Of a stretch of DNA of 64,000 nucleotides, positions 1 through 64,000 are shown piece by piece. The notes below the pieces were generated by a model, which was given only the letters and a program-made list of their open reading frames with translations, was not told the DNA's origin and ran no database searches. Source of the DNA: Amphibalanus amphitrite (taxonomy: Eukaryota > Arthropoda > Thecostraca > Balanomorpha > Balanidae); contig NW_024881669.1 in the NCBI RefSeq assembly GCF_019059575.1, positions 124,001 through 188,000 of the forward strand, in the 5' to 3' direction. Every line of letters begins with the position of its first letter. The first letter of the stretch is position 1. The translations under genes were made by a program, and so were the position numbers.

Positions 1-1592
1 ACGCAGTGGTTCCGAGCCACAGAGAAGCGCGCGGTGACTCACCGTGTATTTATGTAGCTAAGAATCGCATTTGTTACTAAAGAAAGTCCTCGGAATTTAG
101 TGCGAAAAATGTTGGCGACCACGCGTTTCACTATCGCCGACATTTAGCCTTCTTGTACAAATGTTTACGTTGCGACGAAGGTGAGCTCTGAACGGCGCAT
201 TCCGTGCCTTTAAACGTGTTTTATAAATCGACCAGCTTGTGGCGATCCGTTTTTAGACGCTACTTCCCCTGAGGTGTTTGTTTGTGTGTGTGCGCGGGTG
301 TGTTGGGGCGTTGTCGCCGCCGGCCGCAGTGTGTTGCTGCTGCTCCGCCCTCGGCCCTCCGCGCCGAGAGGCGCCATCTCCATTGCGGCCGGTGCATACG
401 GAAACGAGCGTTTGGTTCTTTGGTAGCATGTACTTCCCGGCGCCGCGTCGTCATGCTGCATTTGCCCGATGTATTTTGTAAAGACAATATAACTTAGCGT
501 CGAAATTGGTCTTTTTCTGGTCTACTCTAAGCATTTTTTTTTTAGAACAGCTAGTTTTATTAAGGGATGCTAAATGTCCAAACGTTCTATATGGTACGCA
601 GTTGCATACCAACACCGGTTTTTGAAGCGCGACTCGCTTCCATTTATCCGCCTAGGCACCAAAATAAACTTCAAGGATCTTAACGCGAAAACAATTATGC
701 TTGTCACACGACCCATTGTCCTCGCACAGGCTGCATCTGAAACTCGTTTCGTTATCAACTGTTCCATGACAAGTAACTTCAAACGTGATCCAGTCACTTG
801 TTAGTAGATGTTAGAGTCACATGCTAGTAGGATGTCTTGGGACGACGAACGAGCAAGCGAGACAGTGAGCCGGGAGTTCTACACGCGCAAAAGAACGATG
901 CGAAATGCGAGACCTCCAACTGACATGTGCGGGACACCTCTGGCCGATCTAAACCGCGTACCAATCGTCGGCTGTCCCTAAACCTATCTTCTTAGATAGG
1001 CTCTAGTCTATCACGTGCTGGCATAAGCCAAAATCACTTTTCTGGCCTGGAGTGGTTTCGAAAATATGGTCGCATGTATAAGATCATTTGGGTCACGGTT
1101 ATAACATTTTCAGAGGTGTATAATTGATTACATCCAGGGTTGGAAATTTCGTCGCGATACTTTGCTTTTTACGCGGTTTATTCGTGAAAAATACTGTTCG
1201 ATTCCACCCCCCCCCCCCCCCCCCTAATAAGAGATGGATCGGTCTGAAGCAGAAGGCCGGTTGTTGATCGGTCGAGCGGTTGCCAAGATACATTGCCGTA
1301 AAAAAACGTCGTGGGGCCGGATCGGGCTCCTCATAGTGACAGTTCTTGTTATACCGCAGATAAACTCGTTCGCTCGTTAAAAACTGCTAAGAATATTGGA
1401 AACATCCGAACGCTGCATCATCCTCTAAAGCGGAACAATTAAATAAAAGAGATATAACGAAATAAACAAAAATATATTTGCCAAAGGAGTAAATCACAGC
1501 TAAAACGGTTCGAAACAAACTGCATACACAAAGAGTGTAGCATTCTTGGCACTAGCGACGATTATTCGTCTCGAGACAAACGGCAGATCTAT
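1..1592. other. no gene recognised
   Basis: I see no supportable gene here. Short open frames at about 210-500 and 570-800 occur on both strands and resemble nothing I know. There is a poly-C run at about 1207-1224. The stretch lies beyond the 3' end of the GST gene and ends at the target-site duplication of the LTR element. Confidence 0.5.
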
Positions 1593-1597
1593 GTTTC

Positions 1598-1782
1598 TGT
1601 AATATAAAATATAAATGGAATATAAAAGACAGTTAACTTCCTCCAAAAACCGAGTGTATTCTCCTCTCTCCAACCATCTCCCATTCATCGTTATTTTCCA
1701 TCCACGTGTCTTTGCGCGAGAGCAAATTATCAGGCATCCGTCAATCACATGAAATACGTTAACAGTGAGGCACCATCGAACA
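1598..1782 (+). repeat. left LTR of TRIM-like element
   Basis: This 185-bp direct repeat reads as identical to 2554-2738. It has TG...CA ends and is preceded by the GTTTC target duplication. Confidence 0.85.
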
Positions 1783-2414
1783 CCACCCCCTGACCTTCAA
1801 GGGTCACTCACTCTGCGGTGCCGAACATCCTCTACTGCACCTAAACACCACCCCCTGACTTCCAAAGTCGCTGCGGCCTCGAACGTCACCAATATGCCAA
1901 GGAGTCGTCGCATGGCAGTCACCACTGACGATCCAAATCTGGAGCTCTGCCTGGCTTCTGTCACCATCGGACATACTCAGGCACCGTTGGATAATTAATT
2001 AACCCTGGATCTGCACCGTCTTCCCCATCTGTTCTTCGGCATCTAACCGCACCACTGAAGAATCTGGCACATCACCACGAGATAATCTTCCAAGCTCCTT
2101 CGAAGGCTTCCACAAAACTTCTTGCCGGACAGAAATCCGTTGTCACATTTACGCCACTCATGCTGAGATGACAGGCACACAGAGCGCCATCTCACTGCAT
2201 AGGGTTCTCCTCGAGTACCTCCACAGGCCCAGTCACCGACACTGCGGACGGCCGAGTGGGCGCCCAGCTGCACTCGTCGCCGCTGTAGAACTAGAAGCGT
2301 GTGTTCGTCGAGGCTGCCGCCGTTCGCTGCGGGCTCACCCTCGACTCACAGGCTTTGAAGTCATGCTCTTCTCGAAGCCAGAATCCACCGAGGTTCGCAT
2401 CCTTTCCCATGTCT

Positions 2415-2420
2415 TTTATT
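2415..2420 (-). promoter_or_regulatory. possible GST polyadenylation signal AATAAA
   Basis: TTTATT on the plus strand reads AATAAA on the minus strand, about 500 bp beyond the GST stop. It lies inside the TRIM-like element, so the GST transcript may now end in transposon sequence. This is inferred from position alone. Confidence 0.3.
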
Positions 2421-2553
2421 TCCCTTGCAACAATCATCCACTATTCCGTTCGTATCGATCGTGTCGTTATACTCGTCATGGTGATCGTTAGCTTTACGTT
2501 TCTTTAGAGCCATTTTACCATCCGTATATACAAGGAAAAAGGCCGAAATAGCT

Positions 2554-2738
2554 TGTAATATAAAATATAAATGGAATATAAAAGACAGTTAACTTCCTCC
2601 AAAAACCGAGTGTATTCTCCTCTCTCCAACCATCTCCCATTCATCGTTATTTTCCATCCACGTGTCTTTGCGCGAGAGCAAATTATCAGGCATCCGTCAA
2701 TCACATGAAATACGTTAACAGTGAGGCACCATCGAACA
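2554..2738 (+). repeat. right LTR of TRIM-like element
   Basis: This is the second 185-bp copy. It is followed directly by GTTTC, the matching target duplication. Confidence 0.85.
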
Positions 2739-2920
2739 GTTTCCCCACTAACTAGGTGCGACACACAATAGCCACAGCTTCCTCACATCTAAATTCCACA
2801 TGACTGTCACATCTGACTGAGAGTTGAGCACAGACCGCCAGCACAGGCGTCCGGCGGCCAGTGTGCCGTCAGTTGAGCCCGCGCGCCGATAGCCGATCCC
2901 ACCGCCCAGACTGATTGCCG

Positions 2921-5900
2921 TCACTCGGCGCCAAACTTGGCCATTTTGTTGTTGAGCGGTCCCTTCATGAACCGGTCGCTGGCCATGTAAGCTTTGATGG
3001 GTTCCAGCTCCTCGAAGCGCTTCATGAACTTGGTGAGGTTGTCGTGCGCCTCAACCAGCGTGGCATCCAGCAGTTTGTGCTGGTCCAGCAGCTCGTACAT
3101 GACGAAATCGACCACCGTCAGCTGACGGGGCAGGGAACACGGTCAGAGCCCAGAGGGAACACGGTCAGAGGGAACACGGTCAGAGCCCAGAGGGAACGCG
3201 GTCAGCTGACGGTCAGCGGAAACACGGTCAGCTGCTGGAGGGGTAGGGAACACGGTCAGCGGAAACACGGTCAGCTGGCGAGGGAGGGAACACAGTCAGA
3301 GGGAACACGGTCAGAAGAAACGCGGTCCGAGAGAACACGGTCAGCTGGCGGGGGAACACTGTCAGCAGGCTGGAGAAGGAACGCGGTCAGAGAACACGGT
3401 CAGCCAACACTATATGCGATATGCATAGGCAACGGAGTACCGACACTCGCAATTACCCTATCGTGGACCGGCAGTTCGAAACACAGAAACGACGAACCTA
3501 CTGGCTTTCGGCTCTGATCCACATGCAGAAAGAAGTTCTGGTATAAAGTATCTATGCTTGCTCATCTGTGCGTTCTAATTCGACAGCATGCCCGTTGTCT
3601 ATTATCTGTCAGCCGTTTCGTGCCAGCGACACGCATCAATTCGTGATGCAGCATTATTTCAGCCCCCATATGCAATGGTCACAAAGTGCTGGTCACTTTC
3701 GTCAATGGAGGTCATCATGGTCTGCCTGCTCTGAGCCAATCGCTCAAACACTCACAAACAATCACAAAGAGTGAACAGAAAGTATCATACACGACGAATT
3801 ACAGTGGCGGACCACGTGAACCTCATTTTGATCATCTAACTGTATACATTCACGATGAATTCGAACCCGTTACCACGATTTGGTCATTGACCATCACACA
3901 CAAACAAATGGGGATTAATCAGACAATATTTGCCAGTCATCCTGACTGTCATGACGGCCGCAGCTGGCATCAATTGGGGCTAATTTTATTGACACTAGGA
4001 GCGACCAGCAGGGAGTCAATGAGGAGGTATTCGGTCTAATTGTCCTTAGCGAAAACTAAAACAGCAACGAGAGGCACATTAGCCCGGTCAATGGGCACAT
4101 TCAGCGATTGCCCGACGATGTGCAGGTGCAACCTCCAGACTTCGTAAATGTCCGAGATTCTGCTACGAAATAACGTGGCTAATTAGGCAGACAGAAAGCC
4201 GGCCTTAGCCTAAGGGCGAACTCACGTTCTCTCCGGCGAACCACTGTCTGTCTCCGAGAAACTTGGAGAACTTGGCGATCACGTCCTTGACCGACTTCAG
4301 GTAGCCTTCCTTCATGTCGTCCTGCAAAGGAAGGAGATCGGAAACCCGGTCAAACTTTGGAATACACACTCCTTTACCGCTTGCGAGCTGTTATACTTGC
4401 ATACAAGTTCGAAATTTGACGCGCTTTTTGTAATAAGCTGTAAATCATGTGCTGCTCCGGGCAGGTAAATTTCCGTGAAATGTTAACCTATATCTAAATG
4501 ATGCTTTATGTAACCAACTTCATCGATAGATCACCAACGAACCGCATAAAAATATTGGTTATTCCCTGTATCCACACGAAACAAATCTACCTCACATATC
4601 CCAGATGTAATCAGCCGTAATCGAGAAGATTGACATTTTAAATCGATATTGACATCCATCTCCGCTGATCTCTCCTCGTTATGTCTATTGTTCCGAAAAA
4701 CGTCTCTCAGAGCTGAGACAAGCTGTCTCGCCTCCCCGGCCAACTCACAAAGTTGGGATTGTAGCAGAGGCGCACCCAGCCGTTGCGGAAGTCCATCGCC
4801 TGGTTCTCCATGATGTCGACGCGGACACGCTCCTGCTCCGTCTTGCCGAGCAGGTCGTGCTTGCGGCCGATGTAGCGCATGATGGCATTGCTCTGGGTGA
4901 CGCCCACGTCGCCGTCCATCAGGTAGGGCAGCTGTCCGAGAACCACGCAGTCAGAGAGGGACAAACCAGGAATCAGCGGGTACAGGGACGATCAGTCTGG
5001 GGCATACGTAAGAGGCAGCACCGGCGGCCGCTAGTCAGAGTGTCTTTTGTCTCCTGACAAAAGACTTGATGAGATTGGGCCCGCTGCCGAAATCTAAGTC
5101 ACACGTGGCTTCAGCACCCCTACCGATCCTGGTTTGGCCCGCGTCGAGCCTGATGAGCCGCCGTTTTACGTTACTTCATGTTCCTTCAAACGCATACAAC
5201 GAAGTAGCGGACGTAGCGGGAATGGTTCGGATGTAGCGGAAACAGTTCATCAGCGGGAACGATTCGGGATGAGAACGCATAATGACGGATGAGGTCGCAT
5301 CCCAGCCAGCAATTCGCTTGGGCTGAACTGTGGCAAACGTTGGGCAGCTTGGGCTTAGCTTGGGTTTGCCCACTTTGATCAAAACCAATGCATTTTTTAC
5401 TAGGGCTGAGCTGGGGCATGCCGCAGCTATGCCCAAGTGCGGATAGCAGTAGCTCAGCCCGACATCTGCCCGCGCATCCAAAACAGGCTTAACTTGGGCG
5501 GAGCGCGGGCTGATCAAGCTGGCTGTGTCCTTCGGCTAATTGGAGTAAAGCCGGAGCTTAGCCATACTTGTTCGGCTGTTCGCGCATGCGCAGCTCTGCG
5601 CCAATCATGTGCAGCGTTTGTGACAGTCTGTGCGCTGTGCGACGAAACGACACACCGGTGTTGGGGTATTTGGTGGTTGATGTTTGGGCGCGTGTGACAG
5701 CGCGAAGAAGGGATAGTGCTCACTGCTCTTATCACGTGGACTGGCATGGAGTTTTACGGTAGGTAAGTGTATTGAATGGTGCGCTTGATCGTATGTAAAC
5801 GTCATGATTTTGACTGAGTTTCACGCCATCAAACATGAAGCTGAATAGCTGTTCAGCCTGGCGATTTATACCCTCGCTCAGAAAAGCCGCATTCCGTGCC

Positions 5901-8900
5901 TTCATATCTTTGTGAAATACCAGCACTTCTGAACCAGGAAAATGAAATACAAAACACAAATATTTATCTACTTATCACCGAGCACGCTCATTCTCTGTCC
6001 GCGTTGAAAATCGAATGATCATTTTATACGGATCAGTGAGAAGTGCTTTTACAGTATTAATGCAACAATAAGTTATTTTTCAAGCAAACATGCAATGTAA
6101 ATTAAACCAATTAATCTCTTTTTCAGGTACGTACCATTAGAGCAAATGGTTCCAAAAAAAAAAAAATGGAATAGTTATACAAACCAGGACCGGGTGGACG
6201 CCGCAGTCGCCCTCGCCAAGTGGTTTAGCGGAAACTGCCTGCTTATAATTAAGTAGGTAGGTATACCTACATTATACTGAAACTGCGCCGAAAGCTGGCC
6301 GACCACCTACTGCAGATGTGTATATGTGTGGAGGAGCCAGACGCTTCCAAAGCTCCCATTCACCAGAGTAAAATTCCTTATAAACGATTGTTTGCTAATT
6401 GCTTTATGTCTTATGAGCGATTACTTGCTGTCCTTTATGCTTTCGGTTGAGTGTTCAACCAAGTATTATGAACGGGGAAGGAGGCTAGCGGGCCTTTGAT
6501 TGTTTTATAGTTTTGATGGCGCTTTTTCATGACTCATGTCATATTATTGCTGCAGTTTGCACTCCACTGTTTCATGTATTTGTGTTTCATTTGAGTGTCT
6601 GTAGTCGTTTATAATATACATTCACTATCAAAGTCAACCACTACTTTCCTTTCGCAATGCTCGATGACCGGTTAACCCGGCAGTTGCTGGGGTATTTCGC
6701 CACCCACCGTTTGCTGGGGGGGGGGGGGGGCGTTAAACGCCCCCAGCCGATAACTCGAGAACCAATAGGCGCAGCGAAACGCACGAGGCGGCAAACGAAA
6801 GAACGCGACGAGACGCTTCAGATGAGTACTTTAAAGTTGAATTTTGAGGTCACAGGTCAGGTCAAGGTCAGGTCAAACACCTGAAATCGGGCTTTCAGTA
6901 GCATGGACTTCAGGACTTCGCAATGGGCGCCTCTCGTCATAAACTCTGTCAAAACGGTGCACAATCCATCATATAAGGCCTACAAGAGTGTCAGCTCCAT
7001 GCAGGGGTCAGTCAAGCATAGGTCAGGGTCAAGGTCAGGTCAACCGGGCAGGCACATATCCCCGAAAATAAAAACTGATATTCGCAGCCTGTGACACATG
7101 TTTTATGGGTAATTTGGGGCGTAGAACACGATGGTGACATTCATTTTATCATATGTGTACGTGTTTGGCTAAAAAAGTTCAATTTAAGAAATTCATGTAT
7201 CATGGTCGTGAAGTAGTCACGAGAAATTGCCAAGATTCAGTTCAAGATTTTGGAAAATGCGGAACGATAATCAATAATCGAAGATAGCCATTTGATTCTC
7301 CATGGTATTGGCAGTCTAATGGCGTTTACGGCATGTCTATATGTTTATTCTGTGATTTTATATGATTTTTTGAACATATGCCGTTTTTGGTCGAAAACTC
7401 AGAAATCATGATGCACTAAAACCTCGATATCTCAAACATTTTCCGACCGATTTTTTTGAAACTTTGTCACAATAAACTTCAGTTAATTCCCTACAGGTAC
7501 CCAAAATTTGGCGCGCCTGCGGCGCGCCGTTTTTATGCTATGGCCCGGCGAAAAAAGTGGGGGCGTTTAACGCCCCCCCCCCCCCCCCAGCAACTCGCGG
7601 GTTAACAGAGCATATGAGTGACCGTAACAATTTTAAATATGCATTGAAACCGCACAACCTGCTGAAAGTGCATTGGCTGCTCCTTGCTACTTGATCCAGT
7701 GTGAAGCAAATGCAAGATGAAGTCAAGTCGAGACTTGAGAAAACAGGAGCCGTCACTCGAGCCGATTAAGTCGGGATAGACAGGGCACACAGAGTGGGCT
7801 TGCCGGAGTTCAGCCCGCTCGGGCCCAGAGTAATCTCCATTATATAAATGGATTCACTGCTCGGGCTTAAATCGGGCTAACGCCAATCGTCGCTCAACTA
7901 GGGCTAAACTACGGCTGTCCGGAGCTCGCAGAGCGGGCATACCTCCGGCAGAGCATGGGCTTTAGTCGGCGTTTTTGTGTCATACGCCGACTTTAGCCCA
8001 AGCCCTAGCCGACTTTAGCCCGACTAAAAATCTCGGGCAATCCGCACTTGAGCCTGCTTGGGCCCGGAGCAAAATTGCTGGCTGGGATATTGACCTGACG
8101 TCGATAGTTGGTTGGGCCCTAGGGTTCAGCGCATTTATAGACACTGCGGTTGATCGGACATGTCAGTTGCTTGCCATTAGGGGTACCTACTGGAAATCGA
8201 TAAAAGCAACTCTGACCACTTTGGAGTTCTATAGCCTTGGCCACCCCATCTGAAGCGGACAAACGGAACAGAACTGTCCGCACGAACGCACGATCTCTCC
8301 CGATTAACGTAAAGGCAGCGACAATTTTACATGAACTTGATTTGGGAGGACCCAGATTTGACCTCGGGTGGTAAAGTTGGGTACCATTAGATTCATCACT
8401 TCCTGAAGAATCTGTTAGCTTTTCATTAAAAGCTTTATCTCAATTGCAAACAGAAGAACTCAGCAGCCACCATCCCCATCCATTATGGAGTGGTGAAATG
8501 GCAAGTGCAGGCAGGAACTAAGGGGTTCATGGACAGGCCTAAGGCATTTACAGCAGGCCAGGCCCCTCAGCACTACTTGGTTGAGTCTTATATTGGGCCC
8601 CATCACATTTTGAAAGGGCTGTTTTGGAACCTATATGCTCTGGTTTGGACAGTGCTGGTCAACACTGCACAACATTTGCAATCCATAGTGTGATGTGACC
8701 CAATCAAAGCCAACTGTACATAGGTACTTACATTGGGGAAGTCCAGCTTCAGTTTTTCTTTGATATCAAACCAGCATGACTTGTCATAGTCTGGGGCAGG
8801 GCCACACTCAAACTTCTTGTCTTCATATTTCTCCCCCGTGTACTCCAACAAAAGGCGAATTGGCTGGGCGAGCTGAAAAATAGACAGGTTATTATTATCA

Positions 8901-9469
8901 TTATTGTTCCAGAATATTCTGCAAACTGGATTGTTTCAAAACATGAAAACTTCATTTGGGAAATTCTTGGAAATGCATGGTACAATTAGGAAAGACAAAA
9001 TGCAAATAAAATAAAAGCATGCATGAAGTTGAGACTGTTGAGAGACAACATACATGGAGCCACCATGATTGTGATAAGAGAAAATGTGACATATCAGATA
9101 TTCAGCAAATTAATCATAAGAATCAAGGGTAAATAATAACAATAGGTCCAGAATCCTGTTACTAGCCATCACACACCACAGCCTACAATTTGCATAAGGA
9201 AAGAGCCCGATTGTCTTCATACCATTCAACAAATCTTCACAAATCACATCACCCAGCAAAGAGCAGCTCAAAATAGCCCCCTCCCCCCAAACAATGCTTG
9301 CAGAAGAAAGAACGAAAGTGACATAAATCAGTCATTCACAGCATGAGGCCTTGGCATGAGGCTTCAGTTGGGATTCGAAAGCTGGTGTATTTGATATTGA
9401 TACACATTATCACAGGGTACAAGCGGTATAATTACATACCCCACGAATATTCCAGTATGCCAGCTCCAT
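2921..9469 (-). CDS. mu-class glutathione S-transferase, five coding exons
   Basis: This cytosolic detoxification enzyme joins glutathione to electrophiles. Minus-strand exons are 9440-9469, 8732-8872, 4749-4931, 4226-4321 and 2921-3121. All junctions are GT-AG and phase 0, and they join into 216 aa against about 218 for the family. The start MELAYWNIRG carries the mu-class Tyr and WNIRG motif. Exon 2 (residues 11-57) holds the mu-loop region and ends in LDFPN. Exon 3 (58-118) contains the glutathione-binding TQSNAI motif. The last exon has the helix-capping VVDF and ends KMAKFGAE then TGA. Intron 2 (3.8 kb) holds a nested transposon pair, and the last intron's acceptor is embedded in a minisatellite. 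The 30-bp first exon is supported by the family match MELAYWNIRG then LAQPIRLLL across the junction. Family assignment is secure; substrate is not inferable. Confidence 0.95.
3112..3410 (-). repeat. minisatellite on the acceptor of GST exon 5
   Basis: About 16 irregular copies of a roughly 15-bp unit (plus strand GGGAACACGGTCAG) run directly into the 3' splice site of the last GST exon. In gene orientation the unit reads CTGACCGTGTTCCC, and its CTGACSGT core also matches the first bases of the exon (CTGACGGT). The array supplies many CAG trinucleotides next to short pyrimidine stretches. Confidence 0.8.
5301..8086. mobile_element. DNA transposon with CCCAGCCAGCAATT ends in GST intron 2
   Basis: The ends are inverted: CCCAGCCAGCAATT at the left, and the same sequence as reverse complement ending at 8086. 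Both ends continue into sequence rich in GGGCTA and GGGCCC-like words (5301-5560 and 7790-8086). The superfamily is uncertain; the dinucleotide AT flanks both sides. A plus-strand stretch at about 6150-6240 reads PKKKKWNSYTNQDRVDAAVA, which loosely resembles a helix-turn-helix DNA-binding start, so a transposase remnant is possible but weak. A TTAA-flanked MITE is nested inside at 6676-7601. Confidence 0.65.
6676..7601. mobile_element. piggyBac-type MITE with TTAA target duplication
   Basis: TTAA lies directly outside both ends (6672-6675 and 7602-7605). The ends are near-inverted: CCCGGCAGTTGCTGGGG at the left and CCCGCGAGTTGCTGGGG as the reverse complement at the right. Long G or C runs follow each end and there is no coding capacity. 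Inside are clustered AGGTCA half-sites at about 6843-6878 and 7005-7050. CCC-starting ends with a TTAA duplication point to the piggyBac superfamily. Confidence 0.75.
8087..8731. other. remainder of GST intron 2
   Basis: Ordinary intron sequence between the transposon end and exon 2. No feature recognised. Confidence 0.5.
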
Positions 9470-10905
9470 CTCCTAAAGTTATCGCAAGTGCCACCACCAG
9501 TGAAGAACGTAAGACTTCTAGTGAAATGCTGAAAAAGACTGTGAGAAGGCAACCGGCTCGTCCGCTTTTCCCGCCTCCGCGACCACGCCGGCTCGGGGTT
9601 GGCCTTGAACATGAGCGGCGTCACCTCCGGTCGCCCAATCACAGCGCTGTTGGCACCCGGCCGCCGACCCTCCCCTTCCCCCACCGCCGGCCGTCAGCCC
9701 GCCCCTCCCCCTCCTACAGGACCGGCCGACCGGCGAAACCCTGGGAACGGGAGCGGACGGAGGTGGGGGGGGGGGGGGGGGGGCGACGCTGGGGAGGAGA
9801 GGGGGGACGTGAGACAGAAGGGACATGGCGATTGGCGAAACTTGGGCGAAACACTGAACGCTGAAGCAGGCTGTCATACCTGTCGTACCAATGAAGCTTG
9901 TCATAATAACCTTGCGTTTTACCTCACCTGATCCAGACACGCTTGTCAGTAAACAGGCTACCTAAGGAGAGAGTAACACCTGGTTTAGAGCTTTGGTGAA
10001 AATTGAAATGCCATTCTGATTCACAGGTAGGCCGCCCGTGCTGTCACACACAGCCACACCCTGGGAATGAGGCACGGGCCGGGAAAGACACGAGAAAGAG
10101 ACACTCGTTACGTCTAAACAATATATTTCCTCGGTGACCGGCTGGATACACGGACACACGTCACATAAATACACTCTGTCGACGAACATCACAATCACTA
10201 CGGCAGTTCGGACAGCGGCTCCCGTGTAAAACGAGGGAGCTCAGTTGCTACAGCTGATCACGCCAGTAAGCGGCTGCGACGGACGCCGCCCCAGGCACCG
10301 GGTTTGGCCGCGGGTCGCACGGGTCGTTTGGCAAAACATGAGCGGCTGGTGCGGGTACACGTCGGGTGACGTGACTACGCCTTTCTCCCGCCTTTGCAAT
10401 AGCACGGCGTCCGCGGCTCCCCACCAGACAGCGCGAGTCGCCGCACATTTCGGTGGCCCTCTTGACCGAGTCAAAGTCAAGTCATCGTGACGAATACGAT
10501 CCAGGAATAGAGTCCGATCTTGATGCGACGACAGCGGTCACCGAGCACAGTGGCCGCCCGCGTTACCGGTGAACCCACCGATTCCCCTCAGCCGGTGAGG
10601 AGTGCGACCTCACGCCCGCCTCGCGACCTCGATATGCTGCCTGATCTCCGCCACCGGCGGGCAGTTTTAGCGCCCCTAGCCGCCGTACTGTTACGACTGC
10701 CGTCCTGATACAGGTGGCAGCACTGCTGCCGATAAATGCTGCCGCCATTCCGCGTCCTAGCTTGCCAAGTCTTGTGCATCACCTACCGTCGACCTTTCCA
10801 GCTTTCAGACATCATCACTCACACAGTGTGACCTTATCATTTGTGCCGCTACGGTCTCTCATCCCTGCCCATTCGCCCGGCTGCACTGTCTCCGACGCTC
10901 CGCCC
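9470..10905. promoter_or_regulatory. GC-rich region upstream of GST
   Basis: This stretch lies between the GST start codon and the next transposon. It is CpG-rich at about 9550-9790 and 10220-10720, with a long G run at about 9763-9783, as expected of a promoter. No TATA box or known regulatory site could be fixed. The unidentified 3' end of the PIX gene should also lie between here and 12737. Confidence 0.35.
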
Positions 10906-12486
10906 CATAGGCGTCGCCAGAGATTTTCGGTTGGGGGGGCAAAATCAACTTTTGTGTCAAAACTTGCCTTTCCCCAGTCTTAAATCACTCGTTTTACATA
11001 TCATTCGACGCGCAATGGTGCGAGGAATCCCATGGTGACAAAGGTTTCCTTCTAGCTATGACATGTAATTTTTTAAAAAAAATTCGAAATTTTGAAATTT
11101 CATAACAAAACGACTGGTAGAATTATAGTGGCTGCGATTGCCGACGCACTGCAGAGGGCCCCTGTGCAGACGCTCGACGCTTATGATCATTACCTACCGA
11201 TTTAGAGGTGAAAAACGCTCCATTTGATCGGATCACCCTGCTAAAACCTCCATTCACGCATGCATGCAGAGGTTTTACGTGAAATGCATAGGACTTATCC
11301 CAGCCGCCGATCGTAGCTAAGTTGGGCATTCGGCGGAGAGTGAATGTGTGAAGTGTGAATCGGAAGTAATTCATCTTTGCTCCAGTGAGAGGAAGTGTTT
11401 TGTTCAATCGAGTGTGAACAAAAGTTTCTCGTTTTTCGTGTGAAGGGAAGCGCTGCAAACGTGAACAAAAACTGTTAAACAGAACCAAAAGTTACGCACG
11501 GCATAGCGGCAAGGGATCCCTTAGAGATAGGTTTGTGACTTCCAGGCCATTTCAGGCCACTCAGGGTCAGTGCTGACTCTCAGAAGCCTGCTTAGGATCC
11601 CGGAGATCGACGTGGGTCACCTCAAATATTTACGCGTACGTGGTGCTTTAGGGCTTTCCGAGCCCAAGGTGGGGTCCTCAGAAGCCAGTGTGGGCGGCGG
11701 GCGCTAAAGACTAGGCCCAGGGTGAGCCTGGAGCCCTCGGATAGCAGTGTGAACCCTCGGGGTCTATGTCGAATCCCTAAGGACCCTACGTAGGGACAAA
11801 ATAAACATGTGTTGCGGACCTCAGAGGGACACGTGAGCTGTGACCCCGCAGATGCCGGCTTGGGGTTGGCAAAGTCTGTCGCCTCAAAAATTTGGCTGAA
11901 CTATCAGAGGCCAGTTAAGGTTCTCAGAAATGTTCGAAGGCTCAAAGATCCCTGTATGGGCCCTCAGAGAACATGGACACCAGTGGGGCTTTCAGAGGCC
12001 GGTTTGGGCCCTCTAAAAGCTTCTTTAGGGCTCAGTGGAGCTCCTTAGGAGCCTTTGTTTAAAGCAAGCTCATGAGCCCTGCGACACTTGTACGGTACTT
12101 GAGCCTGTCGCAGACATTTGACGAGAGTTGAGAAAGGCCCCGAAGATTTCGTTTCACGCTTTGAACGAAAATTGTGTCAGCACTCCAAAACTTATGAAAA
12201 TCAGCTGTAAAATGTAATAAAGAACGAACTAGGAACATGTAATGAATCACATCATTGACATTTCCGAGTCTGGACTTGGAGTCTTGAAGATTTTGGCGAC
12301 TGCGAGTCAGACTCTGGTTTGAACTGCACGCTCCAACCGAGTCTGACCTCACAGGCATTCTCAGAAAGGTACCCCCATTTTTTCCCGACTCCAAAATCTC
12401 ATCGGATCTGTATCGATCTCAGGGGGTGCCCGGTCCGAGGTTGGGGGGGCAAGCTGCCCCGCTTGCCCCCCCGTGGCGACGCTAAT
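10906..12486. mobile_element. hAT-like non-autonomous element with repeat-filled interior
   Basis: The 9-bp sequence GCTCCGCCC (8 bp plus one possibly chance base) flanks both ends, at 10897-10905 and 12487-12495. The left end CATAGGCGTCGCCA and the right-end reverse complement ATTAGCGTCGCCA are imperfect inverted repeats, each followed by sequence containing GGTTGGGGGGG. The interior at about 11520-12060 is a degenerate tandem series built around CCTCAGAGGCC and GGGCCCTCAGA. An 8-bp duplication and CAGGGGCG-like ends indicate hAT, although P elements also make 8-bp duplications. No transposase is visible. Confidence 0.75.
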
Positions 12487-12621
12487 GCTCCGCCCTCCCG
12501 TCCCCTCTCAGCCCGTCCCTCGATCTGACACCTCCGCCCCCCCCCCCCCCGCCCCTCCCGGCCCGTTCCTCCGTCCGACACCGCTCTCCGTCCTGCCGCC
12601 CCTCCACACCGCCCCAGCCGT

Positions 12622-12766
12622 CTCACTCGTCCCAGCGGATGTCAGCCGGCTCACTCGTCCCAGCGGATGTCAGCACGGCTCACTCGTCCCAGCGGATGTC
12701 AGCGCGGCTCACTCGTCCCGCGGATGTCAGCACGGCTCACTCGTCCCAGCGGATGTCAGCACGGCC
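12622..12766 (-). repeat. 28-bp array over the PIX coding end
   Basis: Five tandem copies of a roughly 28-bp unit (plus strand CTCACTCGTCCCAGCGGATG plus TCAGCACGG). The innermost copy is coding: it specifies ADIRWDE and the stop codon. Each copy repeats GACGAGTGAGC in gene orientation, which can be read as Glu-stop or as a donor GA|GTGAGC. Confidence 0.9.
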
Positions 12767-15700
12767 GGCCAGCAGGTGCGTGCGCACGATGGTCTCCAGG
12801 TGCTGTCGGCGGCGCCGCTCGTCGTCCAGCCGGTCGCGCAGCTGGCGCACCTCGTCCCGGAGCTGCTGCACGCTCTCCATCAGACGCTCCTCCTGCGGGG
12901 CGGGCACGGCCGGGCCGGCGCCGGCGGCCAGCGCCGCCAGGGCGGCCGCCGCCGACACCCCGCCGCCGGAGCCGGAGCCGCCCGGCTGCTGCTGTTGCTC
13001 CTCGGGGATGGAGTGCGGCGGGTCCAGCAGCGCTGGAGCGGGGACAGCGAAAGGTGTGTGAGGTCCTTGGTACGACAGGTCCAGCAGGGATGGGGAGGAG
13101 GGTGACGGGAGATGTTCGTCACGAACTCTGGGGTTCTCCATGCCGGACCACCGGCTGTCCTAACGGAGGTATGGACAATCACACCAAAGCTACATACTGA
13201 GTACACTGGCTAGCGTACTCAGTACGCTAACCAGCGTACATAGCGTGGGTCTAAAGGCCGCACCTGCACCTCCTATCCTGTCATCCAATTAAACGCAGCA
13301 GCACAAATCTTATCAATAAAATTTAAATAATTCTCCTTGAAAGCAGTGTGAGGTGTGCTGTCAGTGTCCGGATACCAACATTCCCTAGAAGCCTACGATA
13401 TGGAGGGATCGCGGGGGTCGCTGATAGCCAGAACACTCACAAGAGTTGACGGTGTGCCGCGGCTGGGAGCTGGTGCAGTAGGCCTCGATCACACGCAGAA
13501 TCGTGGCGTCATCCTCGTATGAACGGTCATCGCCTGCTGACAAAAATAACAGACTCATATACTGAACAAATCGCCCAACTGAACAACTCGTCGGACTCTG
13601 AACCGATCACACAGACGTCTCACCGTATAAATCACATACTGCGCACCGACACTAAACAAATCACATTCAGTTCTCACTGCAGACAAATCACACCCTGTTC
13701 TCAGTGCAGACAAATCATCCCCATCCCACGCCAGAATAAATCCCGCCGGGGTCGGCGCCGTCGGTGCCAAACGGTTGGCCGACGGCCGTGTCCCAAAGTG
13801 GCGACATCAAACAAATGGGGGCCCAGAGGCCAGATGTCTCCAACAGCGTCACGTCCAGACGCGACGGTTATACCGATGCCATGGACGGCTCCCAAAAGCA
13901 GCGACGATCAGTCGGCGGCGGCAGATCCAAACCGGCGTCAGTCATGGCTCTATTCAGTACCCACAGCCGTATGGAGGCATGGTACCGATAGTAATAAAGC
14001 ACACAGGGATGCACGCACACACCACTCACGTACTGTTTCCGCGAGAGAGCGCGAAGAGCGTCGCCACCTACAATATACCTACCTCGCTTCTTGTACTTGT
14101 AGACCATGTTCCTGCTGCTCTTTCGGTTGGTATCCTCCCGTCCGAGCGCCAGGCAGGGCCGCAGCGGCGGCGAGGGTCGCAGGCAGGCCGCCGTCCAGGG
14201 TCGCAGCGGGCCGGGCGCACTCGAGACACCCACCTCGCTGACGGGCGCGTGGTGCGGCGGTGGCGGCGGAGCCACCTGGGGCGACCACCGGGCGGAGGTC
14301 AGACGCGGGCACACGAGTGCTGGTCAGCGAGAACCATGTGACGTGATGTTATAAAGCTCTGATAAACTTTGGGAAATTATCCAGAGGTGTCGACTGCTGA
14401 CGGCAGACGTTTGTCAAGCAGTGCATTAATCCACTTGAAATGTGGTATAAGAAATGATACCGTAGCAGCGCACTGGTAACTGTTTTGTCCTAAAACTATG
14501 TAGTAAAGTAAACCAATTATGCACAATATGTCAACCCCAAAACAAAAGCAGACAAACGGTTACTGTTAACCACAAAGTAAGGGCTAAGCGCTGTTCAGTA
14601 CAATGATGGCTACTGACAACGAGCTGATGTTAGCCACGCCAGGTAATAAGAGTGCAGTGAGAAGGGAAACAGCAGCAAGTCGGCACAAAACAGATCTACA
14701 CACTAAACCAAAGCCACTACACACGCTAATTCAATATAAAACATCGATACGGAGGGCCTGCTCAAACAAGCGAAACTACACCAAATATGAGACATCAAAA
14801 GACGACAGGTCAGCCGCTAGAGGGTATCGCACACAGCGGTGAGCCGGCGGTAGCTAATGGCCGGGCCAGCGCGCGTTCTGAGGCGCTGTGGAGGCGGCGG
14901 CGGCGGCCGGGCGCGGCGGCACTGCCTCAGTCTGCCGTACGGAGCGTGCGGGGCGGGCAGGCGGGCGGGCGAGCAGCACACCACACGGCGCAGGCAGGCA
15001 GGTTACGGCCGGCGGACGCTTGCCTCTGTCAGTGGTGGCGCGGTCGGGCGCGGCGCCGCAGGTTGGCCGGCTTGGGCGGCGGGCTGGGTCGGCGCGGCTC
15101 CGAGTCCGAGCTGGAGGCCGCCGTGACGGCCGGCCGCGGCCGGGGCGGCGGCGGCGGGCCGGCCGGCGCCTCCTCCGAGCCGCTGGAGGCCGAGCGCCAC
15201 TGCTCCAGCGGCGGCGGCCGGGAGTCGGTGCCCGTGCTGGAGCGGCTGGCGGCAGAGAGCGGCGGCGCCCGGCGCGGCCCGTCGGACGGACCGGCCGGCG
15301 GCCGGCCGCTGAACGGAGACCCCACGATCGGCACGGCGCAGTCGTCGGTGCTGGAGGCCGGCTCCGACGGCGAGGACGTCTCGGCGGCGTCCTCCGTGTC
15401 CGGGCCCGGCGCCGCCACCTGGTACCGCCAGCCGCAGTAGCCGCCGGCGCTGGTGCGCACCTCGTCACCGCTCGAGCTGCCGCCGCTACTGCCCAGGCTG
15501 GGCGGCCGGTGCGGCGCCGACGGACCGACCGCGGCGGGCCGGCAGGCAGTCTCCGGAGACCGAGACACGGGCGGCGGGAGGTATGCATGCGGCGGGTACG
15601 GCGTGATGGGCGCCAGGGCCAGCGCGGCGGTCCGGCCGCGGCCGCGGGTGGCCAGCCGGTGCCGCTGCGGCGGCGGACTGCGCAGCCCGGTCCGCTCCAG

Positions 15701-18700
15701 TACGTCCCGCAGCCGGCGGGTGTACATCTCCAGCCGGCGGCCGGCGGCCACCTGGGCGGCCGTCTCCTCCACCAGGGTGGCGTCGTCGCCGCTGCTGCCG
15801 CCGCTGCTCCCCGAGTCGTGCGACACCACCGAGCAGCGACCCATCAGCGTCAGCGCGCGCAGACCGCCGCCCGGCTCGTCGAAGCTCGACACGGACTCTG
15901 AGGAGTAGTCGGTGGAGCGAGTGGCCGAGAGGCGCGGCAGCTGGCTGAGCGGACACCGGCGCGGCGCCGCCGCCTCCTCGGCAGCCTCCTCTGGCTCAGC
16001 CTCCTCCCCGATGGCGGCCGGGATGTCGTCGGCCACCTCTGCGCTCAGTTTGCGCGCCAGCGGCCGGTGCGCGGCGGCGGCCTCGGGGGGTGGCCGGCGC
16101 ACCGGTCGGGCGGCCAGCGCCGGCAGCGGTGCCGCCGGTACCGGACCGGTCGGCGTGCGCTGCGCCGCCTCCGGCTCGCTTTGACTCGACTCACTATCCT
16201 CCGCGATGGTGGAGGGCACGCAGCGTTCGTGCAGCAGGTGAACGGGCTGGGCCAGCGGCGCCGCGCCCACCATCCTCTCCTCAGCAAACCGCGGCTGGCG
16301 CGCCGCCCCGGCCGCCGCCCGCCGGTACACTGCAGGGTCAATGGAGAGCGGCGACGGCGACAGCGGCGGACCCGAGCGGACCGACGAAGGCGACAGCGGC
16401 GGACCGGCGCGCACAGACGACGGTGACGGCGGAGGACCGGCGCGCACCGACGAAGGTGACGGCGGAGGACCGACGCGGACTGATGACGGCGACGGAGGCG
16501 GGCCCGCGCGGACCGACGACGGCGACGGCGGAGGACCTGAGCGGACCGATGACGGTGTCACGGGAGACGCCGGCGGGGTCCACTGAGCAGACGGCGGCCG
16601 AGCCGACTCTACAGGAGGTAGGGTCAGCGGCGGCGGGATCGGCGCCCGCGACTTTGGCAGACTCCCTGTCCGGCTCAGCGCCCGGGGTGAGCGCGGTTTG
16701 GGCGGAGTGGCGGGCCGCGGAGAGGGCGCCGGCCGAGGGGGGCTCGCCGCTCGGACCGGTTGTGCCTCGGGTACCGGGGCAGGAGTAAGGGTGGGCTCAC
16801 TCTCACTGTCGTCCATGAAGGGAATCTCCCGACTGAGTCGGGGCGAGAGATGGCGGAGTACGGCCGGCGAATCGACAGATGTTTCCTGTTCGCCGTGTTC
16901 GTCTGGACTGTTGGTACTCGCAGGCTCTTCAAGTTCCTCAGGTTCCTCTGGCTTGGTCTCCTCTTCGACGCTCTCAGGCCGATCGGTCTCCAGAGGCACC
17001 TCGATCACACTTCTGTCTTCTAACTCTCTTAGTTTCTCGGCGCTCTCCGTCGGTTCCGGTGTCTCGGATGTCGCTGACCTACAGAGCCCTTCATCTGACG
17101 GGGGATCGTTTGGCCTCTCCTCGTCAGCTGACTCAGCACAGCCCCCCGACGGCTGTGGAACTTCCCCACCATTTCCATCTGGAGGAAGCTTTCCATCCAC
17201 ATCCTGATCATCCTCCCTTTCGTCTCCTCTGTTGAAGCGGTCCTCCATTGCTCCCACACCAGTAAATTCCGTAGGAGGCAGGACTAGAGGCGACTCTGGG
17301 CTCGTCCGTTCGTCCTCCGGAGAGTCCCCGCGCTGTTCCTCGACCGGAGGAGCGCGCTGCTCGCCGTGCTTCAGGAGGAACATCAGCATCTCCTCCTCCT
17401 CGTCCTCCTCTCCCGAGCCGACATCGTCCACCGGCTCCTCCGCGGAGGCGTCCCTCTGAGGAGTCGCTCCGCGGCTCCGGTCCGTAGGCCGATCACCCAC
17501 ATCTCCTGGGTGTTCGAGAGCGGCATCGTGCGGCTGCAGCTCACCACGGCTCGGGGTTGGGCTCCGCCTACCATCTCCAGACATCTGGTCATCAGCGGCG
17601 GTTATGCCTTCTACTCCAAGGGGAGGGTCGTCTCTCGCCGGAGTTAGCTCTCTCCTTGAAGTTACGCTTCTCTGTGGGCTTACGCTTCTTTGTGGGGTCG
17701 CACTTCTCTGCGAAGTTACGCTCCTTTGTGGGGTTACGCTTCTCTGCGGGGACACGCTTCTCTGTGGGGTTGCGCTTCTTTGTGGGGTTACGCTCCTCCG
17801 TGGAGTTAAGCTTCTTTGTGGGGTTACGCTCCTCAGCGGTGTCAACTCTCTTCCAACGGTCTCGCCCCTCCTTGGCGTTGCTCTCCTGCCCCGGCCCTCT
17901 CTCGATACTCTCGTATCAGCTCCTGACCCGGAGCCTCCCTCCATTCCCGGGGTCACTGATCGGCTGCGCGTCCCCTGGGACCGCCTCCCTCCTGCCACGT
18001 CCGACTCCGACCCGCCATCCGTTCTCGGGGTGGCGTCACGACTCCAGTCTCCCTGCGGCGACACGCGCCAGGGCGGGTCGTCCTCGCGCGGCACGAAGGC
18101 AGTGGTACCCCGCCGCTGCTGTCCGGCCACCGGCGACGGCCCGCGACTGGGTGACAGCTCAGAGCCGCTACCTGCCACCGAGCCAGAGTCCAGCCGCTGC
18201 CGACTGCCCGACCGGCCCCCGCTGGGCAGTACAGGGAGGGACGCGAGCCCACCGCGCTCCGACGCTGACACTGGGGACTTCTCCTTACCGATTGTGAGCG
18301 ACTGCCGTGTGAGGGTGGGGCGTCCCCTCACTGCCGAGTGTCCCAGCGCCGCCTCCTCCTCTGACGAGCACTGCGGACAGTGCAGTCCCGGCCGGCGACC
18401 GACAGCGCTCGGTGCGGGGTGGTCCGAGTCGCCAGCCCGCTCGGCGTCACACCACGGGTCGGTGGCGACGTCCTGAGTCGGCGGTATCTCTCTGCTGGCG
18501 GCCGGTCGCGGCGATGACCCGCTACTCAGAACGACCCCAGGACTGGGTGACCTATCTGATCGCGTCGATCGCTTGGCAGCATCACTGTCTTTTAGACGCC
18601 TTTTCGGCGGCAGCTCCGGTGGCTCTTCCAGCTGCACCTGCTCTCCTTGAAACACTTCCCGTTCCTCTCTCAAGTGATCGACATCCGCGGCTTCTCTATC

Positions 18701-21700
18701 CTCACTACCACTTTCCAGTCTGTCCAGGGAAGGCGCACTGTCACCCTCCTCTCTGTCCAGGGGAGGAGCACTGTCACTCTGCCCTCTCTCCAATGGCGGC
18801 GCGGTGGACGGCGCGGCGCCTCCCTCCTCTCTCTCCACGCTGCTGCAGTGCGGACAGTCGCGACTGTAGGAGCTCCAGGGTCTCCACGGGTGCCAGGACT
18901 CGGCCGAACCGGAGCGGACGTACACCGCCTGTCGGCGCGCCTCGCGGTCCTCGGAGCTCAGCTGGTGGATCAGTGCCGAGTCCAGCGGCCGCTCGGCCGG
19001 CCACAGCTCGGCCCTGCCGGGCTCAGAGCTGTTGCGGCTCCCCGAACGGGGCTGAGTGGCCCCCGGGAGGGGGACGGTCCGCTCAGGGGTAGAGGATGAA
19101 GGGAGCCGCTCGAGCAGGTTTTCGGCACACGTGGGGTCGGGACAGGTCTCGGGGACTGGGTGGACAGGATGGGGCGATGATGGCCACTCAGAGTAGTCCC
19201 CTGCCTGGGCGGCGCAGGTGGTATCTGGGCCAACATACGGATAAGACGGCAGGTCGGACTGATCACAGCTCTCCGCGATAGTACGATCACTCTGAGAGAA
19301 GGCGCCACGCACGACCCTAGCTGAGGCCGACATCTGTCCACGGTCAGTCTTTACCACCACAGGTGCTGACGTGGCCAGTATAGTGGCCGCGTCGTAACAG
19401 AACACCCGCAGTCGTCGGCGAGCGCGGGTCGGTGGAGGACGCGGCGGCGGCGCCTGTTCACCAGGTGATACACTCCGCGACAGGCCCCTGTCGCTCACAA
19501 ACGAGCTCCTCTCTCCAGCTGAAGACGACTGATGTTCCCGATCCGAGCTGCCGGGTCTTTCCAGCGCCGCGCTGTTTTCCGACTCGCGCTCCTCACAGCT
19601 CTCCGAGCGTCGCTGGTCGCTCCCCCGTGCCCCTCCGTCGGACAGTCGCTCCTCAGAGGAGGCCGGCTCGACGGCCGCCGCCGCACACGACTCCAGCACC
19701 GTGGCCGCGTCATAGCAGAACACCGACCTCCCGCGCCGGCCGCGCGAGCCGCGGGACGCGCGCGAGGTGCGCCCGCTGCTGGGAGAGGAGCGGGAGCCGC
19801 GGCGCGGCGGCTCGCCGGCCGTCGACAGCGCCACCAGGTCCGGTGAGGAGAGGCGCACGGTGCCGGTCCGCCGGCGGCCGCCCAGCAGGCCGATCTGCAG
19901 GTGGCTGCGGCCCGGCGGCGGCGGCGGCGGGACGGCCGGCGGGACGGCGGAGCGCGCCGCCACACGGTGCAGCGCCGGCTGCCGGCCGTGCCGCAGCAGA
20001 CCCTCGGCGCTGTGACCGGCCTGGTCGTCCAGCTCCACCTCCGCCATGGTCACCCACTGGTCGTCGCCCTCGGCGTCCGGCGGCGGGTCCGAGCTGGCCT
20101 TGAACGCGCGCGTGCTGTAGTTGCTGCTGCTCTGGGACGCCAGGCTGGTCTGCGAGGCCTTGGTTGCGCGCGGCGTGCCGGCGAACCGCGGCCGGTAGCG
20201 GCGCAGCGAGAGGTACTGCTTGCAGGCGACCGCCTCGGAGCGGCGCAGCTCCCAGGGACACACGGACGTCTTCATCCACCAGTGGGCCACCATGTGGGAG
20301 CGGAAGCTGGCGCCGCTGGAGGCCGACCGGGGCCGGACGGACGGCTGCGGCTCGTCACCGCCATCGCCCTCCGCGCCGCCGCCGGTCGGGTTGTCCCCCG
20401 GCTCCCGCTGCCCGCCCAGCCGCCGGGCCGGCAGTGAGCGGGTCGAGCCGGTGCGGGACGGCGGCGGCGGCTCCTCGCCGGCGCGCCCTCCCTTGGACTG
20501 CATCCCGCCGGCCTGCACCCCCGCGGCCGCCGGCAGACTGGCCTGCGAGCCCGCCCAGAAGGAGTTCAGCAGCGCCAGCCGCGGGTAGGAGAGCCGGGAC
20601 GAGCGGCGCAGGCGCGGCGTCGATCCGCCGCGCAGAGGACAAGAGGCATTGTGGTGCGACACGTCCGCCAGTCCCGAGTCGGCCGAGTTGGCGCTCTGCA
20701 CGTCACAGGTGCACTTGGCGGCCGGCCGCGGCGGCAGGGCGGCGACGGGGGCGGCCGCGGGAGCGTCCAGCACCGCCACCGTGTGCACGTAGTGGTTGAC
20801 GAACGGGCGCAGCTGCGGCGGGCTGGAGCGGGGCCGCGCGGCGGCGGACCGGGCCACCCTGAGCGGGGTGCGGGTCTCAGCCGGACCCGCCGGCGGCTGA
20901 TGGCTGCTGCTGCTGAATGTTCCGTCCTTAGTAATAAGTTTGGGAGCATCGTCGGTTCTCGCAAGGCTCCCATTCGCGGACGAGTGGCTGCTATTGGAAT
21001 GTTTCAGACACGCACCAGCACGGTTGTGACTGGTCGGCACACTGTGACTGTCTGATGGACATTTCCCGTCCGTTTCAGCCGCCCTGGTACCACCACTGGA
21101 CGGCCGGCTATCGCCAGGGGAGTTCCTCCCGGCGACCGTCTCACTGATGGCGTCATGCTGCCTCCGGCTGGCGGCCGAGCTACTGCTCCGCCCGCTGCGA
21201 GCCGAGAACTGTTTCCTTCTGATCGCTGCTAGATCCACACATCTCGGCCCGGCGCTGGCCGCGGAACTGCCCTCTGCCGACCTCTGACTGCCGACTGACG
21301 ACTGCTTACTGCAGAATGACGACTGATGCCTGTGACTGGTAAAAAGCTGACTGCCCGAGGACGGCTGACTGGTGATTGACGACTGGTGCCTGTGATTGGC
21401 AGACCTCTGAGCGCCTGCCGACGACGCGCGACTGGCAGCGCCTGAGCGCTGTCCCGCGGACGACAGGACCGAGCCGACGCCGGAGCAGCCCGTCCAGCGG
21501 TTCCCGGGCAGGTCGTGCTCTCGTGCTGCCTCCGGGACCTCACACTCTGCGCTGGCCGGGGCGGGGCGGGTCAGAAGCGGGGGCCGGGGCCGTGGCCCGC
21601 CGGCCGCCAGGGACGGAGTAGAGTCCGAGCTGCCTGGGTAGTACTGCCGCAGCTCGGGCTCCTGCGACTCCTGCGAGTCTCCACACGGAATACCCAGCCA

Positions 21701-24700
21701 GATCTCGTCCGGCAGCGGTATGGGCGGTGCGGGCACACAGATGGTGGAGGCGCCGGCCGTGCCGGCCACGCACGGCAGGCTTTGGGAGTCGCCCCAGACG
21801 GCGGCGTGCAGCGGCCCGGCGCGGCCCGGCAGCTCGCACAGGGACCGGGTGCGCTCGGGCGCGTCCCAGCTGAGCCGCGGCCCCCAGTGGAGGCGGCGCA
21901 GGCGGCCCGGCGCCGGCCGATCGCCCACCGCAGACAGCTGGTCCAGGGACAGCCAGCCGGCGCCGGCGCCGCCCGGCTCGCTCAGGCCGCTCTCGTCTGT
22001 AGCCGCCGTCGTCTGGCTGCCGTCGAAGTAGCGAATCCAGCCGTACGGGTTACTGTCAGAGCGCAGTGCCGGCTCAGAGACTCGATACGTGTCCGTCCGA
22101 GACGGCGGCGGCGACGCCTCGCTGCGGTCCCGCTCGAACGACTTCTCGCCCTCGAGCACCCAGCGTTTCAGCGAGCGCAGCTGCTCGCTGCCAACGCCGG
22201 GCGAGAGCGTACCGCTGGAGGAGGCCGACGAGACGGAGCCGCCGCGCCGGCCGCGCCGCTTGCGGTACACCTTGCGGCGCACGTGAACGGCCGAGAGTCG
22301 CCGGCAGGTGACCGAGCTGCGCCGCCGGCCGGCCGACTCGGAGCCACTGCTGCGCGCGCCGTACAGCAGCCGCTTCAGCCGGCCGGCGTTGAGCACGCCG
22401 CGCCGCAGCAGCTCGCCGATATGCTCCGTCAGCCGCACGTACGGCACACTCACGTACTCGAGCACGGGCTGGTGCAGCGCCAGCGGGCCGGCCGCCACGA
22501 ACGCGCGCACGCCGCTCTCGTAGCGGCCCGAGCCGGGCGTGTGTCGCAGGAAACTCACGCTCGTGTGGGGGATGGGCTGCGGCTGGCTGGGCAGGAAGGC
22601 CGACTGGCGCGCCGCCTGGATCTGTCCGAGCAGCTGCGACACCCAGGCCTGCTGTTCGTCGCGGCTCTGGCACTCGGCCACAATCCGCTCGATCATCGGA
22701 CCTGCGGGCAGCGGGCACACGTCTGCCACACCGCGCACGGCGGCCCACACACATACAAACAGTACACACACAAACACATCGGACCTGAGGGCAGCGGGCA
22801 CACCTCTGCCACATCGCGCACGGTGGTCCACACACACACATACAAACACATCGGACCTGAGGGCAGCGGGCACACGTCTACCACACCGCACACACACAAA
22901 CACACACATCGGACTTGCGGGCAGCAGCACACGTCTGCCACACCGCGCACGGGCGGCCCACACACACTGACACATACCAATACCGGACACGCACATTGAC
23001 ATACCGCACCTGGGGGCAGAGGGCACACGTCTGCCACACCGTGCACCGGCCGCCCACACAACCTGCACACATACGCTTACACACTGCACCTGAGACGAAC
23101 CACTGGGGAAACTCTGACGGACTTACAACACAAATTGTGCACAATTCAGACACATGAAGGTATCTGTATTGTGCAGGGGAGATCTCTATAGGATATGAGA
23201 GCAGAATAATGCAAGACAAGAGGCCGATAGACTGAGACGTCGACAGTACGCTGTTATGGCAAACAGACAAGCCGACTTAGTACCACCAGCCTGTGATTGA
23301 CAGTGATTAGGGGTACTAACTCGGGCCGATCAGTGGCAACGAACACAATCCGAAACATTACCACTTACTAACGTATAACACACGATGCACAGTAGAAGTA
23401 GCATCAACCCACAACATAACCTAAAAAAAAAAAACTACGTAAAACGTCAAAGGCGCACAGCCTATCGATGCATGATACGAGTAACAAGGGTACGCCTGAC
23501 CACACGGCGCGGGGAGGAAGACGCAGCAGCCGAGAAGCAGTCACCCCGGTGTCCTTGGAACCTCACCACACAGGCAAGGTCAGGCGGCAATGAGATGTCT
23601 ATTCCGCCCAGCATCATAAAGCTGATTTGATTTGTCTGAGCTTATTTCATTTTCACGCCAGTCAATCATCACTAGGATCGGTCCCTGACCCTGTGTAATA
23701 AACCACCTGACTGAGCCCTAGTCCTACTCAAAATTTTTGATCGCAGTACAGGCGTCTTATTTCATAATGACCGCATACATCTTACATTTTTTAGATCATT
23801 TTCCAAAATGTCCGCCAAAATGTAGCCTAGTCCACTGGCTAGGCTAAGAAACCAACTACGTAACTTTAAAATAGATTCATGAATTTATTTTCACCCAAGT
23901 CTACCTGCGATCTCGAAGGCGTTCTTGTGATCAGACGAGTCCTCCAGTTTGGTGACGCTGATCCCCGAGAGCGGCAGCTTTCCCTGCGGAGGAGCCCACC
24001 AACCCCGTCAGATTGTGACGCCACCCAGCCCACCAGCCCGGTCAGACAGTGATGTCAGACGTCACTCAGCCCGTTCACCAGCCAAACGTCCACGCAGCCC
24101 GGTCACGGGTCAGCACTCGTCACCCAGACCAGGGCGCCGCGCCGGTCGGGAGCCCACCAGCCCGGTCAGATAGTGACATCACCCAGTCCAGCCCAGCCCA
24201 GGGCGCCGCGCCGGTCGAAAGGCCAGCAGCCCGCTGTCCCCGGGTTCATTCCCGGCTCACCCGTCAGCCACACAGATCAATAGAGCCCGGTGCGTCCGTT
24301 TGATTACACGGGTTCCAGTATTATGGTCGCTGCGGACGGGTGGGGACGGACTACACCGGGAACTGGGGAGCTGGCTGGGAGGGGAAACACAGCCGGCCGA
24401 CTGGATACTGGACAGAGCAGCCCCCGGCGACCGGCCGAAGGTGTCACCCACCAGCCACAGGGACGGAGGTGCGGGGCGCCTTCTGAGAAACACTGCCGGG
24501 GCGGGACTGTGTGACCGTAATGATGTAATACGACCGGAGCCGGCGGCGCGGCCCGGCTGTTAGGGGGACACCGAGACCACTGCCCGCTGTGTGGGGTACG
24601 TGGGGTACAGTGGGCAGCAGACTCACAGCAGACCGTCTGCTGTGTGGGGTACAGTGGGCAGCAGAGACTGTTACAGCAGAGACTGACTGCTGTGCGGGAT

Positions 24701-27700
24701 ACGAGGCTAAGGCGCACTACAGCCGGGTAGAGCCAGCTTCCGTCAGAGGAGCCGACTGAATAAATAAAGGAACAGCGCGGTAGCACGAGGAACAACACAC
24801 TTGAGAATATCAGCTATCACTACTTAGCTTTTATGATACCATTATCTTCCGCAAAAAAGGTAAAAAAAAAAAAAAAACAGCGGGAAATGGTTGGCTCGAA
24901 CTGATAGCGTTGCCTATAAACTTAAATACAAAGGGCTTGCAATAGCTTCAATTTTCAAGTATTGAAACAACGCACCGCTGCTAGCCATATGTTGACAGCA
25001 GCATCCCCCCTCACCAATCTACCCCTCAGGTCAGCATCAGGGACCGCCCAGTGTCACCGCCACCCGCCTCCGACTGACCTCGTATATGAATGCCGACATC
25101 CGCGGGGAGACGCTGAGCATCACCAGAGTAGTACGGAACAGCACGAAGTAGCGGTCGCTGTGCTCCTTGCCCACCGCCACCGAGCCCATGTGGATGATCT
25201 CACCTGTGGGAAGGTACGCAGGGTCAGACAGGCGGGGACAGACGTATGTGTGTGTGGGGGGGGGAGGGGGAGGGGGGTCATGTCGGTGCAATTAACGGTG
25301 ACACTCTTTCACTGTCTGGGTCTTAGATCACAGAGTGAATGAATATCACCACCGTTCGAGGGTTACTTCGCGACAGCCTGGCGGACTAACGACGGATAAC
25401 TAGAGGACAGAGGGCCAGAGTCAGCGTTAGCTTCCCTGGCGAGCCTAATGACGATACCACCCGGCCCAAGCCATCCTTTCCGGCAGCGCCGGGTTAGCAG
25501 TAGTCGGACCGACCGGCGGTAACGCCGCCCGTGTTATCAGCCGTGCAGCGGGACGGGAGAGTCTCAGCGCGTGGTCAGACGGACGGCGGCACCTCGGCAG
25601 AAGACGCAGGCCGCGGCCACACACGGCGGCCGGCACCCGTTGATCAGCCAGACAGTCGACAAAAAAAAAAAAACACGCAAATAAATAAATACAACGTCGC
25701 CGGCCCGTGCTCGGCAGGACGTCAGCGGATTGGGCATATCCCTGAGCATCAGCGTAGATCGGGGGATGACAACATGCAAACTCAGTTCCATTCACGTGAG
25801 AAGATTAGCACTGAATAACGTATGGCTTTGAGCGTTCATACCGAGATATTGTGTTGTTCGTAGATGCCATCAGTTATGCCATCAGCGATCGCCGTTCCGG
25901 ATATCCCTCCGCTGAGGTCAATACCAAGCAGCGCGGATCGGGCGCCGGCCAATACGTCCATTCAGAGCGCCGGTCCATCTGTTCTCCATATAGGGCGCCG
26001 CACAGCACTAATGGGATAACCCGATTCAAAGGGATTCCAGACAGGGATACCGGGACAGATCTCGGGTAATTTCGGGCTGTGACGCCTCGCTGGGTGGTGA
26101 CACTGAGGTGAGGTGACCGGCCGGGGTAGACCGGTCGGCCCGGGGCGGCCGTCTGTGCCCGCCGCCGACCGGTGCCAGCCGCGGCGGCGCGGCGGTTCCG
26201 CCCGGAGCCACCGTTTCCGGCCGACGGACATGTTCCTGGCGCCGTCACCGGTTCCCGCAGACACGGCTCGACCTCCACCACACCCGGGCGCAGAGCGGCG
26301 CCCGTGCCAGCGCCGTCGGCCGGGGGTGACGGCCGCCACCCGGCCGGCCGTGTCGGTCACAGCTGGGACGACTGACGGCTGACGGCGGCGGTGAGAGGGA
26401 CAGGATAACCACAGTCCGCGACACGGACGGACTAACGCCGAGACAGGCCGAGTAGGGCAAAGCCAGCAAGACAGACTGCCCGGACAGGCCGTAAAGACAT
26501 GCTGCCGAGACGGGCGGTGGAGAACAGACAGCTCATTGGAGACAGACTACGGTGACAGGCCGAGCGGAGAACAGAGCTCCCAGCCAGTGTCGGTCACGGT
26601 GGGGGCAATCCGTCACCCGGCCGACGCGCCAGTCTCTTTTGTTCGCCGGCACGTGTCAAAAACAAAGCCAAAACTCTGAGTGGCTGAGGAGAGGAGCTCG
26701 GAGCGAGCACCAGTTAGGACACGGTCACCGCGCTGCGTCACGCCTCCGCGCAGTTCAAGTATCTGCTACAGTGGCACGTGTCTGTACTCTGTAGGTCAGA
26801 CGTCTGTCAGATCAACTCGACACACGACACCGGCCCGCTCCGATACTATTCCGAGCACAGATATCTCATCAGCACTCCGCGGCCTCCGGCTCCCGTGAAG
26901 GAAGCACGGCGGGCCTTTCTGTCGTCCCATTCCGTCCGGGCCGGCCCGGCGGCGGCTCAGAGACCGTCATATCACAGCGGCCGAGACGAGATCACGCTCT
27001 GTAAGACGCCGGTCGGGTCCGTCCAAAGACGGCTGTGTGATTGGCGCGGTCGGGCGCGCTTCGGAGCGAGGGATTCCGCGGATCTGCCCTTATGGGCTAC
27101 ATAGGCAGCTATTTCCAGGAGGCAGGTCGATCCAAACTCCGTCGTCACTTGGGAGCCGCGTGGGTGTTTTCGAGAAGACGCCGCTTTGGGTTCGGAGATA
27201 AATCACCCAGACGTCTTAATGAAAGACTATGATTTAATTCAGAGACAGGGGCCACACGACTGGGCCATGCATGAATGGTATTAATTAGTAAATAATTTAT
27301 GCAGACCCAATAAAGATCCGGGACCACAGCCAGCTGATATGCCGAATACAAACAGAGACGTGGTGGGACGTCCCCGTCGGCCGCTCCGTTTGGCCGAGCG
27401 CCCAGCCTGTCCAGACCAGAGCACTCCGCTCGGCCTGTCTGACCCAGGACGCCGCGCCCAGAGCGACGCCCCCGGCCTGTCCGACCCAGGGGCACGAACC
27501 AGCACGCCCCGCCAGGCCCGTCTGACCCAGGACGCGGCCGCTGCCCTTCAGCCGAGTGTCATCCCCGGGCTGTGACCTTTCCCGAGCACTCTCGTCTGGC
27601 TCTGGCGATGATGGGCTGCCGCGGACCGCCCACCGGAGCTGGGGACCGGCAGCAGCCCGATTGGGGACGGGAGCGGGAGGCAGCGAGAGGTCCAGGGGAC

Positions 27701-30700
27701 GGGATAAATGACAGAGGTCACGGAGTTGTTTATCGGTGTTTGGTCTGGACTCTGGAGTGCATAATGCACTAGAAGGAAGTCGTGCAAAATGATAGCTAGC
27801 AATCCATCATGATGTTAGAATGTCACGTCCATGTCTTGGCTAAGCCTTTCCAATCAGGACGAAAACGTGTGCTCGAACTCACAATGCTATAAAATACCAA
27901 TTGACCTAAGCACAATTATATAATATATTCGATTATCACCGTCTTTCTGATGAAATGTCGGTCAACTCTCTAAACCAATTAGGAACGCTGCGAGGATGAG
28001 TTAGTGACCTTGTGCCTTTCTATTATGACGAAATGCGAGTGTCAAGGCGGAATGCCAGCTGGAATCTTTTCACAACTATTAGGTAGCAGGGATGCGGAGC
28101 CGTGGAAATTTCAGACAGCTTAGGCTCCGGCTCCGGCTTCGGAGAAATAAGATCGGCTCCGGCTACGGCTCTGGCTCCGGGTGAAATGTCATGGCGGCTC
28201 CGTCTTCGGCTCCGGCTCCGGGCAAAAATGTGCCGACTCCAGCGGCTCCGGCTCCGGTTCCGCACCCCTGACTATATTAGGATTGTAAAAAGGGGCCACC
28301 AGTCCGTCTGAGGCTGGCTCTGGACTCGACCTAAGGTCCAGGACCCAGTTCCGTGTCAGTGTCAGGTCCGAGGTCAGTCTAAATGTCCGTCGATGATCGT
28401 CCCCATTACCCGGCTCGACGCCCCGCGGCGAAGGATCGACGTCAGCTGTCATCGTCACGAGTCACCGACCGGCGCGCGGCGCCCCATCGAAATCGGACCC
28501 CGGCCGAGGGTAGAGCAGAGGCGGCGACAGGGAGAGGGAGGGAGAAGCGAGCGAGGGGCGGGGTCGATAAGGCAGACACCGGCTCCCGTCCGCCGGGGGG
28601 GGGGGGGGGGGTTGCTCGCGCCCCGTCCCCCGAACAGTCGGCGGAGTAAGCGGGAGTCGTTTCCGGGTCTCACGCACGCGTAAATAAGGCGGACGGAGGC
28701 GGGCGGAGAGCGGAAATGGCCGCGGTAAACTGCCCAAATGGCCCATATCACACACCGCAGAGCTACCGTCCGGAAACGGGGAGAGGTAGGAAATAAATCA
28801 CTCATACAGAAGACCGAATGAAATCGAAGGAGGTAAGAATGAACCTCAGATGGTCAAGGGACGCTCAATAATCGATTAAGTAGGAAAGGTACGGGAACGA
28901 CTGAAACACGATCGACTGACTGAAGAATGCAATAAAGCTTGCCGGTGTGATGGGAACTGCTTTTGTTTGTTTGGGAGCGCAGTGATTCGTGTCCCAGTGG
29001 GTCATACCGTCCCCCCGTTCGTCAGTCAATAAGGACAATTACTGCGTTCCGTCAGCTACTCCCCCCTCCGTTCTGTCAGCTTTGATCGCTCCTACGCTCC
29101 GTCAGCCCTAATCAGATTGCTCTGACGCACACTGCCCAATATGCTGAGTGAAGTGTGTTGACCAGCCCCGTACGCGGACACTGGTTACACATCCGCAGCG
29201 TAAATGCCAAATGACGGCCCGGCCTGGCGAGCAGCTGCGAACGCACTGGGCCGCACTGGGCTCAGACTGCTGCAAGGCTATATAAACCAGGTAGAACGTT
29301 CCCGACGAAAAAGTGGTGACAAGCGATAATTAGTAGCCGCGACCCTCACTTGTTCAAAACTATATCCGCAAGCAGCATTTACAGGCTAGCGGAAATCGAC
29401 CAATCGGCGTTCGGCAATACTCGACGCTGATTGGCCCGATGCTCGTGACGAAATTGCGGGGGACTGTAGCTATTCCCCTATGGCGTTTAATAGACTTACG
29501 GCTTTTGAAGGGGATTTATACCAGTTTTGTTGGGTTTGAGGCCATTTTTGAGCTTGGATATTCTTTCTGTGACTTTTGACTGTGTAATAACGACATTTAA
29601 TCATGACATTCTATATACTACCGGTGTCACATCGGCCAAAAAGACCGTAAGTACATGGGATAGACGGACCACTGCTGATGGGGCCACACATGTCGGCGTG
29701 TGGTCATCGGAGGTCCGTGAGGGTTCGACATAGACCCTTCATGGGTCGGTATAGGCCCGGTGGGTCCAGTGTGCAAGCCTATCGGGGGCCGGTGCTGACC
29801 CAACAGGGCCCAGTGGCATATAATGTAAGGCTGTCTAGGCCGACGTTGAGGGCTCATGGGGGCCATATAGGACCAATAGGGACCACATCAGTCAATCAGG
29901 GGCCATTTAGGCCAATAAAGGCACTTCAGGGGACTTGAAAAGGTCATTCAAGAGCTGTGGTGGGCCCATGAGGGGACGGCATTGGTCCAGCAGGTGCAGT
30001 CAGGGGATGTTGTACGGGTTTCTCAGTGGCCCATTTGGGCATATCAGTGACCAATTTGGACCCAGCAGAGGGCTTTGTAGACCTATCAGGGGCTGGTGAT
30101 GGTTCATCAGGGGCCAGCGTTAGTCCATCGGGGCACGGCATATGCCCATCAGAGGTAATTGCGAGCCCACGCTGAACAATGATGGCCCTTCAACGGCCCC
30201 TAATGGATCTACATTGACCCATGGGCCATGATGTGTCATGTATGCCCCTATGACAGGCCTACTCAGACCCCTGATGGACATTCCCGGCCTCTGATGACCC
30301 TATACTGAATGCTAAAGGGGCTCTAAGTTTCTCCAATAACCCTTCGTCAACCCATTATTACCATACGCTGGCACTAGGGGCCCCACATCAGCCGCAGGGC
30401 AGTCCGTGCCATGACAGCATGTCTTTTCGGCCGATATTACATCGGTAATATTTATTAAAATCATGATTTTATGGTGTCATTATATAGCTAACAGTCATAA
30501 GAAATATATTTCAACTCGAAAACAGCTCCAAACAGCATATAATTTTAAAGAAACTCCTCCGAAATCCAAAAGCCTATTCGGGTCCATAGAGAATAACTGC
30601 GGTCCCCCGCAATTTCGTCACGAGCGTCGGACCAATCAGCGTCGAGTACTGCCGAGCGCTGATTGGTGAATTTTCCGCTAGCGTGTAAGTACTGCTCGCG

Positions 30701-33700
30701 GAACAAGAGTTCGTCGACAATCCTCCACAAACGTCTGTCACCATTTTTCGTAATGCTAAACAGCCGGAGCGTACCCCCCTGGACTGCTGTAACCGGGGGT
30801 TCCGCGCGGCAACTTCGTCCGACAAAGGTCACCATTCCGCTGCCGCTGGTACGGACGTCGGGCACCCGGCTGTTCAACAAGGCGGCCGTCGCGTGCACAG
30901 ATGAAACACACTCAAAGGCTGACGCCCGGCCATAGTTCACGGGCTGCTCGGCCTTTGATATTCCAGCCGGGCTCACAATGAGTCCCTCACCGCGGCAGAT
31001 AGCATCCATCACGGCAAATTCACGGGAAGGCTGCGAAATGAACCGGCTGCCCGACGGACGCAGTCTAGCGCGACCCGTGACCTTTCGGGACCGGAGACCT
31101 TTTGACCTTTTGTAATTTCGTTATGCTGAATTCAATGCTGATGTGTGGTGTCTGTCTTCCGTGCCGAGTTAGCACTAGTTGGGTGGTTGGTTTATGGATA
31201 CCATTGATAACCTATCGGGACCCAAGCTAATTGAGGCTTACCGGCTTCTCCGAGAGCCAGTCTATATCACAGAGACAGGGTGGTGAGCCGGTACGTACCC
31301 ATGTTGGCCATTTGTTCGCCCTCCCAGCGGCGGATGTTTCCGGAGAGAATCTCCAGCTCCGTCTCCTTCTGGCGACGGATCGTGGCACAGCTCGTCTGAA
31401 ATACACAAACACGGAGACGTCACATTGCTGATGACACAACCCCACAGCAACAGACAAAGTAGTTAAATCCACATCAACAAACGCGCAGCTATAATTCATA
31501 CCGGATATCAGGGCAACTGGCAACATAATTGAAAAGGTAACGGTCGATTTATCATCTATACGCTTTTACGGACAAAGCAACACAAAACAAGGCGATCATC
31601 TCAGTAGCTTTACATCGAGGAATCAGAACTATCATTGCATGATGTGGTTTGAGGCATTTCAGACGCGGTGTCGAGTTTCACACGCAACGAAGACAGCCTG
31701 AAGATGATTTCCAAATTATGTGCAATTAAAAGGTAACACTGTTATAATTGTTGCGATTGAATATATCAAAAAATGTTTGTCTTGACTGTGAACAATAATA
31801 TTCTGGGCAGTACCTAAATAAATCCAAACACAAATGATTGAACACAACAGGGTGTGACAATGATTGAACACAACAGGATGTGACAAACAAGATAGTACAA
31901 TATCAATCATATCTAACAATATCTATGATAATTTTGTATCAATGTATGTACAAAAAGCACGAATACCAAAGCGAAGAGGACACTGATCCACATCAGCTGA
32001 GCTCCATATAGATGCCATTCATTCCCGGAGCCCGTTCCTTAGATAGCTCGGACGCGTCTGATCCACCAACACAAGCCGTCCGGAGACGTCGGCTTTGACG
32101 TCATCAACTTAGAGAGTATTCTCTGACGTCATCAACGCTGGACAGTCGGACGAGAGGTCAATCTCGCCGGACAGCCATCCCTGACGTCATCAACGCCGAA
32201 CAGCTGTCCTGTCCCTTGCGTCATTCACGTCGGACACTAGGTCTAGGTATATCAATGTCGGACAGTGGTCCTGTGACGTCATTAGCCCCTTACAGCCGTC
32301 CCTGACATCCCTGACTGTCCGTCGCCGTCAGACCAAACTCCGGGCAACTCTGGGCAGTCAGCCCGGACGCCGCTACTGACATTCCGGACATAGCTCACAC
32401 GGAGCGTACATTCCGGCCATAATTGCCGCCCCGTTTGACACTATGTGCCCCGGGTATCACAGCGCAGCAGCCCCGGCCGTCCTGCCCGCCGCCGCGCCCG
32501 GCGCCTCAGCCCCATCAGCGCAGTGGCGTGTCCAGAGCGCCATCCGTCATCTCACGGCCCATTGGCGGCCGGTTATCTGGATGGTCGCAGCCACACAGCG
32601 GCGAATTGGGGCGGCGTTCGGCTTGACAGCGTCACACGCTGTGGGCGTCGGATGCGTCGCCTGATTCCGACGGAGGCTGTTTGAGGTAGCTGCGTCGTAG
32701 GTACCGGTATCTGTATTTTCAGGATGCTGCAAACTAATTTGGATACGGGCAATACGAATAACGCCAGGTGGGTATGACATCAGAGCTAGGTCAAGGCCAG
32801 TAACTACTCGGTAATACTCAGACAGTCTGTCTGACCAGCATCTACCGTGATCTCGCTGAAGGACTGTGTAACCTACCGTGATCTCGTTGTAGACGTGGAT
32901 GGAGCGCTGCGTGTCGCCCCGGTCCGGGTGCCCCTACCGTGATCTCTCTTTAGGAGTATATAACGTACCGTGGTCTCGCCGTAGGAGTGTATACCGTACC
33001 GTGATCTCGCCGTAGGAGTGTATAACGTACCGTGATCTCGTTGTAGACGTGGATGGAGCGCTGCGTGTCGCCCCAGTCCGGGTGGCCCTTACCGTGATCT
33101 CGCAGTAGATGCGGACATTTCCGTACCGTGATCTCGTTGTAGACGTGGATAGAGCGCTGCGTGTCGCCCCGGTCCGGGTGCCCCTCCTCCAAGTGACGCT
33201 CGTACTCCTGAAGCATGCCTGCAACAACGGACATGAGCATAAATACCATCTCGAAGAAAGAGCAATGATGTCATATCATTTCATCGCATAAGCCTAGGGC
33301 TGATCGACGATCGTGCTGCATTAAAAATTGCCACCTTTCATGATGTTCAAGTGCAGTAAAATGGATTACACGGCGCTCGCTGGCAGCTTCAATGAGTAGA
33401 GATTCCAGCCGATCAAACAAAATCAGCACTAATCCTCATCCCTTATCACCTTCACAAATCATACATATTGATCATCGGAGCTTCAACCGCGTACGATTGA
33501 TTTCATCTCAATCTATTGCATTTATCGAACAAGAATCTCGCCCTGTATTAATCTGTACAACCACTTCGCTGCATTGATCATCGGTGGCGCATTTTACACT
33601 TTCTCGCGTTGGCAGCTCGCCTTGGCAGACGGGCCGAGACAAAAACGCCGCTGAGGTAGGCAGCCGGCCGCCGGCGGCCGCCCACTCGGCTCGGCTCGGC

Positions 33701-36700
33701 CCGGCGGCGCAGCGCCAACAGAAGGGGCGGTGGGGCGGGGAGGGGGGAGTACGGCTGGACAACATAGAGCGCTGGCTGGGGAGCTGGACGGGATGGGGCG
33801 GGAGTGGGAGTACGGCTGGACAACGCAGTATTGGCTGGGGCGGGAAGGGGGCAGCTGGACAACACAGCATTGGCTGGGGCGGGGGGGGGGGCAGCTGGAC
33901 ATTGGACAACACAGCATTGGGTGGGGCGGGAGGGGGGCAGCTGGACAACACAGCGCTGACTGGGGAGCGGGGCGGGCTGGGCGGGAGGGAGGGAGGGGGG
34001 GCACAGTTGGACAACACAGCGCTAACTGGGGAATGGGGCGGGCTGGAGCGAGAGGGTAGGGAGGGAGGGGACACAGCTGGACAACACAGCAGTGGTAGTG
34101 GGGCGACTGGTGGGAACCAAAGGCTGTCAGAAGTCGTGGATAGACACAGTGGCGACAGCAAGCTAACGCACACAATGGGAGGCAGGGAAACGTAACTGGA
34201 ACGTAGCCAGCTACCAGAGAGTAGAGACACTAGAAAACAACTGAGAACAGGGTTACTAGGGTTACTAACCACATCTAGGCATTCGTACTACACCCAAATT
34301 GTTTGAAACCTGCGAAACACTTATCCATTCGCACCGCATCAAAACTTATAAAACTACCAGGCATCCTACCATCCCATGGCCTTTCAGGGGTCGTAAACAC
34401 GGCGAAACATCCCAGCCATGTTTTACAGGCTGTCAAGAATGGAGCTACTGAGATTTGCCGCGGCTCCAGGACAAATCCCTCCCGGGGCGGACGAAGCCGC
34501 ACCGGCCACTCACATGGGAACTTGTCGAGCCGCCGGAACACCTTGCTCAGACCGGTGGTGAGCACCATGATACCGGGCGTGTGGGCGCCCTGCGACTCCA
34601 TGAACGCGTTCAGGGCGTCCCTGCGGCGGCACAGAAGGTGGAGGGTCAGCGGGCGGCCGCAGTGGGCGGGAACAGCGGGTCAAATGGCTAGCCGCTAGAT
34701 AAATGGACTCACCAAGAATTATATATCGGCTACACAAGCCAGACTACGCACCTACATAACTGCACGTTGCCTCCCTTTGAACATGCCGTATCTCATCAAA
34801 AACAGTCATAAATAGCGAAGAAAACGCATTCGCTCACGGTAACCAATATTTTCGGTCATTTAGCCACCAATAACCAATAAATCGCGCCTGCCCTACCTCT
34901 GTTCCCGACTCCCCAGTCCCCTGTTTACTCTCCTTCCCTGCCCAAGTCTCACTTGTGTTTGTCGAGCACACAGACGGCGCGCGGGTGGCCGGCGCAGTAC
35001 TGAGTGTGCACGCGCTTCAGGTCGGCCGCGCGGCTGAGGAACACGTGGCCGGCGCGCTGCGGGCGCTGCTGAACGGCCGCCTGCAGCTCGAGCTCGGCCA
35101 GCAGTCGGCCGTGCTCACCGAGCACTTCGTCCAGGTTACCGGTCAGCTGGCGGTGCTCGGCTGCCGACAGACTGCAGGGGTATAACACAGGGGTCAGAGT
35201 ACTCCACACAGGGGTCAGAGTACTCCACACAGGGGTCAGGGTACTCCACACGGGGGTCACCGTACAACACACGTGGGTCACAACCTCCTCCAGGCTACCG
35301 GTCAGCTGGCGGTCCTCAGCCGAAGACAGTCTGCCGGGGTGACATCTATCAGGATTATCGCACGAAACATAACCAGTAAGTTTCCTGGACTGGATGGTAC
35401 CGAACAGGGCGCAACAGTCAGTTGTGCGCTTGGCAGTCGAGCTCATGAGGTTCGGAGAAACGGAACCGGTAGGTAAGGTATATGACAAGCAATAGGTAAC
35501 TAGCTTCGGTTGACAAATTTCCATAAATTTGCAAGGTTTCATCTCGTCTACTGACTGTCTTACGTCGTAAGGTTGTAAAGCAGCTTTATTGAACAGCGAC
35601 TGCGGCAAAGTTTACCCAGGTGAGCCCTGTGACTTGGCAACTAGGAGTGGAGCGTTGCACATGAAGCACTTGCCGGAGGGCCGCCAGGAACATACTGTCC
35701 AGCGTAACTTCAGTCGTATTTTGACAAGACGAAGTGTAGCGAACCTTGTATGGAAACTCAGAAAATGCAGAAGCAAAGTTTTGCCGTAAAATACACCGGC
35801 AACTTTTAACGAGATGCCAGAACTGCCGAGCTAAATTTCACCTGGGTACGTGGCAGGCACTTACAACAAATATCGTAGCTCAAAAGAGAACCCTGCGTTA
35901 TGAAGGGCGGAGCTACAATATATGTAATATGCACCCGGATATTGGTTGTCTGTTCCAACCCGCGGCCAACACGGTAAGTCCATATCCAGCAGCCATATAG
36001 GTAGAAAATGTAGGTAAGCGCCGTCGCCACAATCTGCGGACGATGTAGATCCTGAAGTCGCAGTGCCGCAGGACAGGGGCCAGACGAGAGTTAGCTCCCA
36101 GGCCAGTTCCGATGGCCGGCGTCGCTCCAGGCGTCGGACCTCTCTCAAAGCCCGCCTTACCGGACCCGTCTCGTCACTCTCTGAAGAGAAGCGGCGCAAG
36201 GACCTCCTTCTCGACCCCCAGCGAATCAGCTCCGCCCCGTCCCTCCCAGGCGAAACGGCACAAGGTCCTCGGCACACGCACCTCTCTCGGTAAACGGACC
36301 TCTCTCGAGCCCCAGCGGCGAGAGATCCGACAGAAGTCCCTCCCTGGAGTACCTCTCTTTCCCGCCCCGGCTGACCATCCCCAGTCTCCGCTCTAGCCGA
36401 CTCCCCCGGGACACGGACCGTTTCCAGCCGTCCCGGCCGGGCAAATAATGACATTACGGCAATCGCGCCGCGGCGGCTGAGCCGGCCGCTGTGCCCGGGC
36501 GGCTGGCCGGCGACTCGGCCGGGCCGCCCGGCCGGCCGCTAAAAGGTCACAGCGGGAGAGCCGGCACTTCAGCGGGGCTGGCTGAGCTGACACTTCGGTC
36601 AGACTGGCTGGGCAAGAGTGAACGGGTCTGTGGCGGGCCGAGCAGTCAGTTGGATTATTAGATCATCGGATCAATTAAAAGAAACGGCAGATTTTAAAAT

Positions 36701-39700
36701 CACGATCAATAAAGAATGCAGAATCATTAAGACGGGTGTGATTCTGCCGTATCAAATTCATGTTCCCGCCATGCCGATTTACCGAACATTCTCTCCACAC
36801 GTGACCGGTACTCCAGAAGTGTTGTGTTGTTTGACTGACCAAGAACCCAGATAAGACACATCTTATGGACGGCAGGCCTCCGGCGCCTGTATTACCACCC
36901 AGCCTAACTATAGCACCAGAACAATACACCACCAATCCTGGATCGCCACTAATTACACTACCGGACCAATCAGACCGCGGCAGATCACTGAGCGGATGTG
37001 AGCGGACGGGCCCACCGTCGGACCCCGACCGTGCCGGCTCCGGCAGCCGGCTATTGGAGCCACGGACAGTATCTCACCGACCCAACCGTGGCAGTCAATC
37101 GAGCGTGGCCGCGGCGCCGGGCGTGACCGAGTGTCGGGCTGACCTGACCGGCGGCAGGAGTCCGTGAGTGACCCCGCGGCGCCCGGCGGCGGCAGGAGCC
37201 CGTGAGCACCGCCGCGGCGCCGGGCGTGACCGAGTGTCGGGCCGACCTGACCGGCAGCAGGAGTCCGTGAGTGGCCCCCCGGCGCCCGACTGACGGGACG
37301 GGCCGCGGCGCCGGGCGTGACCGAGTGTCGGGCTGACCTGACCGGCGGCAGGAGACCGTGAGTGGCCCCGCGGCGCCCGACGGACGCGACGACCGTCAGC
37401 CGGAATCAATAGTCATAACGCTGACGCCGAACGGTCCGTGTCCGTCCCCGACGGCACATTGAGCAGAGGCGACCGCCACGGCGACACTCATATTGGACAC
37501 GGTCATCCCCGCCCATAGAGTCATCCCAGACATGGATCTGGTTAGAAAAATTAATGGAGTGGAGTCCCAGGCTATTATTTGAAAGAAATGGACCCTACTT
37601 AACAATCCAGACGATGCGAAACTCTTGGATAGCATGAAGTCAAGTCCTTTCATGCGGTCAGGACGGAGTTTTATGTCCCTCTGGCGCAATATGCCGAGCA
37701 GTCGACCGAGTTGCAGGCACCAGCAGCGGCCTTTCGGCTTCTCTCGTGTCGGACATCGAGCCCAGTCATTCGGCCACGCACATCGAGCGAGTAGCGATGA
37801 CACGCGACGCTCCGCAATTCAATCAGACGACCTGCAATGACAGTGGAGACTTCGGCCACGCACAGCGACCGACCAACCTCACAAGACGCTGAACGCGTGT
37901 TCACTGCTCAACAGCCAGTAACACATTGTTGTTTGTTTGTTTGTTGGGGGTTAGGGGCGCGCCGACTACGAGGTCATTTTGCGCCCAAGCCAGTAACACA
38001 CAGCTATAACTCACAGAATGGCATAGGGGGACTTAACTCTCATTACGTCCAAGTGGCTTAGCCGCTGACAAAATGGTCAACCACTTCATCACCTATCGAA
38101 TCGGCCGAATGTTCAATTGTTCGACAACTCATACATCAGAGGGTTTAAATACAGGTTCCGGTTATCGAATATGGGAGCCGCGCTGAATGCGTGCTCAGCT
38201 AATCACGCGTCTCAGTTACTGAATGCATGCTAAGTCGGTGTTCACTGTTCACTCAGTTCAGCTTATCAACCATGGGAGCGCGTCTGAATCCCTGCCCCGG
38301 TGCTCACACGTCTGAGCGGCTGGGTGTATGTTCACTGTTCAGCTACTCACATGCCTGATCGGCTGGGTGTATGTCCACTCAGTTCAGTTACACACAAGTC
38401 TGATCGGCTGGGTGTATGTTCAGTGTTCACTGTTCAGTTACACGTCTGATCGGCTGGGCGTATGTTCACTGTTCCGTTACACGTCTGATCGGCTGGGTGT
38501 ATGTTTACTGTTCAGTTACACGTCTGATCGGCTAGATGTTTGCTCACTGTTCCGTTACTCACACGTCTGATCGGCTGAGCGGCTGGAGGAAGTTTTTGCA
38601 GAGCGTCTGCAGCTCGCTGATGTGGGCGCGCTCCGAGTCGATGATGTCCTGTAGCACCAGAGAGCGGTACACACGCTGCTGGCTGACCAGCTCCATAGGC
38701 GCCGCCGACTGCTGCGACTCTGACGGCCGGGGAACGGGACTGAGTCAGTATGCTGCGACTCTGACGGCGGGGAACGGGAGAGAGTCAGTGGGCTGCGACT
38801 CTGACGGCGGGGGAACGGGACTGAGTCAGTGTACTGCGATTCTGACGGCCGGGGAACGGGGGACAGTCAGTGTGCTGCGACTCTGACGGCAGGGCACGGG
38901 TCAGAAACAGCGCAAGAAAGACGGGACATATGACAGAACAGGGCAAGACGGCAGAATACGCCAGAGCAGCATTAGACGAGGCGCACTTCAGTACACAAAG
39001 CAGGGACAGACGGAACACGTTCGAGACACTGGTGTAGACCCAAGCAGATTCACAAAAAGGAAAACTCGCAACTGCGGACGGATGAGCCCATACGCCAATA
39101 CCGACACAGGCTCGGCTCGAGGCAAGAGGCACGGGTCAGTAGGGGAGAGTGGGGCAAAGCGGCCACCCGGGGCAAAGCGGCCACCCATCGTTTTAGCCCT
39201 TCGTAGCTGGCGTCATTTCCAATTTATGGTTTCCAATTATACTTCTCTTCACCGTCGTTCGAATGAGCTAGACCGGGGTTTCAGGCCCATCACCAGTGTT
39301 CTGTGAAACACGGAAAAGCATTTCTTGCCAGGTTACCAACTATGTTTACAATTTTTAAATGTTATGTTATTCCATAACCGTTTGAATTTTTTTTATAAAC
39401 GTTCTTGTCCATGCATTGCATGGTTATCGTACATGCATTCTACCAATTTTAATGTTTTTTACCCCACTAAAAGCTAAGCTGGAATATTTTTGTCTCGGAC
39501 GGTATGCGCGGGGCAAAGTGGCCGGGGCAAAGTGGCCACCCCCCTATTGGCCATAAGTTGTTTCCATCTGGATAAAAAACATTATTTATATTCAAATGTG
39601 TCGTCATGCATTCATCTTGGCCACTTTTCAGTTGCATGAGTTACCAAATAATGCAAATAAATGTTTTTTTCATGAAAATCCTTTCTTTGTTTACCTACAG

Positions 39701-42700
39701 GTGGAAGATGATAAAGTAAACAACCGTCCTCGCTTAAACCTTGTCACCATCAAATACCCTAGTCGTACATTAGGCAACTATGTTGTTTCTCATATCGGGA
39801 CTTGAGAAGACGCCGGTGGCCGCTTTGCCCCAGGGTATGGGGCAAAGTGGCCAATATGCATAGGTTTAAAGTTTTGTCGATATCTTCCATATGTGAACGC
39901 CTTTGGAAATAAAACGCAGTTGAAATAAAAGGCAACTTAATAGGGATCACATTGGAATAGAAAGAATCTTTCCAAGTTTAAAAATCAAGCGTTGGCATCG
40001 TGAGAAGCGTTAGGGTGGCCGCTTTGCCCCACTCTCCCCTACAGTGACGGGATAACGCATCTTGAGGTCCATCAATATCATTTACTACTCAAGGCTCGTG
40101 CCCCAGGTAGCGGGGAGTAAGCGTACTGAGGTCTGAGGCAGCACTCCTGGTGCCTCATGGGCCGGAAGAGGTCAGTGCTACTCCACCGTCCGACCGCAGT
40201 GTCCCAGGAGCCGGGGGAGAGGTCAGCCCGCCGTCCGGCTGAGGTGTCCCTGGGTCCGGGTCCCGGCGAGAGGTCACAACCACTCCACCGTCCGGCCGAT
40301 GACCACTTGAACCCTCGGCGGGCCGTCTTCCCTGAACTCCAGCCAGAGTGTGACTGTTCTCACGTGGATTATCGGGCTGGCGGCTGATCCCGAGAGCCGA
40401 TATTCCGCCCCTGCCCGTCGGGAGCAGTGCCTGCCACAGGTCGCGCCTCCACAGGGAACCCAGTCCCTGGAGAGGTGCCTTTCACTGTCCTACAATAGTT
40501 CCGGCCCCAGGCCACCACGCCGCAGCTCTAGCGCGAGGTCTGTCGGACTGCGGTAGCCTGGCGGACCAGGTTCCTTCCTGGTAGTGTTCCCAGGCTAGCG
40601 ATTGCCAGCGACCCGTTCCGTAGGTCCGGCGAGTATCCAGCAATCTCTGTCGCGGGTCCAGTGGTCTGTCCAGCGGTCTACTCCACCGAGCCGACGACTA
40701 TGTTGGCACAGTGCCACAACAGGACAGCCGATTGACCAGTAATTATTACTTGGCTAGAAAAACTACATTTACGCGTTCCTAACTCCAGGCACATTTATTT
40801 CTGTATCTCTACGGAAAATTAAAAGCTGCAAATCTACAAGCATTTGATTCACGACGGCTGCAGATTACAGTACAATATTTGTGCAGTGGCTGCTCCATTG
40901 TTCTGCGTAATTAGATGATTATTCCGTCACAAAGAGTAGTTAGTTACGAGAGCAGTGCGACTATAGCCCAGGGCGACGCCATTGAAGCTACGCTTGTCCC
41001 TTGTTCGGCAGTCGGGGCAGCTTTGGACGCGCTCATTGACAAGTGAGCTGGTTATTGAGCAGGGCATACACAGCCGAGTCATATTCACATTCCCGGCATC
41101 TCGGGCCATTTCGGCCGGCGCGCGCCGCATCACCGGCGGCGTCCCTTGCCGTCTCTCACACTGCCTCTCTGAGTCGCACCCTCCATCGCGCGTCCTGTTA
41201 TCGATTGGGAGCGGGCGATCGCGATGATTGAGCAGCGTCTCCCCGTTGGCGTCCCGCGCCAGGTCCGTAGGTGAGAGCGTCACCTCTAGGGGCTGTCACA
41301 GGTGAACTCCTGGCTCGGTCACCGCCGGAGAGGCCCGTAGGTGTATCACCTGTGAGCGACAGTCACCTCAGAGGGGCAGTTGGAGGTGAGCACCTGACCT
41401 GACTCGGTCACCGCCGGAGATGCCCGTAGGTGAGAATGTCATCTCTGACAGGTTTTCGCGTTGACAGGTGAGCTCGGTCACCGCTCTGAGACTGGGCGCT
41501 CCCCGGTAGCAGCGGGGCCGATTGACGCTGTTCTGGGCGCTGCCCTCCGGTGGCAGCGGGGCTGAGTGAGGCTGGGCGCTACCCTCCGGGGGCAGCGGGG
41601 CTGAGTGAGGCTGGGCGCTGCCCTCCGGGGGCAGTGGGGCCGATTGACGCCGTTCTGGGCGCTACCCTCCGGGGGCAGCGGGGCTGAGTGAGGCTGGGCG
41701 CTACCCTCCGGGGGCAGCGGGGCTGAGTGAGGCTGGGCGCTGCCCTCCGGGGGCAGTGGGGCCGATTGACGCCGTTTTGGGCGCTACCCTCCGGGGGCAG
41801 TGGGGCTGAGTGAGGCTGGGCGCTGCCCTCCGGGGCAGTGGGGCTAACTGAGGCTGGGCGCTACCCTCCGGGGGCAGCGGGGCTGAGTGAGGCTGGGCGC
41901 TGCCCTCCGGGGGCAGTGAGGCTGGCGGCCGAGTGACGTCGCTGCCGTGTTGGTGTTGGCCGGCAGACAGCGGCGATCGGCGACTCAGGCGTCGGAGAGC
42001 GACCGTCTGAGCCCGTGTCAAGGTTGGCTCCGGGGGCTCGGCTCTGGACACCGCCGCGCCGACACGGGGACAGAGCCGGGTCGGAACTGAGCGCGGGTCC
42101 GAGCGGGTCCGAGCGCCGCTGAGACGCCGCGTGAGGACGCATGGCCCGAGAGCTGCGTCAGCCTCAGCGGAAAGCGAGAGGAGGAATAAATAACAACTGC
42201 GATACACGTCGCTGCATTTCCTATCTACCTACCTAGCTAAACGTCAATGGTAACTAGTTCCGTACCAAGTTATTAGTTAACTACGGATAGATTCAACGCA
42301 GACGAGCAAAACCAGGGTGTGATCCCTGAAGCGAATTGAGCCGTACCAAACGGTAAATGCTTTTGGCTCGCTGTCATTTGAGGCAGGTTGTTTGGGCCAA
42401 TAGTTATGTCCGAAAGACATTGATTAAAGATTAAACGCTCGAGGTGATGACAACAATCTGCAGCATTGATAACCGGGTTACAATTCATGCACAGTTTCAC
42501 CCGAATTCAAGACCTAACGACGCTGGACTCAAATACTCGGCAGATGCAGCAAGAAACACTACACGCGACAGTATACACCGACGATTGATAAAATGGCACC
42601 GCAAGTCCGAACTACTATGCTGACTTCACCGCTAAAACAGTTCCACCTTTTATAGCCAAACAAAGCATAGGTACACAAGACAACAGTGAACAGGAAGCCC

Positions 42701-42937
42701 TCAATCCATCGCTCGTGCCCCCCCCCCCCCCTCCGGTCTCTCACCTGCCGCGGAGCACTCCTTGACATAGTTGGCCGGGAACCAGCCGGTGGTATCGCCC
42801 AGTGTGCCCTCCCACCAGTCGGCGTCATCGCACTGGGTCAGCGTGATCACGTCGCCCTTCTTGAACGTCAGCTCGTCGTTGTTGGTCGCCTTGAACGAGT
42901 AGAGCGCCTGTACGAGCTGCGGCCGGTCGGAGGCCAT
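12737..42937 (-). CDS. PIX / ARHGEF7 (RtGEF) Rho-family exchange factor, canonical isoform
   Basis: PIX activates Rac/Cdc42, binds PAK through its SH3 and GIT through a C-terminal segment, and acts at focal adhesions and synapses (family knowledge). Minus-strand exons are 42745-42937, 38563-38719, 34953-35171, 34514-34620, 33127-33218, 31299-31395, 25079-25203, 23905-23983, 22559-22701, 14083-14275, 13441-13533 and 12737-13032. All junctions are GT-AG and in phase; total 1,794 nt, 597 aa (human beta-PIX is about 646). SH3 spans residues 5-62 (ALYSF, WWEG, GWFPANYV). DH is about 78-285 (TTGLSKVFRRLDKFP). PH is about 290-385 (SPRMSAFIYEGKLP, NAFEIAGPMIERI). A proline motif CLRPSPPLRP follows near 430, the GIT-binding segment RVIEAYCTSSQPRHTVNSS near 480-499, and the coiled coil near 545-590, ending WDE. 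The start MASDRPQLVQALYSF leaves no room for a CH domain in the window. No polyadenylation signal was found. Confidence 0.95.
13534..14082. other. PIX intron with short degenerate repeats
   Basis: The intron between the proline-motif exon and the GIT-binding exon. At 13550-13735 a roughly 30-bp degenerate unit around CAGACAAATCA recurs. Nothing else is recognised. Confidence 0.5.
14276..15028. other. intron of canonical PIX / likely 3' UTR of the long isoform
   Basis: In the canonical transcript this is intron. In the long isoform it would be 3' UTR after the stop at 15029. I found no AATAAA on the minus strand, so the transcript end is unresolved. Confidence 0.4.
15029..22701 (-). CDS. giant alternative PIX exon, open for 7.67 kb
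   Basis: This is exon 9 read through its internal donor (AGC|GTGAGT at 22558-22553). The frame stays open for 2,557 codons to a stop at 15029, giving a predicted 2,913-aa isoform. The first part finishes the PH domain (MIERIVAECQSRDEQQAWVS). A more structured block follows (HQPVLEYVSVPYVRLTEHI, then LKRLLYG, later NPYGWIRYFDG). The rest is low-complexity Ser/Pro/Arg/Glu sequence. It includes two copies of VFCYDAAT (near residues 1350 and 1450), a TPQRS-type array (about 1970-2045) and a PPSPSSVRAG array (about 2400-2475). A helical-looking stretch RRLEMYTRRLRDVLERTGL lies near the end. No convincing donor precedes the final stop, so the long form should lack the GIT-binding and coiled-coil segments. 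Such a long open frame is very unlikely without coding constraint. Confidence 0.8.
16345..16565 (-). repeat. in-frame coding repeat PPSPSSVRAG in the giant PIX exon
   Basis: About six to seven tandem 30-bp units encode PPSPSSVRAG-like decapeptides, with small changes such as VRVG, VRSG and PPLSP. The unit length is a multiple of three, so copy number can change without breaking the frame. Confidence 0.85.
17640..17870 (-). repeat. in-frame coding repeat RSVTPQ in the giant PIX exon
   Basis: About twelve or more tandem 18-bp units encode RSVTPQ-like hexapeptides, with TPRRS, SPQRS and TSQRS variants. The repeated S/T-P next to basic residues would suit proline-directed kinases (inference). 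Confidence 0.85.
22690..23090 (-). repeat. array repeating the acceptor of PIX exon 9
   Basis: About five tandem units of roughly 60-110 bp lie directly upstream of the exon. Each contains, in gene orientation, CGCTGCCCTCAG|GTCCGATG or a close variant: the true acceptor plus the first eight exon bases, followed by TGTG-rich sequence. The open frame of the giant exon runs backward through the array to 23089. Confidence 0.85.
23990..24240. repeat. degenerate array upstream of PIX exon 8
   Basis: Imperfect copies of CCCACCAGCCCGGTCAGA and AGGGCGCCGCGCCGGTCG begin next to the acceptor of exon 8. The unit overlaps the CCCACC next to the splice site but not clearly the exon. Confidence 0.6.
24583..24705. 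repeat. intronic minisatellite
   Basis: About three imperfect copies of a unit containing CTGCTGTGTGGGGTACAGTG with GGCAGCAGA, in PIX intron 7. Confidence 0.6.
28087..28270. mobile_element. hAT-like MITE with GGCTCC interior
   Basis: A 184-bp element starting CAGGGATGCGGAGCCG and ending with the reverse complement of CAGGGGTGCGGAACCGGAG. The interior is a hexamer-like GGCTCC repeat. It is related to 60544-60953. The flanks ACTATTAGG and ACTATATTAGG may be a decayed target duplication. Confidence 0.65.
29303..30750. mobile_element. long-TIR element with repeat-filled interior in PIX intron 6
   Basis: Diverged inverted repeats of roughly 130-170 bp end the element. The best-matched core, at about 29395-29470 and 30598-30685 (inverted), includes GGCTAGCGGAAA, CTCGACGCTGATTGG, then GCTCGTGACGAAATTGCG and GGGGGAC. 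The interior (about 29640-30420) is a degenerate tandem series around CATCAGGGGCCAG. No transposase is visible. Outer limits are approximate, and I could not fix a target duplication. Confidence 0.7.
31396..32845. other. PIX intron 5, left part
   Basis: AT-rich near 31540-31950 with a small direct repeat (GATTGAACACAACAGG twice, 31834-31880). It becomes GC-rich with a run of CRE palindromes at 32096-32281. No exon recognised. Confidence 0.5.
32096..32281. promoter_or_regulatory. four perfect CRE palindromes in a degenerate array
   Basis: TGACGTCA occurs at 32096, 32124, 32182 and 32274, within 186 bp. Three are followed by TCAA and the fourth by TTAG. Nearby GCCGGACAG-like words recur, so this is a degenerate minisatellite in PIX intron 5. 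TGACGTCA is the CREB/ATF consensus; function here is not shown. Confidence 0.6.
32845..33135 (-). repeat. array repeating the donor and 3' part of PIX exon 5
   Basis: The true donor ATCACG|GTACGG ends exon 5 at 33127. Seven further copies of CGAGATCACGGTA or near variants lie downstream in the intron. Two of them (about 32880-32935 and 33030-33088) also repeat about 55-60 bp of the exon, still encoding HPDRGDTQRSIHVYNEIT or HPDWGDTQRSIHVYNEIT. The shorter copies alternate with GGAGTGTATAACG-type sequence. Confidence 0.9.
33740..34095. repeat. minisatellite in PIX intron 4
   Basis: About seven imperfect units of 45-65 bp around CAGCTGGACAACACAGC and GGGGCGGG. It lies about 500 bp from exon 5 and does not touch a splice site. 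Open frames crossing it are shadows of the repeat. Confidence 0.8.
35172..35340 (-). repeat. array with a partial exon copy at the acceptor of PIX exon 3
   Basis: Four copies of an ACAGGGGTCAGAGTACTCC-type unit abut the acceptor. They are followed at about 35280-35335 by a diverged copy of the first 50-60 bp of exon 3, including an acceptor-like CGGCAG. The copy still encodes LSSAEDRQLTGSLEEVV, against LSAAEHRQLTGNLDEV in the real exon. Confidence 0.85.
35341..38244. other. PIX intron 2
   Basis: No exon recognised. It holds the minisatellite at 37095-37385 and mixed intron sequence. The open frame at about 35861-36454 on the minus strand has no family resemblance I can name. Confidence 0.45.
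37095..37385. repeat. GC-rich minisatellite in PIX intron 2
   Basis: About three units of roughly 90-105 bp around GGCGCCGGGCGTGACCGAG and CTGACCTGACCGGC. On the plus strand each unit has a donor-like CCGTGAGT, but no exon on that strand is supported. Confidence 0.75.
38245..38562 (-). repeat. array repeating the donor end of PIX exon 2
   Basis: Six to seven imperfect units of about 40-45 bp lie directly downstream of exon 2. Each contains CAGCCGATCAGACGTGT or close variants, that is, the last 16 bases of the exon with the donor, then a spacer like AACTGAACAGTGAACATAC. Confidence 0.9.
38710..38905 (-). repeat. array repeating the acceptor of PIX exon 2
   Basis: Five tandem units of about 41 bp. 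In gene orientation each carries CCCCGGCCGTCAG|AGTCGCAGCA or a close variant: the acceptor and roughly the first ten exon bases, followed by a TGACTCAGTCCCGTTC spacer. Confidence 0.9.
39140..40041. mobile_element. TIR element with GGGGAGAGTGGGGCAAAG ends in PIX intron 1
   Basis: Perfect 29-bp inverted ends: TAGGGGAGAGTGGGGCAAAG continuing CGGCCACCC, at 39140 and as reverse complement ending 40041. The flanks fit a TA duplication (Tc1/mariner-like) or CAG outside it; I cannot choose. Shorter internal copies of GGGGCAAAGTGGCC recur at about 39510, 39527 and 39840. An open frame at 39596-39805 (plus) reads VEDDKVNNRPRLNLVTIKYP and is not recognised. Perfect ends suggest recent activity. Confidence 0.8.
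41270..41925. repeat. two adjoining minisatellites in PIX intron 1
   Basis: At about 41270-41490 there are three units around CTCGGTCACCGCCGGAGAGG with CCGTAGGTGAG. At 41490-41925 there are about ten units alternating GGCTGGGCGCTACCCTCCGG with GGGCAGCGGGGCTGAGTGA and a variant with CCGATTGACGCCGTTCTGGG. No exon is adjacent. The minus-strand open frame through it is repeat-derived. Confidence 0.8.
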
Positions 42938-43845
42938 CACGGCGGCAGCACTGGACCTGACGACAGAGGCCGGCGCGGCGCGGCGTCAGAGCCGGCGGCC
43001 GGCGCGCGCGCAGACGGCCGGCAGACACCTCGGCCGCCGCCGTCGGCGCTATAGATAGCCCCCGGGCGCCACCGCCGGCCGCTGAGGTCGCCGGATGACG
43101 GCAGGGGGACCCAGGGTGGCGGTGGGCCCGGGGCGACCCAGTCGGTCAGGCGGCCGCTCAGATCACTGCCGGCCCTGGATCGGTCCGATGAAAGGCCCGC
43201 CGGCAGTGGTTGGTGCTGAGTCACCACTCAGTGACCAACGGACCCCACGTGTCGGCACGCCCATCGCACGGCGCCAATATCAATAACACTAGGGTGAGGG
43301 GTGCGTCAGTCACGTGATCAGTTAGGTCGGCAGCTCAGACATGAACGGCATGCCTAGTCATTAATCGCCAGACGTGTCACATTGGTTACCTACAATCATA
43401 CGTTGGTAATGAGCAGTTCAGTGGCGACATTTCAATCATTACGTGTTTACGGTGTAAAGCGTAATTACGAAAAGCATGATGTTACATGGTTTAGCCGTTA
43501 TTTATATGATGGTAAACAACACCATCTTTCCTATGGTTTATTCCCGCAATGAGGAGCGGAGTGCCAGATATCTAACGTAATTCAGCAGCGCCACTGCGCC
43601 TTCCCGGTCACAGCAATTAACAAACGAAGTGATTGAGAATAACTGCTGACTAATTGACTTTTAAGTGTAGTTTGTCAGAAACGACCCACTAGCTTAGTAA
43701 GGCTTGATAGCTACTCAAACCAATCCCATGGGACCTGACGGAGCAAGGCATTAGTTTCGGGCTTGTGAACGTCATACAGAGTCGCTCTTGGTAGGTATTG
43801 GCATTTCAAAACCAGAGATAAAACATCGTGTAACATTATTGTAGA
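42938..43845. promoter_or_regulatory. PIX 5' UTR and promoter region
   Basis: The PIX start codon is at 42937-42935; an in-frame GTG just before it is not a credible start. About 42940-43260 is very GC- and CpG-rich, as expected of a promoter or first-exon region. The rest, to the TAF10 polyadenylation signal, shows nothing. Confidence 0.45.
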
Positions 43846-43851
43846 TTTATT
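43846..43851 (-). promoter_or_regulatory. likely TAF10 polyadenylation signal
   Basis: AATAAA on the minus strand, about 480 bp beyond the TAF10 stop codon and just before the GC-rich PIX promoter region. Assigned by position. Confidence 0.45.
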
Positions 43852-44328
43852 TTCAAAAAGCGCGACCAGTCATACAGTCATGTCGAGAAGCGCGGCAGCA
43901 GGTAGCACTGAGAGCAGGAGCCAATGACAAACAATGTAAGTGTGAGACGCAGTGATCACCGAAAGGCTTGAACGCAAACGAGTAGCGGTGGGTACTTCGA
44001 TAGGGACGCACACGGAAATGCACACACTGAATGAAGCACAGAAAACGAAATGGTATCCAGTCCAGCACCAGAAAAGAACACTGGGTGATGCTACTTTTAA
44101 TTCCTTACAACCCCTCCTCCCCGCCCCCCGACAAAATACACTTCAGCACGCCACGGACCGTCACTTTTCGCGAGCATTCACCACTCATTCAGCGGAATGA
44201 TTTAGGGCGAACATGTCTTACACCAATACCATTTCAGGTATGCGCCCCTCCCCTTTCAACACTTCTCGTAGGCAGCACTGGTCCCCACCCCCCCAGTCGC
44301 TCGCCACTTCCCCCTCGGCAGGCTGCAC

Positions 44329-45064
44329 TCAGACAAAGTAGGCCGGCTTCTTCACCTGGATACCGTGATCAGCCAGCGCCTGCGTCAGATCCTCCAGCGT
44401 CAGCACGTACTTCTTGTCCTTGGCCTTGTTCTTGGAGGGCAGGCTGGCCTGGCGCATCTTGTACAGCTGCAGCGCGTCGTGCGCCACGTCCGAGACGAAC
44501 TTTTGCGCGGCGATGGCGATGAGCCGGACGAGGCGCGGGTCGTCCGTATCCAGGCCGGCCTCTGCCAGGTAGTGGGCGGTGACGGCGTCCGGCAGCGTGG
44601 GCTGGTGCTCCTCCAGCTGGGCCAGCACCTCGCTCAGCGCGGCGCCCGCCGACGGCTGCGTCATGGTCGAGCCGCTCTGCCGGCACAGGCGGGACACAGC
44701 GCTCACTCAGTGGGCCGCCCACCGGCGGCGCCGTCCTCTGACACCGGCCAGGGCCGCCACAGAGGCTCTCCCGGGGCCGAGGGCCGCGCCCTCTGCCCGC
44801 GGCCGGGGACCGGCGACAGTGACGCCGCCTGTGTCCGGCCGGCCGGGCGGAGTCGGCGTTACCAGTCGGCGGCACCAGCGCCACCTGGCCGTCAGCAGCA
44901 GCACGGCAGCGGCAGCGCCACACATCGGACGGCGGTCGATGGGAGCACCACCCAGCTCCTACCATCAATGTCACTGTTTACGAGATAATTGACAGCAGGA
45001 ACAAATCTGCAATCTGCTTAGGATTAGATTGGGCACTCACCAGCAGTCTGGTTAGCGATTCCAT
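44329..45064 (-). CDS. TAF10, histone-fold subunit of TFIID and SAGA
   Basis: TAF10 is a nuclear histone-fold protein shared by TFIID and the SAGA coactivator, where it pairs with TAF3, TAF8 or SUPT7L (family knowledge). The main exon is 44329-44676. Its family landmarks are LAQLEEHQPTLPDAVTAHYL, then DDPRLVRLIAIAAQKFVSDV, ALQLYKM, a lysine-rich KNKAKDKKYVLT linker, EDLTQALADHGIQVKKP and the end PAYFV. An in-phase 24-bp first exon (45041-45064, MESLTRLL) with donor CTG|GTGAGT joins an acceptor CGGCAG at 44677, giving 123 aa. If that exon is wrong, translation could start at the in-frame ATG at 44664. The N-terminus is short compared with vertebrate TAF10, which has a long variable leader. It is transcribed in the same direction as PIX. 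Confidence 0.93.
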
Positions 45065-46376
45065 GATCTGCTAATTGGTTCACTAAGCCAGGTGCAGTAC
45101 ATGAATATGGGTCCTTCTTAATGGTGTTTACAATGTCGCGGGCTCTCTTGCAGGTATCTGGTTAATATGCAACACGTAGGAATGCAGATGTCTAATGTTT
45201 GTTTATCAAGGAATTTCAAATTTGCTGCATTCATTTCCACAAGCTGTAATACTTGTAATTCAAAGTATGGATGAATCATTGATAATGCTATTATTATAGC
45301 AGATATGGACATTGGGCAGTCCACCAGTATTCAATTATATTTCATAAAAAGAAATATTGCTCAAACTTCTGTTAGAAATAAGGTGAAATATCAAAAAGTG
45401 GCCAGTGGGGCAAGATTGTGGAACAACTAAAAGAAAATTGCAACTTGGTTAGGAAAACAGCATTTTCGCCCTACTACCTTCAATTGGTTAAAGGAAATGA
45501 AAAGATTATTTAAGCCAAATTCATACATGTTTCAGCGAATGTATAGAACTAATAAGTTAGAAAGAACTAAAAATTTCATCATTAAGCCTCCTGACTAACC
45601 AGCTTAGGAAAGTTTATGCAACAACCATGTAACAACCATGGTTTACCAACAGAATAATGGCAGTTTTTTATTTTTTGCCTAGAGCCAACCAAAACTTGGC
45701 CAGGTACATGAAGCACATAATACTTTTTTATGTGGTCAGTTTAACTTGTGACTTGAGGAGAACTTGGGAGAATAAAAACTGTCCATTTTAGTTGGATTTT
45801 TTAAGCCTGTCTGATTGCTCAAAGTGCATAACTGAATATGGCATGAAGCGAGCGATAGCAATGAAGTATGATCAGAAAGTTAAAAAGTAAAATGAAGAGT
45901 TAGGTGGTATTTTCAGTTGGCTGGCAAGTGTTGAAAGTATGCAGGCCCTATGTGGACTTATAGCTAAGGCGCTTAAAGCAATGAAAAATATACTTAAGCA
46001 TAGTAAAACTGGCCTCTGATGCCAGTTGCAACAACCAGAAACTGCTGGCTGTCAGTTTCCATATGTGAATGTGAGTTTGGTGGCTGCCAGTCTGCTACAA
46101 ATTTCAATTAACCACACCAAAAGCTAATCATTAAAGTGAAAACATCAATAAGGCTGCCTCATACTATTTTGTGCATCAACTTTTTTCTGAGTTGCTGGCA
46201 AAATTTGAAGGCAACTGTCAAAGATATGTGAAGTGATATGAAATTATTACATTTTCCATGGTAAGGTACATTGCTTCACTTTAGGAACTGCTTGAACTGT
46301 TGGGAAATGTGAAGATGAAGTCTGAGTAGATAAAAACATAATCTAGCCTAAAATAACCTTGCCTACTAATCTAGTT
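45065..46376. other. AT-rich stretch upstream of TAF10
   Basis: No gene, repeat or transposon end recognised. It contains the TAF10 promoter region by position. Confidence 0.4.
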
Positions 46377-47222
46377 ACGAGCGAGCGAGCGCAGCGAGCG
46401 AAGTGAGTCTTTTCAATATAACGGGAAAATCTCAGTATGAGCGGCCCGGCCCGGCCCGGCCCGGCCCGGCCTGTAACGCTTTTGAGAGGCTTATATCTCA
46501 GCAACCGTTGGACCGATTGGCCTGCGGTCTTTTTTGTTGGGTAGCCCCATCCCTTCTACCCCGTAATTGACTACTTTTGATACATCTCAGTGACCGCCGT
46601 GGCACGTGCCACGTGAAAAGTCAAGGGTGTTCAAGCAGTTTTGCAAAAGTAATGATTTTGAGAGGCCCATATCTCAGCACCGGCTTGAGCGATTGTCTTG
46701 CGGTCATTTTTATAGGGTAGCTGCATCCCTTCTACCAAAGGTCGGATACTCTTCATCTATGTGAGTGACCCCCACTGCACGTGCAAAATACAACAATAAG
46801 AGGTGCCAAATTTGTTCCCATTTCAGTAACTCGGTAATTACTGGGGTGATTTCGCTGAAACTTGGCATACAGGTAGGCACCCACCAGGCAATGCATTCCC
46901 ATGTGTTGCGGTTAGGGTGCTACTGCACGTGCGCACGTGCAGGGGGCGTTTCCAGATCTCGAGAACGGCTGGGCAGATTGCGCTCAAATTTGGTACACGG
47001 TTGGGGACCGGTTAGTAGGGTGCCGTGCAAAAGTCATTTTGGACCCCGTTTGCACGTGCGCACGTGCAGAATGCCGCTTCCAGATGTCCGGAACGGCTGG
47101 GCCGATTGCGTTCAAATTTGGTACACCGCTAGCGACCGGTTAGAAGGGTGCTTTGCACAAGCCCGTTGGAAGTACCCTCTCGCCCTTCTGCACGTGCAGG
47201 GCTCACTATCTCGCTCGCTCGT
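46377..47222. mobile_element. element with ACGAGCGAGCGAG inverted ends and E-box-rich units
   Basis: ACGAGCGAGCGAG occurs at the left end and inverted at the right end. The interior has three or four tandem units of about 100-130 bp, each with GAACGGCTGGGCMGATTGCG, TCAAATTTGGTACAC and GACCGGTTAG. CACGTG occurs about eight times, mostly as GCACGTGC. A GGCCC run lies near 46444-46470. There is no coding capacity and the superfamily is unknown. Confidence 0.65.
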
Positions 47223-47866
47223 TCTTCGCCCAAAAGGCGTTTTACTGGTATTTAGTAGCCTTTAACCAGGAACAACCTACCAACCTATAACCTTACAACC
47301 AACCAACCTACAACCTATCAACCTACATACCAGGCAGACTTTGTCTTCACATATTGATATAGGTACCTACCAAGCTGTTTATATAGCCATTAGCCAGCTT
47401 GCTTTTATTTCTTATTTCCCATTTTATACAAATACCTTTGTCATTTCTCTTTACAATTTGAGCACACGTGCACCTACGCAAGTGCATGTCATGTGAATGT
47501 TCTGTGGATTGAAAAACTTTTGTTTTACCATTTGTTTTCAACATTGACTTTGTCACTTAGGGGGTTATTCCATCCAATTATTTTCGGAAATGGACAAAAA
47601 AGTAAAACAACAGCAGCTTGACTTAAAATGACCAGTTTGGTATATACAAAATTTGATTGCTGGTTAAGCTGCATCTTGAGCAGATTTCAAAAACTGCTTA
47701 GAACAAGACACCACATTTCTAGGTCTATCTCAAACACTTATAGGTATGTATTTTGATTCAAAGCAAGTATATTTCAGAACATTTATTTTAAGAATAGCAT
47801 AATTTGTGCTGTTTGTGAAACTGGCATGAGTCATGATACTTAGGCATTGAAATGGGCAGGCAATGA
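47223..47866. other. AT-rich spacer with AACCTACC-type simple repeat
   Basis: A degenerate simple repeat around CCAACCTA lies at about 47263-47330. Nothing else is recognised. Confidence 0.5.
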
Positions 47867-48356
47867 TTAAAGGGACCCTCCCACCTTCAAAAAGTTAATG
47901 AATTGGCATAAAAGTGATTTCGCTCGGTTCAGAAAGAGCAAAAATGAATATCTACCAAATTTCACCGAAAGATATTCACCGGTTTTCAAAATATTAGACT
48001 TTTACTTTTGTTTACTTTTTTGGGATCTCCGCTGTTTCTAGCAACCTCATTTTGGAAGTGCAGCGTTTGCGCCTTGCGGCAGATGTTGTGCGCAAATAGC
48101 ATATACCACCACTGCTTCACAAAGATGTTAGTATAAGGTTTTAAAATTGTTAGATCACCGGTGACGTCATAAATTCTAAGGGGGCATCCCAATGCATTAG
48201 CCCCTTAGAATCCGAAAACTGCAAGTTTGAAATTCCATATCTCCGAATTAAAGCATTTTTTGATGTTGTAAGTGCCCAAACCGGTATTTGCAGGCCATGG
48301 CCACCAATTTGACTATCTCAACTCAAAACTAATGTTAAGGTGGGATGGTCACTTAA
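47867..48356. mobile_element. TTAA-flanked MITE, copy 1
   Basis: TTAA then AGGGACCCTCCCACCTT at the left; the right end is the reverse complement of GTGACCATCCCACCTT followed by TTAA. No coding capacity. A diverged inverted copy is at 59477-60057. The TTAA ends suggest a piggyBac- or Kolobok-type element. Confidence 0.65.
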
Positions 48357-49169
48357 ATGATTTGGTGTTATCGGGCACACCAGCAACAATGTGGCTATAT
48401 GGCGAGAGGCAATAATTAAGAAACAAAAATGGGTAGGTACTTACGTTTGACTGAAAAATGATATGCGTCCAAGTTCCACGCCAGCGACCAGCCGTTGAGC
48501 AAGCCCCTTTTGATGAGGAAAAAATGGGCTTTGTCAGACGGCCTTAAGCAATTTGAATTAGGAAAGCAATCTTGTTGAGCGGGGGTTCCAAACTATAGTC
48601 TTCGAGACGGGCGTATATTTCGGTATTTTGTATGTCAATGTCTAGCTTTCAGAGGGAGGAAATTCACGGAAAAAGTGGAGTCCGTGGAGCCACACTGAAA
48701 CCAGTCACACACAAATATTGATATCACTAATCACAAATAAACAATTCACACAAAAATATAAGACAGTTATGACGCACGCAGAAATGGTTTGTCGACAGTC
48801 TTATTCGGTGCGAATAGAACATCGCTAAATAGGTCTTATGACGTATACTAAAAAGCTGGCCAATCAGGGACGGCTCAATAAAACCACCGTAGTAAACCGT
48901 AGATGCATATTTACGTCTGGACAACGAGTTGCGTTGGAGAGGCCGGAAATAGTGGCGATTTCAGGACCGCACGAATGGACCGTCATTGGAATGATTCTTT
49001 TTTAAACCGTGCACTGTTTTCGGCCGGAATTTAATAGCTACTACAAAATATTTTGTTATTACGTTTCCACCAAGAATGAATGCCATCAGGGCTAAATTTT
49101 TACTACTTTTGCATTTTGTCAAGAAGCATATAGTGCTGTTATATTGCAGTTTTTGCGCGTTTGTTACAA
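48357..49169. other. repeat-derived spacer
   Basis: No gene seen. The segment near 48897-48935 (ATATTTACGTCTGGACAACG) recurs inverted at about 59440-59470, so it belongs to a dispersed repeat. Confidence 0.4.
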
Positions 49170-49889
49170 AATATGAAGCGAGTAAGCGTCAGTGTCATTC
49201 ATCAAACTCGCCTCCGAGCACGCTCAACGAAGGAGAGGAAAAATGTGGGCCTTCGTACCCAGATCGTGACCAGACGATCCTTCATCCCCGAATAGCGCGC
49301 CAAACAAACTAGATAGCTGCTGCAATGGATTTCTTGCTTCAATGGAATGTAGGAGGACTTCTATCCCATTTGTCTGAATTTAAACAGTATATACAAAAGG
49401 AAGCTCCTCTTCTAGCTGGGATTCAGGAAACTCACTTTAAGAACACAGATCATTAAAATTACAATGAGGCTGGATATACTTTGTACAGACAGGACATAAA
49501 TCTATCAAATAGACAGGGTGGCCAGGGGCGTAACCACTCCTTAAAAAATGGGCTGGAAATAACGCCCTCCGGGGGCGGCATTAAATGCCAAGGGAAGGGC
49601 GGCAATTATGTTTTGGGAGTCATGGAGGTGAGTGCTTGAGGGCCTTTACCGTGTCACTGTTGTTTGTGCATCAAGTACTTCCGCTTTGGGAAAGAAGAAC
49701 AATAATCAGCATTCATCAGCTGACTACACGTTGTAAGGGGCACACGCAGAGAACACGCCACAACTCTGGTCTTTGAGATTTGGTACTTCATGCGGTAGAT
49801 ATGCATGCGTAAGATGGGTGGTCAGCCCGTTGCTAGCAGTTTGACTTTGCTACTACCATGGAGGATGGTGACTTCAATTGCAATGGGAT

Positions 49890-52090
49890 CTGAGTCTGAC
49901 CATGGGCGTCGAAAGCGAGGGGGCCTCAACGGTCTCTAAGGGCCATTATTGGCCTCAGGGCCCTTACCGGCCTCAGGGTCCTTACCGGCCAGAGCGCCCT
50001 AACGAGCCTGAGGGGCCTTACCAGCCCATTAGGGGCCACCTCTAGGGGCCCCACATCCGTCTGTGATGTTCCCACTCCAATTTCTCTGAGGGCCCGTCAT
50101 GGCAACTGATAGCCCTCACCGGCGCCTCTGAGGGCCCAAACCGGTCTCGAAGGTCCCCCACACGGGCACGAGGGGCCCTGTGGCGCCAATGGGCTGCTGG
50201 GGTTTAACTGGCCATATTTCTGGTCATATTTCGACTCAGAAGTGCCCCACAGGGCTCGTAAGGACATCTCATGGGCCCCTAAGTAGCCACAAAGTTCCCC
50301 ATAAAAGCCCTACGCCGGCTTCTTAGTGCCCCTTGCTGGTCTCTGAGGGCCCTTACCGGCCTATTACGGCCACCTCTAGTGGCCTCAAACCCGTCTGTGA
50401 TAGCCCCACACAAGTTTCTCTGAGGGCCCCATAACGGCGACTCTGAGGGCCCACACGGGCGCCTACGAGGTCCCAAACCGGCGTATCTGAGGGTCCCACG
50501 CCCCCCCAACTCTGAGGGCCTACACCGGTATCTCTAAAGGCCCTGTATCGGCGGTCCTGAGGGCCCCACATCAGTGCCTCGGACGACCCCACGCTGGTGA
50601 CTGTGAGGGTCCCAGCGGCGTCTGAGAAAACCACGCCGGAGTTTAAGGACCCCAAAGGGCTCCTCAACGCACCATCGCCTTCTGAGATCCCCTTGTCGGC
50701 TTATGAGGAGTCCACAACAGCAGCTCTAAGGGCCCCATGCGCGCCTCTGATGGCCCTGTGTCTCTGAGGAACTCCATATTGGCGCCTGTAAAGGGCCTCA
50801 CCGGCGACTGTGCACGTCCCACACCGGCGCCTCTGAGTGCCCCACACTGCCAACTCTGAGGGCCCCATACCAGTGCTTCTGAGGGCCCCACACTGGCACC
50901 CCTGAGGGCCCCACACCAGTGCCTCATAAGGACCTAAATCAGCAGCTCTGAGGGCCCAACATCGGCGCCTCTGAGGGCCCCATACCAGCGCATCTGACGG
51001 CCACCCACCGGTGACTTTTGAGTGCCCTACATCGGCGACTCTCGAGTACCCCAACGGCGTCTGAAAGTATTATACCGGTCTCTAAGGACCCCACAGGGCT
51101 TCTGAAGGTAGCGCCGGCCTATGAGGACCCTTTGCTGGTCTGAGGACCCCTTGCTGGTCTCTGAGAGCCCCCTGCTGGCTGTTAAAGGGTTCAGACCAGC
51201 AGCTCAAGCCTCTAAGGGCCCCACATTCGTCTGTGACGGCCCCACACCAGTGTCTCTGAGGGCCCACAACGGTGCCTGTGAGGACCCTCACTAGCGTCTC
51301 TCAGGGCCTCACACTAGCACTTCTGAGGGTATACACCGGCACCTTTTTGGCCTCAGTCAGCAATAATACTTCTGAGGGCCCCACACCAATGCTTCCAAAG
51401 GCTCCTTGCCGGTGGCTGTGAAGGTCCTACACCGGTACTTCTGAGGGTCCTACCGAAGGCACCACACAAGTCCTTTATCACCTCGCTAAGCTTTAATCCC
51501 ATACCGGCCTTCTGAGGGCGCCACGCCAGTGCACCCATTGCATCACACAGGCAACTTTAAAGGCTTCACACTGACCTCTCTTGAGAGTCTCACACCGGTG
51601 CCTTCCTCTGAGGGTCCCATACCGGCTCATTGCCCACGGTCCGGCCACTCACCGGTGACGCTGAGAGTCCTCAACGGTGACTCTGAGGGTCCTACGCTGA
51701 AGACTCTGGAAGCCCACACCAGCTTCTAAGAGCACCACGCCGGCCTCTGAGGGTAGGTATCACGCCAAAACCTCAACGGATCACACACTCGCCTGTGAGA
51801 GCCCCACACCGACGCCTCTGAGAACCTCAAAGGGCTTGACCGGTGCATCTCTGAGGGCGTGACACTGGCATTCTAAGGCACCACGCTGGTCTTTGGGTGC
51901 CCAACGCACAGGCCTTCTGAAAGCAGTACGCAACTTTTAAGCAGCCACGCTTAACTCTCAGAGCCCCACACCGGCCTCTGATGGCCCCTAAGCTTTCGAG
52001 CCTGCTTAAATAGGACCCATTCCAGGCGTGAGCCTGCAGGACGGGATCCAGCCAAAGACCTCTCACCCACTCAAGGGCCCACAGTAGACC
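49890..52090. repeat. satellite array, GAGGGCCCCACACCGG family
   Basis: About 2.2 kb of degenerate units of roughly 25-35 bp around CTGAGGGCCCCACACCGG and CGCCTCTGAGGG. Many units are diverged, and open frames through it are artefacts. Related words fill the elements at 10906 and 63489. Confidence 0.85.
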
Positions 52091-52559
52091 GAGGACTCTT
52101 TCAAGTGCTCAGCTTCAGATGACTCTGAGTCTCGCTGCGCGCTCAGGACACTACTCGTTGGCCCGGAAGGCTCACATCAAGCGACAAGCGATCACACAGG
52201 GCCATTTCGCGGCTTCGATGGTTGTTTGCGATCAGAGCGTCTCACCTGACGCTCTCATGGGCTGAATTCGCTAGGCGAGTCCCTTTGAGTTATCGAGCCC
52301 AAAATGTAACACTTTGTGTTGGGCAGCATACAGAGCCCGCCAAAACGTGCGCACGTCCTTCACTTGCGCACGTTCAGAGGAGCAACCAAACTGTGATACC
52401 TAGCCATGGAATTATGGATCCCCCGGTCCGCACGATGTTCACCTATATCGGACACGTTTCATCGCAATTCGCCAAGTCAATGCGTAGTTACGAGTAGTAT
52501 ATGTAAACAGCAGCAATTTAAGCACCCCTGACTGAGCTATCGCAAATATTTGCCAGGGG

Positions 52560-53260
52560 GAGGCGCGACCCCCCCCCCCCGGGCCGAGAGCGGCACAGAT
52601 GTCGATGAAGCGTTATAGGGAGGGGCGAATCATTAAACGTTTCGACGCATTCTGAGAAGGGGAGGCACGTAAGGGCAGAGAGGCGTCTGGGGAGGGGCGG
52701 CAGGTAGCGGCGGCAAAGTGCCTTGGGAGGGCGGCGCTACTGCGACAGAACATTTTGGAGAGGGGCGGCGTGTTGAGGGCGGTGGGTTGTTGTGGCGAGG
52801 GGCGTCACATAGTGGGTGCCGAGGTACTGTGGGGAGGGCGGCAAGGCGTCTATGGAGGGCGGCACAGACGGTGGTAAAGCGTTGTGGGGAGGGGCGGCGC
52901 ATTGAGAGCGGCGGGGTTTTGTGGTGAGGGGCGGCACATAGAGGGCGCCGAGGCACCTCGGGGGGGGGGGGCACATATGGTGATAGAGCATTGTGGGGAG
53001 TGGCGGCTTATTGAGGGCGGCGGGAAGTTGTGGCGAGGGCAGCACATATGTAGAGAGCGCCGAGGTACTCTGGGGAGGGGCGGCAAGTCATCTGGGGAGG
53101 GCGGCACAGCGGCGATAGAGCATTATGCGGAGGGGCGGCACATTGAGGGCGACGGGGTTCTGTGAGGGGCGGCACATAGAGAGCTCCGAGGAACTTGAGG
53201 GGGAGTCGGTGCGGGGGGCGGAAGGACATCTGGGAGGGGCGGCGTGTAAAGGGCACGAGT
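52560..53260. repeat. second satellite array, GGGGAGGGGCGGCACAT family
   Basis: About four to five higher-order units of roughly 130 bp, each made of shorter GGGAGGGGCGGC sub-units alternating with ATTGAGGGCGGCGGGGTT and CACATAGAGGGCGCCGAGG. Confidence 0.8.
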
Positions 53261-54748
53261 AGTGAGGAGCGGTACGTTGAGGTCAGGCGTATAGTGGACC
53301 GAGCAGTGCCGTTTCTTTTGCTTCGTTTTGAAGTCCGCGAGTCCCGCAATTGTAGACTTCCTCTACCGGGGGCGGCATTTCAGCATCCCAAAAATGGGCT
53401 GGAATTTCCAGCGTTCCAGCCCGGTGGTTACGCCCATGAGGGTGGCGTAGCTCTTTATGTAGCAAATTCAGTGTCACAACGGAAAACAAATATAGCTTCC
53501 CCGCTAAATGTTGTAGCAGCTACTGTTTCACTACTAAACCGCGAGTTGTTGGTTGTTTCAGTGTATTTGCCGCCAAATGCACAGGAAATGAACGTGCGGA
53601 TGTCCTCGCAAAGGAGGCTGCAATGCGACCTGATCCAGTTGTGGAACCTATGGCCCAAGGGGACGCTATCCATATGATAAAAATCAAATTCGCCGAGTAC
53701 CTTCAACGCAAATGGGACCAACATCATGCTGCACATATGTATGCGATCAAACGAGAACTTAGAACATGGGTCACATGTAACCAACCAGACAGGATACGCG
53801 AGGTGACCCTGGCCAGAATGAGGTGTGGTCATACCCGCCTCACACATGGCCACCTTTTTGATAGGACGGACCCTCCGATTTGCCACACCTGTGACACCCG
53901 CATCTCCGTAGAGCACATTTTGATCGCATGCACGCCGCACGGCACTGCATCACGAACGAAGACACATCACTAACTATCTTGCGGTACAACACCTTAAAAA
54001 CGACCTCCCGACCCTTCTCGGAGACGACACAACATTGACAAACCTGGTACTTGATTTCGTCCTAACATCACCCTACTCAGAGCTACTTTAACGGCCTTGA
54101 CTTTGAGTTAGCAGGCACCCGTCTCGCTACCACCAGGCTGACTTGTGATACGGGATGGCCGATGGGTCGAGTTTTTCGCTGGTACCGAAACACAGAGCTT
54201 CGATGGCAGACGGGTTTTCTCCAGCCGCGGGAGCAGGCTTAGAGGCTCAGCGGCCCAGCGAGCTACACCAGCGGACCCCGGCCGCTGAACAGCGGCGGCG
54301 GCCGGGTTGAAACGACCACAGACAACCGTCGGCCGCCAACTGCAGCAGCGACAAATTCCCTATCCTCCAAACCATTCCTTTCATCGTGACGCTTAAACAT
54401 TCACAAACCCCATCCCTCCCAGCGACCTATCCCCCACTCTTCAAACCATTCCTGTCATCCAACTCTCGTCGTAACCTTACCATTCACAAACTTCCTCCTT
54501 CCCTCCTTTCACAAACATCAATTTACCGGTAAGTTTCACTGTCATTTATGCGTCTTAACGTAAATTCATGGGTTTTTCCCCATATTCATGGCATAGTACA
54601 TGGATATGGGTTTTCCCATGTTGTCTTGCTGTAAAAGTGGCCACCGGTCTTAGTTAGGACGGCCGGTTTGTTTTGCGCGGCGTAGTTAGGTCGCCGCCCT
54701 CCTCGCGAGGCCGGTAACGTAAGTTAGGGCCACTAAAAAAAAAAGTGC

Positions 54749-55473
54749 TAGAAGTTAACTTGAGGGGAAGGTATGCTAATTGCTCTTGTCCATCCACTAG
54801 AAGTTATTAAATATTTTGCTTTGTGTATTCCAAAAGGAGAGGGAACTATTTTATTTGTGCCTTCATGTCAGAATTGAAGGTGGATCATTCAGATTTTGCC
54901 ATAGTTTCCCCGACTGGTATATAAGCAGTGGCATAAGAAGAAAAGGTTGATCAATCCTGAAGTTCAGTCATCGTACCTCAACTTGGCAGCAAGATCCCCA
55001 AGGACAGAGGTTATATTGTATACCTGTTCTGTAAATCAAAGCATTTTTGTGCCTGCAAAGGCTTAAGCTATTTGTGGTGTGTTCGGAGTGAGGCTATATG
55101 GCCGTTTTTGTTGTATGTTTATGTGGAGATTGAATATAACTGTGACCCTTTGCTTGTTTGTATACTTACTATGGTATAACAGGGAACAGCACATTCACAT
55201 AGCATACTCACCTAGCACCTAACTCATAGCTGTACCCTGCAGGATCTGTACTTGTTCATGTCTCGAGCATTAACAAAGCACTAAAGTAGCTTAGTTATCA
55301 TTTCCCACATTTTTTGAGCATCTAACATGGCATACAGCAGTGCAGAGCAGCTTCAGAGAAGAAACACTTTAAATGCACAGACTCACACCAGCCACCCAAT
55401 GAGCCAGTTCCTCAGTTGACTGTTTCCCTGGATGCAGCTTGGCAAGGTGAGCTAACTATAGGCAAGTTGAAGG
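54749..55473. other. spacer between transposons
   Basis: No feature recognised. Confidence 0.4.
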
Positions 55474-55975
55474 CAGGGGCTCCGCCACGGACTTTTGGTT
55501 GGGGGGGACGGTCTGCTCTTCGCCCATCCGCGCCCTAGTATCTCCTCTAAACCTAGGGTACCCCCAAATCCAGTTTTCTCATCGGATTTAGGCCACTTGT
55601 TTTTCGTCATAGCCCTGATAGTTGATACGATGATTTTTTAATTAGAAAAAAAAGAAATAAAATAGAGAAATGGTAGGCCACCTGACCCATGCAATATTAC
55701 CCAATATTTGATTGTACCTTCCTCATATTGACACACCAGACAGAAAAAAACTTGAAAAACAAACTTCAATTTTTTACTGGTATGTAGCTCATAGTTTTGC
55801 GCTGAATCTGAATCCATTTTTAGCATTTGGCGAAGATCGGGTCAGGTTAGGTGAGATCAACAAGTGCGTGTCCCGCCGGCTAGCCAAAAAAGGTGTCAAC
55901 CACCACAGACGGCTTCGTAAGTAACATGTTGCATTGGTACCAAAACTACTTCTTAATGTTCAAATGGATGCTTAA

Positions 55976-56997
55976 CCCTCGCCGGACCTATTGGTTTTCT
56001 ACATACGCGCCGGCCGAGGGGGGGGGGCGGGTACGACCCCCCCCCCCATCGCCGTTTCGCCCCTGGTGGAGCTAGCGCGTCGCGGAAAAAACGAGCGTGT
56101 GCGCCGTTACGAGACGCAGAGATTGGTACCGATTTTAAGGTCCTAGGTCAACCGGTGACCTCTGAGGTCAGGTCAAGTGGCCCAGGGTACGGTTGAGTTT
56201 TTGGTGAATAACTTCGCAAAAAAAGGCCACAGGGCCGCGATTTTGGTCGCATCGTGTTCGCCTCGCTCAGGCGCGTCGAATGATATACTTTTTGTCCGGG
56301 TCAGGTCAACTTGGGGTGTTGACCCAAGGTCAAGGTCAGGTCAGCACCCCCAGGTCACGAAGCTGGTTGAAAGAGGTCATGTCGCATATCATTCGATTCG
56401 GCAGGTCTTCCTGAGTCCAGTGGTGGCTTTCCCGACTCGCTAGCTCAATTTGATCAAGAGTTATTGACGAAAAACTAATATGACCTTGATGACGCCATAA
56501 ATGACGTCACGCAAGGTCAACATTGCAAAAGTGACGCATCTAACCTTGCAAGGAGTGCATCAAATCACGATTCTGTGTGCTTGAGATATTTGGAGATCGT
56601 TCCCGGCGCCAGAATATCAGTTTTCATTTTTCCCCATTGACTTATAATGGTGAGGTCACGAAAATGACCTGACCTCATATGACCTTTAGGAAAAATACGA
56701 GATATACAAGTTGTGAGACTCATAATGGATACTAGATCCTGCAAGTTTCATTTCCTTGTGACATCTCAGGCAGTCAGGGCGTTGCGAAGTTGCGACATCT
56801 GAAGACCGTGCAGAGGTTCACTTATGACGTCGACCTGACCTGATCCAAAAATGCAGTTGGTGTCAAAAGATCCGGCTTGAATCAAAGGTCAGGTATGCCA
56901 AGTTTCAGCTCTCTATCGCCAGCGTGTTCGGAGCTATCGCGAAAAAAACCCTATGGGGGGGGGGGCGGCACCCCCCCCCCCCCTCGGCCGGCGAGGG
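55976..56997. mobile_element. piggyBac-type MITE nested in the hAT-like element
   Basis: TTAA at 55972-55975 and 56998-57001; perfect inverted ends CCCTCGCCGG and CCGGCGAGGG. Long G/C runs lie near both ends. AGGTCA half-sites cluster at about 56140-56175 and 56300-56360. It is about 1,022 bp and non-coding. Confidence 0.82.
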
Positions 56998-57001
56998 TTA
57001 A

Positions 57002-57436
57002 TTCGACATCATCCCCAAAACGTTTCCTAGTAACATGCCTAACTCGAAAAAGTGAACCAAATTCATCTAACGGTATAATGACCTTGACCTGATACTCATG
57101 TGACCTTGACACCTACCATAATTGCATGTGTCTACCGTCATTTCAACATGTTGGCTCGGTTTTATGACATAACAAGTCTGGAAACGTATAGATAATGTGC
57201 GCTGACATACACCGAATCGGTGTTTCGGCCTGACATGGTCTGGAGAAATAGGCTACAGGCCCAAAAGTCATGGCCCATGGGGGTTAGGATCATGAAATTT
57301 TCAGAGGATGTGTAAAATTCCCGGGAAATACTAATAGTTTCGACACGATAAACCACTTATTACGCGAGTTATGTACTTGCGAAAAACTGAGGGGTGGGTG
57401 TGGGTCAATCCGACCCACCATAAGAACGAGGGTTAA
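57002..57436. mobile_element. lone right end of another TTAA element
   Basis: CGAGGGTTAA ends at 57436, preceded by GGGTCAATCCGACCCACC, a palindromic subterminal segment. It repeats the CGAGGGTTAA terminus of the neighbouring MITE, so it is probably a remnant of a related copy. No left end of its own was found. Confidence 0.5.
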
Positions 57437-58033
57437 CCTCTCAAACACTGGAAACAAACAGCTTCTCTCATCCTACAGTTCTGCGATATTCTTATTTGAC
57501 AGCTGGAAGTTTCCTCTAAAAGAACGAACGCGTTTACCCGAAAGAATTATCTCCGTATTGAGCGTTTAATTGATTGAGAGATCCTTATCTGATATACCTA
57601 CTGGATTACCTACTGGATATACCTACTGGATACCTATACCTACTGGATTCATCATCGGAATGGGCCGAATGATTGCGAACATTCGTCAGTAGACTCACGT
57701 TGATATACCTAACGCGAAAACGCCTGTCGATATGATCTACTAAAAAAAAACCTGAACTCCTAGGCCCCATAACAGAAAAAGACTAAAAAAAAGCACAGCG
57801 ACAATAGGTATAGGTATCGACGACAGGTTAATTAGATTCTCATCACGTTTTTTCTTCGGAGATTCTTTGCACCTATGTTCTGTATTCGGTGTCAGGAACA
57901 AGAGTCGATTTATCTACCAGCGGGAGAGCCGATTATTGGGGGGGGACAAAAGATAGTATGTCCCACCCAACATTTTGGTTGGGGGGGACATGTCCCACCC
58001 GTCCCCCCCGGTGGCGGAGCCCTTGGTTGAAGG

Positions 58034-59476
58034 TTAGCAGGTAAGATTGAGTTAGTGTGAGTACCTACCTATAACTGGGTGCTACTGCTATGCAGGTTGG
58101 GTAGGCTGCAAATAATATGTGTGACAATTGAGGTTAGGTCAGCTGTCAGGTTATTCAGGCATACTCATTGCTCAGGTCACATTTTTATGGACACTTGGCA
58201 AATTACAAAACTAACATAACCTAATCTAAGCTAACCCGACTAAACCTACACAACTGCTTAGGAACTAAGCACCTACCTACTTGTGCCTACATCGCATACC
58301 ATGTCAAAACTCAAAGTAGAGTTCCTTGGTGGAAGATTACCCTCAGTACTTTTTATCCCAGCCCTGTGAAGAAAACTAATACTTCTAAGCTCTGAGTCAC
58401 TGCTGGCAATCCACAGGAAGAAACGCTGAGACTGAGAGCTTTGCCATTGTATATTGGACCAACAATCATGAATCACTATCATGAATGACTATGAACACAT
58501 CATATGATCACATCGTTGCTTGGATTGTCACATTGACAATTTTATAACAATCCTTTTTTCAAGAAATGCAGTAATGATTAACATCAAAATCAAGATAAAG
58601 TGGATTTAGTGATCCAAGCTTTCTCCTCCAGTTGCAGTAGCAATGGAATGATCGCACGTTTCATTTGCCAGACACTGAGTACCTGATGCACATTACAATC
58701 TGCATAGCATCTAAGCATAGTAAAGCTGCCAAAGTCCATTCATTCTAGATTTTTAACTTGATAGTTAGCACTAATTTATCTTGCTGTTGTAAGTTATCAT
58801 TCAATATTCATACCAATACATCAATATGCGCTCATCAGTCAACATTTTCTGGCATGATCCTGCTCCGCGTGCTCTTCAGTATTGCTCCAAGATCTGCAAT
58901 ATTATAGCTTGTTTTCGGCCAATAAGCTCTTTAAATTTTACTTTTTTTGCTGATATATGAGCCCGATCAACTTGCGTTTATCAACCAAAATTTCATAACT
59001 TCAAGTTCAACTTGATATTGATATTGCCCACAGCCCAGGAGTCAGGACCTCTGTCAGCCTCCTGGATACTTCGGATTGTTTTCAGTCACATGCTTCTTAA
59101 ATATGATATAAGTCAATCTTAAGGGATCCAAAACATCCAACAAACCGACGTACAAGAGTACGGAAACCACCAGATAAAGCCTTGGAACAGAGCCAAGTGG
59201 TGCTCCATTTGTTTGTTTACAATGATTGTAGTGCTGATGTATTTTTAGGACTCTGAAGGTCGGCTTATAAAAAATGAAACGTTTTTACAAAAGTTGTAAG
59301 GCAAGTAATATTTATCTGAAAGAACTAAAATATTCAAAAGCCAAACACTATGAAATACATGAATCAGAACGAAAAAGTAACCTAAAAATCCAGCCTCATC
59401 ACCGGCTCCTAAAACTGCAACAAAATCAGCACTTTTCCCCGCAACTCGTTGTCCAGACGTAAATATGCACCGTAGA
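58034..59476. other. AT-rich spacer
   Basis: No gene or transposon end recognised. Small duplications such as CTACTGGATACCTA-type words occur just before it (57596-57650). Confidence 0.4.
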
Positions 59477-60057
59477 TTTGAGTTGAGATAGCCAAAATGG
59501 GGTCCCTGGCTCACAATTACCGGTTTCGGCACTCACAACATCGGAAATATTGAATTTCAAAATTGCAGCATTCCTGCTTAGGAATACCCCTCTGAATGTG
59601 TGACGTCAGCGCAGATATCTAACGACTTTTAAATATTTGACTAAAACGTTTTGTAGCACGCGGTGGTATATGCTATTTGCGCGCAACATCTGCCGCAAAC
59701 GCCGCACTTCTAAAATAAACCCCGCGTTCGATGTCTCTCGGACGACGAAGATTCTACGTCGTCCGGCCAATCCCGTCCAAGGTCAGCGGGGGCTCGGCTG
59801 CGGTTAATGGTTATGGAACGTGATTGGCCGGACGGCGTAGAATCTTCGTCGTCCGAGAGACATCGAACGCGGGCAAAGTCACTAGAAACAGCGGAGATCC
59901 CAAAAAAGTAAACAAAAGTAAAAGTCTAATATCTTGAAAACCGGTGAATATTTTTCGGTGAAATTTGGTAGATATTCGTTTTCGCTCTTTCTGAACCGAG
60001 CGACATCACTTTCATGCCAATTCATAAACTTTTTTGAAGGTGGGAGGGTCCCTTTAA
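59477..60057. mobile_element. TTAA-type MITE, copy 2, incomplete and inverted
   Basis: This matches copy 1 (47867-48356) in the opposite orientation, from GTTGAGATAG at the left to GGTGGGAGGGTCCCTTTAA at the right. The left terminus is missing. A foldback element is inserted at 59721-59873. Confidence 0.7.
59721..59873. mobile_element. 153-bp foldback MITE
   Basis: The inverted arms are about 52 bp with one mismatch (CCCGCGTTCGATGTCTCTCG onward through GTCCGGCCAATC), leaving a short loop. It interrupts the MITE copy around it, and the other copy lacks it. The target duplication is unclear. Confidence 0.8.
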
Positions 60058-60068
60058 ATTTATCAGGC

Positions 60069-60260
60069 GCGGATTTGGGGGGGGGGGGCCGGGGGAACTA
60101 ATCTTGGCCCTTGGGGGAGGGCCTACGGCCTAGCCTAGGGACTTCTAGGCTAGGCCAAGGTCCCTAGGCCTTGGCCTAGGGACCGAAGCCCCTAGCTTAT
60201 CGAAAAATGCCGCCCTCCGGGCCTCCACCGCCGAAGGCGGAGCCAGGGCGGCATCCTACA
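60069..60260. mobile_element. fragment with hAT-like left end
   Basis: CAGGCGCGGATTTGG followed by a G run looks like a hAT-type terminus. The following sequence is rich in CCTAGGC palindromes and CCGCCCTCCGGG. No right end was found. Confidence 0.4.
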
Positions 60261-60543
60261 TGACACACGTCACACACATCACACCCAGTAGCAGCGGAAC
60301 ACCTGAGGAGGAGTGGCACTGCCGACTTTTGGTCCCATTCTTCCCATGCAACGCCCATAGGGCTAATGTTAAAATGGCAAAATCAAGGTGGGCACGGTGC
60401 CCCGGACCCCGGTGCCCCCTCGTTCCGCCACCTATGATCACACCATCACACCCCATCACACCATCCCTATGCATTGCGTCCATTGCATCCATTGCAAACC
60501 ATTGTTGCATGCATTGCATCGTCATCATTCTTGTGCACAGTGA

Positions 60544-60953
60544 CAGGGATGCGGAGTCGATGGATTTTTCGGTGACTCTGTCTCCCACTCCGGCCTCAAA
60601 AATCGACTCAGACATCCCGACTTTTTCGTCTTTTGTCCAATCGTGATGGCAAAAAATTTACGTCTGATATCTTTTATTTATCTTGCCTGAAAGTGAAGGC
60701 TGAAACCATGCCTTGCACGTCTTGGAATCTTCCAATGCTTTCTAGGAAACATGTACCTACCTATAAGTATTGCGGCATGACTGAGTCATGCATGACTGAG
60801 TCATGCGAAATTGACTCCGAGCTCCGACCCCGGAGTCGGAGTCGGTATGATTTTGGCGACTCCAGCTCGAACTCCGACTCCGGGCAAAACTGTCGACTCC
60901 GACCGACTCCGACCGACTCCGACTCTGACTCCGACTCCGACTCCGCAGCCCTG
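60544..60953. mobile_element. hAT-like MITE with GACTCC interior
   Basis: It starts CAGGGATGCGGAGTCG and ends as the reverse complement of CAGGGCTGCGGAGTCGGAG. CTTGTGCA occurs just outside both ends (6 bp and 9 bp away) and may be the 8-bp duplication. The interior has a GACTCC hexamer run at 60890-60945. It is related to 28087-28270. Confidence 0.7.
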
Positions 60954-61050
60954 CTTCGGTTGCTTGTGCATACCTCAGTCAGGGCTGCTCGGACCAATCT
61001 TCAGGGCGGAAAGACATCATCAGCCATTATGTATGTACCTTCCTAATCCA

Positions 61051-61161
61051 TAGCCAATGATATCCCATTCCTGCGTCAGCCACGTGCCGCCTGTGCCGCC
61101 CGCAATCGCATACTCCTCCGCATTCCAGCGAGCCGGCGCCGACCTTTGTCGCCATGGCAAC
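61051..61161 (+). promoter_or_regulatory. X-box promoter (RFX site) with CCAAT box
   Basis: GTCGCCATGGCAAC at 61148-61161 matches the ciliary X-box consensus GTHNCCATRGNAAC at every position. A CCAAT box lies about 95 bp upstream (AGCCAATGA near 61050). The stretch is CpG-rich, unlike its AT-rich surroundings. X-boxes bind RFX factors and typically sit 50-200 bp upstream of ciliary gene start codons (family knowledge). Confidence 0.55.
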
Positions 61162-61275
61162 GGCGGGACGCCGCATCGATAAACATGGCTGAGCACCGGC
61201 TGACATGCCGCCGCCGACCTTATGAGTTAGATACTTTCTGATACCAGGCAGTGCGGGTCTTGCCTGTGCGGACAA

Positions 61276-61439
61276 ATGGTGTGTGTGGACAAATCTTTGA
61301 GTGAAAAACACGGCATGGCCGCAGTTTTATCTCGGAAGATGTCTTCCGATAATGGACCAAACGTGTCGGCCACATACAGCTTTTCAAGTCAACCCAGAGC
61401 CATTTTTCAAGGACAGAGGACTTCAAAAAACGGCTCAAA
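61276..61439 (+). CDS. possible first coding exon of an unrecognised, perhaps ciliary, gene
   Basis: An open frame of 54 codons and two bases runs from ATG at 61276 (or the in-frame ATGGCC at 61315) to a strong donor CTCAAA|GTAAGTATC. It reads, among others, MSSDNGPNVSATYSFSSQP and AIFQGQRTSKNGS, which looks protein-like rather than repeat-derived. It begins about 115 bp after the X-box. I do not recognise the product, and no second exon was found before the window ends, where the DNA is transposon-rich. The coding call is tentative. Confidence 0.4.
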
Positions 61440-61609
61440 GTAAGTATCGCTTCAATGTTATGATATCTTAATGCGTAAAACGCCTATATATGGCCTTGAT
61501 GCGCCTGCTTTACAGTTTACATGACACGGCAGCGGGCAGGCCTGTGCACATTGCACAGTAGGTACACCGCTCACCGCTGCACACAGCCGCTATTTGAGTT
61601 CGGAAGTGG

Positions 61610-63280
61610 CCAAAATGCGATAACTCGTTAACCAGTTGACATTTTGCCAAGGAATTTTTATCATATGTGAAGTAAACCTTAAGGTCACGTATGGAAACGT
61701 ATGAGCATCCTGCTGATCCAGCTGATCCGTAAAAATATTTTTGCTTGTAATCCGCGGATGACGGGTATATCCCATAACGTGGGTGACTCGGGAGGGGATT
61801 CTGCATAGCTTCCCTGCTGTCTTCGAAACTACTCGTTCACACTGGTGAACGAGTCGTTCAATACTAAAAATTCAAACGGCTTCTGATAGGAATAGCTGAC
61901 AAACGAAACCTAACTTTGTTACAAAAGGTCATGGAAAGGTCATGGGTCACAAAAGGTCATGGAAAAGGTCATGGAAGGAAATGTATACATTTTTAAGGTC
62001 ATGTGACACATCTTTAAGGGTCCATTTCGGCAAAAGCATCTAAACATGATGTCATTTGGGTCGTCCGATTCGAAACTATTTCCATTCGACAAATGAAGGT
62101 CAGGTCACGGCGAGGTCAAAAAGGTCAAAATTTTGAAGTTGAACATTCTCAACAAAAAAAAGATGTGCATCCAGTGGCGGCGGATTCGATTTTGGCGCAG
62201 GGCCTCGGCTAACATGTTAACTACTGGGGCAAATGCCCCAGTAGAGTCGAGGAATGCCCCAGTAGTGGTCAGGCTTTGCCCAACCTCCACAAAATGACAA
62301 TATATCAATATTAACCTTCCAGGCGGTGGGGGGGGTCATTTTTTGCCCCCCTTTAGTTTTTTCAATATATCTCGAGAACCGCTGCGCCGATCGTCACCGA
62401 ACTTTCAGTACCCTCCCGGGAGCAGCTAGCGCACTTGGTGACCAAAAATTTTTCCAAAGGTTATGATAGGTTGGCCGCTAATGACGTCAGAGTGACGTCA
62501 TTTTTGCCATTTTCGACCGAAAAAAGGTTTCGCGGGAAGAGCTGTCAGGCCTACAGCTTTAGAGATACAGAAAAATATTTCAGACATAAAAGGTGTGGAA
62601 TTAAAAGGGCTACAAAACTGTTCTTTCGGTTTTTCGAATTTTGTGGATTTTGACCCCCCAAAAATATATTTTTTCAATATAATAGCCAAAAAATCCAAAA
62701 AGTTTTTTGAATTTCGAAAAAAAACGGAAAACTTGTCATAGTCCCTACCGCCTTCCATCTACATACCAAATTTGAGATCGATACCTCTTTTTTTGGCCAA
62801 GTTATAGCGAAAAAACTGTTCAAAATTGATGACGTCAAATTTTCAAACTCAATTTTTCGCAATTCTAGACCTCGTAGCGCAAAACAAAGACCACCATTAG
62901 ACTCCCCGTGCCGAGTTGCATCGAATCGATACCCATTTTATGCAAAAATATCAACTTTGAAATTTGACATTTTTTGACCTGACCTTGACCTGACCTCCAC
63001 CAGAAAGTGACCTAAACCGTACCTGATTGTCTTATAAACAACACCATTGAGTTGGAAATGAAAAACTGGCCATAAAACATGCATCACATAACCTTAGTAA
63101 AGTTGGGCTCATGTGGTGACCCTTGGTGACCTTTGGTGACCTGACCTGTGACCTGACCTGGTATGACCAGTGACCTCTAATAGCAACATATGTACTAGAC
63201 AACTGACGCCTTATCGCTGATTTTCGACAAAATGCGTTTTACTCGGTGTTTAGCGCTTTCCCTAGAAGCCCCGTGAACAG
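61610..63280. mobile_element. AT-rich transposon-derived block with AGGTCA words
   Basis: It carries repeated AGGTCA and GTGACCT motifs (about 61925-62120 and 62960-63180). At 62311 a TTAA is followed by CCTTCCAGGCGGTGGGGGGG, resembling the left end of a piggyBac-type MITE. The matching right end is not evident. Confidence 0.45.
62205..62264. repeat. hairpin family member 1
   Basis: AGGGCCTC and CTAACAT are followed by a perfect 11-bp stem CTACTGGGGCA / TGCCCCAGTAG with loop AA. A second TGCCCCAGTAG lies 9 bp later. Confidence 0.6.
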
Positions 63281-63281
63281 G

Positions 63282-63366
63282 GCCTCCTCTAACATACCCA
63301 CTGGGTGGGCAAATGCCCACCCAGTCGCCACAATTGCCCACCCAGTGGCGTCGATTTGCCCACCCA
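63282..63366. repeat. hairpin family member 2
   Basis: The same leader words (AGGGCCTC, CTAACAT), then a perfect 11-bp stem CTGGGTGGGCA / TGCCCACCCAG with loop AA. Two further TGCCCACCCAG-type copies follow. Confidence 0.6.
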
Positions 63367-63488
63367 GAAGCAAATGCAAAAATAAAGGTCCGGCCGGACG
63401 TCCGGTACTACCTTTCCGGTCGCTGTTTGACTAAAGGAAACTGGATGCTGTTTGAAGGTCAAAAAAAGTTTTCTGGTTGCTCGATATT

Positions 63489-64000
63489 CAGGAGCGTAGC
63501 CAGGATTTCCTCAAGGAGGGGGCTAAACGCACAAGGGCGCAAGATAACCCCCTCAAAATCCAAAAAGCCATCGGGTTGCATCCAATATTTTTTTTTGGAT
63601 GGGGCCCAAATAAATGGAAAAAATATTCATTAACAAACAATGTTAGAACTGAGGGGGTAAGCAGTATATGGGCCCCTGTTAGACAGGCCCACGAATAGCT
63701 TCATAGAGTCGCCAGCCGGTTCTGATGGCGGTCTGAGGACCCGTAGGTCGGATGAGGGTTCTTCAGACCGTCACAGGCCCCTATAGCCCATGAGAGCCTC
63801 GTAAGCCGTCTGAGGGTCATATAAGCCGTCTAGGGCCACTCAGACCGACAAAAGGCCCCTTGCACTTGCAGAGGCCCAGTCAGGCCGACGTAGGGCCCTC
63901 TCAGACAAACTAAGGGCCCGTTCAGGTCATTTGAGGGCCTCCTCAAACCGATAAGGGCCCCTCAGATCGACAGTGGATCCGATCCGAGCTCCCTCAAACC
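63489..64000. mobile_element. left part of a hAT-like element running off the window
   Basis: CAGGAGCGTAGCCAGG followed by a G-rich stretch matches the CAGGGGCG-type termini of the other hAT-like elements. From about 63720 to the end there is a degenerate tandem series around CTGAGGGCC and TCAGACCG, the same kind of interior as at 10906 and 49523. Confidence 0.65.

Follow-up and report, generated by a model that had tools for sequence, protein, structure and literature searches.

Exon-edge minisatellites in two barnacle genes and the duplication rate of splice junctions

Minisatellites with TRF periods of 15–81 bp lie at or near seven exon edges of a glutathione S-transferase (GST) gene and a PIX gene in a 64,000-nucleotide stretch of the barnacle Amphibalanus amphitrite genome, referred to here as the window. 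Copies of the edges carry 8–59 bp of exon (by copy extension at the seven edges), their number differs on a second contig at most sites, and in a sample of conserved genes splice junctions are duplicated at the rate of the intron background. Coding hits are depleted of arrays, and splice dinucleotides in the extra copies have no extra conservation. The best account of the arrays is ordinary minisatellite turnover that is tolerated where it touches exon edges, a reading to which we give a probability of roughly 0.8.

Repeated exon edges in the GST and PIX genes

Both genes named in the original prediction, which was made from the sequence of the window, are present on the minus strand, with domains and PDB relatives that agree with their names. 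The spliced GST protein, of 216 amino acids, matches Pfam GST_N and GST_C and PDB structures of mu-class GSTs. The spliced PIX fragment, of 390 amino acids, has SH3, RhoGEF and PH matches above the Pfam cut-off, and its best solved relative is PDB 1by1 (‘PIX’); in an exon-by-exon scan, single PIX exons give RhoGEF matches below the cut-off only. Pfam matches are absent from the plus strand at 32001–42000 and from the minus strand at 22001–32000. The genome contains at least 150 chitin-binding cuticle matches above the cut-off, which fits an arthropod and rules out amphioxus as the source. The two genes and the seven arrays are as follows.

2926–9462, minus strand: mu-class GST gene, with exons at about 9462–9440 and at 8872–8732, 4931–4749, 4321–4226 and 3121–2926 (exon translations, GT/AG sites, Pfam, PDB)
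12737–42937, minus strand: PIX (ARHGEF6/7-type) gene, from the SH3 exon at 42937–42745 to the coding end at 12737 (exon translations, Pfam, PDB)
3132–3377, minus strand: GST exon 5 acceptor array with 15/22/37/40/48-bp periods, starting 11 bp upstream (intronic) of the junction at 3121 (TRF)
12615–12765, minus strand: PIX coding-end array, 29-bp period, spanning the end of the stop codon at 12737 (TRF, junction scan)
22701–22950, minus strand: PIX exon 9 acceptor (junction 22701) and 36/58/72-bp array (TRF, scan)
32877–33127, minus strand: PIX exon 5 donor (33127), followed by repeated exon 5 ends with GT (TRF, sequence, extension)
35171–35340, minus strand: PIX exon 3 acceptor (35171) and 21-bp array at 35185–35280 (TRF, extension)
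38306–38581, minus strand: PIX exon 2 donor (38563) array, 39-bp period (TRF, scans)
38710–38905, minus strand: PIX exon 2 acceptor (38719) array, 41-bp period (TRF, scan)

Units at the PIX exon 2 acceptor consist of a pyrimidine-rich stretch, CAG and 8–10 bp of exon, and in the array at the donor of the same exon several copies retain GT, with 14–19 bp of exon. Downstream of the exon 5 donor, 59 bp of exon recur at +96 and +250, a shorter piece recurs at +127, and a 31-bp array occupies 32935–33040. The exon 9 acceptor has three extra junction copies with 8 bp of exon, one of them with AA instead of AG. Copies of the GST exon 5 acceptor contain CAG, followed across the junction by CTGAC, and about 9 bp of exon; a 24-bp junction scan places them at −223 and −153, and they are also found on the second contig (L002). 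At PIX exon 3, the junction is not part of the 21-bp unit; a diverged acceptor with 42 bp of exon lies beyond the array at −159 (17/24 match).

Seven arrays with an exon edge inside the repeat unit had been proposed, and this holds in part. Local copies of the edge are found at all seven sites, with exon pieces close to the 8–60 bp that had been claimed, but only three of the seven edges (both edges of PIX exon 2 and the PIX coding end) fall within an array by strict TRF coordinates, and the exon 3 unit is without a junction. The remaining four are outside TRF arrays, at distances of 11 bp for GST, 14 bp for PIX exon 3, 45 bp for exon 9 and 87 bp for the exon 5 donor, and connect to them through diverged copies. 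The stretch is rich in minisatellites, with TRF rows covering 8.4% of window positions 2900–43000.

Copy number on a second contig

The same seven exon edges are present on contig C517, and copy number is clearly different at five of them. Junction copies at the PIX exon 2 acceptor number five in the window and 11 on C517. At the exon 3 acceptor there are two in the window and four on C517, where an array with a period of 143 bp (3.5 copies) carries the acceptor and about 47 bp of exon 3. The exon 9 acceptor has four copies in the window and one on C517, where the junction scan finds only the true edge and TRF reports no array. Full exon 5 ends number three in the window and one, with 31-bp copies, on C517; the coding-end array has 5.3 units in the window and 2.0–2.3 on C517. 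At the remaining two edges, the GST acceptor and the donor of PIX exon 2, the contigs give similar counts that depend on the match threshold. Across window positions 16.5–33 kb, C517 is longer by an estimated 3.8 kb. Four kinesin edges likewise differ in copy number between paired contigs.

The second contig is probably the other allele, and if so these are copy-number differences between haplotypes. Slippage, one generator of the arrays suggested in the original prediction, or unequal exchange fits the clear differences at five of the seven sites and would be a plausible mechanism. The copy attached to the exon lies at the same place on both contigs for PIX exons 2, 3 and 5, as judged by eye from printed sequences, and this copy, joined to the intact exon, is presumably the one that is spliced.

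Duplication at junctions and in introns

A junction was counted as duplicated when at least 18 of 24 bases matched at a lag of 9–500, and intron positions away from junctions served as background. By this criterion the window has six duplicated junctions out of 29, where a background of 11.1% of intron positions predicts 3.2 (P = 0.09): the acceptor and donor of PIX exon 2, the exon 5 donor, the acceptors of exons 9 and 12, and the GST exon 5 acceptor. With a threshold of at least 17/24 there are seven against 4.2 expected (P = 0.12), and with at least 19/24 there are four against 2.6 (P = 0.27). The PIX exon 12 acceptor, a weak duplicated junction, had gone unlisted in the original prediction. 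The impression that arrays choose exon edges ‘so often’ is not borne out by this non-significant excess; as the count lies above expectation, an excess specific to these two genes may exist.

Genes of three conserved families, myosin, kinesin and TCP-1, were sampled without regard to arrays, using 53 of the 100 myosin, 48 of the 139 kinesin and 34 of the 101 TCP-1 matches listed. Every sampled locus was read in the plus orientation of its contig, and a hit end was not taken as a junction if it fell 12 or fewer positions from the end of the profile. A simple scoring rule placed 199 of 226 splice sites (148/166 in myosin and kinesin genes, 51/60 in TCP-1 genes), and the remaining 27 were dropped; at least one placement, the acceptor on contig C405, seems to be about one repeat unit off the site that matches its partner contig.

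Nine of the 199 sampled junctions are duplicated at the threshold of at least 18/24, against about 9.9 expected. Eight lie within TRF arrays, against 6.9 ± 2.3 by rotation (P(≥8) = 0.37) and 9.1 expected from a non-coding TRF coverage of 4.57%, relative to which coding HMM hits are depleted (0.86%). Collapsing similar exon ends left 133 clusters with seven any-hit or 5.75 weighted hits, against 6.32 expected. These counts show no excess at sampled splice junctions over intron positions. Against a doubled background rate, the clusters give P = 0.026 for six hits and, on the most cautious count of seven, P = 0.055, so that such a rate is at most marginally excluded; a junction rate of 15% is excluded (7/133, P = 0.0004). 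In an offset profile of the 148 myosin and kinesin junctions, about 6% are duplicated at the junction itself, 5–8% in bins 15–1000 bp away on the intron side, and 1.6% at 30–60 bp into the exon. The proposed anchoring or enrichment of arrays at junctions finds no support in this sample, which sits at the intron background, and the suggested comparison of TRF arrays with permuted positions, as run on the 199 junctions, gives no enrichment.

Origin and relatives of the arrays

Under the preferred reading, the minisatellites that abound in this stretch would expand and contract by slippage or unequal exchange, and a duplicated segment would at times span an exon edge. A duplication fully within an exon would usually harm the protein and be removed. 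One that spans an edge would be tolerated about as well as an intronic duplication, because one intact edge stays in place and the spare, mostly unused splice sites are added on the intron side. The expected outcome would be extra junction copies with 8–59 bp of exon whose number differs between contigs. As the sampled rate lies at the intron background, no special mechanism is needed.

One alternative makes splice junctions themselves hotspots of tandem duplication, with replication or repair slippage at AG/GT anchoring the arrays. The surplus among the window junctions and a kinesin gene (C865/C975) with copies of both acceptor and donor point this way, but neither the 199 sampled junctions nor the 133 clusters contain an excess, a doubled rate fits the clusters poorly and a 15% rate does not fit them, and we consider such hotspots improbable. 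Another possibility is selection for redundant splice sites, raised in the original prediction; such sites might serve as insurance or allow alternative splicing. Across ten edges, AG or GT is retained in 39 of 48 distinct extra copies, and raw per-base identity is greater at the splice dinucleotides (93.6%) than elsewhere (78.4%). This raw conservation looks like selection but disappears once distinct changes per central column are counted: 7 of 20 splice columns vary, against 36 of 120 neighbouring columns (Fisher P = 0.79), with 0.35 variants per splice column and 0.36 per other central column. There is thus no sign of selected redundancy, since splice columns vary as much as neighbouring bases; copy number is also unstable between contigs, one of which has no TRF array at exon 9, which makes this explanation very unlikely.

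The arrays could also be a route of intron gain or sliding, in which duplicated exon pieces and splice sites make introns or move a boundary. The raw material exists, in units that hold an acceptor or donor together with exon, and precedents include a model proposed in the amphioxus globin paper (among PMC3087553 and PMC3902484) and a proposal that some novel Drosophila introns arose by tandem duplication (PMC2891723). No new intron is identified in these genes, however, and the unchanged position of the exon-attached copy at PIX exons 2, 3 and 5 argues against movement of the boundary, so that we hold this route to be unlikely. Least credible is that an assembler invented or misplaced the repeat copies. 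Repeat arrays are prone to such error, but the same unit families recur on two contigs in the PIX, GST and kinesin genes, and a simple artefact is hard to reconcile with the same edges appearing on C517 in differing copy number.

Reports by Zhuo (2007) and by Gao and Lynch (2009) are said, by their titles, to concern introns derived from tandem arrays or from internal gene duplication. Those studies deal with new introns, whereas the introns here are existing ones with additional copies of their boundaries, none of them shown to be new.

The original prediction knew of no description of such arrays, yet the phenomenon has been described in amphioxus as ‘mirages’, tandem arrays of exon–intron boundaries (PMC3087553, PMC3902484). 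According to the relevant passages of these papers, the units measure 10–72 bp in Adh3 and 150–160 bp in BflGb6, mirages also occur in TnC and PGBD5, BflGb6 has six or three copies depending on haplotype, somatic instability is reported for Adh3, and mirages are suggested not to interfere with regular splicing. As far as those passages go, the barnacle arrays share with mirages units that lie over an acceptor or donor, the involvement of both 5′ and 3′ boundaries, the retention of AG/GT in many but not all copies, and a variable copy number, between haplotypes in amphioxus and between the window and C517 here. Units joining intron to exon occur at the seven window edges (one being the coding end) and boundary-spanning copies also at several kinesin edges, and their length is unstable if C517 is the other allele. 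The barnacle belongs to a different phylum, the arthropods. Effects on mRNA were considered in amphioxus, whereas the barnacle arrays are known from genome sequence; conversely, the rate is compared here with an intron background, a comparison absent from the amphioxus passages. Internal tandem repeats also alter the structure of human duplicated genes (PMC2812944). That case, in the portion describing it, shares with the barnacle arrays a minisatellite expansion that changes gene structure and varies between copies, but it involves paralogs in segmental duplications and is apparently not centred on splice boundaries. Barnacle genome papers searched for mentions of tandem repeats contain none, and one of them likewise does not mention minisatellites.

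Boundary-spanning minisatellites thus exist outside amphioxus, and a striking pattern now has a measured baseline, about 4% of sampled junctions, as would be predicted if minisatellites turned over at exon edges without hindrance. The arrays differ between two versions of a gene within one assembly. We suggest tentatively, as a fairly unlikely extension, that about one in 25 junctions in this highly polymorphic arthropod has self-duplicates whose copy number differs between alleles, and that turnover continually replaces the used edge and makes allele-specific alternative splice sites; this would be a standing source of intron sliding that could be watched within a population. With its two divergent haplotypes, the assembly allows direct tests of whether spare splice sites are used and whether introns slide.

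Genes and arrays in the window

The assembly comprises 2644 contigs (807.6 Mb; the window is C172:124001-188000), and at least 150 above-cut-off matches to the cuticle family PF00379 identify the genome as that of an arthropod. Reconstructed through exon translations are two minus-strand genes: a five-exon mu-class GST, and a PIX gene with SH3, RhoGEF and PH domains. The spliced GST protein matches GST_N/GST_C and mu-class GST structures, and the spliced PIX protein matches SH3, RhoGEF and PH and the solved 'PIX' domain 1by1. The junction set comprises 29 junctions (21 PIX and 8 GST) plus the PIX stop. Within PIX lie the following features.

15029-22701, minus strand: PIX exon 9, a giant open frame of 2556 codons starting within the PH domain
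16352-16605, minus strand: 33-bp tandem repeat (TRF) inside giant exon 9, its period a multiple of three

Composed of 14.6% Ser, 12.6% Pro and 11.2% Arg, exon 9 is a giant, probably disordered coding insert. The compared part of its counterpart on C517, a second contig carrying the same region, is open over 733 codons with 90% protein identity (piece L076, residues 1733-2469), and likewise contains a 33-bp array (L076 948-1153).

Tandem Repeats Finder (TRF) rows, 67 in all, take up 7.25% of the window; in 2900-43000 their share is 8.4%. Of the seven sites at which the original prediction placed arrays that include a splice site or coding end, all carry local copies of the edge in 24-bp junction scans with ungapped extension, the exon part being 8-59 bp; three (both edges of PIX exon 2, and the coding end) lie strictly inside a TRF array, and the other four fall outside. 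At the exon 2 acceptor, the array's 41-bp unit combines a pyrimidine-rich stretch with CAG and 8-10 bp of exon and so looks like a complete 3' splice site. A weak duplicate absent from that list was observed at -57 from the PIX exon 12 acceptor (13032, minus strand; 18/24 match).

Exon edges against background

Duplicated junctions in the window numbered 6 of 29 against 3.2 expected at a match of at least 18/24 (P=0.09), 7 against 4.2 at 17/24 or better (P=0.12) and 4 against 2.6 at 19/24 or better (P=0.27), counts that are biased upward because GST and PIX were the genes that attracted notice. A second sample was drawn from exon-level HMM matches to three conserved families, myosin head (53 of 100 matches used), kinesin motor (48 of 139) and TCP-1 (34 of 101), in gene-centred sequence totalling about 206 kb (177.5 kb and five further regions). 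Splice sites were set by a scoring rule that placed 199 of 226 (148 of 166 for myosin and kinesin, 51 of 60 for TCP-1) and left out 27; in at least one case, an acceptor on kinesin contig C405, the site is probably one repeat unit off.

At 18/24 or better, duplicates occurred at 9 of the 148 junctions (9.3 expected) and at none of the 51 (0.6 expected). TRF arrays contained 8 of the 199 junctions, against 9.1 expected from non-coding coverage and 6.9 ± 2.3 when arrays were rotated (P=0.37); neither measure bears out the proposal that arrays favour exon edges beyond chance. Merging similar exon ends gave 133 clusters, 7 with any match (5.75 weighted; 6.32 expected). A doubled background rate gave P=0.026 for 6 clusters and P=0.055 for 7, and a 15% junction rate P=0.0004 for 7; a modest excess at exon edges, below about twofold, is possible. 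TRF coverage was 0.86% within coding matches versus 4.57% in non-coding sequence. From these sampled rates, coverage and cluster counts, therefore, arrays are rarer in exons, and the edges of exons resemble introns.

Selection for redundant splice sites, another suggested cause, fares no better. At six PIX and GST splice edges, raw identity to the true copy was 93.6% for splice dinucleotides and 78.4% for other bases, a comparison set aside as confounded by centre versus rim position and by repeated counting of related copies. In the central 14 bases of ten edges, variation affected 7 of 20 splice columns, compared with 36 of 120 others (P=0.79), with 0.35 and 0.36 variants per column, respectively; this column variation gives no sign of maintained spare sites.

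Copy number on paired contigs

In the compared pieces C517 is collinear with the window, running from GST (L002) via the PIX coding end (L083) and exon 9 (L082) to exons 5-2 (L074), and across the exon 2-5 region, blocks of more than 150 bp are about 86-96% identical, arrays apart. Because myosin, kinesin and TCP-1 matches are also frequent on contig pairs (some lie on more or fewer contigs), the likeliest identity of C517 is the other allele, with a recent segmental duplication as a less likely alternative. With many gene matches on paired contigs and this block identity at one locus, the assembly is probably a divergent, two-haplotype one.

Counting matches of at least 18/24, true edge included, the window and C517 carry 5 and 11 copies of the PIX exon 2 acceptor, and 1 and 3 of the exon 3 acceptor (2 and 4 with a diverged copy). 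The exon 9 acceptor has 4 copies in the window and, at a looser cut-off of 17, 1 on C517, with one further partial copy in C517 sequence. Threshold-dependent are the counts at the exon 2 donor (4 and 5; 6 and 5 at 17 or better against each contig's own edge) and the GST acceptor (3 and 2; likewise 3 and 4). The coding end has 5.3 units in the window and about 2 on C517, and full exon-5 ends number 3 and 1. Kinesin edges behave in the same way, with unequal copy numbers between paired contigs: one donor (4 on C865, 3 on C975), one acceptor in that gene (2 and 3), another acceptor (3 on C789, 2 on C241, one of the latter without AG) and a further edge (6 on C801, 2 on C405).

In the stretch that corresponds to 16.5-33 kb of the window, C517 is longer by about 3.8 kb, an estimate based on where L074, L076 and L082 lie; at the expected place of the exon 9 array, L082 holds unrelated, fairly AT-rich sequence. 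The C517 match to the first 2000 window bases stops at 1597. Near-identical copies of window 1598-2000 are numerous elsewhere in this genome, and the first 185 bp of the repeat recur at 2554-2738; the 1598-2738 region may be a mobile element present in the window version only.

Precedent and probable origin of the arrays

The original prediction knew of no description of the pattern as a genome-wide feature; arrays of this kind are on record in amphioxus, where two papers describe exon-intron boundary arrays as mirages and make them the basis for an intron-gain model (PMC3087553; PMC3902484). Titles and abstract openings, in a search outside which most subscription papers fell, yielded no arthropod case of splice-site or intron-exon boundary minisatellites; among these titles is a prawn lectin paper with coding repeats (PMC7536079).

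Since copy numbers differ, slippage or unequal exchange would create and alter the arrays. Their depletion in exons suggests that those arising there would be eliminated by purifying selection, and their occurring as often at edges as in introns suggests that edge-spanning arrays may persist since one intact edge stays. On the sequence comparisons, the combination of slippage or exchange, purging from exons and tolerance at their edges is the best supported mechanism for these arrays.
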